Assembly (NCBI RefSeq): GCF_011386835.1
Contig: NC_088797.1
Coordinates: forward strand, 38,253,583-38,317,582
Length of the DNA stretch: 64,000 bases
Reading direction: 5' to 3'
DNA from: Chrysemys picta bellii
Taxonomy: Eukaryota > Chordata > Testudines > Emydidae
The notes beneath the pieces were generated by a model. That model saw nothing but the letters and a program-made list of their open reading frames with translations. It made no database searches and was not told where the DNA came from. A program made the position numbers and the translations under genes. This document shows, in pieces, positions 1 through 64,000 of this stretch (position 1 is the first letter of the stretch; the number at the start of each line of letters is the position of its first letter).

Positions 1-126
1 TGTACTGTCATGAATAATGCCATTAGGGAAAGCAATATTGTTGTAACTAGCTGTCTCATCTTATAACAGTGGACTTTTATTTCTGATTCTCCTCCCTTGC
101 TGACAATCTGCTGCTTATGTTTTCAG

Positions 127-289
127 GGTTGGTGTATAATTACAATGAAACAGGCATTCATAGAGTTGAACTTGGGTGGGAGCAATGCATTAGTATTCCA
201 CTAGTGCAGCCAGACATGTACGGACTGCTTAAACAATGGGATAAGTACCTAGAAGAATTCTCTACTGGAGAGGCCTGGTTTTTTCACAG
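127..289 (+). CDS. MKRN2OS: MKRN2OS penultimate coding exon
   Basis: This is a 163-bp exon between a TTTTCAG acceptor and a CACAG|GTATGT donor. It starts with two bases that complete a split Gly codon and ends with two bases of a split Arg codon. It encodes the conserved WEQCISIPLVQPDMYG and QWDKYLEEF block. The ATG at 117 lies inside the acceptor region and is not a start codon. Confidence 0.93.
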
Positions 290-3200
290 GTATGTAGTTC
301 AGCAGATGGATGTACTAGAATAGTAATTATTAAAGGATGATGAACTGGGATATTTAGCTTTGGATTCTGCTAGACTTGTGGTTCACAGCTGAGATTGATT
401 TACCCAATCATACAGGAGCCAGTCTGAATAACCCCTTCCTACAAAACCACCACTTGAAAATTGACACCTTTGTTAACAGAAAAGGGTATTTTGAGGTAAT
501 TATTGAAGTAACAGACAACCCTGATGGAATGCAGAACCTCTAGAGCATTTTAAGGTCAATTCTTTAGCAATGTGAGTTTGTGCACTACTGATAACATTCT
601 CATCACCAAGTCATGGCTCCTGAAGAATGTATGGCTGGTTGTGGAAAAAGAATCACCGACTTTTCCCAGTTCTGTAGTCAAAGAATCACTGGTTATGGGA
701 TTCAACCCTCTACCTACCTTTTGATCTACAGGATGAAATCCTGACCTTACTGAAGTCTATGGGAGTTTTGCTATTGACTTCAGTGGGGTCAGGCTTTCAT
801 CCACAGTGTACTTCCAGATGATGTACTTCATGTCAATAGTCAGAAATGGAAAAAATATACTATCAGGCTTATCTCCAGCAGTTCCAGCTAGTTTGCAATG
901 TTGTTCTTTTGCTAATTAACTAGCGAAAGATGTCAGCAGACTTTCAACAAAACCATCATGTTCAGCATAGAATGCTTCAATCTCTTTTTAACTTCCATTG
1001 AGGCTCATGGCTGACAACAGCATTATCAGTGATGTGGTCAGGCTGGAACATGCATGTCACCTCACCAGGCATATGGGCAAACTTACTGCTTCAAAGGAGA
1101 AGGCTAATACTCTAAATGTTCATTTTAAAAAGTGAATTTACTAAATATCCTATTTGGGCCCAATCGTGTGAAATGCTGAAGTCAATGGGAGGGCACTTGG
1201 TACTTTGTCGACCAAGCCCAATTTTAACCACTGTATGTTTGGCTGATGTAGTGGTGTATTTCAACATTTGTTTTTGAGTCTTCCTTGTCTTTTTGGCTGA
1301 AATCAAAAGGATTCGATTTCAAGTTAAATTTTCAAAAGCAACTAAGGCCTGGTCTACACTGAGGGGTGGGGGGAGAAGGAAGGGGAGAAATTCGATCTAA
1401 GTACGTTAGTTAGTGAATAACGTAGCTGAAGTCTACGTACTTAGATCTAGTTACCACGGTGTCTTCACTATGGTGAGTCGACTGCTGCCACTCCCCCGTC
1501 GACTCTGCCTGCGCCTCTCGCCGAGCTGGGGTACAGGTGTTGATGGGAGAGCGCTCGGGATTAATTTATCACATCTAGACTAGACGCGATAAATCGACCC
1601 CCGCTGGATCGATCGCTGCCCTCCGATCCGGCCAGTAGTGAAGACATACCCTAAGTGACTTCAAAAAATGAGTCCCATTGACTTCCAATTACTCTGACAC
1701 TTTTTAAATTCCCACCCATAAGTGTTTCTTCTTAAAAGTAATTTGATGTCAAACAAAATGATGGTGGAGAGAGGGTTAGGTATTTACACTTTTTTCTACA
1801 AGCCTTTTTGATAGCAAGAATATTTAATTCAGACAGCTTACTCACAAAAGTAAGTGATCTACTACTCTTAAGTATGCCTGCAGTCACACTCTGTCCATGT
1901 ACACCCAATCTAAACAGTGGCATATTGAGCTTTCTAGATATTCTAGAAGAATAGAAATTTTATACAGATTTTTCAGATCACTAACCAAAACTATGCAGAT
2001 TCAAATTTTTAAAAAATTGGTCATGAAGTTAAGTTTTGTAGTGAATTCGTTTTATGACTGCATTTTGAACTTCAGCAAACATTGGGCCAACTAGTTCTAA
2101 TTCCAGTTCTTTAATTTGCTTCCAAATGACTGACAGGCACATCAGCTCCATTTCAAGACTTTGCTTAAGCAAATTAATTCACTTGCTGACAAAAATGTTG
2201 TTTTTCTTGAACTAACTATAACTTAAAGTAAAGACCTTCATTTTAAATCATTCTAAAATCTGCATAACCTTTGAAAGTAGCTATAGAACAGGGGTCGGCA
2301 ACCTTTCAGAAGTGGTGTGCCGAGTCTTCACTTATTCACTCTAATTTAAGGTTTCACGTGCCAATAATACATTTTAATGTTTTTAGAAGGTCTCTTTCTA
2401 TAAGTCTATAATATATAACTAAACTATTGTTGTATGTAAAGTAAAAAGGGTTTTAAAATGTTTAAGAAGCTTCATTTAAAATTAAATTAAAATGCAGAGC
2501 CCGCCCCCGGACCGGTGGCCAGGACTCAGGCAGTGTGAGTACCACTGAAAAATCAGCTCGCGTGCTGCCTTCGGCATGCGTGCCATAGGTTGCCTACCCC
2601 TGCTATAGAAGTTACATTCTACCTTTTTGTTATACAGACCAGTCCTGTGATGACTAAGTGTATTTTCTGCTGATCCAGATTTTGTGCTCCCCCTACTGCA
2701 GTAACTGTAAGCCACTGGTTTTGTCTGAGACAGATAACATACATTTACAGTTTTGGTTTCTCTCTAGTTACTTTCTGCATGATTCTAAAGACAGTGTGTG
2801 ATTTTTAGCCATTATAATTTTATATCCTGAGAATTTAGTTCACTCTCAAACAGTAAAGCTTAGATGACTATAATGTGTTAAGACACCAACTATGTGAATG
2901 ATCTTGGGCTTCAGCATGAAAAAAAAATATGTCCTTTCCCAAGACCTGAAAGGAAATCAGTCATGCTTCCAAGTTACAAATCAGATACAGAGATCCCAGG
3001 AGTGGTCTCTACTGGGATCATTACTTGATCTCTGGAAAGTAAGTAGAGGCAGCAAATGAAGAGTAAAAATGTATTGTGATTTCACTGGGAGCAGCTCCTT
3101 AGGAAAAGAATAAATCACTGTCTGAACTCAGTTTTTAAAGTAAGCCATGTTGTCTCAGCTTTGCTTCTAAATTAAAGGTTATAAAACATTTGGGGGAAAA

Positions 3201-6200
3201 GACTCATGTGTTGTGTTTTAAGAGAGCCCACACACTTTGCTTATTGCCTAGGAATGTAGAGGAGGCTATAAAATACCTAATTCTCTCTTTTAATTTAAAT
3301 TCAGTTATCTGAGTGGGGACACTAAACTATACCTTGATTTTTACTGAAAGAGTCCACCCTTCCGCCTCTTCCTATCCATGTTCTGACCCTTCCTGCAGGC
3401 TCCCACTGCAGCTGGCTGCTGCAGCCTTGTGAGTCTTCCTCCAGAGGGGATCTAGTACTTAAAAGTGAAAAAGCCTTCCAGCCTGCCAGACCTATTAACA
3501 CAACATTGAAACTGTTAAAGGGCTTCATTACCACTTGAATGGCTCTTTAACAGGTATTTGCCAACCTCCAGGTATATACTGTCAGTTTCTAAATTTACTG
3601 ACAAAAACAGTTGTGCATTACTGTAATATTTACTCAGAACATGTTAGTCTACAGAACCTTAGTTTAAAATTTGCTTTAAAAATATTTCATTAGTGTGTTG
3701 CTGAAGATTATAAAATCACATCTCTAAAAAATCCTTGCATAGATTTTTAGATGCACAATCTGAGTATTCATCTTTAGCCTTAAATGCTTGGATCTTCAGA
3801 TATATAGTTTTAAATAAATCCTTCAAAAGACCACCCTTATCTAAAATACACATGCGAGCTGGGCTGCTGTCAGGCATAGGGGCACCAGTTTAATAATACT
3901 GCATAGGGCCCCATAAATCTTAAGGATGGCCCTGAACACGTTTGATAGTGATGAATGTGATAAAGGGTCATTTGTTATAAATACAATGGCAAACTAAAAT
4001 CCCCCAAGTTGTCTTCAATAAACAGCAAGGAAACCTATTTTTTGTTACAATGCTATGCCCCATTATGACCTTGTTTCAGCAAAAACACTTAAGCATGTGC
4101 TTTGCTAGGTTGGGCACAAGCAGACTAACTTTAGGCATCCAAACATTTTAGATTTGGACTAGGACTAGTGAGAAAATTGCACTGGGATTTCCCAGGTGTT
4201 GTGCAGTGCAGCATATTTGCTTATAATTACTTAACTAAAACAATAAGCTATGGTGAAGCAAGTATATTCAGGCAATAACATGCTTAGCAAACCAGAAGTC
4301 AGAGGTCACTATAAATACATCATGCACCAAAGCAAAAGAGCTTTGAAGAGAAATAGGAGGATACTTTGAACTAGACTCAGTCCTCCATGCTACAAGTCTG
4401 CAGAAGACTGGATGTTGCAAAAGAATCTTGTAAATGCCCAGGGGTAACAAGCAAGTCTTGTGCATTCATAGGTCCCCTTGCCAGGAGATACACAGTATAT
4501 AATATATGGAACAGAAGTGACAGCTATACAGGAGGCAAGAGCGGGAGGGTCAAAGGACTAGGAGAAGCAAGATTTCTGTAGGAATGGGAGGTGGTTATGG
4601 AAAGGGCATAGAATCAGGTAGGGGACAGAGCAGTAGGTCTGTGCAGGGGTTTACAGAAGGGCAGTGCAGTAGTAAGCGTGGGAGAGAGGGAGGAAGGGGC
4701 AGTAAGAAGACTAGGGCTGTGCAGGAGGAGGAGCAAGAGAGAAGATCTATTCAAGTTGACTAGTATTGCTGTAAAAATTCTTAGGATACATACTATTAAC
4801 TTATAGGAGAGGATTGAGAAACATTTCCAAGATGAAAAGACAGAGATAATTGCAGCCTACTTTTGGCTTAGGTGGTTCCATAGGACAGTCCAACTTGAAG
4901 AACAATATTCTGGTTAAAAATGGGGAAAAGAACATATAAAAAATGTTAATCTGTCTTTAAAATGTTCTTAACGCCATTTCAATTAGTTACTTAAAAGCAT
5001 TTCTGCCCTTGAGATACATGCACAATTTATTATTGCCAACAGGAGTTTGCCAGGCAGAGTATATGCCCCTAGATCAACATAGTAATAATAGCATTTAATT
5101 GGTTTAAACTATGCTTCCAAAGAAATACCACAGTGAAAGATGTGTGTCGTGGCATAATTCACATCACTGCTGCAGGTGACAGCTTTCTGAACAGGATAAT
5201 AGTACAGCAATTAACAAGGGGACAGCTAACTTGGTAAAAGCTATCCATCTTTTTATTTTAAACATTGGAATTTGTTATTGCATACGCTAGAGCAGGGGTT
5301 CTCACAAGAAAATTTTTGATGGCCTCTGAGTGCGGCCACCAACTATTGCTGGTGGCAGCTCTGATAATTTTTCCTAAAATACTTAATTAACTTTAGGAAA
5401 AACAAATATATGCACATATACATGTCCAAAATCATTGTAATTTATTTATGTAGGGTTTTTTTGCAGACTCAATAAAAATAATGTACAGTTTTTTTTGTTC
5501 TTTACTAGACCTAAATAGAATAGAAACAAATAATGTGCTTTGAGCGTTCTTGTCCCTTTTTGTTGTTGTTTCTTTTGCTTTTTTGGTTACTTGTTTTTTT
5601 AAGACTTGCTAGCTAGTAAGTCTGTTTCTGTGAAAAGTGCTATTTGTATTTTGTCTATCACTTTTCACAGCAGCAGACTTGCTAGCTAGCAGGGAGGAAG
5701 TGAAAAGTGATAGTAACAAACATACAAATATCACTTTTCACAACAGACTTACTCAGCCCTGGCAAGCTGGGGGACAAAGCCCTGGATGGAGAGGTGGGTA
5801 GGGAGGCAGCTCAGGGCCAGGGGTGACTGGGGCGGGGGTGTGAGTCTGGGGACTGGAGCCCAGCAGCCAGGCACTGGGACCAAAGAACAAAGTAGGGGCC
5901 AGGGGCAATGTGTGTGTGTTGGGGGGGGGGGGGGGGAGAGCGAGCTTGGGGCCAGCAGTCATTGCTGCACGGCTGGGGCTGGATTGCGTGGCCCCATGGG
6001 TGTAGTCCAAAATCCTGTGGGTGGGGGTCAAAGCCCACTGCTGCACGGCCGGAGCCCAGGGCCAGAGGAGGCAGCGGGCTGAGGGGGGAGTGGAGGGGGG
6101 GGTGCGCGTGGGGCCAGGGCTCAAAGCCCGGGGCCAGGGGATGGAGCCCGCCGCCACACATCTGGAGTCTGCCACCCACCACCCCAAGTCTGAAGCCTGA

Positions 6201-6808
6201 GCCCCACTGCCTGCCTGATCCTCCAGCGTTTGTGGCTCCAGAGCGGGACAAGGCCTAACCCCTACTGGCAGTCCAAACCGAGGAGGATGTGGCTGCACAA
6301 AAATCCCCTGGTGGCCACATCTGAGAAACACTGTGCTAGAGCTTAGAATCTGTACTTTTTTTTATGCCCACAATTTTCCAGCATCTGAGAGCATCAGAGG
6401 GATAGTCATTATTACAGGTGCATTTAAGTTCTAGCATTAAGAGAATTTTAGCATTTTTGGAAGGTGTATGGTTCTTTATCTCACCCAATAAAATATTATC
6501 TCCAATTTACACATACTATTTAAAGAACTAGTTTGTCTCATTAACCTGGTTATCTGTTTCACAGGTATGATGAACACTACCACAATTGTTATACCTATGC
6601 ACTGGCATTTATTAACTGTGTTTTGGCTGCACAAGGTAAGCAGCCAATGAGTAAAAGTGAATTCACAGAAAGATTTGTGATACCACAGACAAGGAAAGCT
6701 TCCAAGTATATCACTGTCTACCGGGAGGTAGCCGAAAATTACTTCTACATTGGTGACAGCCCTGATCAAGAACAGAACAATTCTGAAGAGGACAAATTGT
6801 TACATTAA
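127..6808 (+). CDS. MKRN2OS: MKRN2OS (MKRN2 opposite strand protein), 3' part, two exons
   Basis: Two exons, 127-289 and 6565-6808, join in frame into the C-terminal part of the MKRN2OS protein family. The upstream exons lie before the window, so the gene is partial at its 5' end. The translation follows the family pattern: a VYNY segment, WEQCISIPLVQPDMYG, QWDKYLEEFSTG, then HNCYTYALAFINCVL and SKYITVYREV. The junction splits an Arg codon (AG from exon 1, G from exon 2). No signal peptide or membrane segment is visible in this part. The molecular function of the family is unknown as far as I know. In human the gene lies antisense and head-to-head with MKRN2 and converges on TSEN2. The same convergent relation to TSEN2 is seen here, which supports orthology. 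No frameshift or stop interrupts the visible exons. Confidence 0.93.
731..802. repeat. short palindromic (foldback) repeat
   Basis: Left arm GGATGAAATCCTGACC and right arm GGTCAGGCTTTCATCC are imperfect inverted repeats, and the match extends inward to ACTGAAGT/ACTTCAGT. The same kind of element, with a TTCAATGG-like core in some copies, recurs at 20047, 31801, 39393 and 45340. Confidence 0.6.
1346..1651. mobile_element. PIF/Harbinger-like MITE with TAA duplication
   Basis: A 306-bp insertion is flanked by TAA on both sides (1343-1345 and 1652-1654). Its ends are near-inverted: GGCCTGGTCTACACT on the left, and the complement of the right end reads GGGTATGTCTTCACT. The interior has several restriction-like palindromes (around ACGTAC, TCGATCGA and TCTAGA) and no coding capacity. 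A 3-bp T-A-A duplication is typical of PIF/Harbinger transposition; the superfamily assignment is inferred from this and the terminal inverted repeats (TIRs). Confidence 0.7.
2289..2602. mobile_element. hAT MITE, family A copy 1 (CAGGGGTCGGCAACC ends)
   Basis: This 314-bp element has ends CAGGGGTCGGCAACC and GGTTGCCTACCCCTG, a 15-bp TIR with one mismatch. A perfect 8-bp target duplication CTATAGAA lies at 2281-2288 and 2603-2610. Eight-bp duplications plus CAGGG ends are diagnostic of hAT elements. A second copy of the same family is at 19510-19820. Confidence 0.92.
5293..6333. mobile_element. long non-autonomous hAT element with G-rich interior
   Basis: This 1,041-bp element starts CAGGGGTTCTCA and ends TGAGAAACACTG. 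The flanks CGCTAGAG (5285-5292) and TGCTAGAG (6334-6341) match at 7 of 8 bases, as for an aged hAT duplication. The left part contains nested inverted repeats built on CTATCACTTTTCAC and GCTAGCTAGC (about 5600-5745). The right part is GC-rich with an unbroken G run of about 17 bases near 5920-5936. Long open frames here on both strands (for example 5753-6331) follow from GC richness and are not genes. Confidence 0.82.
6565..6808 (+). CDS. MKRN2OS: MKRN2OS terminal coding exon
   Basis: This 244-bp exon follows a GTTTCACAG acceptor. Its first G completes the split Arg codon, and 81 codons follow including a TAA stop at 6806-6808. It encodes the conserved His/Cys/Tyr-rich YDEHYHNCYTYAL segment, then an acidic, variable tail ending in NNSEEDKLLH. 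The ATG at 6623 is internal and not a start. Confidence 0.94.
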
Positions 6809-7484
6809 AAACAAGCATGCAATGCAGTGAAAACAAATCCATAAATAGAAAATCTTTGGGTCCAAGCTTCAGTTCTCCCTCTATATACCGGACATGCCTT
6901 CCTGCAATATTTGAAAACTAACAGTAGAACTCTGATGTGTCTGAGAAAAGGATCATCCCTTTCATATATCTCTTACGAGACATTAACATGTCACAAGAAG
7001 GAAAAGACTTGTATGAGAGTTTTCTGGGAGTTTTAAAATTTTGCACTATGCAACTAGCTAACTTTCTTGAGCACTATCACATAGGAAATTATATGCATTC
7101 CTGTTTGCTATATCATACTAAAAGTTGTATGACTGCAGTCATGTTTTGTAGTAGACAATATAAGTGTTGTAAATTAAAATAACAAGTGTAGATTACCTTT
7201 TGACCAGGGTCAGAAAAACAAAGTTTGTGACAAAAAACAACGGTGACACATTCACTATTCTCCACTAAAACACTGCTTGAATTAAGAAAGCACTGCAATT
7301 ACTGGTCACATACACTATCTTCTTCATTTGCAATATTCACTTTGTACCTTACTTCAGGCATTTGAGTAAGTTTTAACTTTACCAGTAAGTGGCAGTGTTC
7401 TTTCAGTTCCTTGTAAAATTACAGTACTATCATAATAAATGCTACATTGTACCTCCATATTTTTACTACTGTTGCAAAAATAAA
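6809..7484 (+). other. MKRN2OS: probable MKRN2OS 3'UTR with two poly(A) signals
   Basis: Sequence after the stop is AT-rich and free of recognisable transposons. AATAAA hexamers occur at 7434-7439 and 7479-7484, both plausible cleavage signals. The extent is inferred; no transcript data are available. Confidence 0.5.
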
Positions 7485-8148
7485 TAGCTGGAGTAAAACT
7501 ATACTCCTCTCTCTCTCCCTAAAAGGGCTATTTTCCAGTAAAGTATCTGGAAGTATTCAGTACTCTACCGGAAACATTTTATACTAGCCAACAGATTTTG
7601 CAAGGTTGTGTGGCCATAACTAGCAGTGGACTCGTCAGAATGTCCCCAACAAGAAATTAAAGGATCTGAAAAGACTGAACAGCAGTTTTACAGATAGGAC
7701 ATGATTGCAGAAACAGACCTATGGGCCAACTTCTGCTAGTTTTCACTGTTCTAAACCCTGAATAACTTCACTGGAGTTAATCCCTATAGACATCAATGTA
7801 ACAGAGCAGAGTGCGGCCCTATTTCTCCTAGTAGTTTTTGCAAAAGCTCAGCCAGAGTTAGTATGAATCCAAATTCTATTTTCTCCAGAGTTCTAATAAA
7901 TGGGTCTTAATTTTGTCCCACCTCTAATTTATACCTTTGCATAAATGTTATAGTGAGTATAAAAACCAACAGCATTCTTTAACCTCTTACACCACACATT
8001 TCCATTTATTTCTTAATGCCATAAACGCCTTCTGCCATTGTTTACTATATTTTAAAATTGTATTCAACATCAAGCGCTCCAAAAATAAAAAAATCATAAC
8101 ACTGCAAGAGAAGTTCTCATTAGGGTGAAATTCACCCCTGTTCAGAGG
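7485..8148. other. gap between convergent genes, nothing recognised
   Basis: AT-rich DNA downstream of the MKRN2OS poly(A) signals and upstream of the first hAT insertion. I see no exon, RNA gene or nameable repeat here. Confidence 0.6.
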
Positions 8149-8156
8149 GTAAGCAC

Positions 8157-8925
8157 CAGGGCCGGCTTTAGGAAGTGCGGGGCCCAATTCGAACATTTTC
8201 GGCAGGGCCCCGGCAAGGATGACTAAAAGAAAAACACCCCCCCCAAAAAAAAAGCCACCTTTCATTTCTTCTATGTATTATTTACTTTCCATAACTATAT
8301 GAATAGTAACAAAATTATATATTACCTACATTGCTGGCTGGAGGCAGGGCAGGGGCTGACTGGAGGTAGGGTCTGGCTAGAGACAGGGCAGGGGGTGCAG
8401 GGCTGGCTGGAGACGGGCTCGCTCCAGGCAGGGGCTGGCTGCAGTCAGGGCAGGGGGTGCGGGGCTGGTGCGGGCAGGGGATGCAGCAGGAGCTGGCTGC
8501 AGGCAGGGCAGGGCGTGCGGGGCTGGTGCGGGCAGGGGATGCAGCAGGGGCTGGCTGCCGCTGTGGGCAGGGGGTGCGGTGTGCAGGCATGGGGTGCAGC
8601 AGGGGCTCCCCTGCTTCTACCACCCCAGCCCTTTAAATAGCTGCCAGAGCCCTGGGGAAGCAGCAGGGCTCCAGTGGCTATTTAAAGGGCCGGGGCAGTA
8701 AAAGCAACGGGAGCCCCGGACTTTTTAAATAGCCCCCAGAGCCCCGCAGCCCTATCCCAGGGCTCCAGAAGTGGGGCTCTGGTGGCAATTTAAAATCTTT
8801 AAATTGCCCCCTGGGGAAGCAGGCCGCCCCGGTACAGCATACCGGCGGCGGCAAGGGCGCAGGGCTTTCTTAGGTGCGAGGCCTGATTCAGGGGAATCGC
8901 CTGAATCGGCCTAAAGCTGGCCCTG
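8157..8925. mobile_element. hAT element with internal GC-rich minisatellite
   Basis: A 769-bp element with ends CAGGGCCGGCTTTAGG and CCTAAAGCTGGCCCTG (15 of 16 match as a TIR) sits between perfect 8-bp duplications GTAAGCAC (8149-8156, 8926-8933). About 8330-8630 is an irregular tandem array built from GGGGCTGGCTGC and GGGCAGGGGATGCAGCAGG-type units. The open frames in this block are repeat artefacts. Confidence 0.92.
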
Positions 8926-8949
8926 GTAAGCACAAACCCACTGTACTAC

Positions 8950-9137
8950 GACAGGTTTCAGAGTAGCAGCCGTGTTAGTCTGTATCCGCAAAAAGAAGAA
9001 CAGGAGTACTTGTGGCACCTTAGAGACTAACAAATTTATTAGAGCATAAGCTTTCGTGGGCTGTAGTCCATGAAAGCTTATGCTCGAATACATTTGTTAG
9101 TCTCTAAGGTGCCACAAGTACTCCTGTTCTTCTCTTT
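8950..9137. mobile_element. foldback retroelement-like insertion with 12-bp TSD
   Basis: The insertion is flanked by a perfect 12-bp duplication CCACTGTACTAC (8938-8949, 9138-9149). It begins with a GTAGCAGCCGTGTTAGTCTG motif common in turtle repeats. Two long arms (about 8996-9058 and 9070-9132) are near-perfect reverse complements around a GGCTGTAGTCC centre. Each arm carries GAAAGCTTATGCTC outward from the centre (left arm on -, right arm on +). The arm sequence resembles the hammerhead-like repeats at 9450, 34375 and 58685. I infer a Penelope-like origin from the duplication, the inversion and the shared motif. Confidence 0.75.
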
Positions 9138-9449
9138 CCACTGTACTACTTAATCCCTATTTTGAGAGTTCAAATGGAACTTAAATAGTGCAGGGGCCTT
9201 GAGAGGTGTTTCTGCTCAAGGGTGAATTTCTGATTGGCTCAGAACCAGGACCTTCTGTGCTTTTACCAGTCGGAATACACTTTGTGAATGAAAATAAATA
9301 TATGGCAAGTTTCAGTCTCTCTGGTTATGCACTTCTAAAGTAAATAATTTGGTGCAATAGCATTGAAAATATTAAATATGATCTGCTCTTTGAAAATAAA
9401 TACCATGAAATCTACTTTCTATAAATACCTTGACATTCAGCTTGAAGAG

Positions 9450-9574
9450 GTAAGTATCAGAGGGGTAGCCGTGTTAGTCTGAATCTTGCATCTGAAGAAG
9501 TGAGGTTCTTACCCACAAAAGCTTATGCTCCCAATAATTCTGTTAGTCTTAAAGGTGCCACAGGACCCTCTGTT
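9450..9574 (+). mobile_element. short retroelement-like insertion, 11-bp TSD, decayed hammerhead-like core
   Basis: A perfect 11-bp duplication AGCTTGAAGAG (9439-9449, 9575-9585) flanks the element. It opens with GGGGTAGCCGTGTTAGTCTG and carries CTGAAGA at 9492-9498, a GTG-A-GGT/ACCCAC hairpin, then AAAA where related copies have GAAA, and a short AGC/GCT hairpin ending in C at 9530. The changed G would disable a hammerhead. Confidence 0.78.
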
Positions 9575-9917
9575 AGCTTGAAGAGAGAGGCCATTATCCA
9601 GACACAACATTTCCAATTACAGTACAGATGCTACAGAGGGAAAACACAAACATTAGAATATTTTCCCCTTTTTTCAATTTTATACATAGTGTAATCTACA
9701 ATGAAATAGTGCTATATATTGCTGCATTGCTGAAACAGGATACGGCTGGATTGTACTGTGTTGACTATCCCCTGCTGGCAGATGATTCCTGGAGGACCAT
9801 TACCAGCTGGCAGAGTTTAGAGCAACTCTTGCTTCTGCTGAGGTCAGGGTAGAACTGGCCAAAAAAATCAGGGAGCCCCTCTGGTGTGCTGAGTGGAAAC
9901 AGTGTAGAAAAGAATAG

Positions 9918-10097
9918 AATCATAGAGTATCAAGGTTGGAAGGGACCTCAGGAGGTCATCTAGTCCAACCCCCTACTCAAAGCAGGACCAATCCACAGAC
10001 AGATTTTTGTCCCAGATCCCTAAGTGGCCCCTTTAAGGATTGAACTCGCAGCCCTGGGTTTAGCAGGCCAATGCTCAAACCACTGAGCTATCCCTCC
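9918..10097 (-). mobile_element. Cry-type tRNA-derived SINE, antisense
   Basis: Read on the - strand it begins with a tRNA-like head: an A-box-like TAGCTCAGTGGTTTGAGCAT (complement of 10071-10090) and a B-box-like GAGTTCAATCC (complement around 10037-10047). It ends with a tail containing CTAGATGACCTCCTGAGGTC and GATTCTATGATTC-like sequence. This is the layout of the Cry SINEs of cryptodiran turtles and is the main basis for the host call. It is close to full length. Confidence 0.85.
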
Positions 10098-10499
10098 TTC
10101 CAAGAGGTCCCAGTGTATAAAGCAATATCCACTAAAACCAGTTTAATTGGCCAAGCAGGTTATCTTCTATGACTAATGACACCTGCAGTGCTACCAAGGG
10201 GGACACTTGTGATAATTTACCTTGATAACATTTTATGTTATGGAATATTTTTAATGCCAAATCACAGTGACAAGCATACAAATAGCAAGCTGCCCAGCAC
10301 TCAGTTTTAGCTATGCTAAATACAGCAATAATTTGAATTTTAGCTGTGCTTTGAGAAATTTCAAGCTAAGTCAAACTATATTTTTAGATTACCAACCATA
10401 CCAATGAACTTGGGTATAGTATCTTTCCCCTTCCCTCTATTGGACGTAATCAGAACTGCTTGCTTTGTGTCATATAGGCCCTATGCTGTTTATGTAAGG

Positions 10500-10611
10500 T
10501 ACTTACTTGGCTGCCCTATTACTACAGTATCTGAGTATCTCAGTCTTCACTGTAGTTATCCCCACAACACCCCTTTGGAGTAGGGAAGTGTTATTATCCC
10601 CATTTTACTGA
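10500..10611. repeat. MIR-like SINE, left half
   Basis: TATCCCCATTTTACTGAGGCACAG is the conserved MIR core. The element is cut by the hAT insertion at 10620 and resumes at 10943. Boundaries are approximate. Confidence 0.65.
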
Positions 10612-10619
10612 GGCACAGT

Positions 10620-10934
10620 CAGGACCGGCTCCAGGCACCAGCAAAGGAAGCAGGTGCCTGGGCGGCCAATAGAAAGGGGTGGCACTCCGTCTGTTATTGG
10701 GGTGGCATGTCCAGGTCTGCGGTGGCAATTTGGTGGCGAGTCCTTCAGTCCCTCTCTTAGTCTTCGGCGGCACTTCGGCGGCAACTCAATCACTCCGCTT
10801 CAGTCTTCGGCGGCAATTCAGCGGCGGGTCCTTCACTCCCTCTCTTCCTCTTCGGCGGCAGCTCAATCGGGTTTTTCTTTTTTCTCTCTTTTTTTCCGCC
10901 ACTTGGGGCAGCAAAAAAGCTGGAGTCAGCCCTG
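10620..10934. mobile_element. hAT MITE inserted into a MIR
   Basis: A 315-bp element with ends CAGGACCGGCTCC and GGAGTCAGCCCTG sits between perfect 8-bp copies of GGCACAGT (10612-10619, 10935-10942). That octamer is part of the conserved MIR sequence, so the insertion split an older SINE. The interior is a set of CTTCGGCGGCA-type repeats. Confidence 0.9.
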
Positions 10935-10942
10935 GGCACAGT

Positions 10943-11045
10943 GAGACTACATGACATGCCTAAGATCACACAGGAAGTCTGGGATCTGAATCCTGGTCTC
11001 CCAAATCCTAAACTAGTGCCCTAACTAGTGGGCAATCCTTCCTCT
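10943..11045. repeat. MIR-like SINE, right half
   Basis: Continues the MIR after the hAT insertion with sequence of the GATCACACAGGAAGTCTG and GAATCCTGGTCTCC type. Boundaries are approximate. Confidence 0.6.
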
Positions 11046-11546
11046 CCCTGGAAACACTGCTAACAGAGATTTAGTTTAATCAGCAAAGGCTTGTGCTTTC
11101 GGAGCAGGGAGATAAGAGTTTATGTAGTGGCTGTGAGGCACCAAATGGCCATAGCATGCAGTCTAGTGACCAGTGTGAAGTCCTACGTGTGTGTGGATTT
11201 GTTACATATTATACTGTTAGCAGTCAATGCAGTGCAGTTAGCTTTGATAGCAACATGTTTAGAAGTTCTATAGGAATACCAGTGTATGTTGGATTGGGAA
11301 GAGATTACTTTAATTTTTTTCACATGGACAAATACAGTTATCCATTATGTTTTTTCAGTACAACCTTCTCGGCTAATACACAGCATACTCCATGTTCTGT
11401 ACAATTTTAAACAGCGTTGAGATATGCATTCAGAATATTGTAAACAGGAATATGGCACAGCTCTGCCTTGTAAAGATTAGTCTTTTCTCAACCTAATTTG
11501 TTGATAATATTTGCTTCTTTAACACTGGATTTCTTGGTCCATCTTA
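11046..11546 (-). other. TSEN2: probable TSEN2 3'UTR and downstream DNA
   Basis: No coding sequence or clear transposon. On the - strand an ATTAAA hexamer (complement of 11309-11314) is a candidate poly(A) signal about 235 nt after the stop codon; no AATAAA was found closer. The UTR end is uncertain. Confidence 0.4.
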
Positions 11547-11606
11547 TTATAGTTCATCTTGTTCACTGCGCTCTCGGGAAGAGACCCAACGATTTACAAT
11601 CAGTTC
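11547..11606 (-). CDS. TSEN2: TSEN2 terminal coding exon (residues 458-476)
   Basis: 60 bp in phase 0 after a CTATTTCAG acceptor. It encodes [19 protein letters not shown] and a TAA stop (complement of 11547-11549), followed at once by a second TAA. The C terminus closely matches human TSEN2. Confidence 0.95.
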   Translation of the reverse strand, partial: ELIVNRWVSSRERSEQDEL

Positions 11607-14600
11607 CTGAAATAGAAACATGGACTATTACAAGAGCAAAAAATAAAAAGCTTCCCCCCCCTCCCTCCTGTCATGCCAGTCATAACTTGGTAGCAGCAAT
11701 TCTTGATGCCCCCAACCTACATTTAAAGATTAACTTTGGGACCAGCTACCTCTGTGCCAGGCCTGCCCTCCAATTAATTTCTACCAACTCTATGGTGCAA
11801 CTGAATCTAGGATGTTCAACATCACAGTCTTGTGCTTTCCAGAATTTGAAACATGCCAGAGAGAAAGCAAAAATTAAAGTCTGCTGCTATGCTAGGGAGC
11901 TAGAGTCTTCAACTGCCTCAAAGGATTGCTCAGCTAGCAAAGATGAAGAAATAATTCGGACCACAACTTACTTGAACTTTAATTCTTTTTAGACAGTCTG
12001 GTGATGACATTTCTTTCTCAGTCATATCACACGGTTTAATCAAATAGCATAACATAAGTTCCTGTTGACAAATACACAAATATTCCTTATGTGAGACAAA
12101 TGCACAAGCTTCAATTGATATTTGAAACAGGTTTTAAATTAGAATCCAGGTGTTTAGTTTGAACAACAGATCTCATCTCTGAGGCAAATTAAGAGGTATA
12201 TACTCTTGTATAATGCTTGTTAATGGGAACTAGATAGACATACTGAGGAGAGAACACACCCATTTGTGTATCTGCTTTGAGGCAGACATTACCACTCATG
12301 TGACACCTGGATACCCTGGTAACTGGCATAGTAGAATTATCTATATAGACAGGTCATATAGAACTGGTAACCTTTTAGAAGTTTGCACATCCAAAATACT
12401 TTCCTATTTGGGCAGGTGAGTGGAGGTGGAAGGAAGTTCGGAGTGCGGAGTTGGAAAGGAAGGTCACTCCAGGACTTCCCCATTCTGCACACCTTTATTT
12501 CCCCCAATAACTTTCAAAGAGCCTGCACAGATGTGACCCTTCCGCTCCAACCAAGGAGACCTGGAACCTATCAACATTGCTACAAATACTGGCCAGGAAA
12601 GGATGTATTCAAACACCACTAGCGTGCACTGCCCCCCAGCCTAAATATAAAGCAATCATGCTCAGAACCCAAATTCTGATCCAAGTCCAGTGTTGCTTTT
12701 CCACAAAAAAATCTCCAAGCTAAACTATTACATTTACCAGTTAAAACTATTTGTAGATGCAGAATCAGTATCTTATGTTGTTACCTTAGAAACATTCACT
12801 GTTGTTCTGTTCAAGCCAGACAAAGACATCCAGTTGAGCGGTCTGCACAGTGACCCTACAAAGTTGTCATTAACCAGTTCAGCAATGACTGAGTAACTGG
12901 AAAATAAACCCAAAGAATAGATTACAAAGAGAAAAATTATGGTCACTTAAAAATCCTGGAATTTAAAAACTTCTGCCTGAGAATATTTGGCTATTGTGAC
13001 TGTCATAGCCAAACAACAAACCTGTAGGCTGCAGACAAGCCATAAGACCTGCATCTGTTTCTACTAGTCAAAGAGGAAGTGGTGGATGCAATGTTTAATT
13101 TGTGCCAGGCCTTGCCAGGGCTGAGCCTGGTACCTCTAGGCTTGGCAGTTCACAGCACTGGCACCTCTGGGCTTGCCATGTCAGTTATGAAAGTAAAAAA
13201 ATTGCTTGAGCCTCGGCACCTAATTGCTTGAGTCCTGTTACTTCTTTCATTACAAATTAAGCACTGGATGGAGGAGGTAAATGGTGAATGCAGTGAATGA
13301 TGGTTCCTCACCCCACCATCCTGCTTCTCTTCTTTCAACAGTGTTCTCTTGAGAGTGTCCATCTTTCATTCACACCCCATAACTAATTAGGCATGCAAAT
13401 TGATTGGTAGAGGAATGGAGATCACTTATAATAAGTTATGGGCTTTTTTCCCTAAGTTATCCCCAAAATTACCTAAATCATTCATAATAAAAAAGATACA
13501 CTATTACAAAAATCAGATCATTTTTCTGACTCCAATCAGCACATACAACAGCTAGAGATGCCCAGGGAGGCATTCTGTAGTCTTCAATTATATTCTTAAA
13601 TATTTGTATATGAACTCACTCTCAAACTTCTTGTTTTGTGCTTCTAGTAAAATGACATGTTGATTCAAAATATTTGCTTATCATGCATGGTTAACCTTCC
13701 TGGTTAGAAAAATTTGTTTTGGGTGTAGAAAGTACAAAGCAGGAAAATCATACTTTTAATTAGGAGAAATATATCCCAGTAAAAAAGGGGGTGGGGGAAG
13801 AGAGAAAATTGTATTCATTCATTTGAAACAAAAATAGAAGTTAAATCACAGTAGTCAAATGCAGAGTAAGTGTTTTATATTCAGAATATAAAGTGAACGC
13901 CAAACCTTGCATGGTAAAAGGGGGGACCTTTTCGATATAGCACTGCAACAAAAAAATACTGTATTAGTCAGAGAATCATGAATTCCCAATTTTGGATCTC
14001 AGTATCAGAGATCAGAACCCTTATAAATAACTAACAATCATACCCATTACATAAACAAGCTATTGCAGAATCAGAGGAGAGAGGCTGAACCCTTTCAACC
14101 AGCTCCAGCTGATCCTATTTAATTGCATGGCACATGTCAAAAGCCAGTGCTGTATAAAGTGGATAGGAAACAAAATTCAGACCAGAAAGTAAACTACTGA
14201 AGAACGAGCTCAAATAAACTCATGTAGATGTCAGGCAACCAATACCAACATTTCACCTATTATAATGGTTATTTTAGTGGACGGTGAAGAAATTGCATTC
14301 AGGTACAACTTCTATACCATAAGGATTGTGTGTTAACTCCCAGTACGCACACGAAAACATTCCTTAAGAGTCTTATAGTACACCTCTACCCTGATATTAC
14401 GCGACCCAATCACGAATTTGGATAGAACGTGGTAAAGCAGTGCTCCGGGGCGGCGGGGCTGTGCGCTCCAGCGGATCAAAGCAAGTTTGATATAACGCAG
14501 TTTCACCTATAACGTGGTAAGGATTTTTTGGCTCCCAAGGACAGCGTTATATCGGGGTAGAGGTGTGGTTTCATCTGAATGAAAAGCAGCATTCTGATAT

Positions 14601-17600
14601 TTTATACAGACATGCTTTTCTTCATGGTTTGCCATCATTTAACAATTTTCTATTAGAAGATAAATTACACTATCACTCATTTCAAACTACAAAACTGTAA
14701 TCAAGAAATTATTACTTAACAATTCTTAAGCTATTTACTATGGAAGTATAGACACTACTGAATATGTCCATTTGGGAAGAAAGCATAACAAAACAAAAAT
14801 AAGTGATTTGAATTACAACTTCAGTATATGCTCCAATCCAACTCCCACTGTTGGTGGAAAGATTTCCATAGAATTCAACAGGAATTGGATCAGGCTGTGA
14901 GAACAGAGAAAGCTCACTACTCCAAACACTCATTAATTCCACTTGGGCTTCTCGGCAGAGTGGGTGGATTGGCTCATGAGGTGAATTCCAGTGCAGTTCC
15001 ACAGCTAATATCTAGCCTATAGGCCAAAGCTACAGGTCCTCCAAGTCACTTACAGCCTGTTTTGGTACCAATGAATCTGCACAGCGGCAGACCATAGCCT
15101 CTGCCTCCATTAATACCTTATCTGCTAGCCTATAGCCTAACCAGCGTGCAGAGTCATCTTCCAAACAGGAGCTGGGGAGATCTGCTCTGCTTGTACAGCC
15201 TCAATGTCAAGTTTAAGTGGTGCATTGGCTATTAAAGAGTTAGTTGCAAGCTATTCCATTTTTGAAAGGAAACTACTCACAGAGATCGGTTCCATACTTC
15301 AGTCCTACTTTGGGGACCCATCCCTTACTTCGGAAGAAGTGATACGCCATGTATGTAGTTCTAAAATTAGGTTGCACTTCACTAAAAACTTCCCATAGCT
15401 TCAAAATAGTTAAAGGTTCCTAAAAATCATAACCAAAAAGACATTAGTATTATTACACTAACCTGCTGCTCTTACTTACAGGGAAATACCCAGGAAATGT
15501 TACACATAAAACAGCGTCTTTAGTAGAATATTCTATTCAAGTATCAAACATTATAATCCCATTGCAAAAAGACTACACTTGAGACATTAGCACTATGGGA
15601 GTCCATTGTCTGCAACAGAAGTCTGCTTCAATAGGGGTTTACCAATCAATACCAAAAAAACACAACCTTTGAGCTAGCAGAATTCTGCTTGGTCGCATGT
15701 TGGTAGCTCAGGACTCAACAGCAAGAACCTTACACCGATGATATATGTAAAGAAAAATAAAAGCTATTGTTTGTTATGAAAGACGGTGGTTACAATTCAA
15801 ACTGCAAACTTTTTCACAAAAGGGAAGGACACTCCTATACATACTTCTTCCCACACACCTCTTTTCTCTTGTATTTCTCCCACCAACTCCACACACAAAC
15901 TTTCTTCCACAGAAGGTACCTGTTTATCTGTATTTTGTTGCTAAATAAAAAGCATTGCACAAAGTTTATGGACAATATTCTTATATCTACACAAATAATA
16001 GAAACACAACTAAAGAGAAAATTTCCAAATCCCTCTAGTTGGTAGTTGCTGCCTTTGAGCTTAGCAGCATGTGATTCTGTCATAGTAGTTGGAAGTTTGA
16101 GACAGTGATCTATATCCAAGTCAATAGTATTTTGCATCTTTCAGAGCAAAAGTTGCAGATAATTAAATGTAACATCTTACCTCGTTATAATAAATACTCA
16201 AACATCCTAGAGCATAGACCAAGAAAAATGCCTAAAAACGTAAAAAGAGTAAGTTAAAATATTCTGTCTGTATCACATGGAGACCTGTAGTTATAAGATT
16301 TACATGTTACAACACTCTAGAATTATCGCATAAGAGAAGTTTGAAAGCCACCAAAAGAGCTTACTCATGTAATGAGCCACTCTGAGATAAATGGAATTAT
16401 TCATATGCATAAAATCTGCAGGACTGGTCCCTTGAATGTCTTTCACTATGTCCATGTAATCTACAGATCATTAAAATTATTACTAAATTTACCAAAAACA
16501 GTGCAAACATTTTGGATTTTAAAAAAACAGATCATTCTTTAAGAAAGAGGTATTTATTGCATAGATTAGTGCTTTGTTCTGATGTTAGAAGAAAAAGAAG
16601 TTTCACAATATTTAACATACCTCCTCCAGACTGAGTTGCAAATATTCAAAAATCCTAAATGGATTTCTTCTGCATACTAATTTTTCCCTTTTGATTAACT
16701 AAAAGAAAAAAGTATAAAAATAAAATTATAAAGAAGCAACCAAAGAAAAAGGAAATACGTGTGTTGCATTCAAAATGACATTTTTCAAACATCTTAGATT
16801 CCACCTTAACTTTTCATTAAACATTAGTGATTTATTTACTATATAGATGAACATTTAAATCGACAACAATACTGAATTGTGAAAAGAACACACTGACTAT
16901 ATTTAGTAAAATAAAATAAGTTACCCATAAAAAAGACAACTCGCTTGGCTTACATTTGATTTATCATTTGCTGCTTCATCTTCATGACACAATTTGCTTT
17001 CTTCTTCCTGCACCAATACATACTCATAAGCATATTCTTTCCCTTTGGCCAAGTTATGAAATACTTGGTTGGTATAATCTTCGGCCTTGCAGCCACAGTG
17101 CACAATAAAATCGTCATGTTTTTGGCAATGTACTTTAACTATAGCTTTAGTGTCCAATGGATACAGTTCCTCAGAGCCATAGTTGGCTAGTGGATCATTG
17201 TAAGCTGAATCACCTTCCAAAGAAGCTTTCTTGCAGTCTACACTCATGTTATGACATTTAACATTTGGTGCTGCTGAATCTCCATTATTTATGGCAGAAT
17301 CTCTTGAAAGTTTCATTCCATCTTCTACGTTTTCCATTTCTGCAGCCATTCTGCAGCAAGAGTCATCATTTTGTGCAACTTCTCCTTCCCCTTTCATAAA
17401 AGGCAGATCAAATGGCTTAGTATAATTTTCAAGAATTTTGTTAACGGAGCAGTCATCAAGTCCTTGTTCTTGCATAAGGCTTTTAGCCCATTCTAGATGA
17501 CACTGGTACCTGGATAATGGAAAAACAAGAAGTGGAAGATTCTAGGGCAGAGTATTGTTCAACTAATATGTTAAAACTAGGGCTGTCAAGCGATTAAAAC

Positions 17601-20600
17601 AATCAATCACAATTAAGCGCATGATTAAAAAATTAATCACACTTAATCATGCTGTTAAACAATAATAGACTACAATTTAAATATTTGTGGATGTTTTCTA
17701 CATTTTCAAATATATTGATTTCAATTATAACACAGAATACCAAGTGTACTATGCTCACTTAATAAAATAAATATATGCACTGTAAAAAAATATAGTATTT
17801 TTCAATTCACCTCATACAAGTACTGTAGTGCAATCTCTTTATCATGAAAGTTGAACTTACAAATGTAGAATTACGTAAAAAAATAACTACATTCAAAAAT
17901 AAAACAATGTAAAACTTTAGAGCCTACAAGTCCCCTCAGTCCTACTTCTTGTTCAGTCAATCGCTCAGACAAATAATTTTGGTTACAATTTGCAGGAGAT
18001 AATGCTGCCTCCTTATTATTTATATCACCTGAAAGTGAGTACAGGCGTTCGCGTGGCACTTCTGTAGACAGTGTTGCAAGGTATTTTCGTGCCAGATATG
18101 CTAAACATTCGTATGCCCCTTCATGCGTCAGCCACCATTCCAGAGGACACGTTTCCATGCCGATAATGCTCATTAAAAAGATAATGTGTTAATTAAATTG
18201 GTGACTGAACTCCTGGGGGGAGAATTGTATGTCTCCTGTTCTGTTTTACCCGCATTCTGCCATATATTTCATGTTCTAGCAGTCTTGGATGATGACCCAG
18301 CACGTTTGTTTTAAGAACACTTTCACAGCAGATTTGACAAAATGCGAAGAAGGTACCAATGTGAGATTTCTAAAAATAGCTACAGCACTCGACCCAAGGT
18401 TTAAGAATCTGAAGTGCTGTTCAAAATCTGAGAGGGACGAGGTGTGGAGCATCCTTTCAGAAGTCTTAAAAGAGCAACATTCCAAACTACAGAACCCGAA
18501 TCACCAAAAAAGAAGATCAACCTTCTGCTGGTGGCATCTGACTCAGATGACGAAAATGAACATGTGTCAGTCCATTCTGCTTTGGATCATTATTGAACAG
18601 AACCCATCATCAGCATGGACGCATGTCCTCTGGAATGGTGGTTGAAGCATGAAGGGACATATGAATGTTTAGCATATCTGGCACGAAAATACCTTGCAAC
18701 GCCGGCAACAAAAGTGCCATGCGAATGCCTGTTCTCACTTTCAGGTGATATTGTAAATAATAAGGAGGCAGCAGTATCGCCTGTATACGTAAACAAACCA
18801 GAACAAGAAGTAGGACTGAGTGGACTTATAGGCTCTAAAGTTTTACATTGTTTTGTTTTTGAGTGCAGTTATGTAACAAAAAAAAAATAAAAAAAATCTA
18901 CATTTGTAAGTTACACTTTCACGATAAAGAGATCGCACTTCAGTATTTGTATAAGGTGAACTGAAAAATACTCTTTTGTTTATCATTTTACAGTGCAAAT
19001 ATTTGTAATAAAAATAATATAAAGTGAGCACTGTACACTTGGTATTCTGTGTTGTAACATAAATCAATATATTTGAAAATGTAGAAAAACATCCAAAATA
19101 TTTAATAAATTTCAATTGGTATTCTATTGTTTAACAGTGCGATTAATCATGATTTTTTTTAATCGCATGAGTTAACTGCGATTAATCGACAACTCTAATT
19201 ACAACCAACAATACAATATAGAAATAAATGTTAATGCTTCCATAATTTATTTTTAATTTAAAATATGTTTTATATATCAACTGAGGTATGTTTTTTAAAC
19301 TGATCCAACACATTAGTTAAAATGGAGAATAACCAATTTATAAGACTCTTTGGTATGCTATAATGCTGTGATAATGTAGAAAATAAACACAACTCAAGAT
19401 CACCATAACATTAAGCTTTCTATATATTTTAAAAAGAATTACATATTTACTTGTAGCTACATGCTGAGATCCCAAAGAGAATGTTATAGTGAGGATTGAG
19501 TGAGTAACACAGGGGTCGGCAACCTTTCAGAAGTGGTGTGCCGAGTCTTCATTTATTCACCCTAATTTAAGGTTTCGCGTGCCAGTAATATATTTTAATG
19601 TTTTTAGAAGGTCTCTTTCTATAAGTCTATAATATATAACTAAACTATTGTTGTATGTAAAGTAAATAAGGTTTTTAAAATTTTTAAGAAGCTTCATTTA
19701 AAATTAAATTAAAATGCACAGCACCCCAGACCGGTGGCCAGGACCCAGGCAGTGAGAGTGCCACTGAAAATCAGCTCTCGTGCCGCCTTCGGCACGCGTG
19801 ACATAGGTTGCCTATCCCTGGAGTAACAGATGGCACTTCTTAACAAGCAGCTGAATAACACAAACTTATCTAAACATGAAGCCTACAAAAAAAAAATTAG
19901 GCTGGACTAATTCATCTTTTAAATCTTAGTTAAATTCTGAATGTATTTAAAGGAAAAGACTAAACAGTGTTTCAGTCCAAGTATAAGTGGGTTTAAATCC
20001 ACTGGAGGCTAATGAAACAGGCTGACTTTGGCACGAGATTTAGGGACAAATCCTCAGCTGATGTAAAGCAGTGGAGGTCCACTTACTTTAATGGAGCCAA
20101 GCTGATTTACATCAACAGAGGATTTGGAACAAATGAAGTCTGAAGAGAAGACACTTCCTAATAGCAGCTATATGAAAGCTAAGCACAATATAACGCTTAA
20201 AGGCCCAATTCTGCAGTACTCACTTAACCAAATCTTAAAGGAAGTATTGCCTGTGAAAGGACTTCAGGATCAGGCCCTATATGATTACCAACTACTGCAA
20301 TGAAGACTTTTTATAAACAGTGTTTACATTCTTCATATGTTATACTAGTAGCTAAAAGTAGAATTTAAGGATGCTGATTTAAACAGCGCACAATAGAACA
20401 CTGAAGACCAATGCCAAAATATGTCCCGAACTGGTTCTCAGTTACAAACAGACCTTGCAGAATTTCAGTTTCAAATCAATACATCAGTATCTCAGGGTGC
20501 TGTGCCTTGGATATATTTAGGCCCAACTTATTCAGAAATGCCCTTGGAAAGGTCATCCTAAAGTAAACTAAGTGATACTATTGTAAATAGTTTATGGTTG

Positions 20601-23600
20601 AAGAAGAGTGGTCTTGTAAATGTGATTTGAACAGGCCATCAACAGTAATATGATAAAGATCTGAAATGGTCTTTCCAAATTAAAAAACAAACAAACATCT
20701 GTTTGTTTTACTTCTTTCTGCAGTTCTAAAACAGGAGATGGGAACATAAGGAAGATCAGCAAGATATTTAACTCATTTAGGAAATGTTTTAATGCTATAC
20801 ATTTACATCTCCTAAGACTGTGACATACTTCAGATTTCAAACTGTAAAATTATAGGTATTTGGTAATTCTAAGGTACTTTAAGGTCTACTAAATAGCAAG
20901 CCTTAAAGTGCAAATGGCAAAAAAACTGGACATGTTCTCTTTGCTCCTTTATGATGTACACCTCTACCCCGATATAACGCTGTCCTCGGGAGCCAAAAAA
21001 ATCTTAAAGCGTTATAGGTGAAACCGCATTATATCGAACTTGCTTTGATCCACCAGAGTGCGCAGCCCCACCCCCCTGGAGCGCTGCTTTACTGCATTAT
21101 AGCCACAGATGGACTGTGCATTGTGTGAAGAAATACTTCCTTTTGTTTGCATTAAACCTGCTACCTCTTAATTTCATTTGGTGACCCCTAGTTCTTGTGT
21201 AATATGAAGGAGTAAATAACACTTCCTTATTTACTTTCTCCACACCTGTCATGATTTTATAGACCTCTATCATATCTGCCCCCCCTTCGTTGTTTCTTTT
21301 CCAAGCTGAAAAGTCCCAATCTTATTATTCTCTCCTCATATGGAAGCCATTCCATACCAATAATCATTTTTGTTGCCCTTTCTGAACCTTTTCCAATATA
21401 TCTTTTTTGAGATGGGGCGACCACATCTGCATGCAGTATTCAAGATGTGGGTATACCATGGATTTATATAGAGGCAATATGATATTTTCTGTCTTATTAT
21501 CTATCCCTTTCTTAATGATTCCCAACATTCTGTTCGCTTTTTTATTGCCGCTGCACACTGAGTGGATGTTTTCAGAAAACTAGCCACAATGACTCCAAGA
21601 TCTCTTTCTTGAGTGGTAACAGCTAATTTAGACCCCATCATTTTATATATATAGCTGGGATTATGTTTTCAAGCAGGAAGAAACTGACTGACTATATAGG
21701 GGAAATAAGTATAAAGTGTTGTTAAAAATAAATTCTAATCTTTTTCAATTATCATAATTTTAGTTGTTTCTTGTAACAGGCAGAATTTTCAGAGAGAAGT
21801 GGAATTTTTAAATTGACAAATATTATTTCTATAGGAGATTATTTTGATATCTAATTTAAGACAAAAGTCCCAAACTACTGTTATAATTATAAAGACAATT
21901 ACAGTCAGCTACATAGTTTTAAAACTAACAGTGTGAGGAGGATGAGGAGTAAAATACTTTACTTCCCCAACTGAAATTTAGAGATGGCAATTAACTAGGG
22001 AAAAAAAAGCACTGTAAGAACAGTTAAAACCAAAACAAGTGATGCAGATGAACATGAAATTCAAATCCCTCCCTTCAAAATCTCTTCAGAAGGAAAGCCC
22101 TGAATCATCCAACACTATTTACTACAGACTGGTTTTGAACTGTTAAAAATTTTGATCAGTATATATAATGTTACTGTCATATTATATAAGGTGGTTCCAT
22201 ACAGGGCTGTCCCTAGAGGGGTGTGGGGCTCAGGTGGAGGTGACAAATTCATCTCTTCCAGGACCGACCATGCCAGCTAATTGCACCGCCCAAACGCGGG
22301 GCCCGGAGCAGTCACGCCAATTCGCTCTACCCAAGGGATGGCTCTGGTTCCATATCTTTCATCACCAAATAAAATAGAAAAACTTTTATTGTACTGTACT
22401 TGATTACCATACAATAGCACTTTATTCATCTGAATAAAATGCTATGAAGCATGCTGTATATCCTGCAATAATGGGGCTGTCACGATGCCTACTGAGATCT
22501 AAAGTGGTTAATTGCACTACCACAAAATAAATTAATATTGGTAATATTATGTATTGCTGCAGTAGCATACATCTGATTATTGGGAGGGGGGTGAAAGAAC
22601 CATTTGGCATGTGTTTACTTTAAGTTGAAATGGTTATTATAAAAGACTACATTTTGTAATCCTATGGGTATGAAAAACAATACAGCAACTAATTTACGCC
22701 CCTCACTGGTTGTTTCTTAAACTAGTTGGTTGAATTTAAAACAAAAACCCCCCACCAATTCCCTAACTTATTTCCTGCATAATAAACAAAAGTGCTAAAT
22801 CTGAAGTCATCATGCAGGCAAACTCAGGAAAATGATCACACTATGTCAGATTAAAATTCTATGTAATACATTAAAATTGTATTTAAGTGTTAAAGACTGT
22901 TTCTGCCCATTCAGAATGAACCTAGTAAGCACATAGAAAAACTATTAAAAACAGCCTGCCCCAGAATAACCTGCAACAAAAAAGGGGGAAGTATAAAGGT
23001 TTCCTTCTATGTTCATATAATCATGAATCAGTTGCTCATATTATAGTGAATTGGCTCTAATTTGCACTGCTTACTCAAGCAAAACTCCCAATAGCTTACA
23101 TGGAAAAAACAATGCTAGGAATGTTATCTAATATTTTATCTGTCTTTAGGATTTAGGAACTGGAAACAAGGAAGAGAAACAAAACTATGTGAATCAGCCT
23201 TTTTACAAGCCAGTTTGGGAACCACTGGGCTAAAACATGAAGCCAAATGAACTGTTGCTGTACAGGCGAGTCTCATCTTACACGCATTTAACATGCGCGA
23301 ATTCAGCTTTGCGCGGTCGGCAAAGAGAAAAAAAAATCACAATTTAAATACCGTATCTGTACTGCGGGCGATTCCGCCCGCCATTACACTCAATGTAATT
23401 TTGACTATAAGCGATTTTCGCTTTACGCTCTGACAGCGGAATGTAACCGCACTGTAAGATGAGACTCGCCTATACAAACTTAGGATACAGTAAGAAAGTT
23501 GCACTTACTTTTTTGATGAGAGTATGGGCATGTTTATCTTGGCATCTGCATTAAAAGAGAAAATGTTATTTACAAGTGTTTTGGCAATGCAACGATCTAC

Positions 23601-25014
23601 ATGCATGTATCGGCAATTAATAATTAGGACAAACCAAGTGGATATTACTAAACTGTCAAGAGAGTGGAAAGTAGTATGATTTACCTTGCCACTTAGCAAC
23701 CAATAAAGGGTCTGAAATATTGTATTCTGGTCTGCTTCTCGAAAGAATACCTTTTCCAAAATAGCCCTGCAGGTGCAGGGGGAAAAAAGTTGATCAGAAT
23801 TATTGATACAAAAAATAAAAAAGAATACCTATCCAAAGATCTAGATGCCCCTATCATAAATTACAAAAAAAAAACAATTAGATCAACCACCGAACACCAA
23901 ACTCACCCACCCCAAAACATGTGAATTTTCTCAAAGGACCACCTCTGCAGCAGCCCATGTAAATAAATGTCTTGCAGAATGCTGCAAAGGTCAATAGATA
24001 TGGGCTATTTCAGAACAGGAGTGAAAGTATGTTGCAAAGCTTAGGGCCCCTTCATAGAGAATGCACTACCAATAGCCCCCTCTCTTTTAAATTGAGAGGT
24101 AGTCAGCTTAAGTGCCACTGCCAATTTCATCTGTGGCAGTATGACACAAGTATAGAGGCGATCTTTCAAGTAGTGAGGTACCAAATGATTTGTGGCTTTA
24201 TGAATCAAACCCAGCACCTTAAATTCAATTCAGAAACCAAAAGGTATTCACAGCATATCACGAAGTGACATGTGCGGCCACTTAATAGCCAGGCCACTGC
24301 ATTCTGCACCAGCTTAAGTTTCCTGACTGATCTAAGGTTACTTAATATCTAACAATTAATCCAACATTAGGCATGTAGAGTTTAGAGATTAAAAAAATGT
24401 TTTCTTTATTAATCCTACACAATTGCATAAGCATAAACTTCAATAGTTTTTTTAATCAAGGCACTATTAATAATTTTTAGAACATATTATTTTTATACTG
24501 ATGATTAAGTGAGGTTCCAAGAACAGGCAAGTCATTGCATGATATTCAGTCAAATACAGTACTAATTACTATTGACCTTATTATTCTATTACCTTATCAT
24601 TGGGCATTAGGAATAAAGAATTATCTTTATTGCTAGTTTTGTGACTTCTGATGCTGTATTACCATTTTACTCTAAAATATATTTTTTCGTGTTAGGACTA
24701 AAATGCTTATAAATTTCATATGTAACACAGATCAAATTATGCTAGAGAATGTTGGTTATGGAGAACATTAGCAATACCACAAATAGCATGCATTGAACAT
24801 CGAGAATTCAAACATGGAATGTTACCTTGCTATACAGCTGTTCTATATCTTTGGGGTTCCTCACAATTACATTGTTGTTAATAATTTCAGCCTGGTATAA
24901 CTTGAAATCATTTCCACAGATGTCTTCCTGGGAGGCAGGAATAGGGAATGGAGAATCATATGACTCAAACACTCTTCTTTTCCTTCTTGGGGCATGGAAA
25001 ACTGCTTCTGCCAT
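11547..25014 (-). CDS. TSEN2: TSEN2, tRNA-splicing endonuclease catalytic subunit, complete coding sequence
   Basis: Eleven coding exons on the - strand: 24826-25014, 23685-23766, 23509-23545, 16954-17509, 16621-16698, 16181-16231, 15281-15419, 13906-13942, 12785-12896, 11972-12061 and 11547-11606. They total 1431 nt, 476 residues plus stop; human TSEN2 has 465. TSEN2 is a subunit of the nuclear TSEN complex (TSEN2, TSEN34, TSEN15, TSEN54) that excises introns from pre-tRNA; it cuts the 5' splice site. The N-terminal tRNA_int_endo_N region ([29 protein letters not shown]) precedes a long acidic, poorly conserved linker (about residues 110-280). The catalytic domain follows ([27 protein letters not shown] onward). 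The catalytic triad is present: Tyr380, His388 and Lys427, corresponding to human Tyr369, His377 and Lys416. The start MAEAVFHAP has A at -3 and G at +4. All junctions are GT-AG and phases agree, so the gene looks functional. Confidence 0.96.
11972..12061 (-). CDS. TSEN2: TSEN2 coding exon 10 (residues 428-457)
   Basis: 90 bp in phase 0, acceptor TTGTCAACAG, donor CAA|GTAAGT. It encodes [18 protein letters not shown] and [11 protein letters not shown]. Confidence 0.95.
12785..12896 (-). CDS. TSEN2: TSEN2 coding exon 9 (residues 390-427), catalytic Lys
   Basis: 112 bp, acceptor TTTTCCAG, donor AAG|GTAACA. It encodes [16 protein letters not shown] and ends NVSK. The last codon is Lys427, equivalent to human Lys416, the third member of the catalytic triad. 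Confidence 0.95.
13906..13942 (-). CDS. TSEN2: TSEN2 coding exon 8, 37-bp microexon with catalytic Tyr and His
   Basis: The acceptor is TTGTTGCAG and the donor AG|GTTTGG. It encodes [13 protein letters not shown] with split codons at both ends. Tyr380 (13937-13935) and His388 (13913-13911) correspond to human Tyr369 and His377, the general base and general acid of the nuclease. Skipping this exon would remove both and shift the frame. Confidence 0.95.
14381..14565. mobile_element. Tigger/mariner-like MITE, family T1 copy 1
   Basis: Ends CACCTCTACCCTGATATTAC and GTTATATCGGGGTAGAGGTG are imperfect inverted repeats, with TA on the left (14379-14380) and TG on the right. The interior repeats GTTATA/TATAAC motifs. 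It lies in the TSEN2 intron between exons 7 and 8. Related copies are at 20959 and 52971. The superfamily call rests on the TA target and TIR style. Confidence 0.8.
15281..15419 (-). CDS. TSEN2: TSEN2 coding exon 7 (residues 332-378)
   Basis: 139 bp, acceptor ATTTTTAG, donor CTCT|GTGAGT. It encodes [31 protein letters not shown] and VGLKYGTDL, the beginning of the tRNA-intron endonuclease catalytic domain. Confidence 0.95.
16181..16231 (-). CDS. TSEN2: TSEN2 coding exon 6 (residues 315-331)
   Basis: 51 bp in phase 0, acceptor GTTTTTAG, donor GAG|GTAAGA. It encodes [17 protein letters not shown], a hydrophobic helix of the endonuclease fold. Confidence 0.95.
16621..16698 (-). CDS. TSEN2: TSEN2 coding exon 5 (residues 289-314)
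   Basis: 78 bp in phase 0, acceptor CTTTTAG, donor GAG|GTATGT. It encodes the start of the catalytic-half fold, [18 protein letters not shown], nearly identical to vertebrate TSEN2. Confidence 0.95.
16954..17509 (-). CDS. TSEN2: TSEN2 coding exon 4, long linker exon (residues 103-288)
   Basis: This 556-bp exon follows a TTATCCAG acceptor. It opens with [16 protein letters not shown], conserved with human, then an acidic and Ser/Asn/Asp-rich linker ending near [13 protein letters not shown]. The donor is AAT|GTAAGC. The linker is the least conserved part of the family. Confidence 0.95.
17871..18173 (-). pseudogene. inverted copy of the hAT transposase C terminus
   Basis: On the - strand this encodes [25 protein letters not shown] and SLSGDINN, paralogous to the + copy at 18615-18890 but diverged. 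It is part of the left arm of the inverted duplication. Confidence 0.85.
18289..18890 (+). pseudogene. hAT (Ac-type) transposase C-terminal relic
   Basis: Two overlapping frames cover the C-terminal half of a hAT transposase: [27 protein letters not shown], then [41 protein letters not shown]. The last is the hAT dimerisation domain. A frameshift near 18600-18640 and missing N-terminal zinc finger and catalytic parts show it is dead. Confidence 0.85.
19510..19820. mobile_element. hAT MITE, family A copy 2
   Basis: 311 bp, same family and orientation as 2289-2602. Ends CAGGGGTCGGCAACC and GGTTGCCTATCCCTG; perfect duplication GAGTAACA at 19502-19509 and 19821-19828. It lies in the large TSEN2 intron. 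Confidence 0.92.
20047..20130. repeat. short palindromic (foldback) repeat
   Basis: Left arm CAAATCCTCAGCTGATGTAAA and right arm TTTACATCAACAGAGGATTTG are imperfect inverted repeats about 40 bp apart. Same class as 731-802. Confidence 0.6.
20959..21103. mobile_element. Tigger/mariner-like MITE, family T1 copy 2, truncated
   Basis: Starts CACCTCTACCCCGATATAAC after TA (20957-20958) and runs through the family interior to GCATTATA, where it ends abruptly beside the CR1 fragment. The right TIR is missing. Confidence 0.78.
21104..21670 (-). mobile_element. CR1-family LINE fragment, antisense
   Basis: On the - strand, 21364-21558 encodes [10 protein letters not shown] and [33 protein letters not shown], the C-terminal signature of CR1 reverse transcriptase. 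The remaining sequence down to about 21104 is its 3' region. It is 5'-truncated and lies in a TSEN2 intron in the same sense as the gene. Confidence 0.8.
22202..22346. mobile_element. small hAT MITE (145 bp)
   Basis: Ends CAGGGCTGTCCCTAG and CAAGGGATGGCTCTG with a perfect 8-bp duplication GTTCCATA (22194-22201, 22347-22354). Confidence 0.88.
23263..23472. mobile_element. Tigger-like MITE, family T2 copy 1
   Basis: Starts CAGGCGAGTCTCATCTTAC and ends GTAAGATGAGACTCGCCTA, a TIR of about 19 bp, between TA dinucleotides (23261-23262, 23473-23474). It sits just downstream of the 37-bp TSEN2 exon 3. A second copy is at 51692-51912. Confidence 0.88.
23509..23545 (-). CDS. TSEN2: TSEN2 coding exon 3, 37-bp microexon
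   Basis: The acceptor is TTAATGCAG and the donor GTAAGT follows a run of six A. It encodes [13 protein letters not shown] with split codons at both ends (phase 2 in, phase 2 out). It is too short for ORF finders and is identified by phase and homology to the MPI-SK stretch of the human protein. Confidence 0.93.
23685..23766 (-). CDS. TSEN2: TSEN2 coding exon 2 (residues 64-90)
   Basis: This 82-bp exon follows a CACCTGCAG acceptor and ends CAAG|GTAAAT. It encodes [13 protein letters not shown], a conserved signature of the family's N-terminal domain, then [12 protein letters not shown]. Confidence 0.95.
23767..24825 (-). other. TSEN2: TSEN2 intron 1 (coding), possibly repeat-derived
   Basis: 1,059 bp. 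About 23960-24350 has the look of an old interspersed repeat (phrases such as GCAAAGCTTAGGGCCCCTTC and AAATTGAGAG), but I cannot assign it. No other feature was seen. Confidence 0.4.
24826..25014 (-). CDS. TSEN2: TSEN2 coding exon 1 (residues 1-63)
   Basis: The exon begins at ATG 25014-25012, encoding [20 protein letters not shown], and ends YSK|GTAACA. A basic RRKRR patch near the N terminus may act in nuclear localisation (inference). The same exon probably extends upstream to an acceptor (TGTCTTTAG) at 25050, giving 35 nt of 5'UTR. Confidence 0.95.
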
Positions 25015-25049
25015 TTTCCAATAGTAACCTTTCCCTAAACAATGATAAG
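25015..25049 (-). other. TSEN2: TSEN2 5'UTR part of coding exon 1
   Basis: 35 nt between a splice acceptor (TGTCTTTAG, ending at 25050 on the plus strand) and the start codon. This implies a noncoding first exon upstream, as in human TSEN2, probably within the CpG island at 26.0-27.0 kb. Its donor could not be chosen by eye. Confidence 0.6.
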
Positions 25050-25236
25050 CTAAAGACAAAGAGCAGAAAAAGACATTTTTAATATTTTAGAAGCTAGTTT
25101 ATTTTACATACCTGGACATCATTCCCTGCATTGCAAATCACCAATAAAACCAAGGTCTCCCAACTCCCATTCTCTAATCAGTACACTATACACCAAGAAA
25201 TATTTCTTTAACAAGTTATTCTCATATTTCATATTG

Positions 25237-25530
25237 CAGTTGGACCTAAAGGCTAGGGTCCCATTGTGTTAGCCATTGTACAAACATATAGCAAAGAAAC
25301 AGTCCCTGTCTAAAAGAGTTTACAATCTAAGTTTAAGAGGAGAGACAACAGATGGATATGACAGACAGGGTAGCACAAGGTAACAGTAAGGCATTACAAT
25401 GAGCAACAGTCCCAGTATATTGCCTAACTATTGTTAAGTGTTTTGTAGGCATCAAGATGGGATGGAAGGATTTTAAAGAGCTTTAAAAAAGAACAATGTG
25501 GTGCTTTGCAGATTTTTTTTACTGGAAGCT
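25237..25530. repeat. old amniote interspersed repeat
   Basis: Contains CATTGTACAAACATATAGCAAAGAAACAG-like and AGAGTTTACAATCTAAG-like sequence, a phrase I associate with a widespread ancient LINE/SINE-derived repeat. Family and limits are uncertain. Confidence 0.45.
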
Positions 25531-26039
25531 CCTTCCATGCATAAGTAGTGATGTAGGAAACTGCAGTATAGTACTCTTCAAAAATTTGACAAATGGGCAA
25601 TCAACAGTGTCATTGGTGGCAAATCAGAGGCTGTTGTCTATATCTCAATAGTGTAGACAAGGTAATAGGGAGGGCATTTCTATGTTGACTATTATTAAAG
25701 ATATGCCTACTGCCACAAACCCATCAACAATATAGCACACATGAACGAAAAGATGGGAAGGCATAGCCAAACATTTTTTAAAGTGCTGTAGTCTTCCTGT
25801 GGGAGACCAGTACAACAAATAACCAGCTAGCTAACATTTGTAACACACGCTGACTTATTCCCTACTGTTGGGCACCCTGTATAACTTAGGCCTGTGCAAA
25901 GTGGATGTAAAATCACAACCAGGTCAGACTTCTCCACTCCCACCAGACTTTTAACATCTTTGCTTGCACAGCTGTAAGCAGCAACACCCTGTGCCGGGCT
26001 GTGGGAATCAGGCATTGCCTTCCCCCACTTATCACAGGG
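25531..26039. other. sequence upstream of TSEN2 coding exons, nothing recognised
   Basis: Lies between the old repeat and the CpG island. It probably belongs to the intron downstream of a noncoding TSEN2 first exon. No exon could be defined. Confidence 0.5.
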
Positions 26040-27020
26040 TCTGTTTACGGCAGCACGCAAATAACGAAGGCAGAGGGGACAGGCCATGTCAGTGCAAGGT
26101 CCAGTCACTATTTCACTGGGACGTCGGCAGCATCACCATGCTGCGCATGCAGGCATCATCAGCAGGCCCTGGCAGGGGTCTCCTCTCCACGGAGCGGGGC
26201 ACAGCGGAGGGGCGGGGGCTTCCCCCCCGAGCGGGGCGCGACCAAGGGAGGCCCGAGGCGTGATGTTCTAGCCCGGTGTACGCCACGCGTATAGGCCACG
26301 CACCTATTCTGAGGCGCGGGGCGACTCTCGCCGGCGCCCCTATGCCAGTGCCTGAGGCTGAGCCGTGTCACGGGCTGCCCAGTGAGGGCCCCAGACGCCA
26401 CAATAGCCGGTTCTTCCAGACTAGGTGCCCTTCCGTTACCATATCAACCACGGGGCCGTAAAACAGCGACTGCGTCGCAAAACAAACCGGCTAGCGGCGC
26501 GAGGGAGCCACGCGACCTCTTAGACTTAAGACCAGCCTCTCTCGGGCGCCGGCTTCTTCTCGCGCGCATATGCGTTGGGGAGCGGGGAGCCGAGCCTAGA
26601 AGTAGTTAGACTTAGCTTCCGCGCATGCGCACTTGGCTGGCTTTGGGACTGGAGGAAGATGAAGGGCAGGCCGGTAGACCGCCCCCAAATTACAAAAGGG
26701 CCGCGCCCAGCGGGCCGGGCGCTGCCAAGTGAGGGGGGGGTCTTCGTCGGTCCGCCCCATAGTTTAGGGGAAGGGCTCTTATCTCCCCATCTCACGGCGG
26801 GGCGGGCTATGGTGGGACCCCACATCCCTCGCCCCCCTTCTGCCCCGCTCCCACAGAGCCTGGCTGTGAGCGGGGGGTGCCCCCTGGCGGTCACCACCGC
26901 GTGCGGGTCTGTGCCTGAAACCCCGCCCGAGGCCGCCAGACCCGCGCTCGCGTAGGGAAGGCGTGGTGGCATTGTGGGGTAACGCCGCTCCTAGCCTAAT
27001 GCCCACGTGTGACGTGGCTG
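26040..27020. promoter_or_regulatory. TSEN2: CpG island, probable TSEN2 promoter (possibly bidirectional)
   Basis: About 1 kb of GC-rich, CpG-dense DNA stands alone in an AT-rich window, about 1 kb upstream of the TSEN2 start codon. It holds many CG-rich runs, a perfect NRF-1 site (26621-26630) with an adjacent CTTCCG ETS-type core, and a second GCGCGCATATGCG-like palindrome at about 26561-26573. There is no TATA box in a convincing position. It should drive TSEN2 to the left. The large open frames inside it on both strands are GC artefacts. Confidence 0.85.
26621..26630. promoter_or_regulatory. NRF-1 consensus site
   Basis: GCGCATGCGC is the full palindromic NRF-1 consensus. It directly follows CTTCC, whose complement GGAAG is an ETS core. 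NRF-1 plus ETS pairs are common in housekeeping promoters. Confidence 0.75.
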
Positions 27021-29545
27021 ATGATCAGCGCTGTTGCAATAACACCGAAAGGGCTGGCACAAGCCGGCCTGTGTCTAAAGAGCTGGAACAGTATTTATTG
27101 ACCAGTTGCCTTTTTCAGAGAAATAATTTGTGGATAAAACCAAACAAAAATCTCATCCAGTTACATTTGCTATACAACTGCTGCTTTCTGTGGAGAGCCA
27201 CTTTACATATCCTTCTGCACAGAGTTCAGGTAAGCTACTATGACCATTGATTCACTTATCAGATAGGCTAAAACCAAAAAATACTTTGTTCATTTCTGCC
27301 ACAGTACACAGAAAGCAATTGTTCCCAGAAACATGTCAAACCTTTTAGTTCATTCTCCAATCTCAACCATCAGCCTCATCTGTGAACTACAGCATTCTGG
27401 GTAGCCATATACAGTTGCCAACTTTCACATGGTAAATAAGCACCCAGACTTTCACAATAAGCCAAAAATCAAGCTAATCCCATTTCAAAACAAGTCAATC
27501 CCTAAGAACCCCAACACTCTGTGACTAGATCATCCTGGTGTGCAGTCTGGGACTGTGGTGGGCCCACTGTGCATCCCTGACTCTCTCCCCTCCTCCCCCC
27601 GCATGCCCTCCCTTGCTAGGAGCCAATGAAAAAAAAAAAAAAAAGAAGCAACAAGTTACAAGCCCTACAAGCCCAAAACTAGCCAACAAGCAACTCAAGC
27701 CAATTAAGCCAAAAGCAAGCCCAATTTCTGCATTTTTGTTTTGTTTTTTGTGGGTTTTGCATATCTGTAGTAATATAAAAATAAGCATATATCAAAGATA
27801 CCCATTGGCTTCAGAATTCCCACTTGCAACTCTGCTACAAGTTACCTTTAAGCCAGGAGAATCATATACCCTTTGGTATCTATTTCACATTCTTAGGACT
27901 TATTAGAAGGAATAGAAACTCAGCCTGGTATAAACTTCTGTAAAACTATTTGCACATGTAGCATTTCCTTTTTCTCAAGGATGTGAGTCATAACATTATA
28001 CGCTAACAATGTATTCCAGTAGAGCTTTTAGTTCATTTTGGATTGCATACAAAAGAAAAACTTCTAAGATTCCACAACATTTAGTTTAATAACAAATTGA
28101 AGTTTAGTTTCATCTCTAGATTCCACAAACTCATCTCACAAAGTTCTCTTATCAAATACTAGCTGTAGTCCACACCAAAATGTCATATTTCTTTAACACA
28201 CCTTTTCAAAATAAAAACTCAGCCCTCTGTTATCAGGCAATAATAGTCAGTGGGTGGAGGCGGGGTTGTGGTTATTTACATTAGCCAGTTCCAACTACCC
28301 TGAACTGACAGAAATTCCCATGGAAATTCTGGTTACATTAACTTTGACTGAGATATGGGACTGTTTTTGGAAACTTTTAAAAAACATCTAGGGAATACTT
28401 TTAACTTTTATTAATATGTGGTATCTGAATTTAGTTTATTAAAGACATAAATCAAAGTTGGCTGCTGCTTAGTTTCAACTGGTTTTCACAAGAGAAAAAA
28501 AACAACAAGGAGAGAAGCCAGTCATATATCGGCCAAGTGTCAACCTTGTGAGAAATCCCACAATATGAGAAATCCTGGAGTCCTCAAAAATGAAGGAACG
28601 TGAGGTGAATAGTATTAGAATAGCGTGTATCAAAAATGAATGTGTAATTACAGAATTTATTTCAGACTTGGCAATAGCCTTGTGTTCCCAAATATTGCAA
28701 GCACATAGGTGAGGAACTCTTAAGGATCATCTACATGCAGAACTCTCATTGGCATCCCATATTAACATAACCACTATGATGCATACACAATTATGTTTTC
28801 ATCCTATACACTAGCCATCCATCTACATTACATAGCCTTATACATTATACAAATGTGTAAGATTTAATTTTCATGCATTCCAGTATCCCGGTTAGAGCAC
28901 TGAGTTCCTATTCCCCTTCTCTTCATTCAAACACACTTAAGGCCCAATCCCACAAGTTTCTAAATGACTTCAAGTCCTTTTACATCAAAAGGAGTTGAGG
29001 GCACTTGGCACCGCAGAGGATGGCCTGCACTAGAGGCCCAGTGTCAGAACCACTCTCTTTTTGACAGAGGAGTAAACTCATCCCTTTGTAGATCATTTAG
29101 TGTTTCTCCTTCATTAGTCCCCCAAATAGAATGTGTTGCCTTCAATCATCCAATTTGCTGCTGGTCCAGTGAGTAGGAGGCCAGGACCAACAATCAAACC
29201 CAGGTCACCAGCAAGGCAACCCATACATTTCCATGTAATTTTTTTATCCTACAACAAGGGAGATTGTGATAATTAGTTGCATCCACTAGATGTCCACATT
29301 TCAGCAAATTTCAGCCGTAACACCTTAAAAGAACACAGCAGTCTCCTGCAGAGCATGTAGAACAATAGTCTATTGAAAAAAGTAAACACAATTTTTCAGC
29401 TTACTGGGTTGCTTTTTCACGAATGGGATGGTCAGGCTTTTGGTGTAAAATTGTACATGATTCGACACAGCCAAAAAATAACTCAATTTTTATTATAATT
29501 TGGCATCATAAAAGGAAACTTTTTGACCGACAGACTCTTCAAGTA
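27021..29545. other. upstream flank of the CpG island, nothing coding
   Basis: AT-rich intergenic DNA. About 27410-27780 resembles a degraded repeat (CAGTTGCCAACTTTCACA start, a C-rich stretch, a 16-A run near 27629, and a CAAG/CCAA-rich tract) but I cannot name it. The rest shows no exon or clear transposon. Confidence 0.5.
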
Positions 29546-29553
29546 CCTAATAT

Positions 29554-29965
29554 CAGTGGTTCTCAACCAGGGGTACGCATACCCCTGGGAGGTACACAGA
29601 GGTCTTTCAGGGGGTACATCAACTCATCTAGATATTTGCCTAGTTTTACAACAGACTACATAAAAAGCACTAGCAAAGTCAATACAAACTAAAATTTCAT
29701 ATAGACAATGACTTGTTTATACTGCTCTATATATTATACACTGAAATGTAAGTGCAATATTTATATTCCAATGGATTTATTTTATAATTATATGGTAAAA
29801 ATAAGAAAGTAAGCAATTTTTCAGTAAGTATGTGCTATGTCACTTCTGTATTTTTATGTTTGATTTTGTAAGCAAGTACTTTAAGTGAGGTGAAACTTAG
29901 GGGTACGCAAGACAAATCAAACTCCTGAAAGGGATACAGTAGTCTGGAAAGGTTGAGAGCCACTG
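29554..29965. mobile_element. hAT (Charlie-like) MITE
   Basis: 412 bp with ends CAGTGGTTCTCAACC and GGTTGAGAGCCACTG, a 15-bp TIR with one mismatch. The flanks CCTAATAT (29546-29553) and CCTAATAC (29966-29973) match at 7 of 8. The AT-rich interior has no frame. Confidence 0.9.
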
Positions 29966-30574
29966 CCTAATACTAACTTACTGATTATATACACACTTCT
30001 TATGGTTCTCCATCAGGTGACACACGTACAGTATTAAAGAGCAAGAAAAAAATAGTGGGAAATTGGAAATTATAGTTTTGATGCTAAATTTACCAAATGG
30101 CTTCAGTTTGGCCTCTAATTTTTCCAAATATAGTTCTGTTTGCATTCATTTCAATGAGCACATTTCCACAACTCTGGCACACATTTTTAGAACTCTCATG
30201 CACAATGGTTAAGCACATACTTCAGTCATCGCAGCTAGCTTCTAATATTGGTGTGTAACATTTGGCTGGTCATTTGACTGTTTGATTGGTAATGGGAAGA
30301 ACAATTATGCTAGCAAGCATGTAATCATGGTAATTGAGCACACATGCTTTTGCACTCACAATTCTAAAATTGGGCCTGCATGCACAAGTTTCTGGGTCTG
30401 ATTCTCATTTCCACGGAGGCCCCTTTTCATTGTTCTAGCAGTGCAAGGGGGCCTTAAGGGGAGTGAAAATTACAACATTTACACTCCCTTTTAAAGCATG
30501 TTCCTGTCTCCTGCCAAAATAATGTATTTAGAGCTCATGAAAGGTGACAGATCTTCTATTTATCTGCAGAACAG

Positions 30575-30690
30575 GCATAGATTAATAGATTCCAAGACAA
30601 GAAGGGATCATTGTGATCATCTAATCTGACCTCTCTGGCAGCAAAGTTTCTCCAAAACTGCTGATTTGCCTCATCATAGATCAGGATTTG
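30575..30690 (+). repeat. CR1 3'-end fragment
   Basis: Contains AGAAGGGATCATTGTGATCATC and TCTGACCTC, a phrase typical of the 3' region of turtle CR1-type repeats. Short and diverged. Confidence 0.5.
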
Positions 30691-30837
30691 ACAAGTTAGT
30701 AATACTCCCATTAAATCCTAGGCCTATCTGGTGATACTGGTAACCTGGGTAACAATTAATGTCCTCTGTGGTGATGTTTTTGTGATTGGGACTGTTGGAG
30801 GTTGGCTGTGTGCTCCAGGCAGGCAGTACCGCCTAAT

Positions 30838-31018
30838 GGCAAGAGTCCAAGGGTCAATTTACCTGGCATTTACAGTTCAGGGTAGTGTGGCCCCCCGGTG
30901 AAAGTCCAGAGGATGCCTTGCTCAGCAGCTATGATTCAGGATAATGCTGCCCACTTCAAGAGTCTAAAGGATGTTTGGCCTAGTGGCTATAGTTTGGGGG
31001 TAGTGTCGCTTACTGGTG
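30838..31018 (+). repeat. degenerate three-copy tandem repeat, about 60 bp per unit
   Basis: Three units start at about 30844 (AGAGTCCAAGGGTC), 30901 (AAAGTCCAGAGGATG) and 30958 (AAGAGTCTAAAGGATG). Each ends with a GGTAGTG/GATAATG phrase and most with CTGGTGAA or similar. They begin a GC-richer block to about 31560 that I cannot assign. Confidence 0.55.
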
Positions 31019-31800
31019 AAGGGGGGATAAGGGAACCTGGGTGCACCCTACTCCACTGGGTTTCGACCCAGGGCTCTTCGAAACAGTAACCCTTGCACAG
31101 GTCTCAGGGCCCGATACCCCCAAGCGCACTCCCTGGGTTACTTCCTATCCTTGTTCCAGTCCCTCCAATGTCATCCTTGGTTAGACTTGGGGTCCCTCCC
31201 GTGTTCCCCTCTGATCCATCTCCAGAGTTTCTTCTGCTGGTCACAGTGAGTTGTCACCCTTAGCTCCCGCTCGACAGGCTTCCAGCAGTAATTGAAAATT
31301 ACTGAGGCTTGAAAATGAGGAGGCTTGGGTATGAGCCTCGGTCCTGGCGACTTCCCAGCAGGCGGCAGCTGCATATGACTGCTCTCCTCAGTCAGTCCAG
31401 ACTGAGTGGAGTCCTTCCCTTTTAAATGCTCCCTTCACTGCGAGCATGCCTAGCAGAGGCGAGAGGGTATGGCCTCTTGGGCCCACAGCAGCTCTTTAAC
31501 CCTTGCCTCACCAATGCGGGGCTGGTATACCCCATCATAGGGACATCTCAGAACTGGACTGAGGCCACCAACTTACTTCAGATACTGGCCAATTCCAAAG
31601 ATTTGAAGTGTAGTAATGATTTCAGATTACAGTCCATCCTGGGCTGCAGTCATAGGCTTGACCTAGAACTGAAAACTTCATTTTCAATTACTGTTCCCCT
31701 TCTGGTTTGCTTGGCATTTGCCGTTTTCTTAAATGTAAAGGTAAAATAGACATCAGAGGATGATATGCACCTGAGCATTGTAAGACTGAGCTGCTGGGAC

Positions 31801-31871
31801 CAAATTCAGCCCTGGCATAGTGGCCATAACTCCCACTGAAGTTGTACTCACTTACTCCAGGGCTGAATTTG
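31801..31871. repeat. short palindromic repeat with perfect arms
   Basis: CAAATTCAGCCCTGG (31801-31815) and CCAGGGCTGAATTTG (31857-31871) are perfect 15-bp inverted repeats around a 41-bp loop containing CCCACTGAAGTTG. Confidence 0.7.
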
Positions 31872-32982
31872 CCCCCTTGCCTTTTGCCTGGTTTATTATA
31901 GAGGGTCAGAATAAGGACTTTTTTTTTTTAATTATAAAGCTTGTCTGTGTGTTTTCACCATACAAGATGACAAGTGGATGTTACCCCACATAATCTCATC
32001 ATGGCTTGATTCATCAAGGCACTTAAACTTTAAGCACATGAATAATTCTGGTGACTTCAATGGGACTCCTGAATCAGGGTCCATATATTCTGAAATATGT
32101 GTGGATTTAAGATTTATCCTAAATATTGCTCTGGGATCATGCGTCTTAACTTTCTAAAGGACAGAATAATAACCAGATCAGGATAAATCCCTAAATCATC
32201 ACATTTTTAAAACTGAAATAAAGCAAAGAAATTAATTTGCTGCCAAAAGTATATTGCCTTAAAAAAACATCCTCTTATGAAATATGTCCAATTTGTAATA
32301 TTTACTTTCCGTTTATTTAATAACAGGAAAAGGTTTGCAGCTCCTTTGTTGAGTTTTACATGTCAGCAGCTTAAGATTCCTTTTGTTTTTTTCAAAATTT
32401 AATTTTATTAGAAAAAAACCCATACACCATGGCCTATACTAGGATATATTCTTTATTTTAAATAAATTTATGAGCAGACAAAGGCAAACAACTGCCTCTC
32501 ATAAACCAGTGGAAGTACCCTTATAATGGATTGGTGGCCGGGCCTCCTACCCACTCCTGCTTCTTCATCATTACTACTTTCTCTCCCATGATTTCATTAC
32601 CTCTCTGGTCTTTTTTTAAACTAAGATTTTTCATTTTTAAATCCTTTTTTGTCCCCTCCCTTACCTGCTGGGCATCTCCCTCCCCTGGTGGCTTAGCTCT
32701 ACTCAGCAGAGAGTTAGATGTTGCTCGTGCCTGGGGAGTGCCCATTGGTGGATCCACAGGACAGGCTTGGTGTGTTTTTACAACTGAGCTGAATGTCTCA
32801 AAAGCAGAGAAGTGAATCTTGGGGCTGGTGGGCTGCTTTCTGATTCTATGTCTCTGTACACATGGGCTTCCTCTAGCTGTTGTGGCCAGCTGTACTAGAG
32901 TCCTCTAGGGAGCAGGGAGGGAAGGCAAGTGGCTTTCAAAGAGCTTTACACTTCTTACAGCAATCCATTACATTGTTATATA

Positions 32983-33164
32983 CAGTGTTGTGGTAGCCAT
33001 CTTGGTCCCAGGATATTAGCAAGGCAGGGTGGGTGAGGTAATATCTTTTATTGGACCAACTTCAGGTCTGAAGAAGAGCTCTGTGTAAGCTTGAAAGCAT
33101 GTCTCTCTTACCACCAGAAGTTGGTTCAATAAATGATATAACCTCACCCATCTTGTCTTAGTAG
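32983..33164 (+). mobile_element. foldback element with hammerhead-like core, family H2
   Basis: Begins ACAGTGTTGTGGTAGCC and contains arms GGTGAGGTAATATC/GATATAACCTCACC plus TTGGACCAACTTC/GAAGTTGGTTCAA in inverted order. The centre reads CTGAAGA (33068-33074), an imperfect GAGCT/AGCTT hairpin, GAAA (33093-33096), then a short hairpin region. The plan matches the hammerhead-like repeats at 9450, 34375 and 58685, but the sequence family differs. No clean target duplication was found. Confidence 0.65.
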
Positions 33165-33180
33165 TACTTACATCCATTTA

Positions 33181-33420
33181 GGCCTTGTCTCCGTACAATG
33201 ACAGCCATGTTAGAGGATCAAGTTACAGCATGGTTTTGTCCTAACTATGTTTAAAAAATGGGATGGTTTTGCCACTGAAGGCCAGACTAAGTCATGATAA
33301 GTAGCCTGGTTCTCTTAATATGGTTATAACATGCTTTGATCTTGTTTTAACATGATTAGGACACAAACAGGTGGTAACTGGGTTTCCTAACGTAGTTGTA
33401 ACTGTAGTCCAGACGAGACT
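33181..33420. mobile_element. PIF/Harbinger-like MITE with TTA duplication
   Basis: 240 bp between TTA (33178-33180) and TTA (33421-33423). Left end GGCCTTGTCTCCG and complement of right end AGTCTCGTCTGGA are a loose TIR. Resembles the 1346-1651 element at its ends. Confidence 0.55.
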
Positions 33421-33423
33421 TTA

Positions 33424-34362
33424 GAATGGTTAGATTTTGTGCTCTTTGTTTAAAAAAAAAAAAAAACTCATAAAAGTAGGTTTATATCTGAACTATGGGG
33501 CAAATCCTGCCCCATCTCCTTTCTGAAGCCATGGAAGAGACCCTTGCACTGGAATCCAAAGAAAGTAGTAGAGATAGGACTTGGGGGGAATTTGTAAATC
33601 TATAGTCCAGGGCCTTTTTTAAGCAGCATGCTCATTCAGAGGTGCTCCAGATCTCAGAAGATGTATTTCAATTTGAAAATGATAGCTTTCCAAACTGTTA
33701 ACCCTTTCCAAGACTGGCATACTGCAGTGCACCTGACTGATAAATGCTGCTGCATTCCTGAAGGCTGTGTTATTCTGAGATTGTGTTTTTGCAAGCTTAT
33801 TCTCACACAGGATAAAATTACACCAAGCTACAGTTCTCTTGCTCAGACCCTTCCTGCATAAATTTAAAACAGAGGCATTCAGTCAAACAGTGTGTGTGGC
33901 TGTATCTGGATGCTGACAGTCCAGTCACTGCAATACACTGTGTTATGAAATCTACTGTGCTGATTAATGATCTGATTAGATGTCATGTCACAAAGGAAGA
34001 ATCTGATTAACAGCCACGTGACTGCTGGCTATTTGTACTGTCTTTCAGATCTGTATTAGAGTAAATACAAATGTACAAAGTGAATATAAACAGAATGTCC
34101 CTACAAGATTTAGCATGTCCCTGCAAGATTATACATAGGCTTGGAAGAACTAGATTTTTATTGGTAAATGTCAATTTCACCATATACACACAAACTGACA
34201 ATAATAGTCAAAATTTACAGATAGGCAAAGTAAGAAAAATGCTACTTAAGAACTTATTATAATTTGATTTAGGGATATTTACTTTGTATATTTTGACAGT
34301 GATGTTGACAATTTGTGTTTTAAGTTATAAAGTTTTAATTTTTTTGGATCTCAGTGTCTACG
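33424..34362. other. intergenic, nothing named; AT-rich block with homeobox-like motifs
   Basis: No transposon recognised. About 33955-34030 clusters CTGATTAATGATC, CTGATTAGA and CTGATTAACAG with a CACGTG E-box, discussed as a possible regulatory element. Confidence 0.4.
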
Positions 34363-34374
34363 GTCATTAAATAG

Positions 34375-34528
34375 CGACAGAGGGTCCTGTGGCACCTTTA
34401 AGACTAACAGAAGTATTGGGAGCATAAGCTTTCGTGGGTAAGAACCTCACTTCTTCAGACTTGCATCTGTCAGGACCCTCTGTCGCTTTTTACAGATTCA
34501 GACTAACACGGCTACCCCTCTGATACCT
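34375..34528 (-). mobile_element. retroelement-like insertion, 12-bp TSD, intact hammerhead-like core
   Basis: A perfect 12-bp duplication GTCATTAAATAG (34363-34374, 34529-34540) flanks it. On the - strand it reads CTGAAGA (complement of 34452-34458), a GTG-A-GGT/ACCCAC hairpin, GAAA (complement of 34430-34433), then AGC-TTAT-GCT-C. GCGACAGAGGGTCCTG near one end recurs inverted at about 34471-34486, so the copy is partly inverted. It ends with the GGCTACCCCTCTGATA phrase shared with 9450. Confidence 0.8.
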
Positions 34529-35302
34529 GTCATTAAATAGTTATTGTCCAACCCCCCCCAAGTATCTGATCCCCCATAATTTCCCTCAACTATGAACATT
34601 GAAAAAAATCAGTAAAAACTAAAAAAAAATAGTTAAAATGAACATGAATATTAGCTGTTGAAATTATAAAAAAATCAAATTCTGCCACATCTAATTATAC
34701 ATATGTGTATAGTGCATAAAGCTTGCTACCCACACCACCCTTTTACTGACAATAGCAAGCAACAACAACAAAAATTCCACAGCCCTAACTGTATAATTTA
34801 CTGATCTAAAATAGATACAATCATTTTTTTCAATATCTAACATATTTTGTATAAATGATTTCTATTCAGTTTTATTCTGAAACATTCACAGCTTGGATTG
34901 CTTATTAGATGAAGATCACCATGTCACAGATGGAAAAACTACATCTGTGAATCAATGTACTCCATTCATTGGTTCACACACACCAAGTCCTGCAAATCTG
35001 CTCCCAAATCTGCAAAATGTTTCGAGGTGCTGGTTTATGCATCTGGAGCTTAGCTGAAAGTTTTGTAAAAAATCACATGGAATTACGTAGCTTTCTGATC
35101 AATATGCCTCTGAGGAGGCTCATGTATATGTTGTTTAGAGCGGAAAATTCTGGAACACTTACACTTGCTAAATTTCCTCCAGATATACTTGTTTCAGACA
35201 AGTATATTAGAATAACTGGAACAGTGGGATAAAACTTCCTGTCAAATCATGCCTATTTTGGATAGCATGGACAGATTTACATGTAATCTAATGTCTGTCT
35301 CT

Positions 35303-35364
35303 CACAGTTAATCAGGATATTATCATCCCCCTGATTAACTGTGCGGGGGATGATAATATCCTGG
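35303..35364. repeat. two interleaved inverted repeats (A-B-A'-B')
   Basis: CACAGTTAATCAGG (35303-35316) pairs with CCTGATTAACTGTG (35330-35343). AGGATATTATCATCCCC (35314-35330) pairs with GGGGATGATAATATCCT (about 35346-35362). The pairs cross each other, giving an H-type pseudoknot order rather than a simple hairpin. Confidence 0.85.
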
Positions 35365-35489
35365 TAGGACAAAAGTCTCCACGGCACATTTATTCCACTT
35401 TCAGTTGTTTGTGCATGTGGGTTTCAGGACCCTAGAGCGAAACTCTACTCTTATATATGAGGGTTTCCATTACAGTTAGTGGATCACAA

Positions 35490-35965
35490 TCCACCTTTAT
35501 CATCACCAGTCTTCACCACTACAAGTCCTCCTGTGGCCTTCCTGACACCCATCTTGCCATCCTCAGGTCCAATCAAAACACAGTCGGTAAGATTGCGTTC
35601 CTGACCCATTGTAATGACCATATCACCCTGCTTCTCCTTCTCCACTGATCAGATACAAATTTCTTGTCCTTACAATTAAGGCTCTCACAATTTAGCCCAC
35701 CCTCTATTTACCAAAAATCTGGATCCTATTGCATTGCCTTCTATTCCACCAGCAGTGCTGGCCTCCATCATCCGCTTGCCCATGTCTCCCACAAGCATCT
35801 TTGTTCTCTTTTCCATGCCACCCTTTATGCATGGAACACCTTCCCCAAATGAATCAATAGGGCTACTACCCTGTGTTTCTTCAAATCCCTCCACAAAACT
35901 CACTTCTAGCAGGATTCTTATGATCAATTGACAATTGAGAATGGCTGGGTCGATGACCAGCAAGG
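35490..35965 (+). mobile_element. L2-clade LINE, C-terminal reverse transcriptase region
   Basis: In broken + frames the sequence follows the end of L2 ORF2: a DHIT-LL-LLH phrase, FLSLQ/ALTI, then a YAWNTFP phrase near 35830-35850 (family pattern WN-LP). Stops and frameshifts are frequent. No 5' part is present. Confidence 0.65.
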
Positions 35966-36113
35966 ATTACTGATATAACTAATTTCTGGTTTATTTTTTA
36001 AAAACTTCTTCTGACTTGAAATATGCTAATTGTTATATAGCTAATATGCATTCCTCCCACTGTTACAAAACAATTGGAGGGGGTGAATGAGGGTACCACC
36101 TGTTTGTTGCATC

Positions 36114-36372
36114 AGGCTAGTTTACACTACAGACTCCTGTTGGCATAGCTATGTGGGACGATCCCTGACTGACATAACCAAGCTGAGAGAAACCCTGATA
36201 CAGTTATATCAGTAAAATTGTGCTTTTAACAGAATAGCTAGTTTCAGTCATGGTGGAGTCATTTTGCTATCCTGCTACAAAGCACAGCTTTGTCAGTGTA
36301 ACTACATCCACACTAGGAGTGCTTTGCCAGTAATAGTATATATGTAAAACATGCCTAGCATAGACATGGCTT
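36114..36372. mobile_element. possible Harbinger-like MITE
   Basis: Starts near GGCTAGTTTACACTACAGAC and ends near GCCTAGCATAGACATGGC, a loose inversion of the GGCCTGGTCTACAC ends seen at 1346. Interior repeats of TTGGCATAGCTATG type. No clean duplication. Confidence 0.4.
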
Positions 36373-36559
36373 TAGTTTAGATTATATGCTTGTCAGGGAA
36401 GGGACCATGTTTTCAAATGTGTAATGGAGCCTCAATCCTTCTTGAGTCTTTGGGCATTAAGTTCTGCAAATACATAACAACATGATAGTAATCAATTTAT
36501 TTAAAGGTAAAGGTATATTGTAGAAACTGTAGGAGATCCCAAACTAACAGAATATAATT

Positions 36560-36612
36560 GTAGATTTATATGACAAATCCATGCAATTTATATGACAAAT
36601 CCATGCAATTTA
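36560..36612. repeat. 22-bp direct tandem duplication
   Basis: ATTTATATGACAAATCCATGCA occurs twice head to tail and a third partial copy follows (ATTTATAAAAT). Probably replication slippage. Confidence 0.75.
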
Positions 36613-39600
36613 TAAAATAATAAAAAAAAAAGTTGAAATCACTTCCCCCATGTAACACCTAAGGACCTCACAAACACCTAATGACATGCAGGACATGCAA
36701 TTGTCATTTGCTACTGTGCAAGAAACACAGAACACTGAACTCAAGTAAAAAGTCTTTGAATTCACCTTTAAATTCAGAATTAAAAAAATCTATTACACTC
36801 AGCACACCTTACCGTACAGCACAAACAAGTTTACTTCACATGCCATTTTCTTTTATAATCTATTCTGAATCAAGTGCTGAATAAGTATATTATTTACAAA
36901 ATATCTCTATCACCACAAATTTATCTTGCCAAAAGGAATTAAATAGTTACACATTAAAACCATTTTTATATGCATGATACGCAACAGTAAACATTAGTAT
37001 ATGGTATTGTAAAACTCTTTCTGTTTTATATGCTGGGAAACAATTTACTGAGGCTTAAAGGAAAAGGCGGCTCCATAGAAGGAGGGAGGGCTAAATACAT
37101 TGAGGATTTAAGGGAGCTCTTGTTTACTGATTAGGCGCTTCAAATAGAACTAAAAATTTTATTTTGTAACTCAAAGCCCAAATGTCAGTATATGATTTTA
37201 ATTATAATGGTTAGAGGTTGAGTTGCAGTTACTGAAGGAATAATATTGGTTAGAACAGGGGACTGAAAGTCAGGACTTCTGCATGTTAATCCTGACTGCC
37301 ACTTACTTGCTCAGAACCTTTTGGAAGAGGGCGGAGGGGAGAAATCGATTAATTTCTTTATGCTTTAGTTTACTCATTTGTAAATTAGTCTAATAATATC
37401 TGTCTGTCACAGTCACAGGCCTAGCTGCACTTCTTTCGCCTTTCTGGTCTCTTTGAATGGACCCCCTCAGCTGACAGGCTTTGTGCCTTTACCTCTCCCA
37501 GAATGGAATTCTGCAGCTCTCCCACCCTTAGACAGTACCCTTGTGTCAACTGTGTTTATCCAGCAGGAACAATTGAGTTTGGCACCTGCAGTTCTGTGTC
37601 TGTGGGAGTCTGTGATCAGTGGTGTATATAGAGTGCAGACACCTTTCTTAAAATCAAAGTATTGTTTATTCTCACAGTAGGAGCAAAGCATAAGAGGAAA
37701 AGGTTTTTAAAACAACAAATAACCTACAGGCATGTCTCTCTTACCTAAGGCCTACCTTTCCCTGATAATATCCTAGGCAGGATTATCTTCTTTAGACATC
37801 CCAGTGGGGGTCTGTGTCAGTCAGGTTTTCTCTGAACATGTTTAACAATTATCTCCTGCTCTCTCTCGAGAGTCATTTTGTAAACTGCAATAGTCCTTTT
37901 GATCTTCTTGGATTTCCATGTCTTTTCTTGTCTAGCACTGACTTGTATCACCCCCATAGTTTTTACTGAGGGGTGGCGTATTTTGTCATTATTTTCCTTC
38001 TTGCTCGTTTTTCCTGACAAACCCTCTAGTACTAAACCAACATATACATGCAGTGAACATTCCCCAATAACCAGGACAACACACACTATTCATAAATTAC
38101 TACAGAGCAGCTACGTGTCTATCACAGTGGCCATCTCGCAGGAATATTGGGAGGCTAAATTACTTTTTAAGAAGTAGCTGGAGATCCCTGGCTGATCCCA
38201 TGATGTATTATTTTTAGTCCAGATCTATGGATCTTAAGCCACAGCTGTACTCTGGAAAATGGTGTGCAAAAGTGGCACCTTCTTACGCAACAGATCCCTT
38301 GTGTATATTCAGAGTCATATCTACTGATGGTAGTCAGAATGTTTATTATCTTTCACTCCTGCTCTCCCTGTAGAGCCAACACACGTACAGATTCCATTCA
38401 ATCCTGGGCAACAAACAGAGTTGTTTACTAAGTTCCAATCAGCTACATCTGCACAAACCCACTGAAAGCAACAGGTTTGCACGGGGGTCATTGAAGGCAT
38501 ATCCTAAAGATAATGGTGTTGTGTGGGTGTACTTAAGGAATTAATTTGGCCTCCAGAACCTTTAGTACTTGTGATAATGTGTAAGATGGAAAGATCCTAC
38601 CTTGGTATTCAGAACACAGGTTGAATCTGCTGGGATGCCAATTAGAAATTTTTTAATTATTATTATTGTAAATGGAGCATTTTTAAGCACTGATCCTGCA
38701 AATACTAATACACTTCTTACAAGAAGTCCCACCCAACTCATTGTTACTAAATATGTGACTAAAGTTATACATCTGCATAAATGTTTGCAGAGTTGGGCCC
38801 TTATTATGAAAATCACTCAGAGACAATAAACATGGAGCCTCAGAATGTTTTTTTTTCTTTTTTTGCATTGTCACTTTTCAGAGTTGATTGAAAGTATATT
38901 AAAAATCTGTGCACATTTTGGAGGATCGTTGTTTGCATCCTTCCTGCAGGCTTTTAAGTGAAAGTAGTTTGATGGCTACAAAACAAACCGTGAGGCACAA
39001 AGGTTTGGTGCAAATGTATCTCATACAACCTGATGTAACGAGAATAAAAATGTTAAGATACACTTGAACTTATGCATATCAATATTCTTGCATCAAAGAG
39101 TTTCAGTACAGTATTCCTTCTGTATGTTCCTTTATTATTAAATAGTAAACTATTACACTCTGGCTCTCAACATGGTTAATGTCCATTAAAATGCTGTCTA
39201 TGCTGCCAAGAACAACCTCATACCACATGCTCACTATTTTCATGATGGTAAACTGTAAAGCTTACTGAAATGCATTTTTAAGTAGTAATTTGTTCTTGGG
39301 TTTAGACTAGAGCACACAAGTACAGGAAGAGCTGAAGAACCTTGGTTTAGATAATATAAATACTCTTAGAAAAATTCCATTTAAATTCAAAAGGCCAGAT
39401 CCTCAGCTACTATATTTTGCCATAGCTCTAGTGATGGCTGATATACATCAGCTGAGAGTCTGGCCAAGTCTCTGTGACCATTAGATCAAATTCAATCCTC
39501 TGATAATAATACAGCCCCACTGAGTATAATGGTGTTGCACTGAGGTAACTGAGAGGAAGAGTTAGCTCAATATATTTAAACAATAGGCACCTATTGTAAT

Positions 39601-40840
39601 TACATACATTAAAAAATATGCAGACAGTTAAATAAATTAATTCTTTATTTCCTATAAAGTCCCATGCAGGCAGAAGGAAGAGATGTCCATGCAGTATTAA
39701 ATCATGCCCTTCAGAAATTGGGATGTCTGCTGAATACAGGAAATTATACAACATGCACTGCCCAGGTTTTTGCTTAAAGATAAAAAGATGAATAATAGAA
39801 GTAGAATGCACAGTGGCATTCAGATGCTATTAAAATTGATTAAATGCTATTATCAAGACAAGAGCAAGTTCTTGCTTTTCAATGAATGCTATAATTATTA
39901 TTTAGGAAGAGCTGGAATGTGGCTGCCCCTTACAAAGATGAGAGCATAGAAAGATCACCTAATGAGCCGTTCCAAATAGTTGGAAGTGTTGCTGTTCAAT
40001 ATATCATTCAGTCTGTTAGGAGTTTCAGACTATTTCTTCACTAAATTTCTAACTGATGTTGCTTTATCCATTGAATGTGCACATGTTAAGCATGGACTCT
40101 TAAAGAACATAAAGTTTAGTGTTGCTGACTGTATGTGACACCCAAGGAAGGGTTAATAAGGGAAACAGCTTTCAGGAGCTGCTAGAAACAGGGTTATGCC
40201 CTCTATGTATGATCAGCTAATAAAAGTGCACTCTGAAAGCTGTAGTATTGTTCTGTGACTGAAGTATTAAAATGAATTCATAGAACTATGATTCAGTTAT
40301 TTAGCAATCAGCAGCTCATTTGAAATGGTCAGATATAAATCAGGTGGGACTAAAAGAAAATATTGTCCAAAAGAAGGGAGCATTTCTGTGTGTTAATGTA
40401 TGGGTTGGTAGCATGACCTTAAATAACCTGGTACCGATTGGCAGACCTTAGAGTTTGAGAAATGAGCTGTTACAACACATAGTAATGGCATGGTTATCAC
40501 ATGATAACCGATGTCAGTCATGTGTATTAATGGGAAGTCCTAGGATTACAAACTATTAACACAACCCTTTGCAAGATTTCAGACAGATTGCATCAATTCT
40601 TGCAGTGGGTGCATGATGCTCTTGAGCCAAAGTTGTATATTTAAAAAAAATGATTTGTGGTTGGATTTGGATGCTTGGAATAAGTAAAACAGCAACTGGC
40701 TGTTATGCAAGGTCAACACGCTTTCCCCCATGGACTTTCTCAAGGATGCCACATGCTTGACACCTTTCCAGTTTATTATTTATAGGCACCATAATCTAAC
40801 AGACAGGGTGCTGGACTAGGAATAAAAACACATGAATTCT
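36613..40840. other. intergenic, little recognisable
   Basis: Only the palindrome at 39393 and a weak MIR-like phrase near 37350-37400 stand out. The 127-codon open frame at 39428-39811 (-) has no recognisable domain and overlaps the palindrome, so I do not call a gene. Confidence 0.5.
39393..39465. repeat. short palindromic (foldback) repeat
   Basis: GGCCAGATCCTCAGCT and AGCTGAGAGTCTGGCC are inverted with 2 mismatches in 16. Confidence 0.65.
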
Positions 40841-40844
40841 GTTT

Positions 40845-40985
40845 GTGCTCTCCCACTCTCTCAGTGTATGACCTTGGCTAAGTAACTGCAACTTTGTGCC
40901 TCAGTATCCCCATTTTACAGATGTGGAAAATGTTATTTCTCCACCTTTGTAACGTGCTTTGGAAGCTATAGAGGAAAAGCACTGT
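40845..40985. repeat. MIR SINE fragment
   Basis: ATGACCTTGGCTAAGTAACTGCA, TTGTGCCTCAGTATCCCC and TTTTACAGATG follow the MIR core in order. Diverged. Confidence 0.7.
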
Positions 40986-41706
40986 TACTGAAGGATCATT
41001 ATTTCCTAATATGAGTTTTGAGAACAATTGTGGAATAATAGGAAAAATATGGATTCATAAGAAGAACAGCATCTGTTGAAATGCAAATGTACTTTTCCTG
41101 CCCATTAAATATATAGTATGCACATTTTAATAGATTCATAAGCCTTATTTTACTTCATATGGGATATTCTGATCTCTCAGGTAAACAACAGGCTTTTGAA
41201 AATATTTCCAAATTATGTGTTCACTTGAGAAAGAACTGGTGTGGTCATTTTGGTAAATGATCTGCCTTTTAGAAATGTGCATGAAAGATTATTTTTCTTT
41301 TGTTTCCTAACACATAGTCGCAAGGAAATAAAACAATCCCCAACCCCAGACTTTTCAATATTCAGGTTACAATAAACTGAAAAGAGCCAGGAAATGTTGA
41401 ATTAGCGAGAACTGTTTGTAAGAACAGACTTTAACTGTTCACTCACCTCCACAAATCCAGTACAGCATTAGTAACTGATGTCCAGTACATGGGCCTTACA
41501 GATTGCTCACTCTGTGACAGATGCTAAGACAGGAGCCTTTGCCAGCATTTATGATCTTAAAAGTTGAACTGTTATTGAGCCAGATGAGACCAAGCGAAAA
41601 GATGAAAGAAGTATATCTTCTGTTAATCAAAATCTTCACACATAAAATTAGTAAATTATAGTTAATATATGACTTACTTAAGTATAAATATCCACTAATA
41701 TGCAAA

Positions 41707-41812
41707 AGGAACATAGGAATTGCCAAAGTGGATTGGATCTGGGGTCCAGCTAGTCCAGTATCCTGTCTTCAACAGTGGTCAGTGCCAGATGCTTCAGAGG
41801 AAGGTGTAAGAA
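41707..41812. repeat. CR1-type or related LINE 3' fragment
   Basis: CCAGCTAGTCCAGTATCCTG and CAGATGCTTCAGAGGAAGGT are phrases I associate with a common sauropsid repeat. Family uncertain. Confidence 0.45.
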
Positions 41813-44800
41813 TTACACTATGTTATTACAAAGCCCATTATTCTTCCCTCCCAACACACGCAGGCACTGAAATGATCAAATATTATGTATGCTGAGGTGG
41901 GACCAGGATTTTAGTGAGTTTGAACTCACTCTTAAGGAGCTAATTCTTATTCTAGCACCAGCTCGAGTAGCCACTGCCAGGCTGTGTGTTTGAGATATAT
42001 ACTAGGTCCATGGGAAGGAAACCTTCACCCCCAGGCTGTTGACATGATCTTTAGCCACTATTGCATTACTGCATGCAAAGTGGGCTAGCCATTGGATTGC
42101 AGTCACAGATCCAGCAACCCCAGCCCTGCTCCTCTGCTACCCCACCCTTAAATGAATGCAGGCTTTAATTTTGATAGACAGAATAACCCCTTAAGCATAT
42201 GTAATGGAAGCTACTATAAAGTATAAAACAGACTTAGACTGACATTCACAAACCAGGTGCAACATTATTACTGTTACATACACGCATGTCATGTTTTTTA
42301 AGATTAATTTCAGGTTCAGGAGGAATCCAGAGTTAATCATTGTAATTTAGACTCCTGCCAAAATATCCATGTAAATAATCTCCCCAGTGTTTATTCTGCA
42401 TATCAGCAATTCAAGGAAAGCTCAACTGTTTAGTCTTTGTCACCTTGCAACAATGTTAAATAATTTAAATGTACATACCCTGCCAGCTAAGATATAAAAT
42501 AACTAGCTACTTGAACAACAGGACACCTAAAGATGCTGAATGTGATTTGCAGGAAGTTTTTGACGGGTATAATTTATCTTTCATTTGTACAAGGCTTAGC
42601 ATTTTCAGCATTGGCTGTCTCATGAAAGACAGGAGGTAACAGATGTAGACATATTTCATAAGTAAAACAACAGACTTCTGTATCTTATCACTCTATAGCC
42701 AAAACAAAAAGGAGGTGACTAAGTACTAGCTAGCTGTCTTTAAAGCTACATTATTGCTATCTGCCTAATGCCATTGAACAAAAGGTTACAATGTCATTTA
42801 TGCATTACTGTGATATACAGTATTTTGGTGATGCAACAATCAGTCCATATTCTGCTCCCGGTTACACCCATGCAAGTCAGTGGGATCAGTAACCCATTAT
42901 TTAACTGCAATCAGCTCAGGGCATTGGCGACTTTTTGCAGTAGTCAATCCATACTGCCAACAGTACACAACAAGTTTTCCAGGGGGAAGGAAGCATAGCT
43001 TCACTAATTGGAAAGAACACTGAAGTAAGCAGAATATAATTACACACGTTGAAATTGGCCAAGGCACTAGGTTAATACCCCTATTCTTATGCAAAATGCC
43101 AGGACTTCTTCCAGTGAACAACAGTGGCCAGGGTTAGCAGCACAGTTCCCCCTAACACTGATTCATTACTCATAGAAGAGGGACGTGGAAAAGACCTGTT
43201 AGAGCATCTGGTCTATGCAGGATTGTTCCCTACAATAAATTTTCTAGTGTTTTGTTTCATCTCACTTTAAAAGTCCCAAGAAATGGAATTTCCCTTGGGA
43301 TACTGTTTCTTAGTCATGGTCCTTGGTCACTTAGTTTTCCTTAATATTTAACCTACACTTTCCTTTTCTTAATTTGAATGCATTATTCCAAGTTATATCT
43401 CCAAAACGTAACATCGCCATCCTATAAATGGTGTGGTTCATTCAGCTGAGTCATCAGGAAATGACATCTTTGTCTGATCCATCTGATATTCATATTTCAC
43501 TCCCCATAATCTGGAATGCAATAAGTGGAACACACAGGGCAAATGTATCCCAAACAGGTATCCCCATGTTTGGAGTTACCCTCACTCATCTGCTAACCAC
43601 TGAGCATAGTCTGGTTTGTCTGGCCCTGAGGTGAGGATAAACTTCTGTTGACATTTTCAAATTCAGCCCTATTGCAGTACTGCAGGGTCATGTTGCCTCA
43701 ACATTGAGTTTCAAAACATAGCAAAACCGACTTGGCCCTTGGATGATATTTTATTTTGTCAGAGTCTAAGAGGGCAGCAGCATTCTTAGCAGCAAGATGG
43801 TCTGAAACATCTGTCTCCAGCTTTCCCCTGACCTCAGGGAAATAATCTGTAAAATCTGCATATTTTAATTGCCACTGGGGTTTGTGGGCTGAGGGTGGGT
43901 GGGAATGTGGACAGGCTTCATATTTTTGCAGCTAAATTAATCCTGCATGATCTGAGTGAGTGTGTGTGTAAGTTAAATGGCAGCCTAATTATTGTGGGAA
44001 TAATGTAACTGTAATACAAAGATGTTAAAGTATTTGGGGGCTTCTTTTCCTGTCATTAACAACCTACATATCTTGGAAATCAAGGGTTAAAGTAATGCAA
44101 CAGCACTGGCACAAACCTTCTACTTGGCCTGGGGGAGCATTGCATCCCCAGAGTATCCCCTCCTAGGTAAGAGTCACATGGAAGAGGACTCTGAAGATGA
44201 AGCTTCTTGAGCCCGGTTGTGGAGATTCTCAGGCAAATCTGGGGCTTCCAGCCATCCTGCCCATAGACAGAGCTGTAGAAGCTGATGGGAGAAGCATTCC
44301 AACCAGGAGTAGCCAGTCCACCTCCCTTTCTCTACATATGGATTGTCCCTCAATACAGCTTCCCCTCTCCTCCTAAGGAGATAGGAAAAAAGAGACCCAC
44401 CCGCTCCATTTTCTTCTCCCTCTCTTTGTAGAGAGCTATAAATGCACAATGCATATTTTAATGCAAAATCTGTTTTTGAAACATCTTAGTCTTCTAAAAT
44501 GACATTGGCTATTTCAAAGTTTTCCAGGGACGTGCCCCTCACCCCTGCACCTCCCATTTTTATTTGCTTTTGCATCAGTACAGATTCTCCATCTTAGTTA
44601 AGACTAAATGATGGCACTGACAGAAATGAGAGAGGGGAGCACAAGGAATGTTCCCCTACAAGACACACGCACACACAAACTTTTGTTTGTCTGGGAATGG
44701 GGTTGCATGGAGACAAACTTCTATTGGGTACGTCTCTTCTTTTGGCCTCTTCCTCTTTCTCTTACTGCATACTGATTCCGCAAGATGATGTCACACTGCA

Positions 44801-45339
44801 ACACCAAATGGCGCCAAGAGTCATCACAATGTTAGCAATATAATATAGGCTTGTCATACAGGAACACTGGTAAAAGACTGGCTTTATTTCTGGGTCCCAA
44901 CTACATGACATGGGTCATATTACAACAGGATATAGCCCTGTCTGGGGTTGTGGTCAGTGACTCCTGTGTATGTGTATCAATGTGGAAGTTACAGCCTCCC
45001 TATGAAAGTGTGATCGATTTTAACCTCTCAGTGAAATGTAAAGGAGAGAGAGATGCCATTTTGTTCTCTCACTTATTTTGAATGAAATTCATATTCTGCC
45101 ATCTGCACACATTGCCACATATCTTGGGTTGGGTTCAAGTTACTTTATTTGGCAGCATAGACAATTGAGTACAAACAGCTGATTGTGCAAACAAGTAAAT
45201 TATTCCATTTCTCCTCTTGTGAAAGTTTAAAATTTTCCAGAAAAATTATCTGCATAATATAAAATTAGCGTTTAGTTAGCTCCAGCTCATGTGCTAATCA
45301 CTACCTCCACCCATAACTTCTAGTATACATAATGACAAG

Positions 45340-45449
45340 GGACCCAGTTCAGCCCTAGTATAAAGGGGCACAATTCCCATCAAAGTCGGATGGGCCTACT
45401 GAAGTCAACTGGAGTCATGTTCATTTATACCAAGGCTGAATTTGACCCA
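45340..45449. repeat. short palindromic (foldback) repeat
   Basis: GGGACCCAGTTCAGCCCTAG at the left and CCAAGGCTGAATTTGACCC at the right are imperfect inverted repeats, with CTGAAGTCAACTGG in the loop. Confidence 0.6.
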
Positions 45450-45946
45450 ATAAATAAGATAGTATTAAATTACAATAATCCAAGAATAATTTTAATCTTA
45501 ACAATGGAAAACACTCTAGCATTAACACTATGGAACACTGCATCATGAATCAGGCATTATTCCGACTTTTATAGTATATGACTGTTACGTGGCCCTGAAA
45601 AATATTTTGCATTCCACCTTGCAGTAAACTTCAATATATATTGACAAAGGTTATTAAGAAGCACAAAGGCACTGAAGTGCGGCAGGAGGTTTCTCACACT
45701 GTTCAGTGGCCTATGTGGAATGAGTTGGTCTCAGTCCTGCACCTAATGGAAAGATTCCTGATCCAAGTGGAATCAGTAGCACCCATATTTATGAGCCCAG
45801 TAGAGTGACCAAGGCCTGAGTAGATACAGGCACTAAATTATTGCACACCCCTAGAGGTGGGCTCCCCACGTTAGGATTAGGGGACATTGGTGACTTTCTG
45901 GATGGAAACTTGCAGTCTTGCTGCCCAGGCTGCATACATCCTATAG

Positions 45947-46050
45947 ATCGGGCCCTACCAAATTCATGGTTCATTTTGGTAAATTTTATGATCAGAGGAT
46001 TTGAAAAATCTTAAATGTCACAGTTTCAGATATTTAAATCTGAAATTTCA
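45947..46050. mobile_element. partial hAT end, same family as 62863-63589
   Basis: GGGCCCTACCAAATTCATGG, TTCATTTTGGTAAATTTTATG and ATATTTAAATCTGAAATTTC match the left end of the 62863 element. The rest is missing or too diverged. Confidence 0.6.
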
Positions 46051-49000
46051 TAGTGTTGTAATCGGGGGCGGTGGGGGGTGGAGGTCCCATCCCAAAGGGT
46101 TCCATCCCTCTTATTCTGGAGGTAGGGCAGAACCTGGGCAGCTTTCCACCAGTCCATTGCTGAAGGCTCCTGTCCACAGTGGTTCCTCAGACTCTCCGGA
46201 AGCCATCACTCCCTTTTTATTTTATCTCCCCAGCTGTTGCAGGGCCACCAATCAACCCCAGATAATGAGATAGCTCATCTCCCTGTTAACCCATTAGCAG
46301 ATGGGACAGCATGGGATCTGTATACCCTGTGACAGGTGGTAAGAGCCTTTGACCAATGGTACTCAGCCTTTGATAGCTGGAAAGGCATTTCATGATCTGA
46401 TGCAGCCACAAAACATTGTGATATAGAGTGCTGGATCAACCCAATGAGCACTCACTCAGCAACGTTTTGTGCCCATCTCTCCACTCATACTATATTTTTT
46501 TAATCCACCATATAAAGAGCTCAGAAATGAAAGGATGGCAACTGCAACCCTGTCTTTTCATAGATCTGGCTCTCCTAGACTAACTGTGCAGCTCCTCTTA
46601 ACCTTCACTGGCAGCTGGAACATTGACCCTCCACTGTTCACACTAGTAGCATGTTATCCCCTCCTCTGGTGTCAATACAGCTGTTGCCTTAACTGGTTGC
46701 TATCTGAAGACAAGCAGGACCACTGCCCCCACTAGAATCCTGGATGATTGATGTGTGGGGAAAGGTGATGTGAAAAATATTCCCACCCACCCATTCCCTG
46801 CACCCACTGCAGCAGGGAACAGCACAAAACCAGTCCCTACTACTGCCTCTGACTGCTTTCCCCCCCATGACTGGTTTAGAGACAGAACACACAATGCAGC
46901 CACTCCCTCTAAAAAACACTGCTGGGGGGAAGATCCCAGAGGTCGGGCTCCACCCCAATCCAGGACGTTTACACTGCAGTTTTATAGCCCCACAGCCCAA
47001 GCCCTGTGAGCCTGAGTCAGCTGACACAGGCCAGCCGTGAGTGTTTAATTGCAATGTAGACATACCCCATGAGATAAAGAACAAATACTATGTGACTTGT
47101 GACCAATCACAACTAGAGAACTTGGCTCAAAATTCAAGAGAGGAATGTGAAAATTTGTCACAAGATGTTCCATCCTGCTAAGAGTAAAAAAGTTCCAATG
47201 GCAAATAAAAAGGTAACATTGCATTTTAGTAAAATTGTTTCACCTCCATTTTCCTGGTTCTAAAAACAGCCACATTTTGATGAAAAAAATGTCCACTATG
47301 ACTTTTGCTTAGCTCTAGTATCAGGCAGACTGGGGAGCAGGTCTATGAATAGTTCTGTCTTTGCTATGCAGTGGCATTTATAGATGGGGTGCTAGAGGCC
47401 ACTGAACAAAACTGTAAACCCTGTACATGATGGAAACCACTTCAAGCCAGGGAGTACTCCCAGCATCCCTAGTTCCAGCACCCCTGTTGCCATGTCTCAG
47501 ACCAGACAGATCAAATAGGGTGCCTGCAAGAGCCACATGTAAGACTTGGAATTGCTGCATGAAGCTAAAAAGTTAAGGGTGGAGGTCCAATGCATTAGAC
47601 ATGCTGTGGATGATAATCTGATTTCAAGACAGTGGGAAGAAACTACAAATATGTGTAGTCTGGAACAAATACTTGGGGTGTGTCCAGACTAGCCTTTATA
47701 GAGGGAATAACTACCTCATGTTAATTCACTGGTGGGAAAATACCCACATGTAAACATAACTTCTGAGCAGTACCTTACTCTGCAAGTAGTCTCCTTGCTT
47801 TCAATAGAACTATTTGTGGAGCAAGATACCACTCAACATGAGTGCAGGTGGCATAATCTTGCGCATAATGGCTGGGAGTTTATATTCCACCATTTGGAAA
47901 CTGCCATCCCTTTTGTATATTATTGCTGTGTAAAGCCTACTCCTCACACTGCTATATGGCCTACCCTAGGCTAGACACTGGACCATTGCTGACCTTAGTT
48001 AAATATATACCCGTGTCATGCAGTCAGAAGCACAGAAGAGGCCATTCTGCTAATTCCTTACTATTTATTTCAATGCTGCATTCACTCAGTTAATCAGTTT
48101 CTGAATCCTTATGTCCAGCTTCTTCAATGTAGTGCCAAATTGCCTGGTTTGATGCAGCCAGAGTTACACATTTACCCAATTCTATACTCCTCAGCAGCAG
48201 CTGGAGTAATAATCAGGCACTAGTACAGCATGTGAGGTGCAAAGTTCTCTTGCTGATAAGTTCATAATTTCATTATCATCTTGCGGCAAAATACGGGTAT
48301 CAATTTGGCAGGAACTCAAACAGAGCTATTGTGCTTACTGTTTGTCACTCCAGTATTTTGTCTATATGCCCAATCCTGCACAAGCAAGCCAAGGAATTTT
48401 GCTAACTCAGCTACAGCACTCATGCTTTGCAAAGCTCTTTGAACATAAGATCCCAGAGAAGACATTCAAGAACACATTGCAGCAGAGAAAAATATGTTTT
48501 AAATACATTTAGTGAAAATTATTTAAACAGTTCATCAATCAAGTGACAGAACAGAGTAAAATGTTGTTTATAATCCTTCTTTGCTTTGGGTATATTAAAA
48601 GGTTAGTCTATGGCAGGAAATTAACATCATATTTTATTTTTTTCTGCTTTTTTCTATTACTGTTTGGCGAATAGTGTGTAGTCTTAGTAAATTCCATGAC
48701 GGACCCCGGGGCAATGTGGGACCATTAATGAAACATCACTATTTTCTGAGAGTGATCGCGTGGGACTGACTATTAGATAGGTGTCTAACATCAGCCATAG
48801 CCTATTCATATATGTTTGTACTAGCATAGTGTGTGGGGAAATAATTTGACTCAACTGAAAAACAGACAAACACACATCCTTGATTTGCTTCATGATGAGA
48901 TTTCAAATTGCACATATTCAGAACACTGATTTTTTTATTTTACTACTGTTTTTTCTCTTTTCTTATGAAGGGTTGAATTTCATCTGGCCCTTTGTCTAGC

Positions 49001-50047
49001 AATCAAAGAAAACCTATAGTTGAGCAGCAGGTTCAAGTCTTCAGCCTCTGCTGAATGAATCCATTTGATGTTTTAGTCATATACTCTGTAACTGTAACAG
49101 ACATGAAAGAGAGGCAGAAAACCTGGTAAAAGACAGGATTCAAGGTGCGGATGTATATAATCTGATGTCCAAAATTAATACTTGAGTTCAACTTCTAAAA
49201 ATATAGAAAGACAGAGTAGGAATAGAAAAGGTTGAGAGAAGGCACTGGAAGTGATTAGAGGTATAGCGGTCAGAGGCTTCCATATAACGAGAGATCAAAA
49301 GGATGTTAACTCTTTCAATTTGGAAATAAAAGAGTGAAGGGGAAATAAGGAGAAAGATGGAAAGTAGTACATAAAACAATGAATCCTGTAGAAGAGAGCA
49401 TTTCGATGGTTCTATTTCCCCTGTCCCATAATACAAGAACAAGGGGATATTTGGGGCTAAACGTTCAAATCTGAGGCCAACAGATTCTGCTGCAAAAATG
49501 TGGGTGCACCCTTGCACCTGCAAAGCCTCTCATTTTTATGAGAAAATCAGTGACTTTCACATCCAAATGGGCAGTTAAACATACAGTTAGTGTGTTGGCT
49601 CAAAAGTTGGGTTTTGCAGGCTTCAGGTGCAGTCCCAGGTCTGAAAATGTTATCGCTAGTTAATTGGGGAAAACGCCAACACATTTAAACTAGATAAAAG
49701 GAAACACTTTAATGAAACATAAGTCACTTGTGGCTCTCATTATTGCAGTACATTGGTGAGGAAAACCGCTTAGTATGTTTTTTTTAAAAGTCTTTTGATA
49801 ATAACACCTACCACATATAAAATATCACTTTGCCTTTCCAAGGTACTTTACAGTAATTAACTAATTAAATTATAAGAATAAGAATAGCACTTTTAGTTAC
49901 TTTTAACTAGGATAAAATTACAAAGACTACCAGTCGTCATGCTTCAGGGTTGCAGCTGTTTACGTGATGGGGTCAGGCTTTCTGAGATACATATTGATTG
50001 CACAATTGGGTGAGTGTACTGAGAGTGTTTTGTGCCTTCTGCTAAAG

Positions 50048-50380
50048 CAGGATTTCCCAAACTTTTTAATAATGTGGTCCATACCTTAACAGAGATTTTG
50101 CTTTGTGGACACACACCCTATCATTCTCAATCACACCAATCACCTCCTTACCGACTCATGATTTGCAATCACCTCTTCTCGTTCCAGCCCTGATTGCATA
50201 TTATCCCTAGGACAACCACAACAGTTGCTTATATGGAAAAGAAATATTATTTCTTACTATAAAGAAAGTATTTAACGAAGTATTATATTTAATTTTAAAA
50301 TATAGCTATCAGCTGGAAACGAGGAGAGCCAGCACCATGTGACCAGCCAGCTCTTGGTGGCTCCCAGTTTGGGAACAATG
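50048..50380. mobile_element. probable hAT MITE, diverged
   Basis: Starts CAGGATTTCCCAAACTTTTT and ends CAGTTTGGGAACAATG, an inverted pair typical of hAT Charlie-like termini. Flanks TGCTAAAG/GCAATAAAG match only partly. Confidence 0.6.
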
Positions 50381-51691
50381 GCAATAAAGCATCTGGTACT
50401 TTGAGAGACAGGTTCTCAGACTAGATGGACCACAGATCTGTGTTCTGGAATGGCAAATGCTGAACCTACTTTCAAATCTAAATTTAATCTTAAGAAGAGT
50501 TTTGCTTATTATAATTTGTCTTTTTTCCTTTTCTTTGCTTGCCTTTGCGGTAGTATCACGATACTATTGGAAAGCCTGCTCTTATGTATTTCTAACTTTG
50601 CTGGAGCCAGGAAGTACTGGAAATCTCAGAAGAAAACATGATCTTGTCAGAGTCCCAGACCAAAGAATTTCAGATACACTTCCAATAGGCATCCAGACTT
50701 TGAATGCAGCACTTGACTCATGATCCAAATACAACATAAAAATCTCATCAGCTCATATGTGCATTAAAAACATGAGTTGAATTTTTCTCGGATGATTTCC
50801 ATAGACTCCTATGGACTATCAACCTAAGATTGTCTCTCAGAGCCTGATCCTATGATCGAGTATCTTCTGAAACATGCTGTATGCTTTCTAACACCAAGTG
50901 ACTTCAATGCAACTTGATGGCACTTGACACTTCCAGGAGGTGTTTTGCAGAACTGAGCATACATTCCTATTGCCCATTAAGACAAACCTCCAAATCTTTC
51001 AGAAACACTTTGTGTCAATGTCACTATGAAACAGTCAATGGCGTATGTTTTTAGTCCTGTGAAATTATCACAGATTTTGGGCTGGGCCTTGAGGTTGGGG
51101 AAGTTTCCCAAGCCAGTGAGGGGTAGGATACAGAGGATACCCAACCATTACTGCAATATCCTGCAATATCTCTGGGAAACTTGAGACAGATTTTTTTAAG
51201 GCCAGATTTTCAGTTTTCAAAAGAGGCATCTAGTTTGGGGTGCCTCGTTTTTTCACTGCAGAACATAAAACACTTAGGGCCTGGTTTTTGTTTTTTTAAG
51301 AAACCTTGTACATGCAACAGGTGAAAAGGAAAACAGAAGAAGCTAGGAGAAGTAGAGAGCAGGGGAAAGAAATGGCACCAGATATGCCAGGGCTTTTGTA
51401 TCTATTTAATATTATTTTCTACCTATAGTGGCACCCTTGCTTAGATTTAGATACATTATTGGGGAAACATAGGTACATGTAACCCCTGCCTGCCTCTATA
51501 TGGGGTCTAATCAGTAGTGGTGGACAAATAGCAACAATATGTTAGCTTAGGTTACGTACATGCATATTCTTGCCAACTCAATCCATTTAAAAAAAAAAAA
51601 GACTGGTAGGGCCTAGTGTGAACAGGGCAAAGCGGCCAATCTAACAGTCCATCACAAGCCAAGGGAGACTATCTAATAATGCCATGACTTA

Positions 51692-51912
51692 CAGGTCTGT
51701 CGCATCTTACGTGCATTTAACATGCGCAAATTCAGCTTTACGCGGTCGGCAAAAACAAAAAAACAAAAGAGAAAAATAACAATTTAAATACTGTTCCTGT
51801 AGTGTGGGCGATTCCGCCTGTCATTACACTCAATGTAATTTTGACTATACGCAGTTTTCGCTTTACGTGCTGACCGCGGAACGTAACCCCAGCATAAGAT
51901 GAGACAGACCTG
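51692..51912. mobile_element. Tigger-like MITE, family T2 copy 2
   Basis: Starts CAGGTCTGTCGCATCTTACG and ends CATAAGATGAGACAGACCTG, between TA dinucleotides (51690-51691, 51913-51914). Interior closely parallels 23263-23472 in the same orientation, but both TIRs carry the same changed bases (GTCTGTC for GCGAGTC), so it is a distinct subfamily. Confidence 0.88.
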
Positions 51913-51914
51913 TA

Positions 51915-52970
51915 CTGCTCTAATGCGTGCATTCCTCTTTCTAAGATCTCTTAAATATTCATGGATAAGCAAGCTGCCTTTTTACTTTACAATCATTCAG
52001 TGCTATTCTTTCTGCAATTGTTAAACGTTCAGTATTCATTTTAACCCTTAATTCCTGAAATCTAAAACACAACATTCTCTCTAATATCTATTACTTTTGT
52101 AGGAGGCAAACAATGTTATAAAAACAATCTGTGGCTTTTGAGGACTTTTTATAATTTCCTCCAGCTTTTTCAGAAACTGGAGAACATTGCGTCCTCACTC
52201 CCCAGTAATTCTTGGGAACAGCAGACTCTGTATGCACTAGAGACTGGTTAGTGTCAGAGCCTATTGGAGTGGGAGAGACAGACTTATACAATTGTCTGGT
52301 TTCAAAATGTCTTTCAAAGGAGCACTGCAGCCTCTGACGTATTCCCTGGATTTGGAATATGCATTGCCAGCGAGTGTTGAAATAGGCTTGCCTGAGATGT
52401 CACCAGCAGAGGAGTACAACAGTATTAGTACAAGGGTCCAGATCCTAGCCCTGCTTTACTGTCGGCCTGGTATGCAAATGGTGGGGAAAGAGGGTTTTCC
52501 TGAAGACAGGAGTCCTGGAGCTGAATAAAGCAACCCTTTCCCCCTACCCTCAATTTACTGAGACCTCAGAGATTAGTGACATCATCCCAAAGAGTATGAT
52601 CGCCATGTGTGATGGTCATATGGGGCAGGATCACAAATATGGCAGCTGCACAGATGCCCTACGGCCACCTCAGGGATCTCTCTCAAAGTCCACAGTTGTA
52701 TCCATGGCCACGTAGTTACTGAGAGCTCAGTGCTGTTGGTGCTGCTAGGATCAGGATTTGGCCCAAGATCAGGTAATACCCCTCAGAGGGGTTCTCTGAT
52801 CTTTATTGAAGAAAGACTTTTAGGGAAACAGTTGGATCACTAACCCAATAAAAAACATACTTTGCTACTTTCTGAATCAGGGAAACTCAGTCACCTTGCA
52901 GACACAATTGGGGAAGCAAGTTCAAACAGACATCCTGGAGACATATCTGCAAACTCCATTGATATATATA
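51915..52970. other. intergenic, nothing recognised
   Basis: No exon, RNA gene or nameable repeat. Confidence 0.5.
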
Positions 52971-53641
52971 CAGCTCTACCCCGATATAACGCGGTTGTGG
53001 GGAGCCAAAAATCCCTACCGCGTTATAGATGAAATGCTGTTATATCGGGGTAGGGACAGCAGGGCTCCAGCGGTAATTTAAAGAGCCCGGGGCTCCGGCC
53101 GCAGGGAGCCCCAGGTTCTTTAAATCGCTGGTGAGTCCTGCTGCCGCAGCCTCGGGGTAGCAGCGGCAGGGCTCCGGCGGTGATTGAAAGAGCTCCGGGC
53201 TCCAGCCGCTGCGGGGAGCCCGGGGCCCTTTAAATGCTGGTCAAGCCCCGCTGCTGCAGCCCCGGGGTAGTGGCGGCAGGGCTCCAGCGGTGATTTAAAG
53301 GGCCCGGGGCTCCCCGCAGCAGCCGGAGCCCCAGACCTTTAAAGCTCTGCCTGAGCCCTGCTGCCGCAGCCCCGGGTTAGTGGCGGCAGGGTTCCGGCGG
53401 TGATTTAAACAGCTCCGGGCTCCTGCCGCTGCGGGGAGCCTGGGATCTTTAAATTGCCGGCTGAGCCCCGCTGCTGCAGTCCCAGGGTAGCGGCGGCAGG
53501 GCTCCAGCGGTGATTTAAAGGGTCCGGGGCTCCCCACAGCAGCCGGAGCCCCAGGCCCTTTAAAGCACCGCCGGAGCCCCGCTGCTGCCGTGTTATATGA
53601 GACCCCGTGTTATATCGGGTCACGTTGTAGCGGGGTAGAGG
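52971..53641. mobile_element. Tigger-like MITE family T1 copy 3, expanded by an internal tandem array
   Basis: Ends CAGCTCTACCCCGATATAAC and GTTGTAGCGGGGTAGAGG lie between TA dinucleotides (52969-52970, 53642-53643). The family-like left part runs to about 53048 and the right part from about 53588. Between them is a GC-rich array that makes this copy 671 bp instead of about 185. Confidence 0.85.
53059..53590. repeat. five-unit GC-rich tandem array, about 110 bp per unit
   Basis: Units start at GCAGGGCTCC-type boundaries 53059, 53166, 53276, 53386 and 53496 (spacing 107, 110, 110, 110). Units 3 and 5 carry a central CCCCGCAGCAGCCGGAGCCCC-type block, whereas 2 and 4 carry a GCCGCTGCGGGGAGCC-type block in the opposite sense, so the higher-order period is about 220 bp. 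Confidence 0.88.
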
Positions 53642-54519
53642 TAAATATGGATCATATGCATACATGTAACCTGTATGCTGCGCTAAAGGTATAAACCCAT
53701 TCAGTAAGGGCCATAATCTCTCCTCAGCACACATAAGCAACTCCCATTAATGGCTGGCAAGGAGGAAAAGATACACCTGAATTGTTGGAGAATGCCTCCT
53801 TTGAATGTGTGCCGTACTCTGACATAACTGCTCAAGATTCCACTGTAAAGCTTTGTCTGTTCAGCTTTTTTAGTCAAAAACAGTGAAAGTCACCTTGGTG
53901 CGCAGGTTCAGTGCAAGGGCTATGCACCCCGACAAACAGGGCTTAAATTCAGCCGGAGCTATCCAGAGTGGAGCCCCCCTCCCTGGAGTTTTCATAGCAT
54001 GTTGGGGAAGAGTGTCGTGGGCCGCTGGGAAATACTCTATGAGAGTTTAAGCCCTGCCATTAACCCTCAAAATAGGGCTTAGGTGGGACGTAACCAGTAC
54101 AATGCCCTGTAAGCACTACTATAAAAATATGATTATTGAAAGACATTACCCATTTAATTGCTGCATTCTGCTTTAGTCACTTTGCTTCATTAGACTGCAC
54201 TGTTGCAGCAAAGCAAAGTGCTAGTATTCAGTAGAAAAGTAGCTGCTATATAAGACAGTACCGAAGGTGTGTTTTGCCCCCTGTACTTAGTACATTAGGC
54301 AGCACTGAAGTGGTCAGAGGACACATCTGTAGATTTTTGTTGTTGTTGTTAACCACAGATTTTTGCCATATAGTAGAATTTCATTTTTTAAAATAACAGG
54401 CTGTATTGAAGTTCCATTGATCTGATGGCCAAAATAAATGATTCGCAGGGTGCTAATGCTGTGGCATGGTCTTAGGGTTAGAACAGAGGACTGGAAGACA
54501 GAAGAAGTGGATTTTTACT

Positions 54520-54655
54520 ATGCCACTGACTGCGTGATTTTATGCAGGTTTCTTAATCTCTCTCGGGCTCGGTTTCCCTATCTGTAAAATGGTTATGAAT
54601 GATACCGACTGTTGAAAGTGTGTTGAGGTCCTTGCATGAAAGGTGCTATATACAT
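54520..54655. repeat. MIR SINE fragment
   Basis: CACTGACTGCGTGATTTTATGC, CTCGGTTTCCCTATCTGTAAAATGG and AAGGTGCTATATA follow MIR order. Confidence 0.7.
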
Positions 54656-57654
54656 GCAGAGCATTGCTACCTCATAAAACAAACCTTCATTATTGACTGG
54701 ATCATCAATGTATTTATAAAGCCATGGTTCCAAGAAGGGAGAGACTGGAGAGAGGCCAGTGCCTGTTTCCTTTTATAAAAGGGCAATTAAAAGTTTGAGA
54801 TTTTATCATTGAAACCACATTTGAAAGAGATATTAATATGTCTCATAAAACATGTTGGAGTCTTAATCTGTTGGGCAATAAGTCATGTAAAATTACAGCA
54901 GCGGTACCAAAATGCAGGTGGGCAGTTTCTAAGAAAATCAGAAGATACCAATTATACAACAGACACTGTGGTCAATCTTGCAGTTCCTGTTCAGCTCAAG
55001 GGAGGCCTTCTTTATAAAATGACTGGCATTAGACTCACGGTGTGTAAGAAAACCTTTAAAATTCAGATCTTAAAGTGAAATTTGCTTCTTCTGTACTTCA
55101 AGCAGAATGTACCCAGCGTAGCATGATTTAAGAATTACCGAGCATGCCAAGAATACATTAGATTACTCTTGGCAGTGGGAATTGCATTTGTGTAATAACA
55201 AGCACTAAAACCCTCTTAAGAAACTCTGTCTGATCTGTAACTTGGGACTTATTCATTTTGTTGTTGTTGTAATTTTTCTGAAAAAAAAAAAAGTGTGTGC
55301 AAGATTCTTTTCCAAAAATCTGTAGGGTACTTAGGAATTTCTTTTTTGTACAGATTGGGTAATAACTCTGTTCTCTACTTATTTATTTAAGGCTTGTTTA
55401 GAACATAGAGGAGAATATTTGTTCAAAGTGTCTCCTAGACACACTGTCGTCACAATGCTATCTCAGACACCGATTGCACAAGATTTTCAAAAACTAAAGA
55501 TAGGCACCTAAATATAGATTTAGGAGCCTATCTACATCAAGTCAGTGGGAGCTGCTGGATGCTCAGACCTTCTGAAAATCAGCCCTCCTGTTTAGTTTTC
55601 TAAATATGGACTTATGAGCCTAAATGTAGTTACCCGCCTTTGAAAAGCTTGGCCATCTGCTCACACTCTTGTGAGAGAAACTTTTATAGGGGCTAGGAAG
55701 TCCCATGAAGTTCCCATTTAGTTTCTTCCAAATCAGAGCTTTTGGGGGAAGGTTTGCCCCCTCATAGAATTTGCATGGCCTTTTGTCCCTTATCCCACAA
55801 ATGTCCTGTGATCCCCACTGACCTCAGGATAGCACCAGAGGGCGGGAACATCTAGGTCTGCTCTGCTCCCTTCCCCTGCCACAAAGGCTTCTGGGGGAAG
55901 GAAATGCTATTATAACTTGTATCCTCAGCTTTTTGGCTGCCCACCAAATTACCATTACTATGAGCAAGACAGAAACACCCAGCCAGGGTGCAGGCAGGAT
56001 GCAGGAACTGGGGGACAATGAAAAAGAAACTGGGATGCAGTAGCAGGAACCAGCTGTCCTCCAGTTTGCACCAGGACCTGGCACCTTATTTAGGTACTCC
56101 TTTCTGGCAGCAGATAATTACAGTTGATATGGGGACACCAGACAGACAAACACATCCCTTACAACAAAAACAATCTAGCCACTGCTCTAGGGGAGCTGCC
56201 TCTCGTCTCCTTTACTTTGAGCTATACCCTGTAACACAGCTTCAGCTTCCTATATGTGGAGGTTGAGTGGCTGCTCCCTGAGGGGGTAAGAAGTCTGTCA
56301 GTCAGTGAAACCTGGGCAGGTTTCAGCCCAACCCAGTGGTGGAAGAGTATTCACGTTGGTCTAATTATGGAACTCGTGTGTTGGGGCTGACTACTTTGCA
56401 GTGGCTCTGATAGCGCTGTGTTTGAATTTTGCACAAATATTAGTTTTAAAAAATATCTTCTGATTTATAAAGAAAATTGCCACATACTTGTCGTGATGAT
56501 AATTATTATTGCAAAGGGTCTGGGCTGTTTGGAGCCAGTTGCACAAAATAACTTACTCTTAAGGCTAAATCCTGCTCATTTTGGGTACTACTCACTGTGA
56601 CTTAGGATAGCAGAATGTGGCTGTCTGCGAGTAGTCCCACTGCCTGCTGTGAGGCCTTTTACATGAGTAAAAGGAGTAGGATTTTGGCCACTAGCATAGT
56701 TTTGGCATTGTTACACATGAATGCAAGAGACTCAAACATGAAAATCAAATAATGCTTCTGCTAAAACAGGAGTCTAGATTTTCACTTCAAACTTATTCCA
56801 CCTTATGCACAAGAAGACTAACCTGGGAACTGTTTCTTTAAAAAAAATACTTAGGGGTGAGTGGTATTGGTCAAGAAAATGAGACTCACTCCATTGGTCA
56901 TAGTACTCCTGATTCAGTCACCCACATTCTGAGCAGTGCCTTATTCCACATGGAGTCCTCATTGATTTCAGTGGGCTTACTCATGGAGAAAAGCACTTCT
57001 CTCAACATGGGGCAGCAGAACTGAGCACAGAGTGAGTAGTGCTGGGAAAGCTTTCACACACACAGCTCTTCCAAGTAATACTGACCTGCACTACCCTACT
57101 GTTCAATTACTGGATTTTTCCTGACAGCCAGAAGTGTTAACGTGTATTAAACTGCATAGTGGGTTTTGCAATGAGGAAACATCTACAGAATATTGAGGGT
57201 CCAGTTCTGATTTTTTATTTAATGCCACTTCAGGGACTTTTTTCTCTAAATAAGGACTTCAAAGCTAGACCCAAAACTGGGGAACTCTTAACTCATTTCA
57301 CATACAACACACAAAAATGTCAACCTTAAAACTGCAGGTTTGATCCAAAGTGTTGAATTTTTCCCCTGGACTTCAGGAGTTTTTGGATCAGGCCCTATAT
57401 GACTAAGGTAACTAAACTTCACTCTTAGTACTGATGCTGAAATATTCAACCTATCTGTGTATACAATGAGTGTGTGTGTGAAGAGTGTATAAATCTTTTA
57501 TTCAGGTAAACCTGCCTATTTAAGGTACTTATATTGCCCCATTATCATTGTAACTGAGTGACTCAGTTTCTTTAATGGATTTATCCACACAAACTTCCTG
57601 TGAGATAAGTCATAAGTACTAGTCAATGATGAAGGTTTGTTAAAGTAGCATAAA

Positions 57655-57840
57655 ATAGCAACGCTTTGCATTTATATAGCACCTTTCATGCAAGGTAAAT
57701 GTTTTACAAAATTTGGTGTTCATTTATACCCATTTAGCAGATGGGAACTGAGCCGCAGAGAGACAAAGTGACTTGCCCAAAGTCACAGAGGAAGTCTGTG
57801 GCAGAGCAGGGACTTAAACTCAGGTCTCCTGACCCCCTAG
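57655..57840. repeat. MIR-like SINE, opposite orientation
   Basis: TTTATATAGCACCTTTCATGC, CCATTTAGCAGATGGGAACTGAG, CAAAGTGACTTGCCCAAAGTCAC and AAACTCAGGTCTCCTGAC are consecutive MIR-core phrases. It abuts the GC-rich element at 57861. Confidence 0.7.
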
Positions 57841-57860
57841 CCCATGGACGGTGAGTGAAC

Positions 57861-58272
57861 CAGTGGCGTGGGGAGGCTCGTCCCTGGCCTGGCCCTTCCA
57901 CCTGAGCCCCTTTCCCTCCTCCTCCCCTGCCAAAGCCCAGAGCACATACCTCCCCATGACTGCCAGCCCCCTCTTGCCCCAGGCCTCCCGTGTGGCCCCC
58001 AATCCCGGAGCGCTGGGCGGCATGGCCCCAGCATCAGGGGCCCCACAGCAGCAGCGCAAGCCACGTCAAGTCCCGGCCACAGGCCGGCCGCCCTAGCCCC
58101 AGCCCCACCCAGCAGGTTTCCCAGAAGAGGAGGCAGCCTGTCTGGGCTGGGGTGACTAGCGGCAAGCAGGATGGGGTCTTGGGATGGAACATGGGCAGAG
58201 CCACGTGGGGCTGTTTGGGGAGGCACAGCCTTCCGCAGCCTATGCTATGCGCCGCCCATGCCCTAGCCACTG
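57861..58272. mobile_element. probable GC-rich hAT element
   Basis: Ends CAGTGGCGTGGGG and GCCCTAGCCACTG share CAGTGGC termini, but no matching 8-bp duplication is visible. The interior is CpG- and C-rich, giving several overlapping spurious frames. Confidence 0.5.
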
Positions 58273-58684
58273 GATAACCTTTCCTCTCTTTAGACAATTA
58301 GGCATGAGCTGTTACCATTATTCAGCTGTTTCCGCTCAGAACAGCAATAAATGTGTGGAAGGTGGGTGCCCTGGAAATCTTATTTAAAGGTTCTTCACCT
58401 CTTTATCTATGTGTTTTGTTTACTTTTAAGGAAAGATTTAAAAGCTCTTCCCCATCCTCTGAACCAGGGGAGCTGCTTTTGGGTAGGGTGACTCAAGCGC
58501 TGATTCTGGGACACTGTTCTTCTTTCCTATCCCTTTTGAAGTCCTGTTAATTCCTGCCTTCCTGCATTTGATCTATTCTCAAGCTCTTTTTTCTGTGTCT
58601 CTGAAAATATATGGGCTGCAGGGGAGAGAATGTTTTCCAATTTCCTGTGCAAGGAAAAATGAACAGCAAATCTAACTTTGTCTG

Positions 58685-58777
58685 TAGAACTTGCATCTGA
58701 AGAAGTGAGGTTCTTACCCACGAAAACTTATGCTCCCAATACTTCTGTTAGTCTTAAAGGTGCCACAGGACCTTCTG
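58685..58777 (+). mobile_element. retroelement-like insertion, 12-bp TSD, intact hammerhead-like core
   Basis: A perfect 12-bp duplication TAACTTTGTCTG (58673-58684, 58778-58789) flanks a 93-bp insert. The insert has CTGAAGA (58697-58703), a GTG-A-GGT/ACCCAC hairpin, GAAA (58722-58725), an AAC/GCT short stem with one mismatch and C at 58735. It lacks the GTAGCCGTGTTAGTCTG end, so it is truncated there. Confidence 0.8.
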
Positions 58778-58789
58778 TAACTTTGTCTG

Positions 58790-59239
58790 AGTCTCTTTCA
58801 GAGGGGTTTTTACTTTTTCTAAGCAGACCTGCTCCAGTATGTGACAGCTGCTCAAAGGTTTTGTAATAGCTTAATATGTAAGCTAGATGTATGTCTCTTT
58901 AAATCATGCTACCCTGGATATGTGTCTTTTTAAGTCATGTTACCAGGTTTTGGTTCAATCCATTATGGCAACAGGGAATCGATCATGAAGTTTGGCTCCG
59001 AATCCAGTGCACAGGGATAGCTAGAGTTGCAGGCTTGATTTGGAACCATGTTGTCTATCAAGTCTGGTATCCCATCTAAAGCAGAGACCTTCATATGAAG
59101 GTGAACCATTCGTTCATACTGGGCCAAAGTCATCCTTGCACTAGCACAGGGACAATGGGGAGGAGCCTGCACTTCCATAGGCAGAAACTGCTGGCTTCTA
59201 AATTAGTTGCGGCACAGCCTATCCTAACTCATTACTCTT
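58790..59239. other. intergenic, nothing recognised
   Basis: No exon or nameable repeat. Confidence 0.45.
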
Positions 59240-59247
59240 ACAATAGC

Positions 59248-59661
59248 CAGTCGTGTAGGCCGACAGGGCCTAGGCCTAGGGCGGCAAATTTGCAGGGGCG
59301 GCAAATTTGAGCACCCACGGAGAAGCTCCCCTGCTCCAGCTTGACTCCTCCGTGAGCGCGCCCCTGCGTCCTGTTTCTCTCCCCTCCCTCTCAGCGCTTG
59401 TGCCGTGAAACAGCTGTTTTGTGGGCAGGGAGGGAGGGGGGAGGAGGGGGAACGCGGTGCGCTGGGGGAAGAGGCGGGGCCAGGGCTGGGATTTGGGGAA
59501 GGGATCCAATAGGGGCAGGGAGGGGGCGGAGTTGGGGCGGGACTTTGGGGAAGGAGTTGGAATGCGGGCGGGAAAAGGGTGGAGTTGGGGTGGGCCCCGG
59601 GGCGGGCAGGGCGGTAATTATTTCAGGGCCTAGGGGTGGCAAAATCATTAATCCGCCACTG
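59248..59661. mobile_element. hAT element, G-rich
   Basis: 414 bp between perfect 8-bp duplications ACAATAGC (59240-59247, 59662-59669). Starts CAGTCGTGTAGGCCG and ends AATCCGCCACTG, a short TIR. The + strand from about 59420 to 59620 is GGGG-rich, which creates the long frames on both strands. Confidence 0.85.
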
Positions 59662-59669
59662 ACAATAGC

Positions 59670-61014
59670 CAATAGGTCACTGTAACAGTGCAGAATTGTT
59701 GGGGCACAGGATTGGTTGGGTCACTCCAACATTCACCCTGATGTGTTCCCTGCCTGCTGCAGAATGCATCTATGCTGGGGCTTCCTACATACAGAATGAT
59801 GTTTATAGAGCTGGCTCCACAACTCCTGCAGAGAGCATCCTGTGCTGGGGAAGAACGGGGCACTATTTATTCTGAATAAAAAGTTCTTACTACTGGGCAC
59901 CAGCAATACTCTCTTCCTAAGTGTTGCTGTGCCAGCTATGCTGATGTTGCCTCTTTAACTGGGTGGGCACCTCCACAGCACCTCCTTGTGGAATGGCCCT
60001 GCAACATCCCTGCCTAAGTTTCCCTTTTCACAGGGCTTCTCAATAATTTTACCAAGGCTTTCTCATAGCCAATAACACTCTTATTGGGCTGGTTTATCAT
60101 CATACACAGTTCCAAAATAGAGTCCTCAAAATCCAAATAAAAAATTCATATATTAAGGTTTTTATATTCATCCTTCCACACTCATTGTCAAGCCACTGTC
60201 CAGCCTTCCTGTTTGGAGTCCTTCCTGAAATGGCAGGCCACTCCCAGCCCAAACCTAGCTGGAGTCTTTTCTCCGTTAGTGACCACCTCTGCCTCTCTCA
60301 TTCCTACTCCCAGGCCTCCCTGCCTGAAGTCTGTCCCCAGGCCTCATCCTTATCTAGCCAGGAGGCCTGACTGTGTCACAGGACCAACCAGTCACATGAT
60401 CTCCTTCATTTTCCACACCGGGGGAAGAGAGTTGGTTGTGTGCTTTTAAAAGGCCAGCCACCTTGTGACACCCTCATAGGGCCTTCCATCTTGTTTAGAT
60501 TTTCTGTGTCTGTTCTGGTCTCACCCACACTGGTTTTACATTAGTGTAAGACAATTGCCCTAAGTGGAGTTATTCCAGACTTACTTTGGGATAAGTGATA
60601 GCAGACACCAGACTTCTGCCTTGAAGGTGGTAATTGCAATATATTTCTAATTCTGGGGGCCCAGGAGGAACCTTATGAAGGATTATAAAGTGACCAGACA
60701 ACCTTGCGATGAATAACTTTTCCGGAGTGAGATTACACAAGCCTTTATTCTTCCAGATAGGTCTGAGGATGCACAAATTTCATTTGTTTGAGCTACTTCT
60801 GATGGAGTTCATTTGGAAATGAGAGAAAACTTTCATTGACTGAACCCTCACAATCTTCTAACTGTACTTTCTTCATCAAACGTGAAAAATCATAAAAGAG
60901 GTGCATTTAACATTTTATTTGTTTCATTCTCAATTTCTGTCCAAAGATTATTTTTGATCATATGAAGTTTACAGTATCCTTTCTACATAAGACTATAAAA
61001 ATAGGCTCTAAAAA
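59670..61014. other. intergenic, nothing recognised
   Basis: No transposon, exon or RNA gene was identified. Confidence 0.45.
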
Positions 61015-62166
61015 GATGTCACAAAAGGTTTTTGACACAGTCCCACATGACATTCTGATAAGTAAGCTGGAGAAATGCGGCCTTGGTGGAACTACCATTA
61101 AGGGATACATAACTGATTAAACAACTGCAAACAGAGAGTAACTATTAATGGAATGATGTCAGATTGGAGGGAGGTTTCAAGTGGGGTTCCACAGGGATCT
61201 GTTCTGGGTCCAGTGTTGTTTAACATCTTTATTAATGAGCTGGATATAGGTACAGAGAACATACTGATAAAATTTGCAGATGACACAAAGCTAGGGGGTG
61301 TTGGCAACACCACAGAGGATAGAGCTACCATTAGAAGGATCTTGATGAATTGGAGAACTTGGTTACATACAACAAAATGAAATTCAACAAAGACAAATGT
61401 AAGGTGCTATACTTAAGAAAAACCAAATGCACAAATACAGAATGGGGGATAACTGGCTTGGCAGCAACACTGCTGAGAAGGATCTGGAAGTTGTGGTGGA
61501 TCACAACCTCAGCATGTGCCAGCAATGCAATGCTATGCTGTTGCCAAAAAAAAAAAAATCATAAATGCAATTTTAGGTTGCATTAACAGAGGCATAACAT
61601 GCAAGTCATGGGAAGTGATAGTACCGCTCTACTCAGTGCTGGTTAGGCCTCAGCTGGAGTACTGTGTCCAATTTTGGTCACCAATGTATAGAAAGGATTT
61701 AGAGAAACTGGAAAGGATACAGAGGTTATTGCTATCATGTCCCCCCTTAATCTCCTCTTGTCCAAATTAAACATACCTGGTTCCTTCAGTTTTTGCTCAT
61801 ATGGCTTGCATTTCATCTCTCTGATCATCTTTGGCCATCTTCAAATACTTGAAATTGTCATAAAAAGATGGAGAAAAGTTGTTCTCTTGCCACAGAGGGC
61901 AGGACAAGAGGCAGTGGGTTCAAACTACAGCATAGCAAATTTAGATTAAATCTCAGGAAAAAACTTCCTAACTGTAAGAACAGTAGGAAAATAGAACAGA
62001 CTGCCTAGGGAGGTTGTGGAAGCTCCTTCACTGGAAGTTTTCAAAAGGAGGCTGGATAGCCATCTGTCTTGGACGGTTTAGATACAACAAATCTGCATCT
62101 TGGCAGGGGGTTAGACTAGATGACCTTTGCGGTCCCTTCTAACCCAATAGTTCTATGATTCTGTGT
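61015..62166 (+). mobile_element. CR1 LINE, 5'-truncated, reaching its 3' end
   Basis: In + frames the element encodes part of CR1 reverse transcriptase: SSGVPQGSVLGPVLFNIFINELD then ILIKFADDTKLGG (61190-61300), where FADD is the catalytic box. CR1 C-terminal phrases follow: CINRGITCKSWEVIVPLY and LEYCVQFWSPMY (about 61575-61690). It ends with the CR1 3'UTR phrase GACTAGATGACC and TTCTATGATTCTGTG at about 62150-62166. Several frameshifts and stops make it inactive. Truncation at the 5' end is usual for CR1. Confidence 0.88.
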
Positions 62167-62539
62167 GACAAAGTTGTACTCTTTAAGATGATCTTAAAAA
62201 GGAAAAGTGCACTGAAAGTCCAAGGTTTTCTGTAGAGCAAATTTTATTAGCCATGTTTACATTCTATAGTTAAAATGCAGAGACTACAAATACCTCATAC
62301 TTTTAGTCAAAACTGTGTATGCAAACAGGCTGAATCAAAAACTTTAAATTATACATATGGTGCAAAGAAGCCCACAAGATAATAGCTTGCCTATAAGAAT
62401 ACATTTAGTTATTGTTTGATTGCCCAGCTGTCAACCTAAAGTAGCAGAAAATTGCTGTTGTAAATCAGAAAATGAGAGATCTAGAGAAAGAGGAAAAACT
62501 ACAATTCATGTAACATTTAGATTATGAAACGGTGTCTAA

Positions 62540-62862
62540 TTAAATAATGCCCTGAACTTCTTTTGATTAGAATTGAGCTTTGCTTCTATCCAATGGAAAT
62601 CTAAACTCAAGCAAAACTCCAGTTGACTTCTTCTTTGTTTTCCTTTATGCCGCTTTTCCTGATGAGAATTGTGGCAGCAGCGTGGAGAGACCTCCCTTTC
62701 CTCCACAACAGGTTCCAGCTCCTCCTGGGGGATTCCCCAGTGTTGCCAGGCCAGCCAGATATAATCCTTCCAGCATGTCCTGGGTTGCCTTTGGGGTCTC
62801 CTCGCAGTGGGACCTGCCCGATAGAGTTCCAAAGGAAGCCTCCCAGGGGGCATGCTTATCAG
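62540..62862 (-). mobile_element. LINE 3' portion (C terminus of reverse transcriptase ORF), right of a hAT insertion
   Basis: On the - strand it reads PPGRLPLELYRAGPTARRPQ and RPRTCWKDYIWLAWQHWGIPQEELEPV (about 62690-62850). This RPRTRWxDYI-LAWExLGIPxEEL pattern is the C terminus of a LINE type common in fish and reptiles. It continues the fragment at 63598-64000, interrupted by a hAT. The clade is not certain. Confidence 0.75.
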
Positions 62863-63589
62863 TAGAATCCTACCAAATTCACGATCCATTTTGGTCAATT
62901 TCACAGTCATAGGATTTTAAAAATTGTAAATTTCATGATTCCAGCTATTTAAATCTGAAATTTAACTGTAGGGGTTCTGACCCAAAAACGAATTGTGGGG
63001 AGGTGGCAAGGTTATGTGTGGGGAGGGTGTGTTTATGGTACTGCAACCCTTACTTCTGTGCTGCTGCTGGTCGTGGCTGTGCCCTCAGAGCTGGGCAGCT
63101 GGAGAGCGGCGGTTGCTGTCCGAGAGCCCAGCTCTGAAGGCAGAGCCACTGCCAGCAGCAGCGAGAAGTAAGGACGGCATGGTACAGTATTGCCACCCTT
63201 ACTTCTGCACTGCTGACTGCAGAGCTGGGCCCTCAGTCAACAGTCGCCACTCTCCGGACGCCCAGCTCTGAAGGCAGCAGCACAGATGTAAGGGTGCCAT
63301 GGTATGGTATTGCTGCCCTTACTTTTGCGCTACTGCTGGCAGGGCTCCACCTTCAGAGCTGGGCACCCGGCCAACAGCCTCTACTCTCCAACCACCCAGC
63401 TCTGAAGGCAGTGCAGAAGTAAGGGTGGCAATACCGTGACCCCCCCCTAAAATAACCTTGTGACTCCCCTGCAACTCCCTTTTGGGTCAGGACTCCCAAT
63501 TTGAGAAACGCTGGTCTCCCCTGTGAAATCTGACCAGATTTTACGGTCCATGATGTGTTTTTCATGGCTGTGAATTTGATAGGGTCCTA
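62863..63589. mobile_element. hAT element inserted into a LINE
   Basis: 727 bp with ends TAGAATCCTACCAAATTCAC and GTGAATTTGATAGGGTCCTA (TIR about 20 bp, 3 mismatches) and a perfect 8-bp duplication CTTATCAG (62855-62862, 63590-63597). The interior has three diverged units of about 120-150 bp (near 63040, 63185, 63305) containing CCCTTACTTCTG and CAGAGCTGGG phrases. A partial copy is at 45947. Confidence 0.9.
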
Positions 63590-63597
63590 CTTATCAG

Positions 63598-64000
63598 GGG
63601 CCCGAACCACCTCAGCTGGCTCCTCTTGATCTGGAGGAGTAGTGGCTCTATTCTGAGGCTCTCCCGAATAGCTGAGCCCTTCACCCCTGTCTCTGAGAGT
63701 AAGACCAGCCACCCTGTGCAGAAACCTCATTTCTACTGCTTGTACCTGCGATCTCATCCTTTCGGTCATTACCCAAAGTTCATGACCATAGGCGAGGATG
63801 GGGATATAGCTCGACCTGTAAACTGAGAGCTTTGTTCGAGAACTCAGCTCCCGCTTCACCACCACCGACTGGTACAGTGCCCGCATTATTGCTGCCACAG
63901 CACCAATCTGCCAGTCGATCTCCTTCTCCCTCTTACCATCACTCATGAACAAGACGCCTAGATACTTGAGCTCTTCCACTAATGACAGCTGCTCCCCCCT
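63598..64000 (-). mobile_element. LINE fragment (reverse transcriptase C-terminal region), runs off the window
   Basis: On the - strand 63587-63979 encodes EELKYLGVLFMSDGKREKEIDWQIGA, SVVVKRELSSRTKLSVYRS and YGHELWVMTERMRSQVQAVEMRFLHRVAGLTLRDR. These are well-conserved LINE segments downstream of the catalytic palm. The frame is open for about 130 codons, younger-looking than other LINEs here. The 5' part lies beyond 64000. Confidence 0.82.

Follow-up and report, generated by a model that had tools for sequence, protein, structure and literature searches.

Short insertions in the window

The question that this locus raises is which kind of element leaves short repeats sharing a hammerhead ribozyme-like core, and whether that core has been read correctly. 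The window (the whole 64-kb stretch of turtle DNA that was analysed) contains five short insertions, four of which are bounded by exact target duplications of 11-12 bp. The original prediction had placed the limits of three of them at 9450-9574, 34375-34528, and 58685-58777, and these limits are exact, as an 11-12 bp repeat lies on either side of each; among 3,000 random position pairs, none had a repeat of at least 11 bp.

Three insertions belong to family A. The two-armed insertion at 9450..9574 (+ strand; duplication AGCTTGAAGAG at 9439-9449 and 9575-9585) consists of a left arm that is the reverse complement of the tail and a right arm that runs from the hammerhead to the second reverse-transcription start site. 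The insertion at 34375..34528 (- strand; duplication GTCATTAAATAG, written for the + strand, at 34363-34374 and 34529-34540) is likewise two-armed, with the tail on its left arm and a right arm from the hammerhead to the second start site. The single-armed insertion at 58685..58777 (+ strand; duplication TAACTTTGTCTG at 58673-58684 and 58778-58789) begins 12 nt upstream of the hammerhead core and ends at the second start site, without a tail. Family C is represented by a two-armed foldback at 8950..9137, to which no strand is assigned (12-bp duplication CCACTGTACTAC at 8938-8949 and 9138-9149): its left arm, in - strand sense, reaches back to stem II from the end of the tail, its right arm (+) begins at stem II and stops at the second start site without the tail, and CUGANGA is absent from both arms. 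The remaining insertion, 32983..33164 (+ strand; limits as originally predicted), is an old two-armed member of family B without a clear target duplication, the flank repeat being only 7 bp; its left arm carries the tail, with ACAACAC near the tail end, and its right arm does not. Family B is known from this one decayed copy, and an exact-pattern search for further copies in 255 kb of loci found none.

The hammerhead motif and its register

A hammerhead-derived motif is supported, but the earlier reading had the wrong register. The repeats with a shared plan do lie where they were predicted, and CTGAAGA-A-stem II-GAAA is present at 33068 (+), 34458 (-), and 58697 (+); the register that fits them is that of Poseidon_Ac (PAc), a published Penelope/Poseidon-clade element of the green anole (PMC11167929). 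The corrected unit reads stem I GCAU, CUGANGA, one extra nucleotide, stem II, GAAA, AGCU, U, and AUGC, where AUGC is the 3' strand of stem I and the U follows the AGCU palindrome, as seen from the anole sequence and the family alignment. The stem III hairpin proposed originally, AGC-UUAU-GCU, was tested as a pattern and then dropped once the anole register accounted for both stem I and the additional nucleotide. What fits the anole sequence and the family alignment instead is a loopless AGCU palindrome, a stem III that would be able to pair only between two RNAs. Two admitted weak points, an extra A after CUGANGA and the lack of stem I, thereby vanish: an additional nucleotide stands at this place in the published anole hammerhead as well, and stem I GCAU/AUGC exists at the family level.

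Three cores, 33068, 34458, and 58697, had been called intact, a description that holds for 34458 only. The family B core (33068..33099, +; CTGAAGA-A-GAGCT..AGCTT-GAAA) has AGCA as its palindrome segment and A, not U, at position 16.1, and the family A unit at 58693..58733 (+), with stem I GCAT/ATGC, has this segment mutated to AACT (AACU in the RNA). The family A unit at 9488..9528 (+) comprises stem I GCAT (9488-9491), CTGAAGA (9492-9498), the extra A, stem II, an A for G at position 12, AGCT, T, and ATGC. The family A core at 34422..34458 (-), CTGAAGA-A-GUG(A)GGU UCUU ACCCAC-GAAAGCUU-AUGC, is thus the sole one of four in the window that keeps every core base. Its own 5' stem I strand falls at the foldback joint, and stem I is 2 bp in that copy; the family A stem I GCAU/AUGC is found in other copies.

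The bare pattern CTGANGA..GAAA is not significantly enriched in the window (8 matches against 4.76 expected, with at least 8 in 10 of 100 shuffles). Core, stem II, and stem III hairpin together gave three cores against 0.245 per shuffle, a number equalled in one of 200 shuffles; 58697 fails this hairpin test through an A.C mismatch, and at 33068 the hairpin is no longer than 2 bp. One of the three cores, at 46190, is unrelated to the repeats. The combination of core, palindrome, and stem II of at least 4 bp occurs once in the window (34458) and once in 200 shuffled windows, and adding stem I of at least 3 bp left none in either. The Rfam hammerhead models, a check suggested with the original prediction, returned no hammerhead that reached gathering score anywhere in the window; at E<=10, there was still no match to the intact copy L014 or to four of the five insertions. 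Folds of five single stretches were not better than those of shuffles, and the best dimer folds (-24.4 for family A, -33.0 for PAc) outscore the double-hammerhead fold (-18.3 and -17.7, respectively).

Pairing and core bases across genomic arms

Across 36 genomic arms (35 distinct), stems I and II are paired in 87.9% and 91.4% of cells; taken together, 90% of cells pair, compared with 23-48% in slid controls, although the motif with which the arms were found had already set the larger part of stem I's 3' strand. The same motif largely fixed the AGCT palindrome, which is present in 46 of 47 arms and could pair only between two units. Compensatory changes, to which the original prediction had pointed as a check, were found in part: pairing is kept and one of ten pairs (12 cells) is changed on both sides, which was matched by 1 of 500 shuffles, but covariation is thin, since neither the number of pairs changed on both sides nor that of pair types exceeds shuffles. 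CUGANGA is kept in 8/8 family A arms, 4/5 arms of the CAAT family, and 6 of the 12 arms with a readable core in an unselected sample of 20 x 10 kb. Families A, B, and C and the anole element follow the same plan with stems of different sequence.

Linkage to Penelope-like coding sequences

The repeats are very probably short, 5'-incomplete insertions of endonuclease-bearing Penelope-like elements (PLEs) of the Penelope/Poseidon type that carry a minimal type I hammerhead. In the turtle's own genome, 44,251 places match a 22-base pattern with one free position, and the reversed control matches none; the pattern covers families C and CAAT but not A and D. Of 10,494 candidates, 150 were scored and 87 of them matched GIY-YIG, and in all six of these loci that were fetched the hammerhead and tail end follow the open frame on the same strand, 69-319 nt past its end. 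One of the six, L051, is the window's family A with an intact core. Both open reading frames scanned with Pfam contain RVT_1 and GIY-YIG. The linkage to reverse transcriptase (RT) and GIY-YIG thus comes from the same genome, none of it from within the window, and it bears out the earlier suggestion of non-autonomous Penelope derivatives. The six 4-kb loci contain the hammerhead copy downstream of the frame only, with no sense copy upstream.

The open frames in these loci look incomplete at the 5' end, and in L053 an inverted repeat piece lies at the broken 5' end. NCBIfam matches to RT and endonuclease were weak and all below the cut-off. No match was found among PDB sequences, for the repeat patterns in the viral and genome contig collections searched, or for family A DNA in phages, and a literature text search for repeat strings returned only papers that, by their titles, look unrelated. 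A SINE or a DNA-transposon foldback was rejected, because the RT and GIY-YIG linkage and the reverse-transcription start sites explain the ends.

Foldbacks, tails, and start sites

All 17 close pairs of arms are head-to-head. Exactly one tail is present in 16 of these 17 two-armed insertions, two tails in none, and no tail in one; the first tail pattern, which gave 13 and 4 for one tail and none, was too strict and was loosened once. This count is as two separate reverse-transcription start sites predict; in this sample, the single tail per foldback is a genomic footprint consistent with initiation on two strands and at two sites, as observed in vitro. Flank repeats of at least 9 bp (9-13 bp) border 12/17 two-armed copies, compared with 1 of 200 swapped flanks. 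The four window insertions with target duplications all end at reverse-transcription start sites and none at the cleavage site.

The tail hairpin of family C (8973..9032, -) pairs TGTTAGTCT (9032-9024) with AGACTAACA (8981-8973) over 9 bp around a 42-nt loop, and that of family B (33002..33059, -) pairs TTGGTCC (33059-33053) with GGACCAA (33008-33002) over 7 bp, two of these pairs differing from families A and C in both bases. At the other end, 24 of 42 arms have their limit 5-11 nt upstream of the ribozyme core, and single-armed copies (e.g., L009, L012, and 58685) start at the same place. The RNA may therefore begin there, 5-11 nt before the core, which in family C is about 35 nt after the TATATATA motif; the palindromic joint ATGCAT could also produce this cluster of breakpoints without a transcription start. 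A search with an upstream promoter string gave a single, chance-level match in the window.

We propose that the source is one stretch of element RNA in which a minimal type I hammerhead with H17=U is followed, in no more than 120 nt, by a tail hairpin. Reverse transcription would be able to start at two sites, in the loop of this hairpin and immediately beyond it. The element protein would cut the two strands of the target at a spacing of about 11-13 bp, and reverse transcription would be primed from each side, once at the tail site and once at the loop site. Each cDNA would extend as far as the RNA 5' end or only in its direction, and head-to-head joining of the two would give a foldback that has exactly one tail and is flanked by a target duplication of 11-13 bp.

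Alternative explanations

Foldbacks might also arise when cDNA primes itself on a palindrome, either the ATGCAT joint or the stem II hairpin, and such self-priming was proposed for similar joints in rotifer Penelope (PMC3846280). Palindromes do occur at some joints. However, plain self-priming should extend the copy along the whole first arm and leave a tail on each of the two arms, which was seen in 0/17 insertions against exactly one tail in 16/17; the start place shared by single-armed copies also speaks against it, and we regard this route as the less likely one, though worth serious thought. By comparison, it is highly improbable that the units are retrozyme-like, that is, small non-coding RNAs released by two hammerheads, made circular, and copied into DNA by a partner element. 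The units are short and non-coding with minimal type I hammerheads, motifs that retrozymes and PLEs have in common (PMC7761336), yet the fetched loci and the window contain no same-strand unit pair within 400 nt, the same unit is contained in elements encoding RT and GIY-YIG, and the four duplication-bounded window insertions end at start sites rather than at the cleavage site. The fetched arms say nothing on this last point, because the motif that found them spans that site. This alternative, raised in the original prediction, is not needed.

Little more credit is due to the view that the hammerhead likeness is a coincidence, the conserved segment being only an RT-binding or start region of the RNA. 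It would account for abundant family C lacking U4, for copies tested being missed by Rfam, and for single stretches folding no better than shuffles. Against it stand the single plan shared by families A, C, B, and the anole element despite differing stem sequences, the rarity of core, palindrome, and stem II together in shuffled windows, and the loss of protein-assisted cleavage in PAc on C3G or G8C (PMC11167929). A Penelope-like origin with two-sided priming remains our preferred reading.

Family C and the need for the ribozyme

The role of the hammerhead in Penelope elements was called unknown in a 2020 review (PMC7761336), and in the anole study cleavage was not needed for insertion in vitro (PMC11167929). 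In family C, 18/21 arms have CCGAAGA in place of CUGANGA (U4 to C), as do all five fetched family C loci with RT and GIY-YIG, and stems I and II are kept despite the changed core base. Judged by its sequences, this abundant family has multiplied although its hammerhead motif lost U4. With C at this position even in the coding loci, cleavage would be dispensable in family C and the fold retained at the 5' end of the RNA for a different job, an idea that we advance only tentatively. Such a job might be protein binding, the start of reverse transcription, or AGCU-mediated pairing of two RNAs, which would prime both target strands on two templates. One genome thus holds both core-keeping families and a core-losing one, with exact matches at tens of thousands of places and a linkage to coding elements, and this makes the need for the ribozyme testable by sequence and by assay.

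Comparison with known systems

Minimal PLE hammerheads, reportedly the subject of work by Cervera and De la Pena in 2014 and Luense et al. in 2017, are said to act possibly as dimers. Set beside them by description, the turtle units are likewise type I without a real helix III and occur in PLE repeats at high copy number. Penelope elements of Adineta vaga share inverted pLTRs that are mostly head-to-head, palindromes at the joints, a 31-bp tail optionally present on one inverted pLTR, the TATATATA promoter motif, and short target duplications (PMC3846280). Those duplications are 8-10 bp whereas the turtle ones are mostly 11-13 bp, and the window insertions are shorter than 200 bp; the word hammerhead is absent from the text of that paper (PMC3846280).

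The closest likeness in our comparison is to PAc (PMC11167929). Its hammerhead has an extra U after CUGAGGA, an ACGU palindrome, and stem I CCU/AGG, and its cleavage was reported only with the element protein added. PAc and the turtle units have in common the extra nucleotide before stem II, a loopless palindromic stem III, and a short stem I, as well as a protein with RT and GIY-YIG and a tail between two start sites; the PAc hammerhead at the pLTR-ORF junction can be likened to the turtle unit (PMC11167929). They differ in stem sequences, in stem I (4 bp in the turtle, 3 in PAc), in H17 (U in the turtle, C in PAc), in the CCGAAGA of turtle family C, and in the start codon, which PAc forms from A9, the extra U, and G and where 47 turtle arms have AAG (PMC11167929). 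In PAc, reverse transcription starts 111-118 nt into the ORF beginning at stem II, with a second start 30-40 nt away, and both strands are cut and extended (PMC11167929). The distances of hairpin and start site match those in the turtle: counted from stem II, the hairpin arms lie at 42-50/91-99 nt in family A, 46-52/97-103 nt in family B, and 48-54/92-98 nt in PAc, and ACAACAC lies at 114-120 nt in family B and 109-115 nt in PAc.

Short insertions in the window

The window contains five short insertions from three related families. Exact target-site duplications (TSDs) flank those at 8950-9137 (12 bp), 9450-9574 (11 bp), 34375-34528 (- strand; 12 bp), and 58685-58777 (12 bp), and the older insertion at 32983-33164 has a flank repeat of at best 7 bp; among 3000 random position pairs, none gave a flank repeat of at least 11 bp. 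The repeat coordinates of the original prediction were correct, with exact TSDs bounding 9450-9574, 34375-34528, and 58685-58777; the insertion at 8950-9137 was absent from its list. Four of the five are two-armed, that is, head-to-head foldbacks, and the one at 58685-58777 is single-armed. In two-armed copies, the left arm is the reverse complement of the tail, which ends in ..AACACGGCTACCCCTCTGATACC (family A) or ..GGCTACCACAACAC (family B), and it ends 119 nt past stem II in family A (34375 copy) and 122 nt past it in family B, where the limits are not fixed by a TSD. The right arm is the hammerhead strand without the tail, ending 73-76 nt past the stem II start in A and 89 nt past it in B.

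The window also holds an RVT_1 reverse-transcriptase fragment at 61117-61377 (+; E 6.6e-9), which we take to be CR1-like; two hAT-transposase dimerisation fragments (PF05699) in opposite orientation at 17874-18188 (-) and 18597-18887 (+); and a DUF4796_C match at 6545-6805 (+; E 6.9e-20), likely a host exon.

Linkage to Penelope coding sequences and abundance

Of 10,494 GIY-YIG candidates in the genome, 150 were scored and 87 of them matched; we examined six of these loci (five taken for long open frames, one for its score). The proposed Penelope origin of the repeats is supported: in all six, a hammerhead unit in the same orientation lies downstream of the GIY-YIG open frame, with 69-319 nt between the frame's end and the core of the unit, and both ORFs scanned contain RVT_1 as well as GIY-YIG. 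The unit belongs to family A, with an intact core, in L051 and to family C in L050, L052, L053, and L054, and is a decayed C-like copy in L049. No sense copy was found upstream of the frame in the six 4-kb coding loci. In L053, the 5' end of the coding element is broken, and an inverted piece of the same repeat end lies there at 2506-2556 (+), the unit being at 547-714 on the opposite strand; this coding copy shows the two-armed plan.

A pattern of 22 bases, one of them free, which matches families C (CTCTAATA) and CAAT and not window family A (CTCCCAATA) or the older family D, occurs at 44,251 exact places in the genome, and its reversed form at none. Family C makes up 81 of the first 100 pattern places listed; we fetched 8 loci and a further 20 around listed places, some of the 20 picked for two places close together. 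In an unselected sample of twenty 10-kb stretches placed at round coordinates, 11 contained at least one arm, 15 arms in total: 7 D, 4 A, 2 C, and two without a family assignment, one of these two having the CCGAAGA core. Family C is abundant, though not the commonest in unselected stretches. A literature search found no paper combining hammerhead, turtle, retrotransposon, and Penelope; the two central papers on hammerheads of Penelope-like elements may cover these families.

Hammerhead register

The bare CTGANGA..GAAA pattern alone is no evidence, as it was seen eight times in the window against 4.76 expected. Requiring the core together with stem II and a hairpin at stem III gives three matches against 0.245 expected, a modest excess reached by 1 of 200 shuffles, and one of the three is unrelated to the repeats. 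The Penelope element Poseidon_Ac (PAc) of the green anole has the template CCU-CUGAGGA-U-GCCUGC..GUGGGC-GAA-ACGU-C-AGG (PMC11167929); in the register assigned here it has one extra base before stem II, C17, stem I CCU/AGG, and a stem III that is a loopless palindrome. In this register family A reads GCAU-CUGAAGA-A-GUG(A)GGU..ACCCAC-GAA-AGCU-U-AUGC. Thus, the extra A, considered a weak point by the original prediction, is ordinary; stem I, described there as not obvious in single copies, is GCAU/AUGC; and stem III, previously read as a hairpin, becomes a loopless palindrome that would be formable only between two units. For A, with a unit combining two copies from the window, the nested double hammerhead is predicted at -18.3 kcal/mol, and for PAc at -17.7; alternative dimer folds are better for both (-24.4 and -33.0 kcal/mol, respectively).

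The combination of core, palindrome, and stem II of at least 4 has a single match in the window, at 34458, and shuffling gave a single match across 200 windows; requiring stem I of at least 3 too leaves no match in the window or in the shuffled set. The cores at 58697 and 33068 had been called intact, but their palindrome segments read AACU and AGCA. In the 9450-9574 copy, the unit at 9492 has G12 changed to A.

Pairing and core variation among genomic arms

Cores were read in 47 arms, with a fixed downstream motif required; in the 36 of these (35 distinct) used for pairing statistics, 87.9% of stem I cells, 91.4% of stem II cells, and 90% together are paired, and slid-register controls pair in 23-48% of cells. 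The search for compensatory changes suggested earlier shows thin covariation: one pair truly covaries (U-A, C-G, U-G; 12 two-sided cells), with 1 of 500 shuffles reaching this and likewise its covariation score, but the two-sided pair count (1) and further pair types (6) are at shuffle level. Stem I was limited to one-sided changes because the search motif fixed 3/4 of its 3' positions.

U4 is part of the conserved hammerhead core. The core is CTGAAGA in all eight family A arms and CTGATGA or CTGACGA in four of five CAAT arms; it is CCGAAGA in 18 of 21 arms with CTCTAATA and in all five C-type coding loci. Because U4 belongs to the conserved core, cleavage should, judging from sequence, be impaired in family C. 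Inter-copy differences over 62 nt (C 0.060, A 0.064, CAAT 0.072, D 0.211) cannot date C relative to A: an exact match inside those 62 nt was how most C arms had been retrieved.

Origin of the two-armed insertions

The fetched loci and window yielded 17 arm pairs within 400 nt (12 targeted, 4 from round-coordinate stretches, 1 from the window), all head-to-head. A flank repeat of at least 9 borders 12 of these two-armed copies, ten of them with 12-13, compared with 1/200 for swapped flanks. After the tail pattern had been loosened once, exactly one tail was counted in 16 of the 17 pairs (10 right, 6 left) and none in the other; were tails independent at one half, at least 16 one-tailed pairs would have a chance of ~1.4e-4 by our own arithmetic. 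Foldbacks could arise by plain self-priming, which predicts a tail in both arms, but no pair is two-tailed. We therefore favour a two-sided mechanism in which each target strand would prime reverse transcription at one of two RNA start sites. In PAc, reverse transcription begins 111-118 nt into an ORF whose start is stem II, an optional 30-40 nt tail is the segment between two start sites, and cutting and extension occur on both target strands (PMC11167929). For rotifers, a tail carried by only one of the inverted repeats has been described before (PMC3846280).

At the other end of the unit, we compared 42 arms of A, C, and CAAT with two upstream references (A, C), dropping five D arms that had no reference. 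The match ends 5-11 nt before the core in 24 arms, reaches the TATA region (37 or more) in 13, and ends at 0-4 in four and at 16 in one; by eye, two of these are variants that also extend into a TATA-like stretch, namely locus L019, scored at 9, and the - arm of L023, scored at 16. In two-armed copies the partner arm may supply part of the match, but single-armed copies in unrelated flanks (L009, L012, 58685) end at the same point before the core. In family C, ~35 nt separate the start of TATATATA from the stop point. These ends would best fit an RNA whose 5' end is fixed immediately ahead of the hammerhead; the rival reading is that the breakpoints cluster because of the ATGCAT palindrome.

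The tail hairpin and comparison with Poseidon_Ac

The tail contains a hairpin absent from the original prediction and present in the predicted fold of families A, B, and C: 9 bp in A and C (TGTTAGTCT/AGACTAACA) and 7 bp at the matching position in B (TTGGTCC/GGACCAA), where both partners of two pairs are altered and two outer pairs are missing. The longest inverted repeat is equalled by 3 of 500 shuffles in C and 20 of 500 in B, and total folding energies are no better than those of shuffles. At A9, the extra base, and the following G, PAc has AUG, whereas the 47 turtle arms read AAG (window 58703-58705 and equivalent sites). The counterpart of the hairpin in PAc is CAUGGCC/GGCCAUG, whose distance from stem II matches, and in both PAc and family B the hairpin is followed after 10 nt by ACAACAC.
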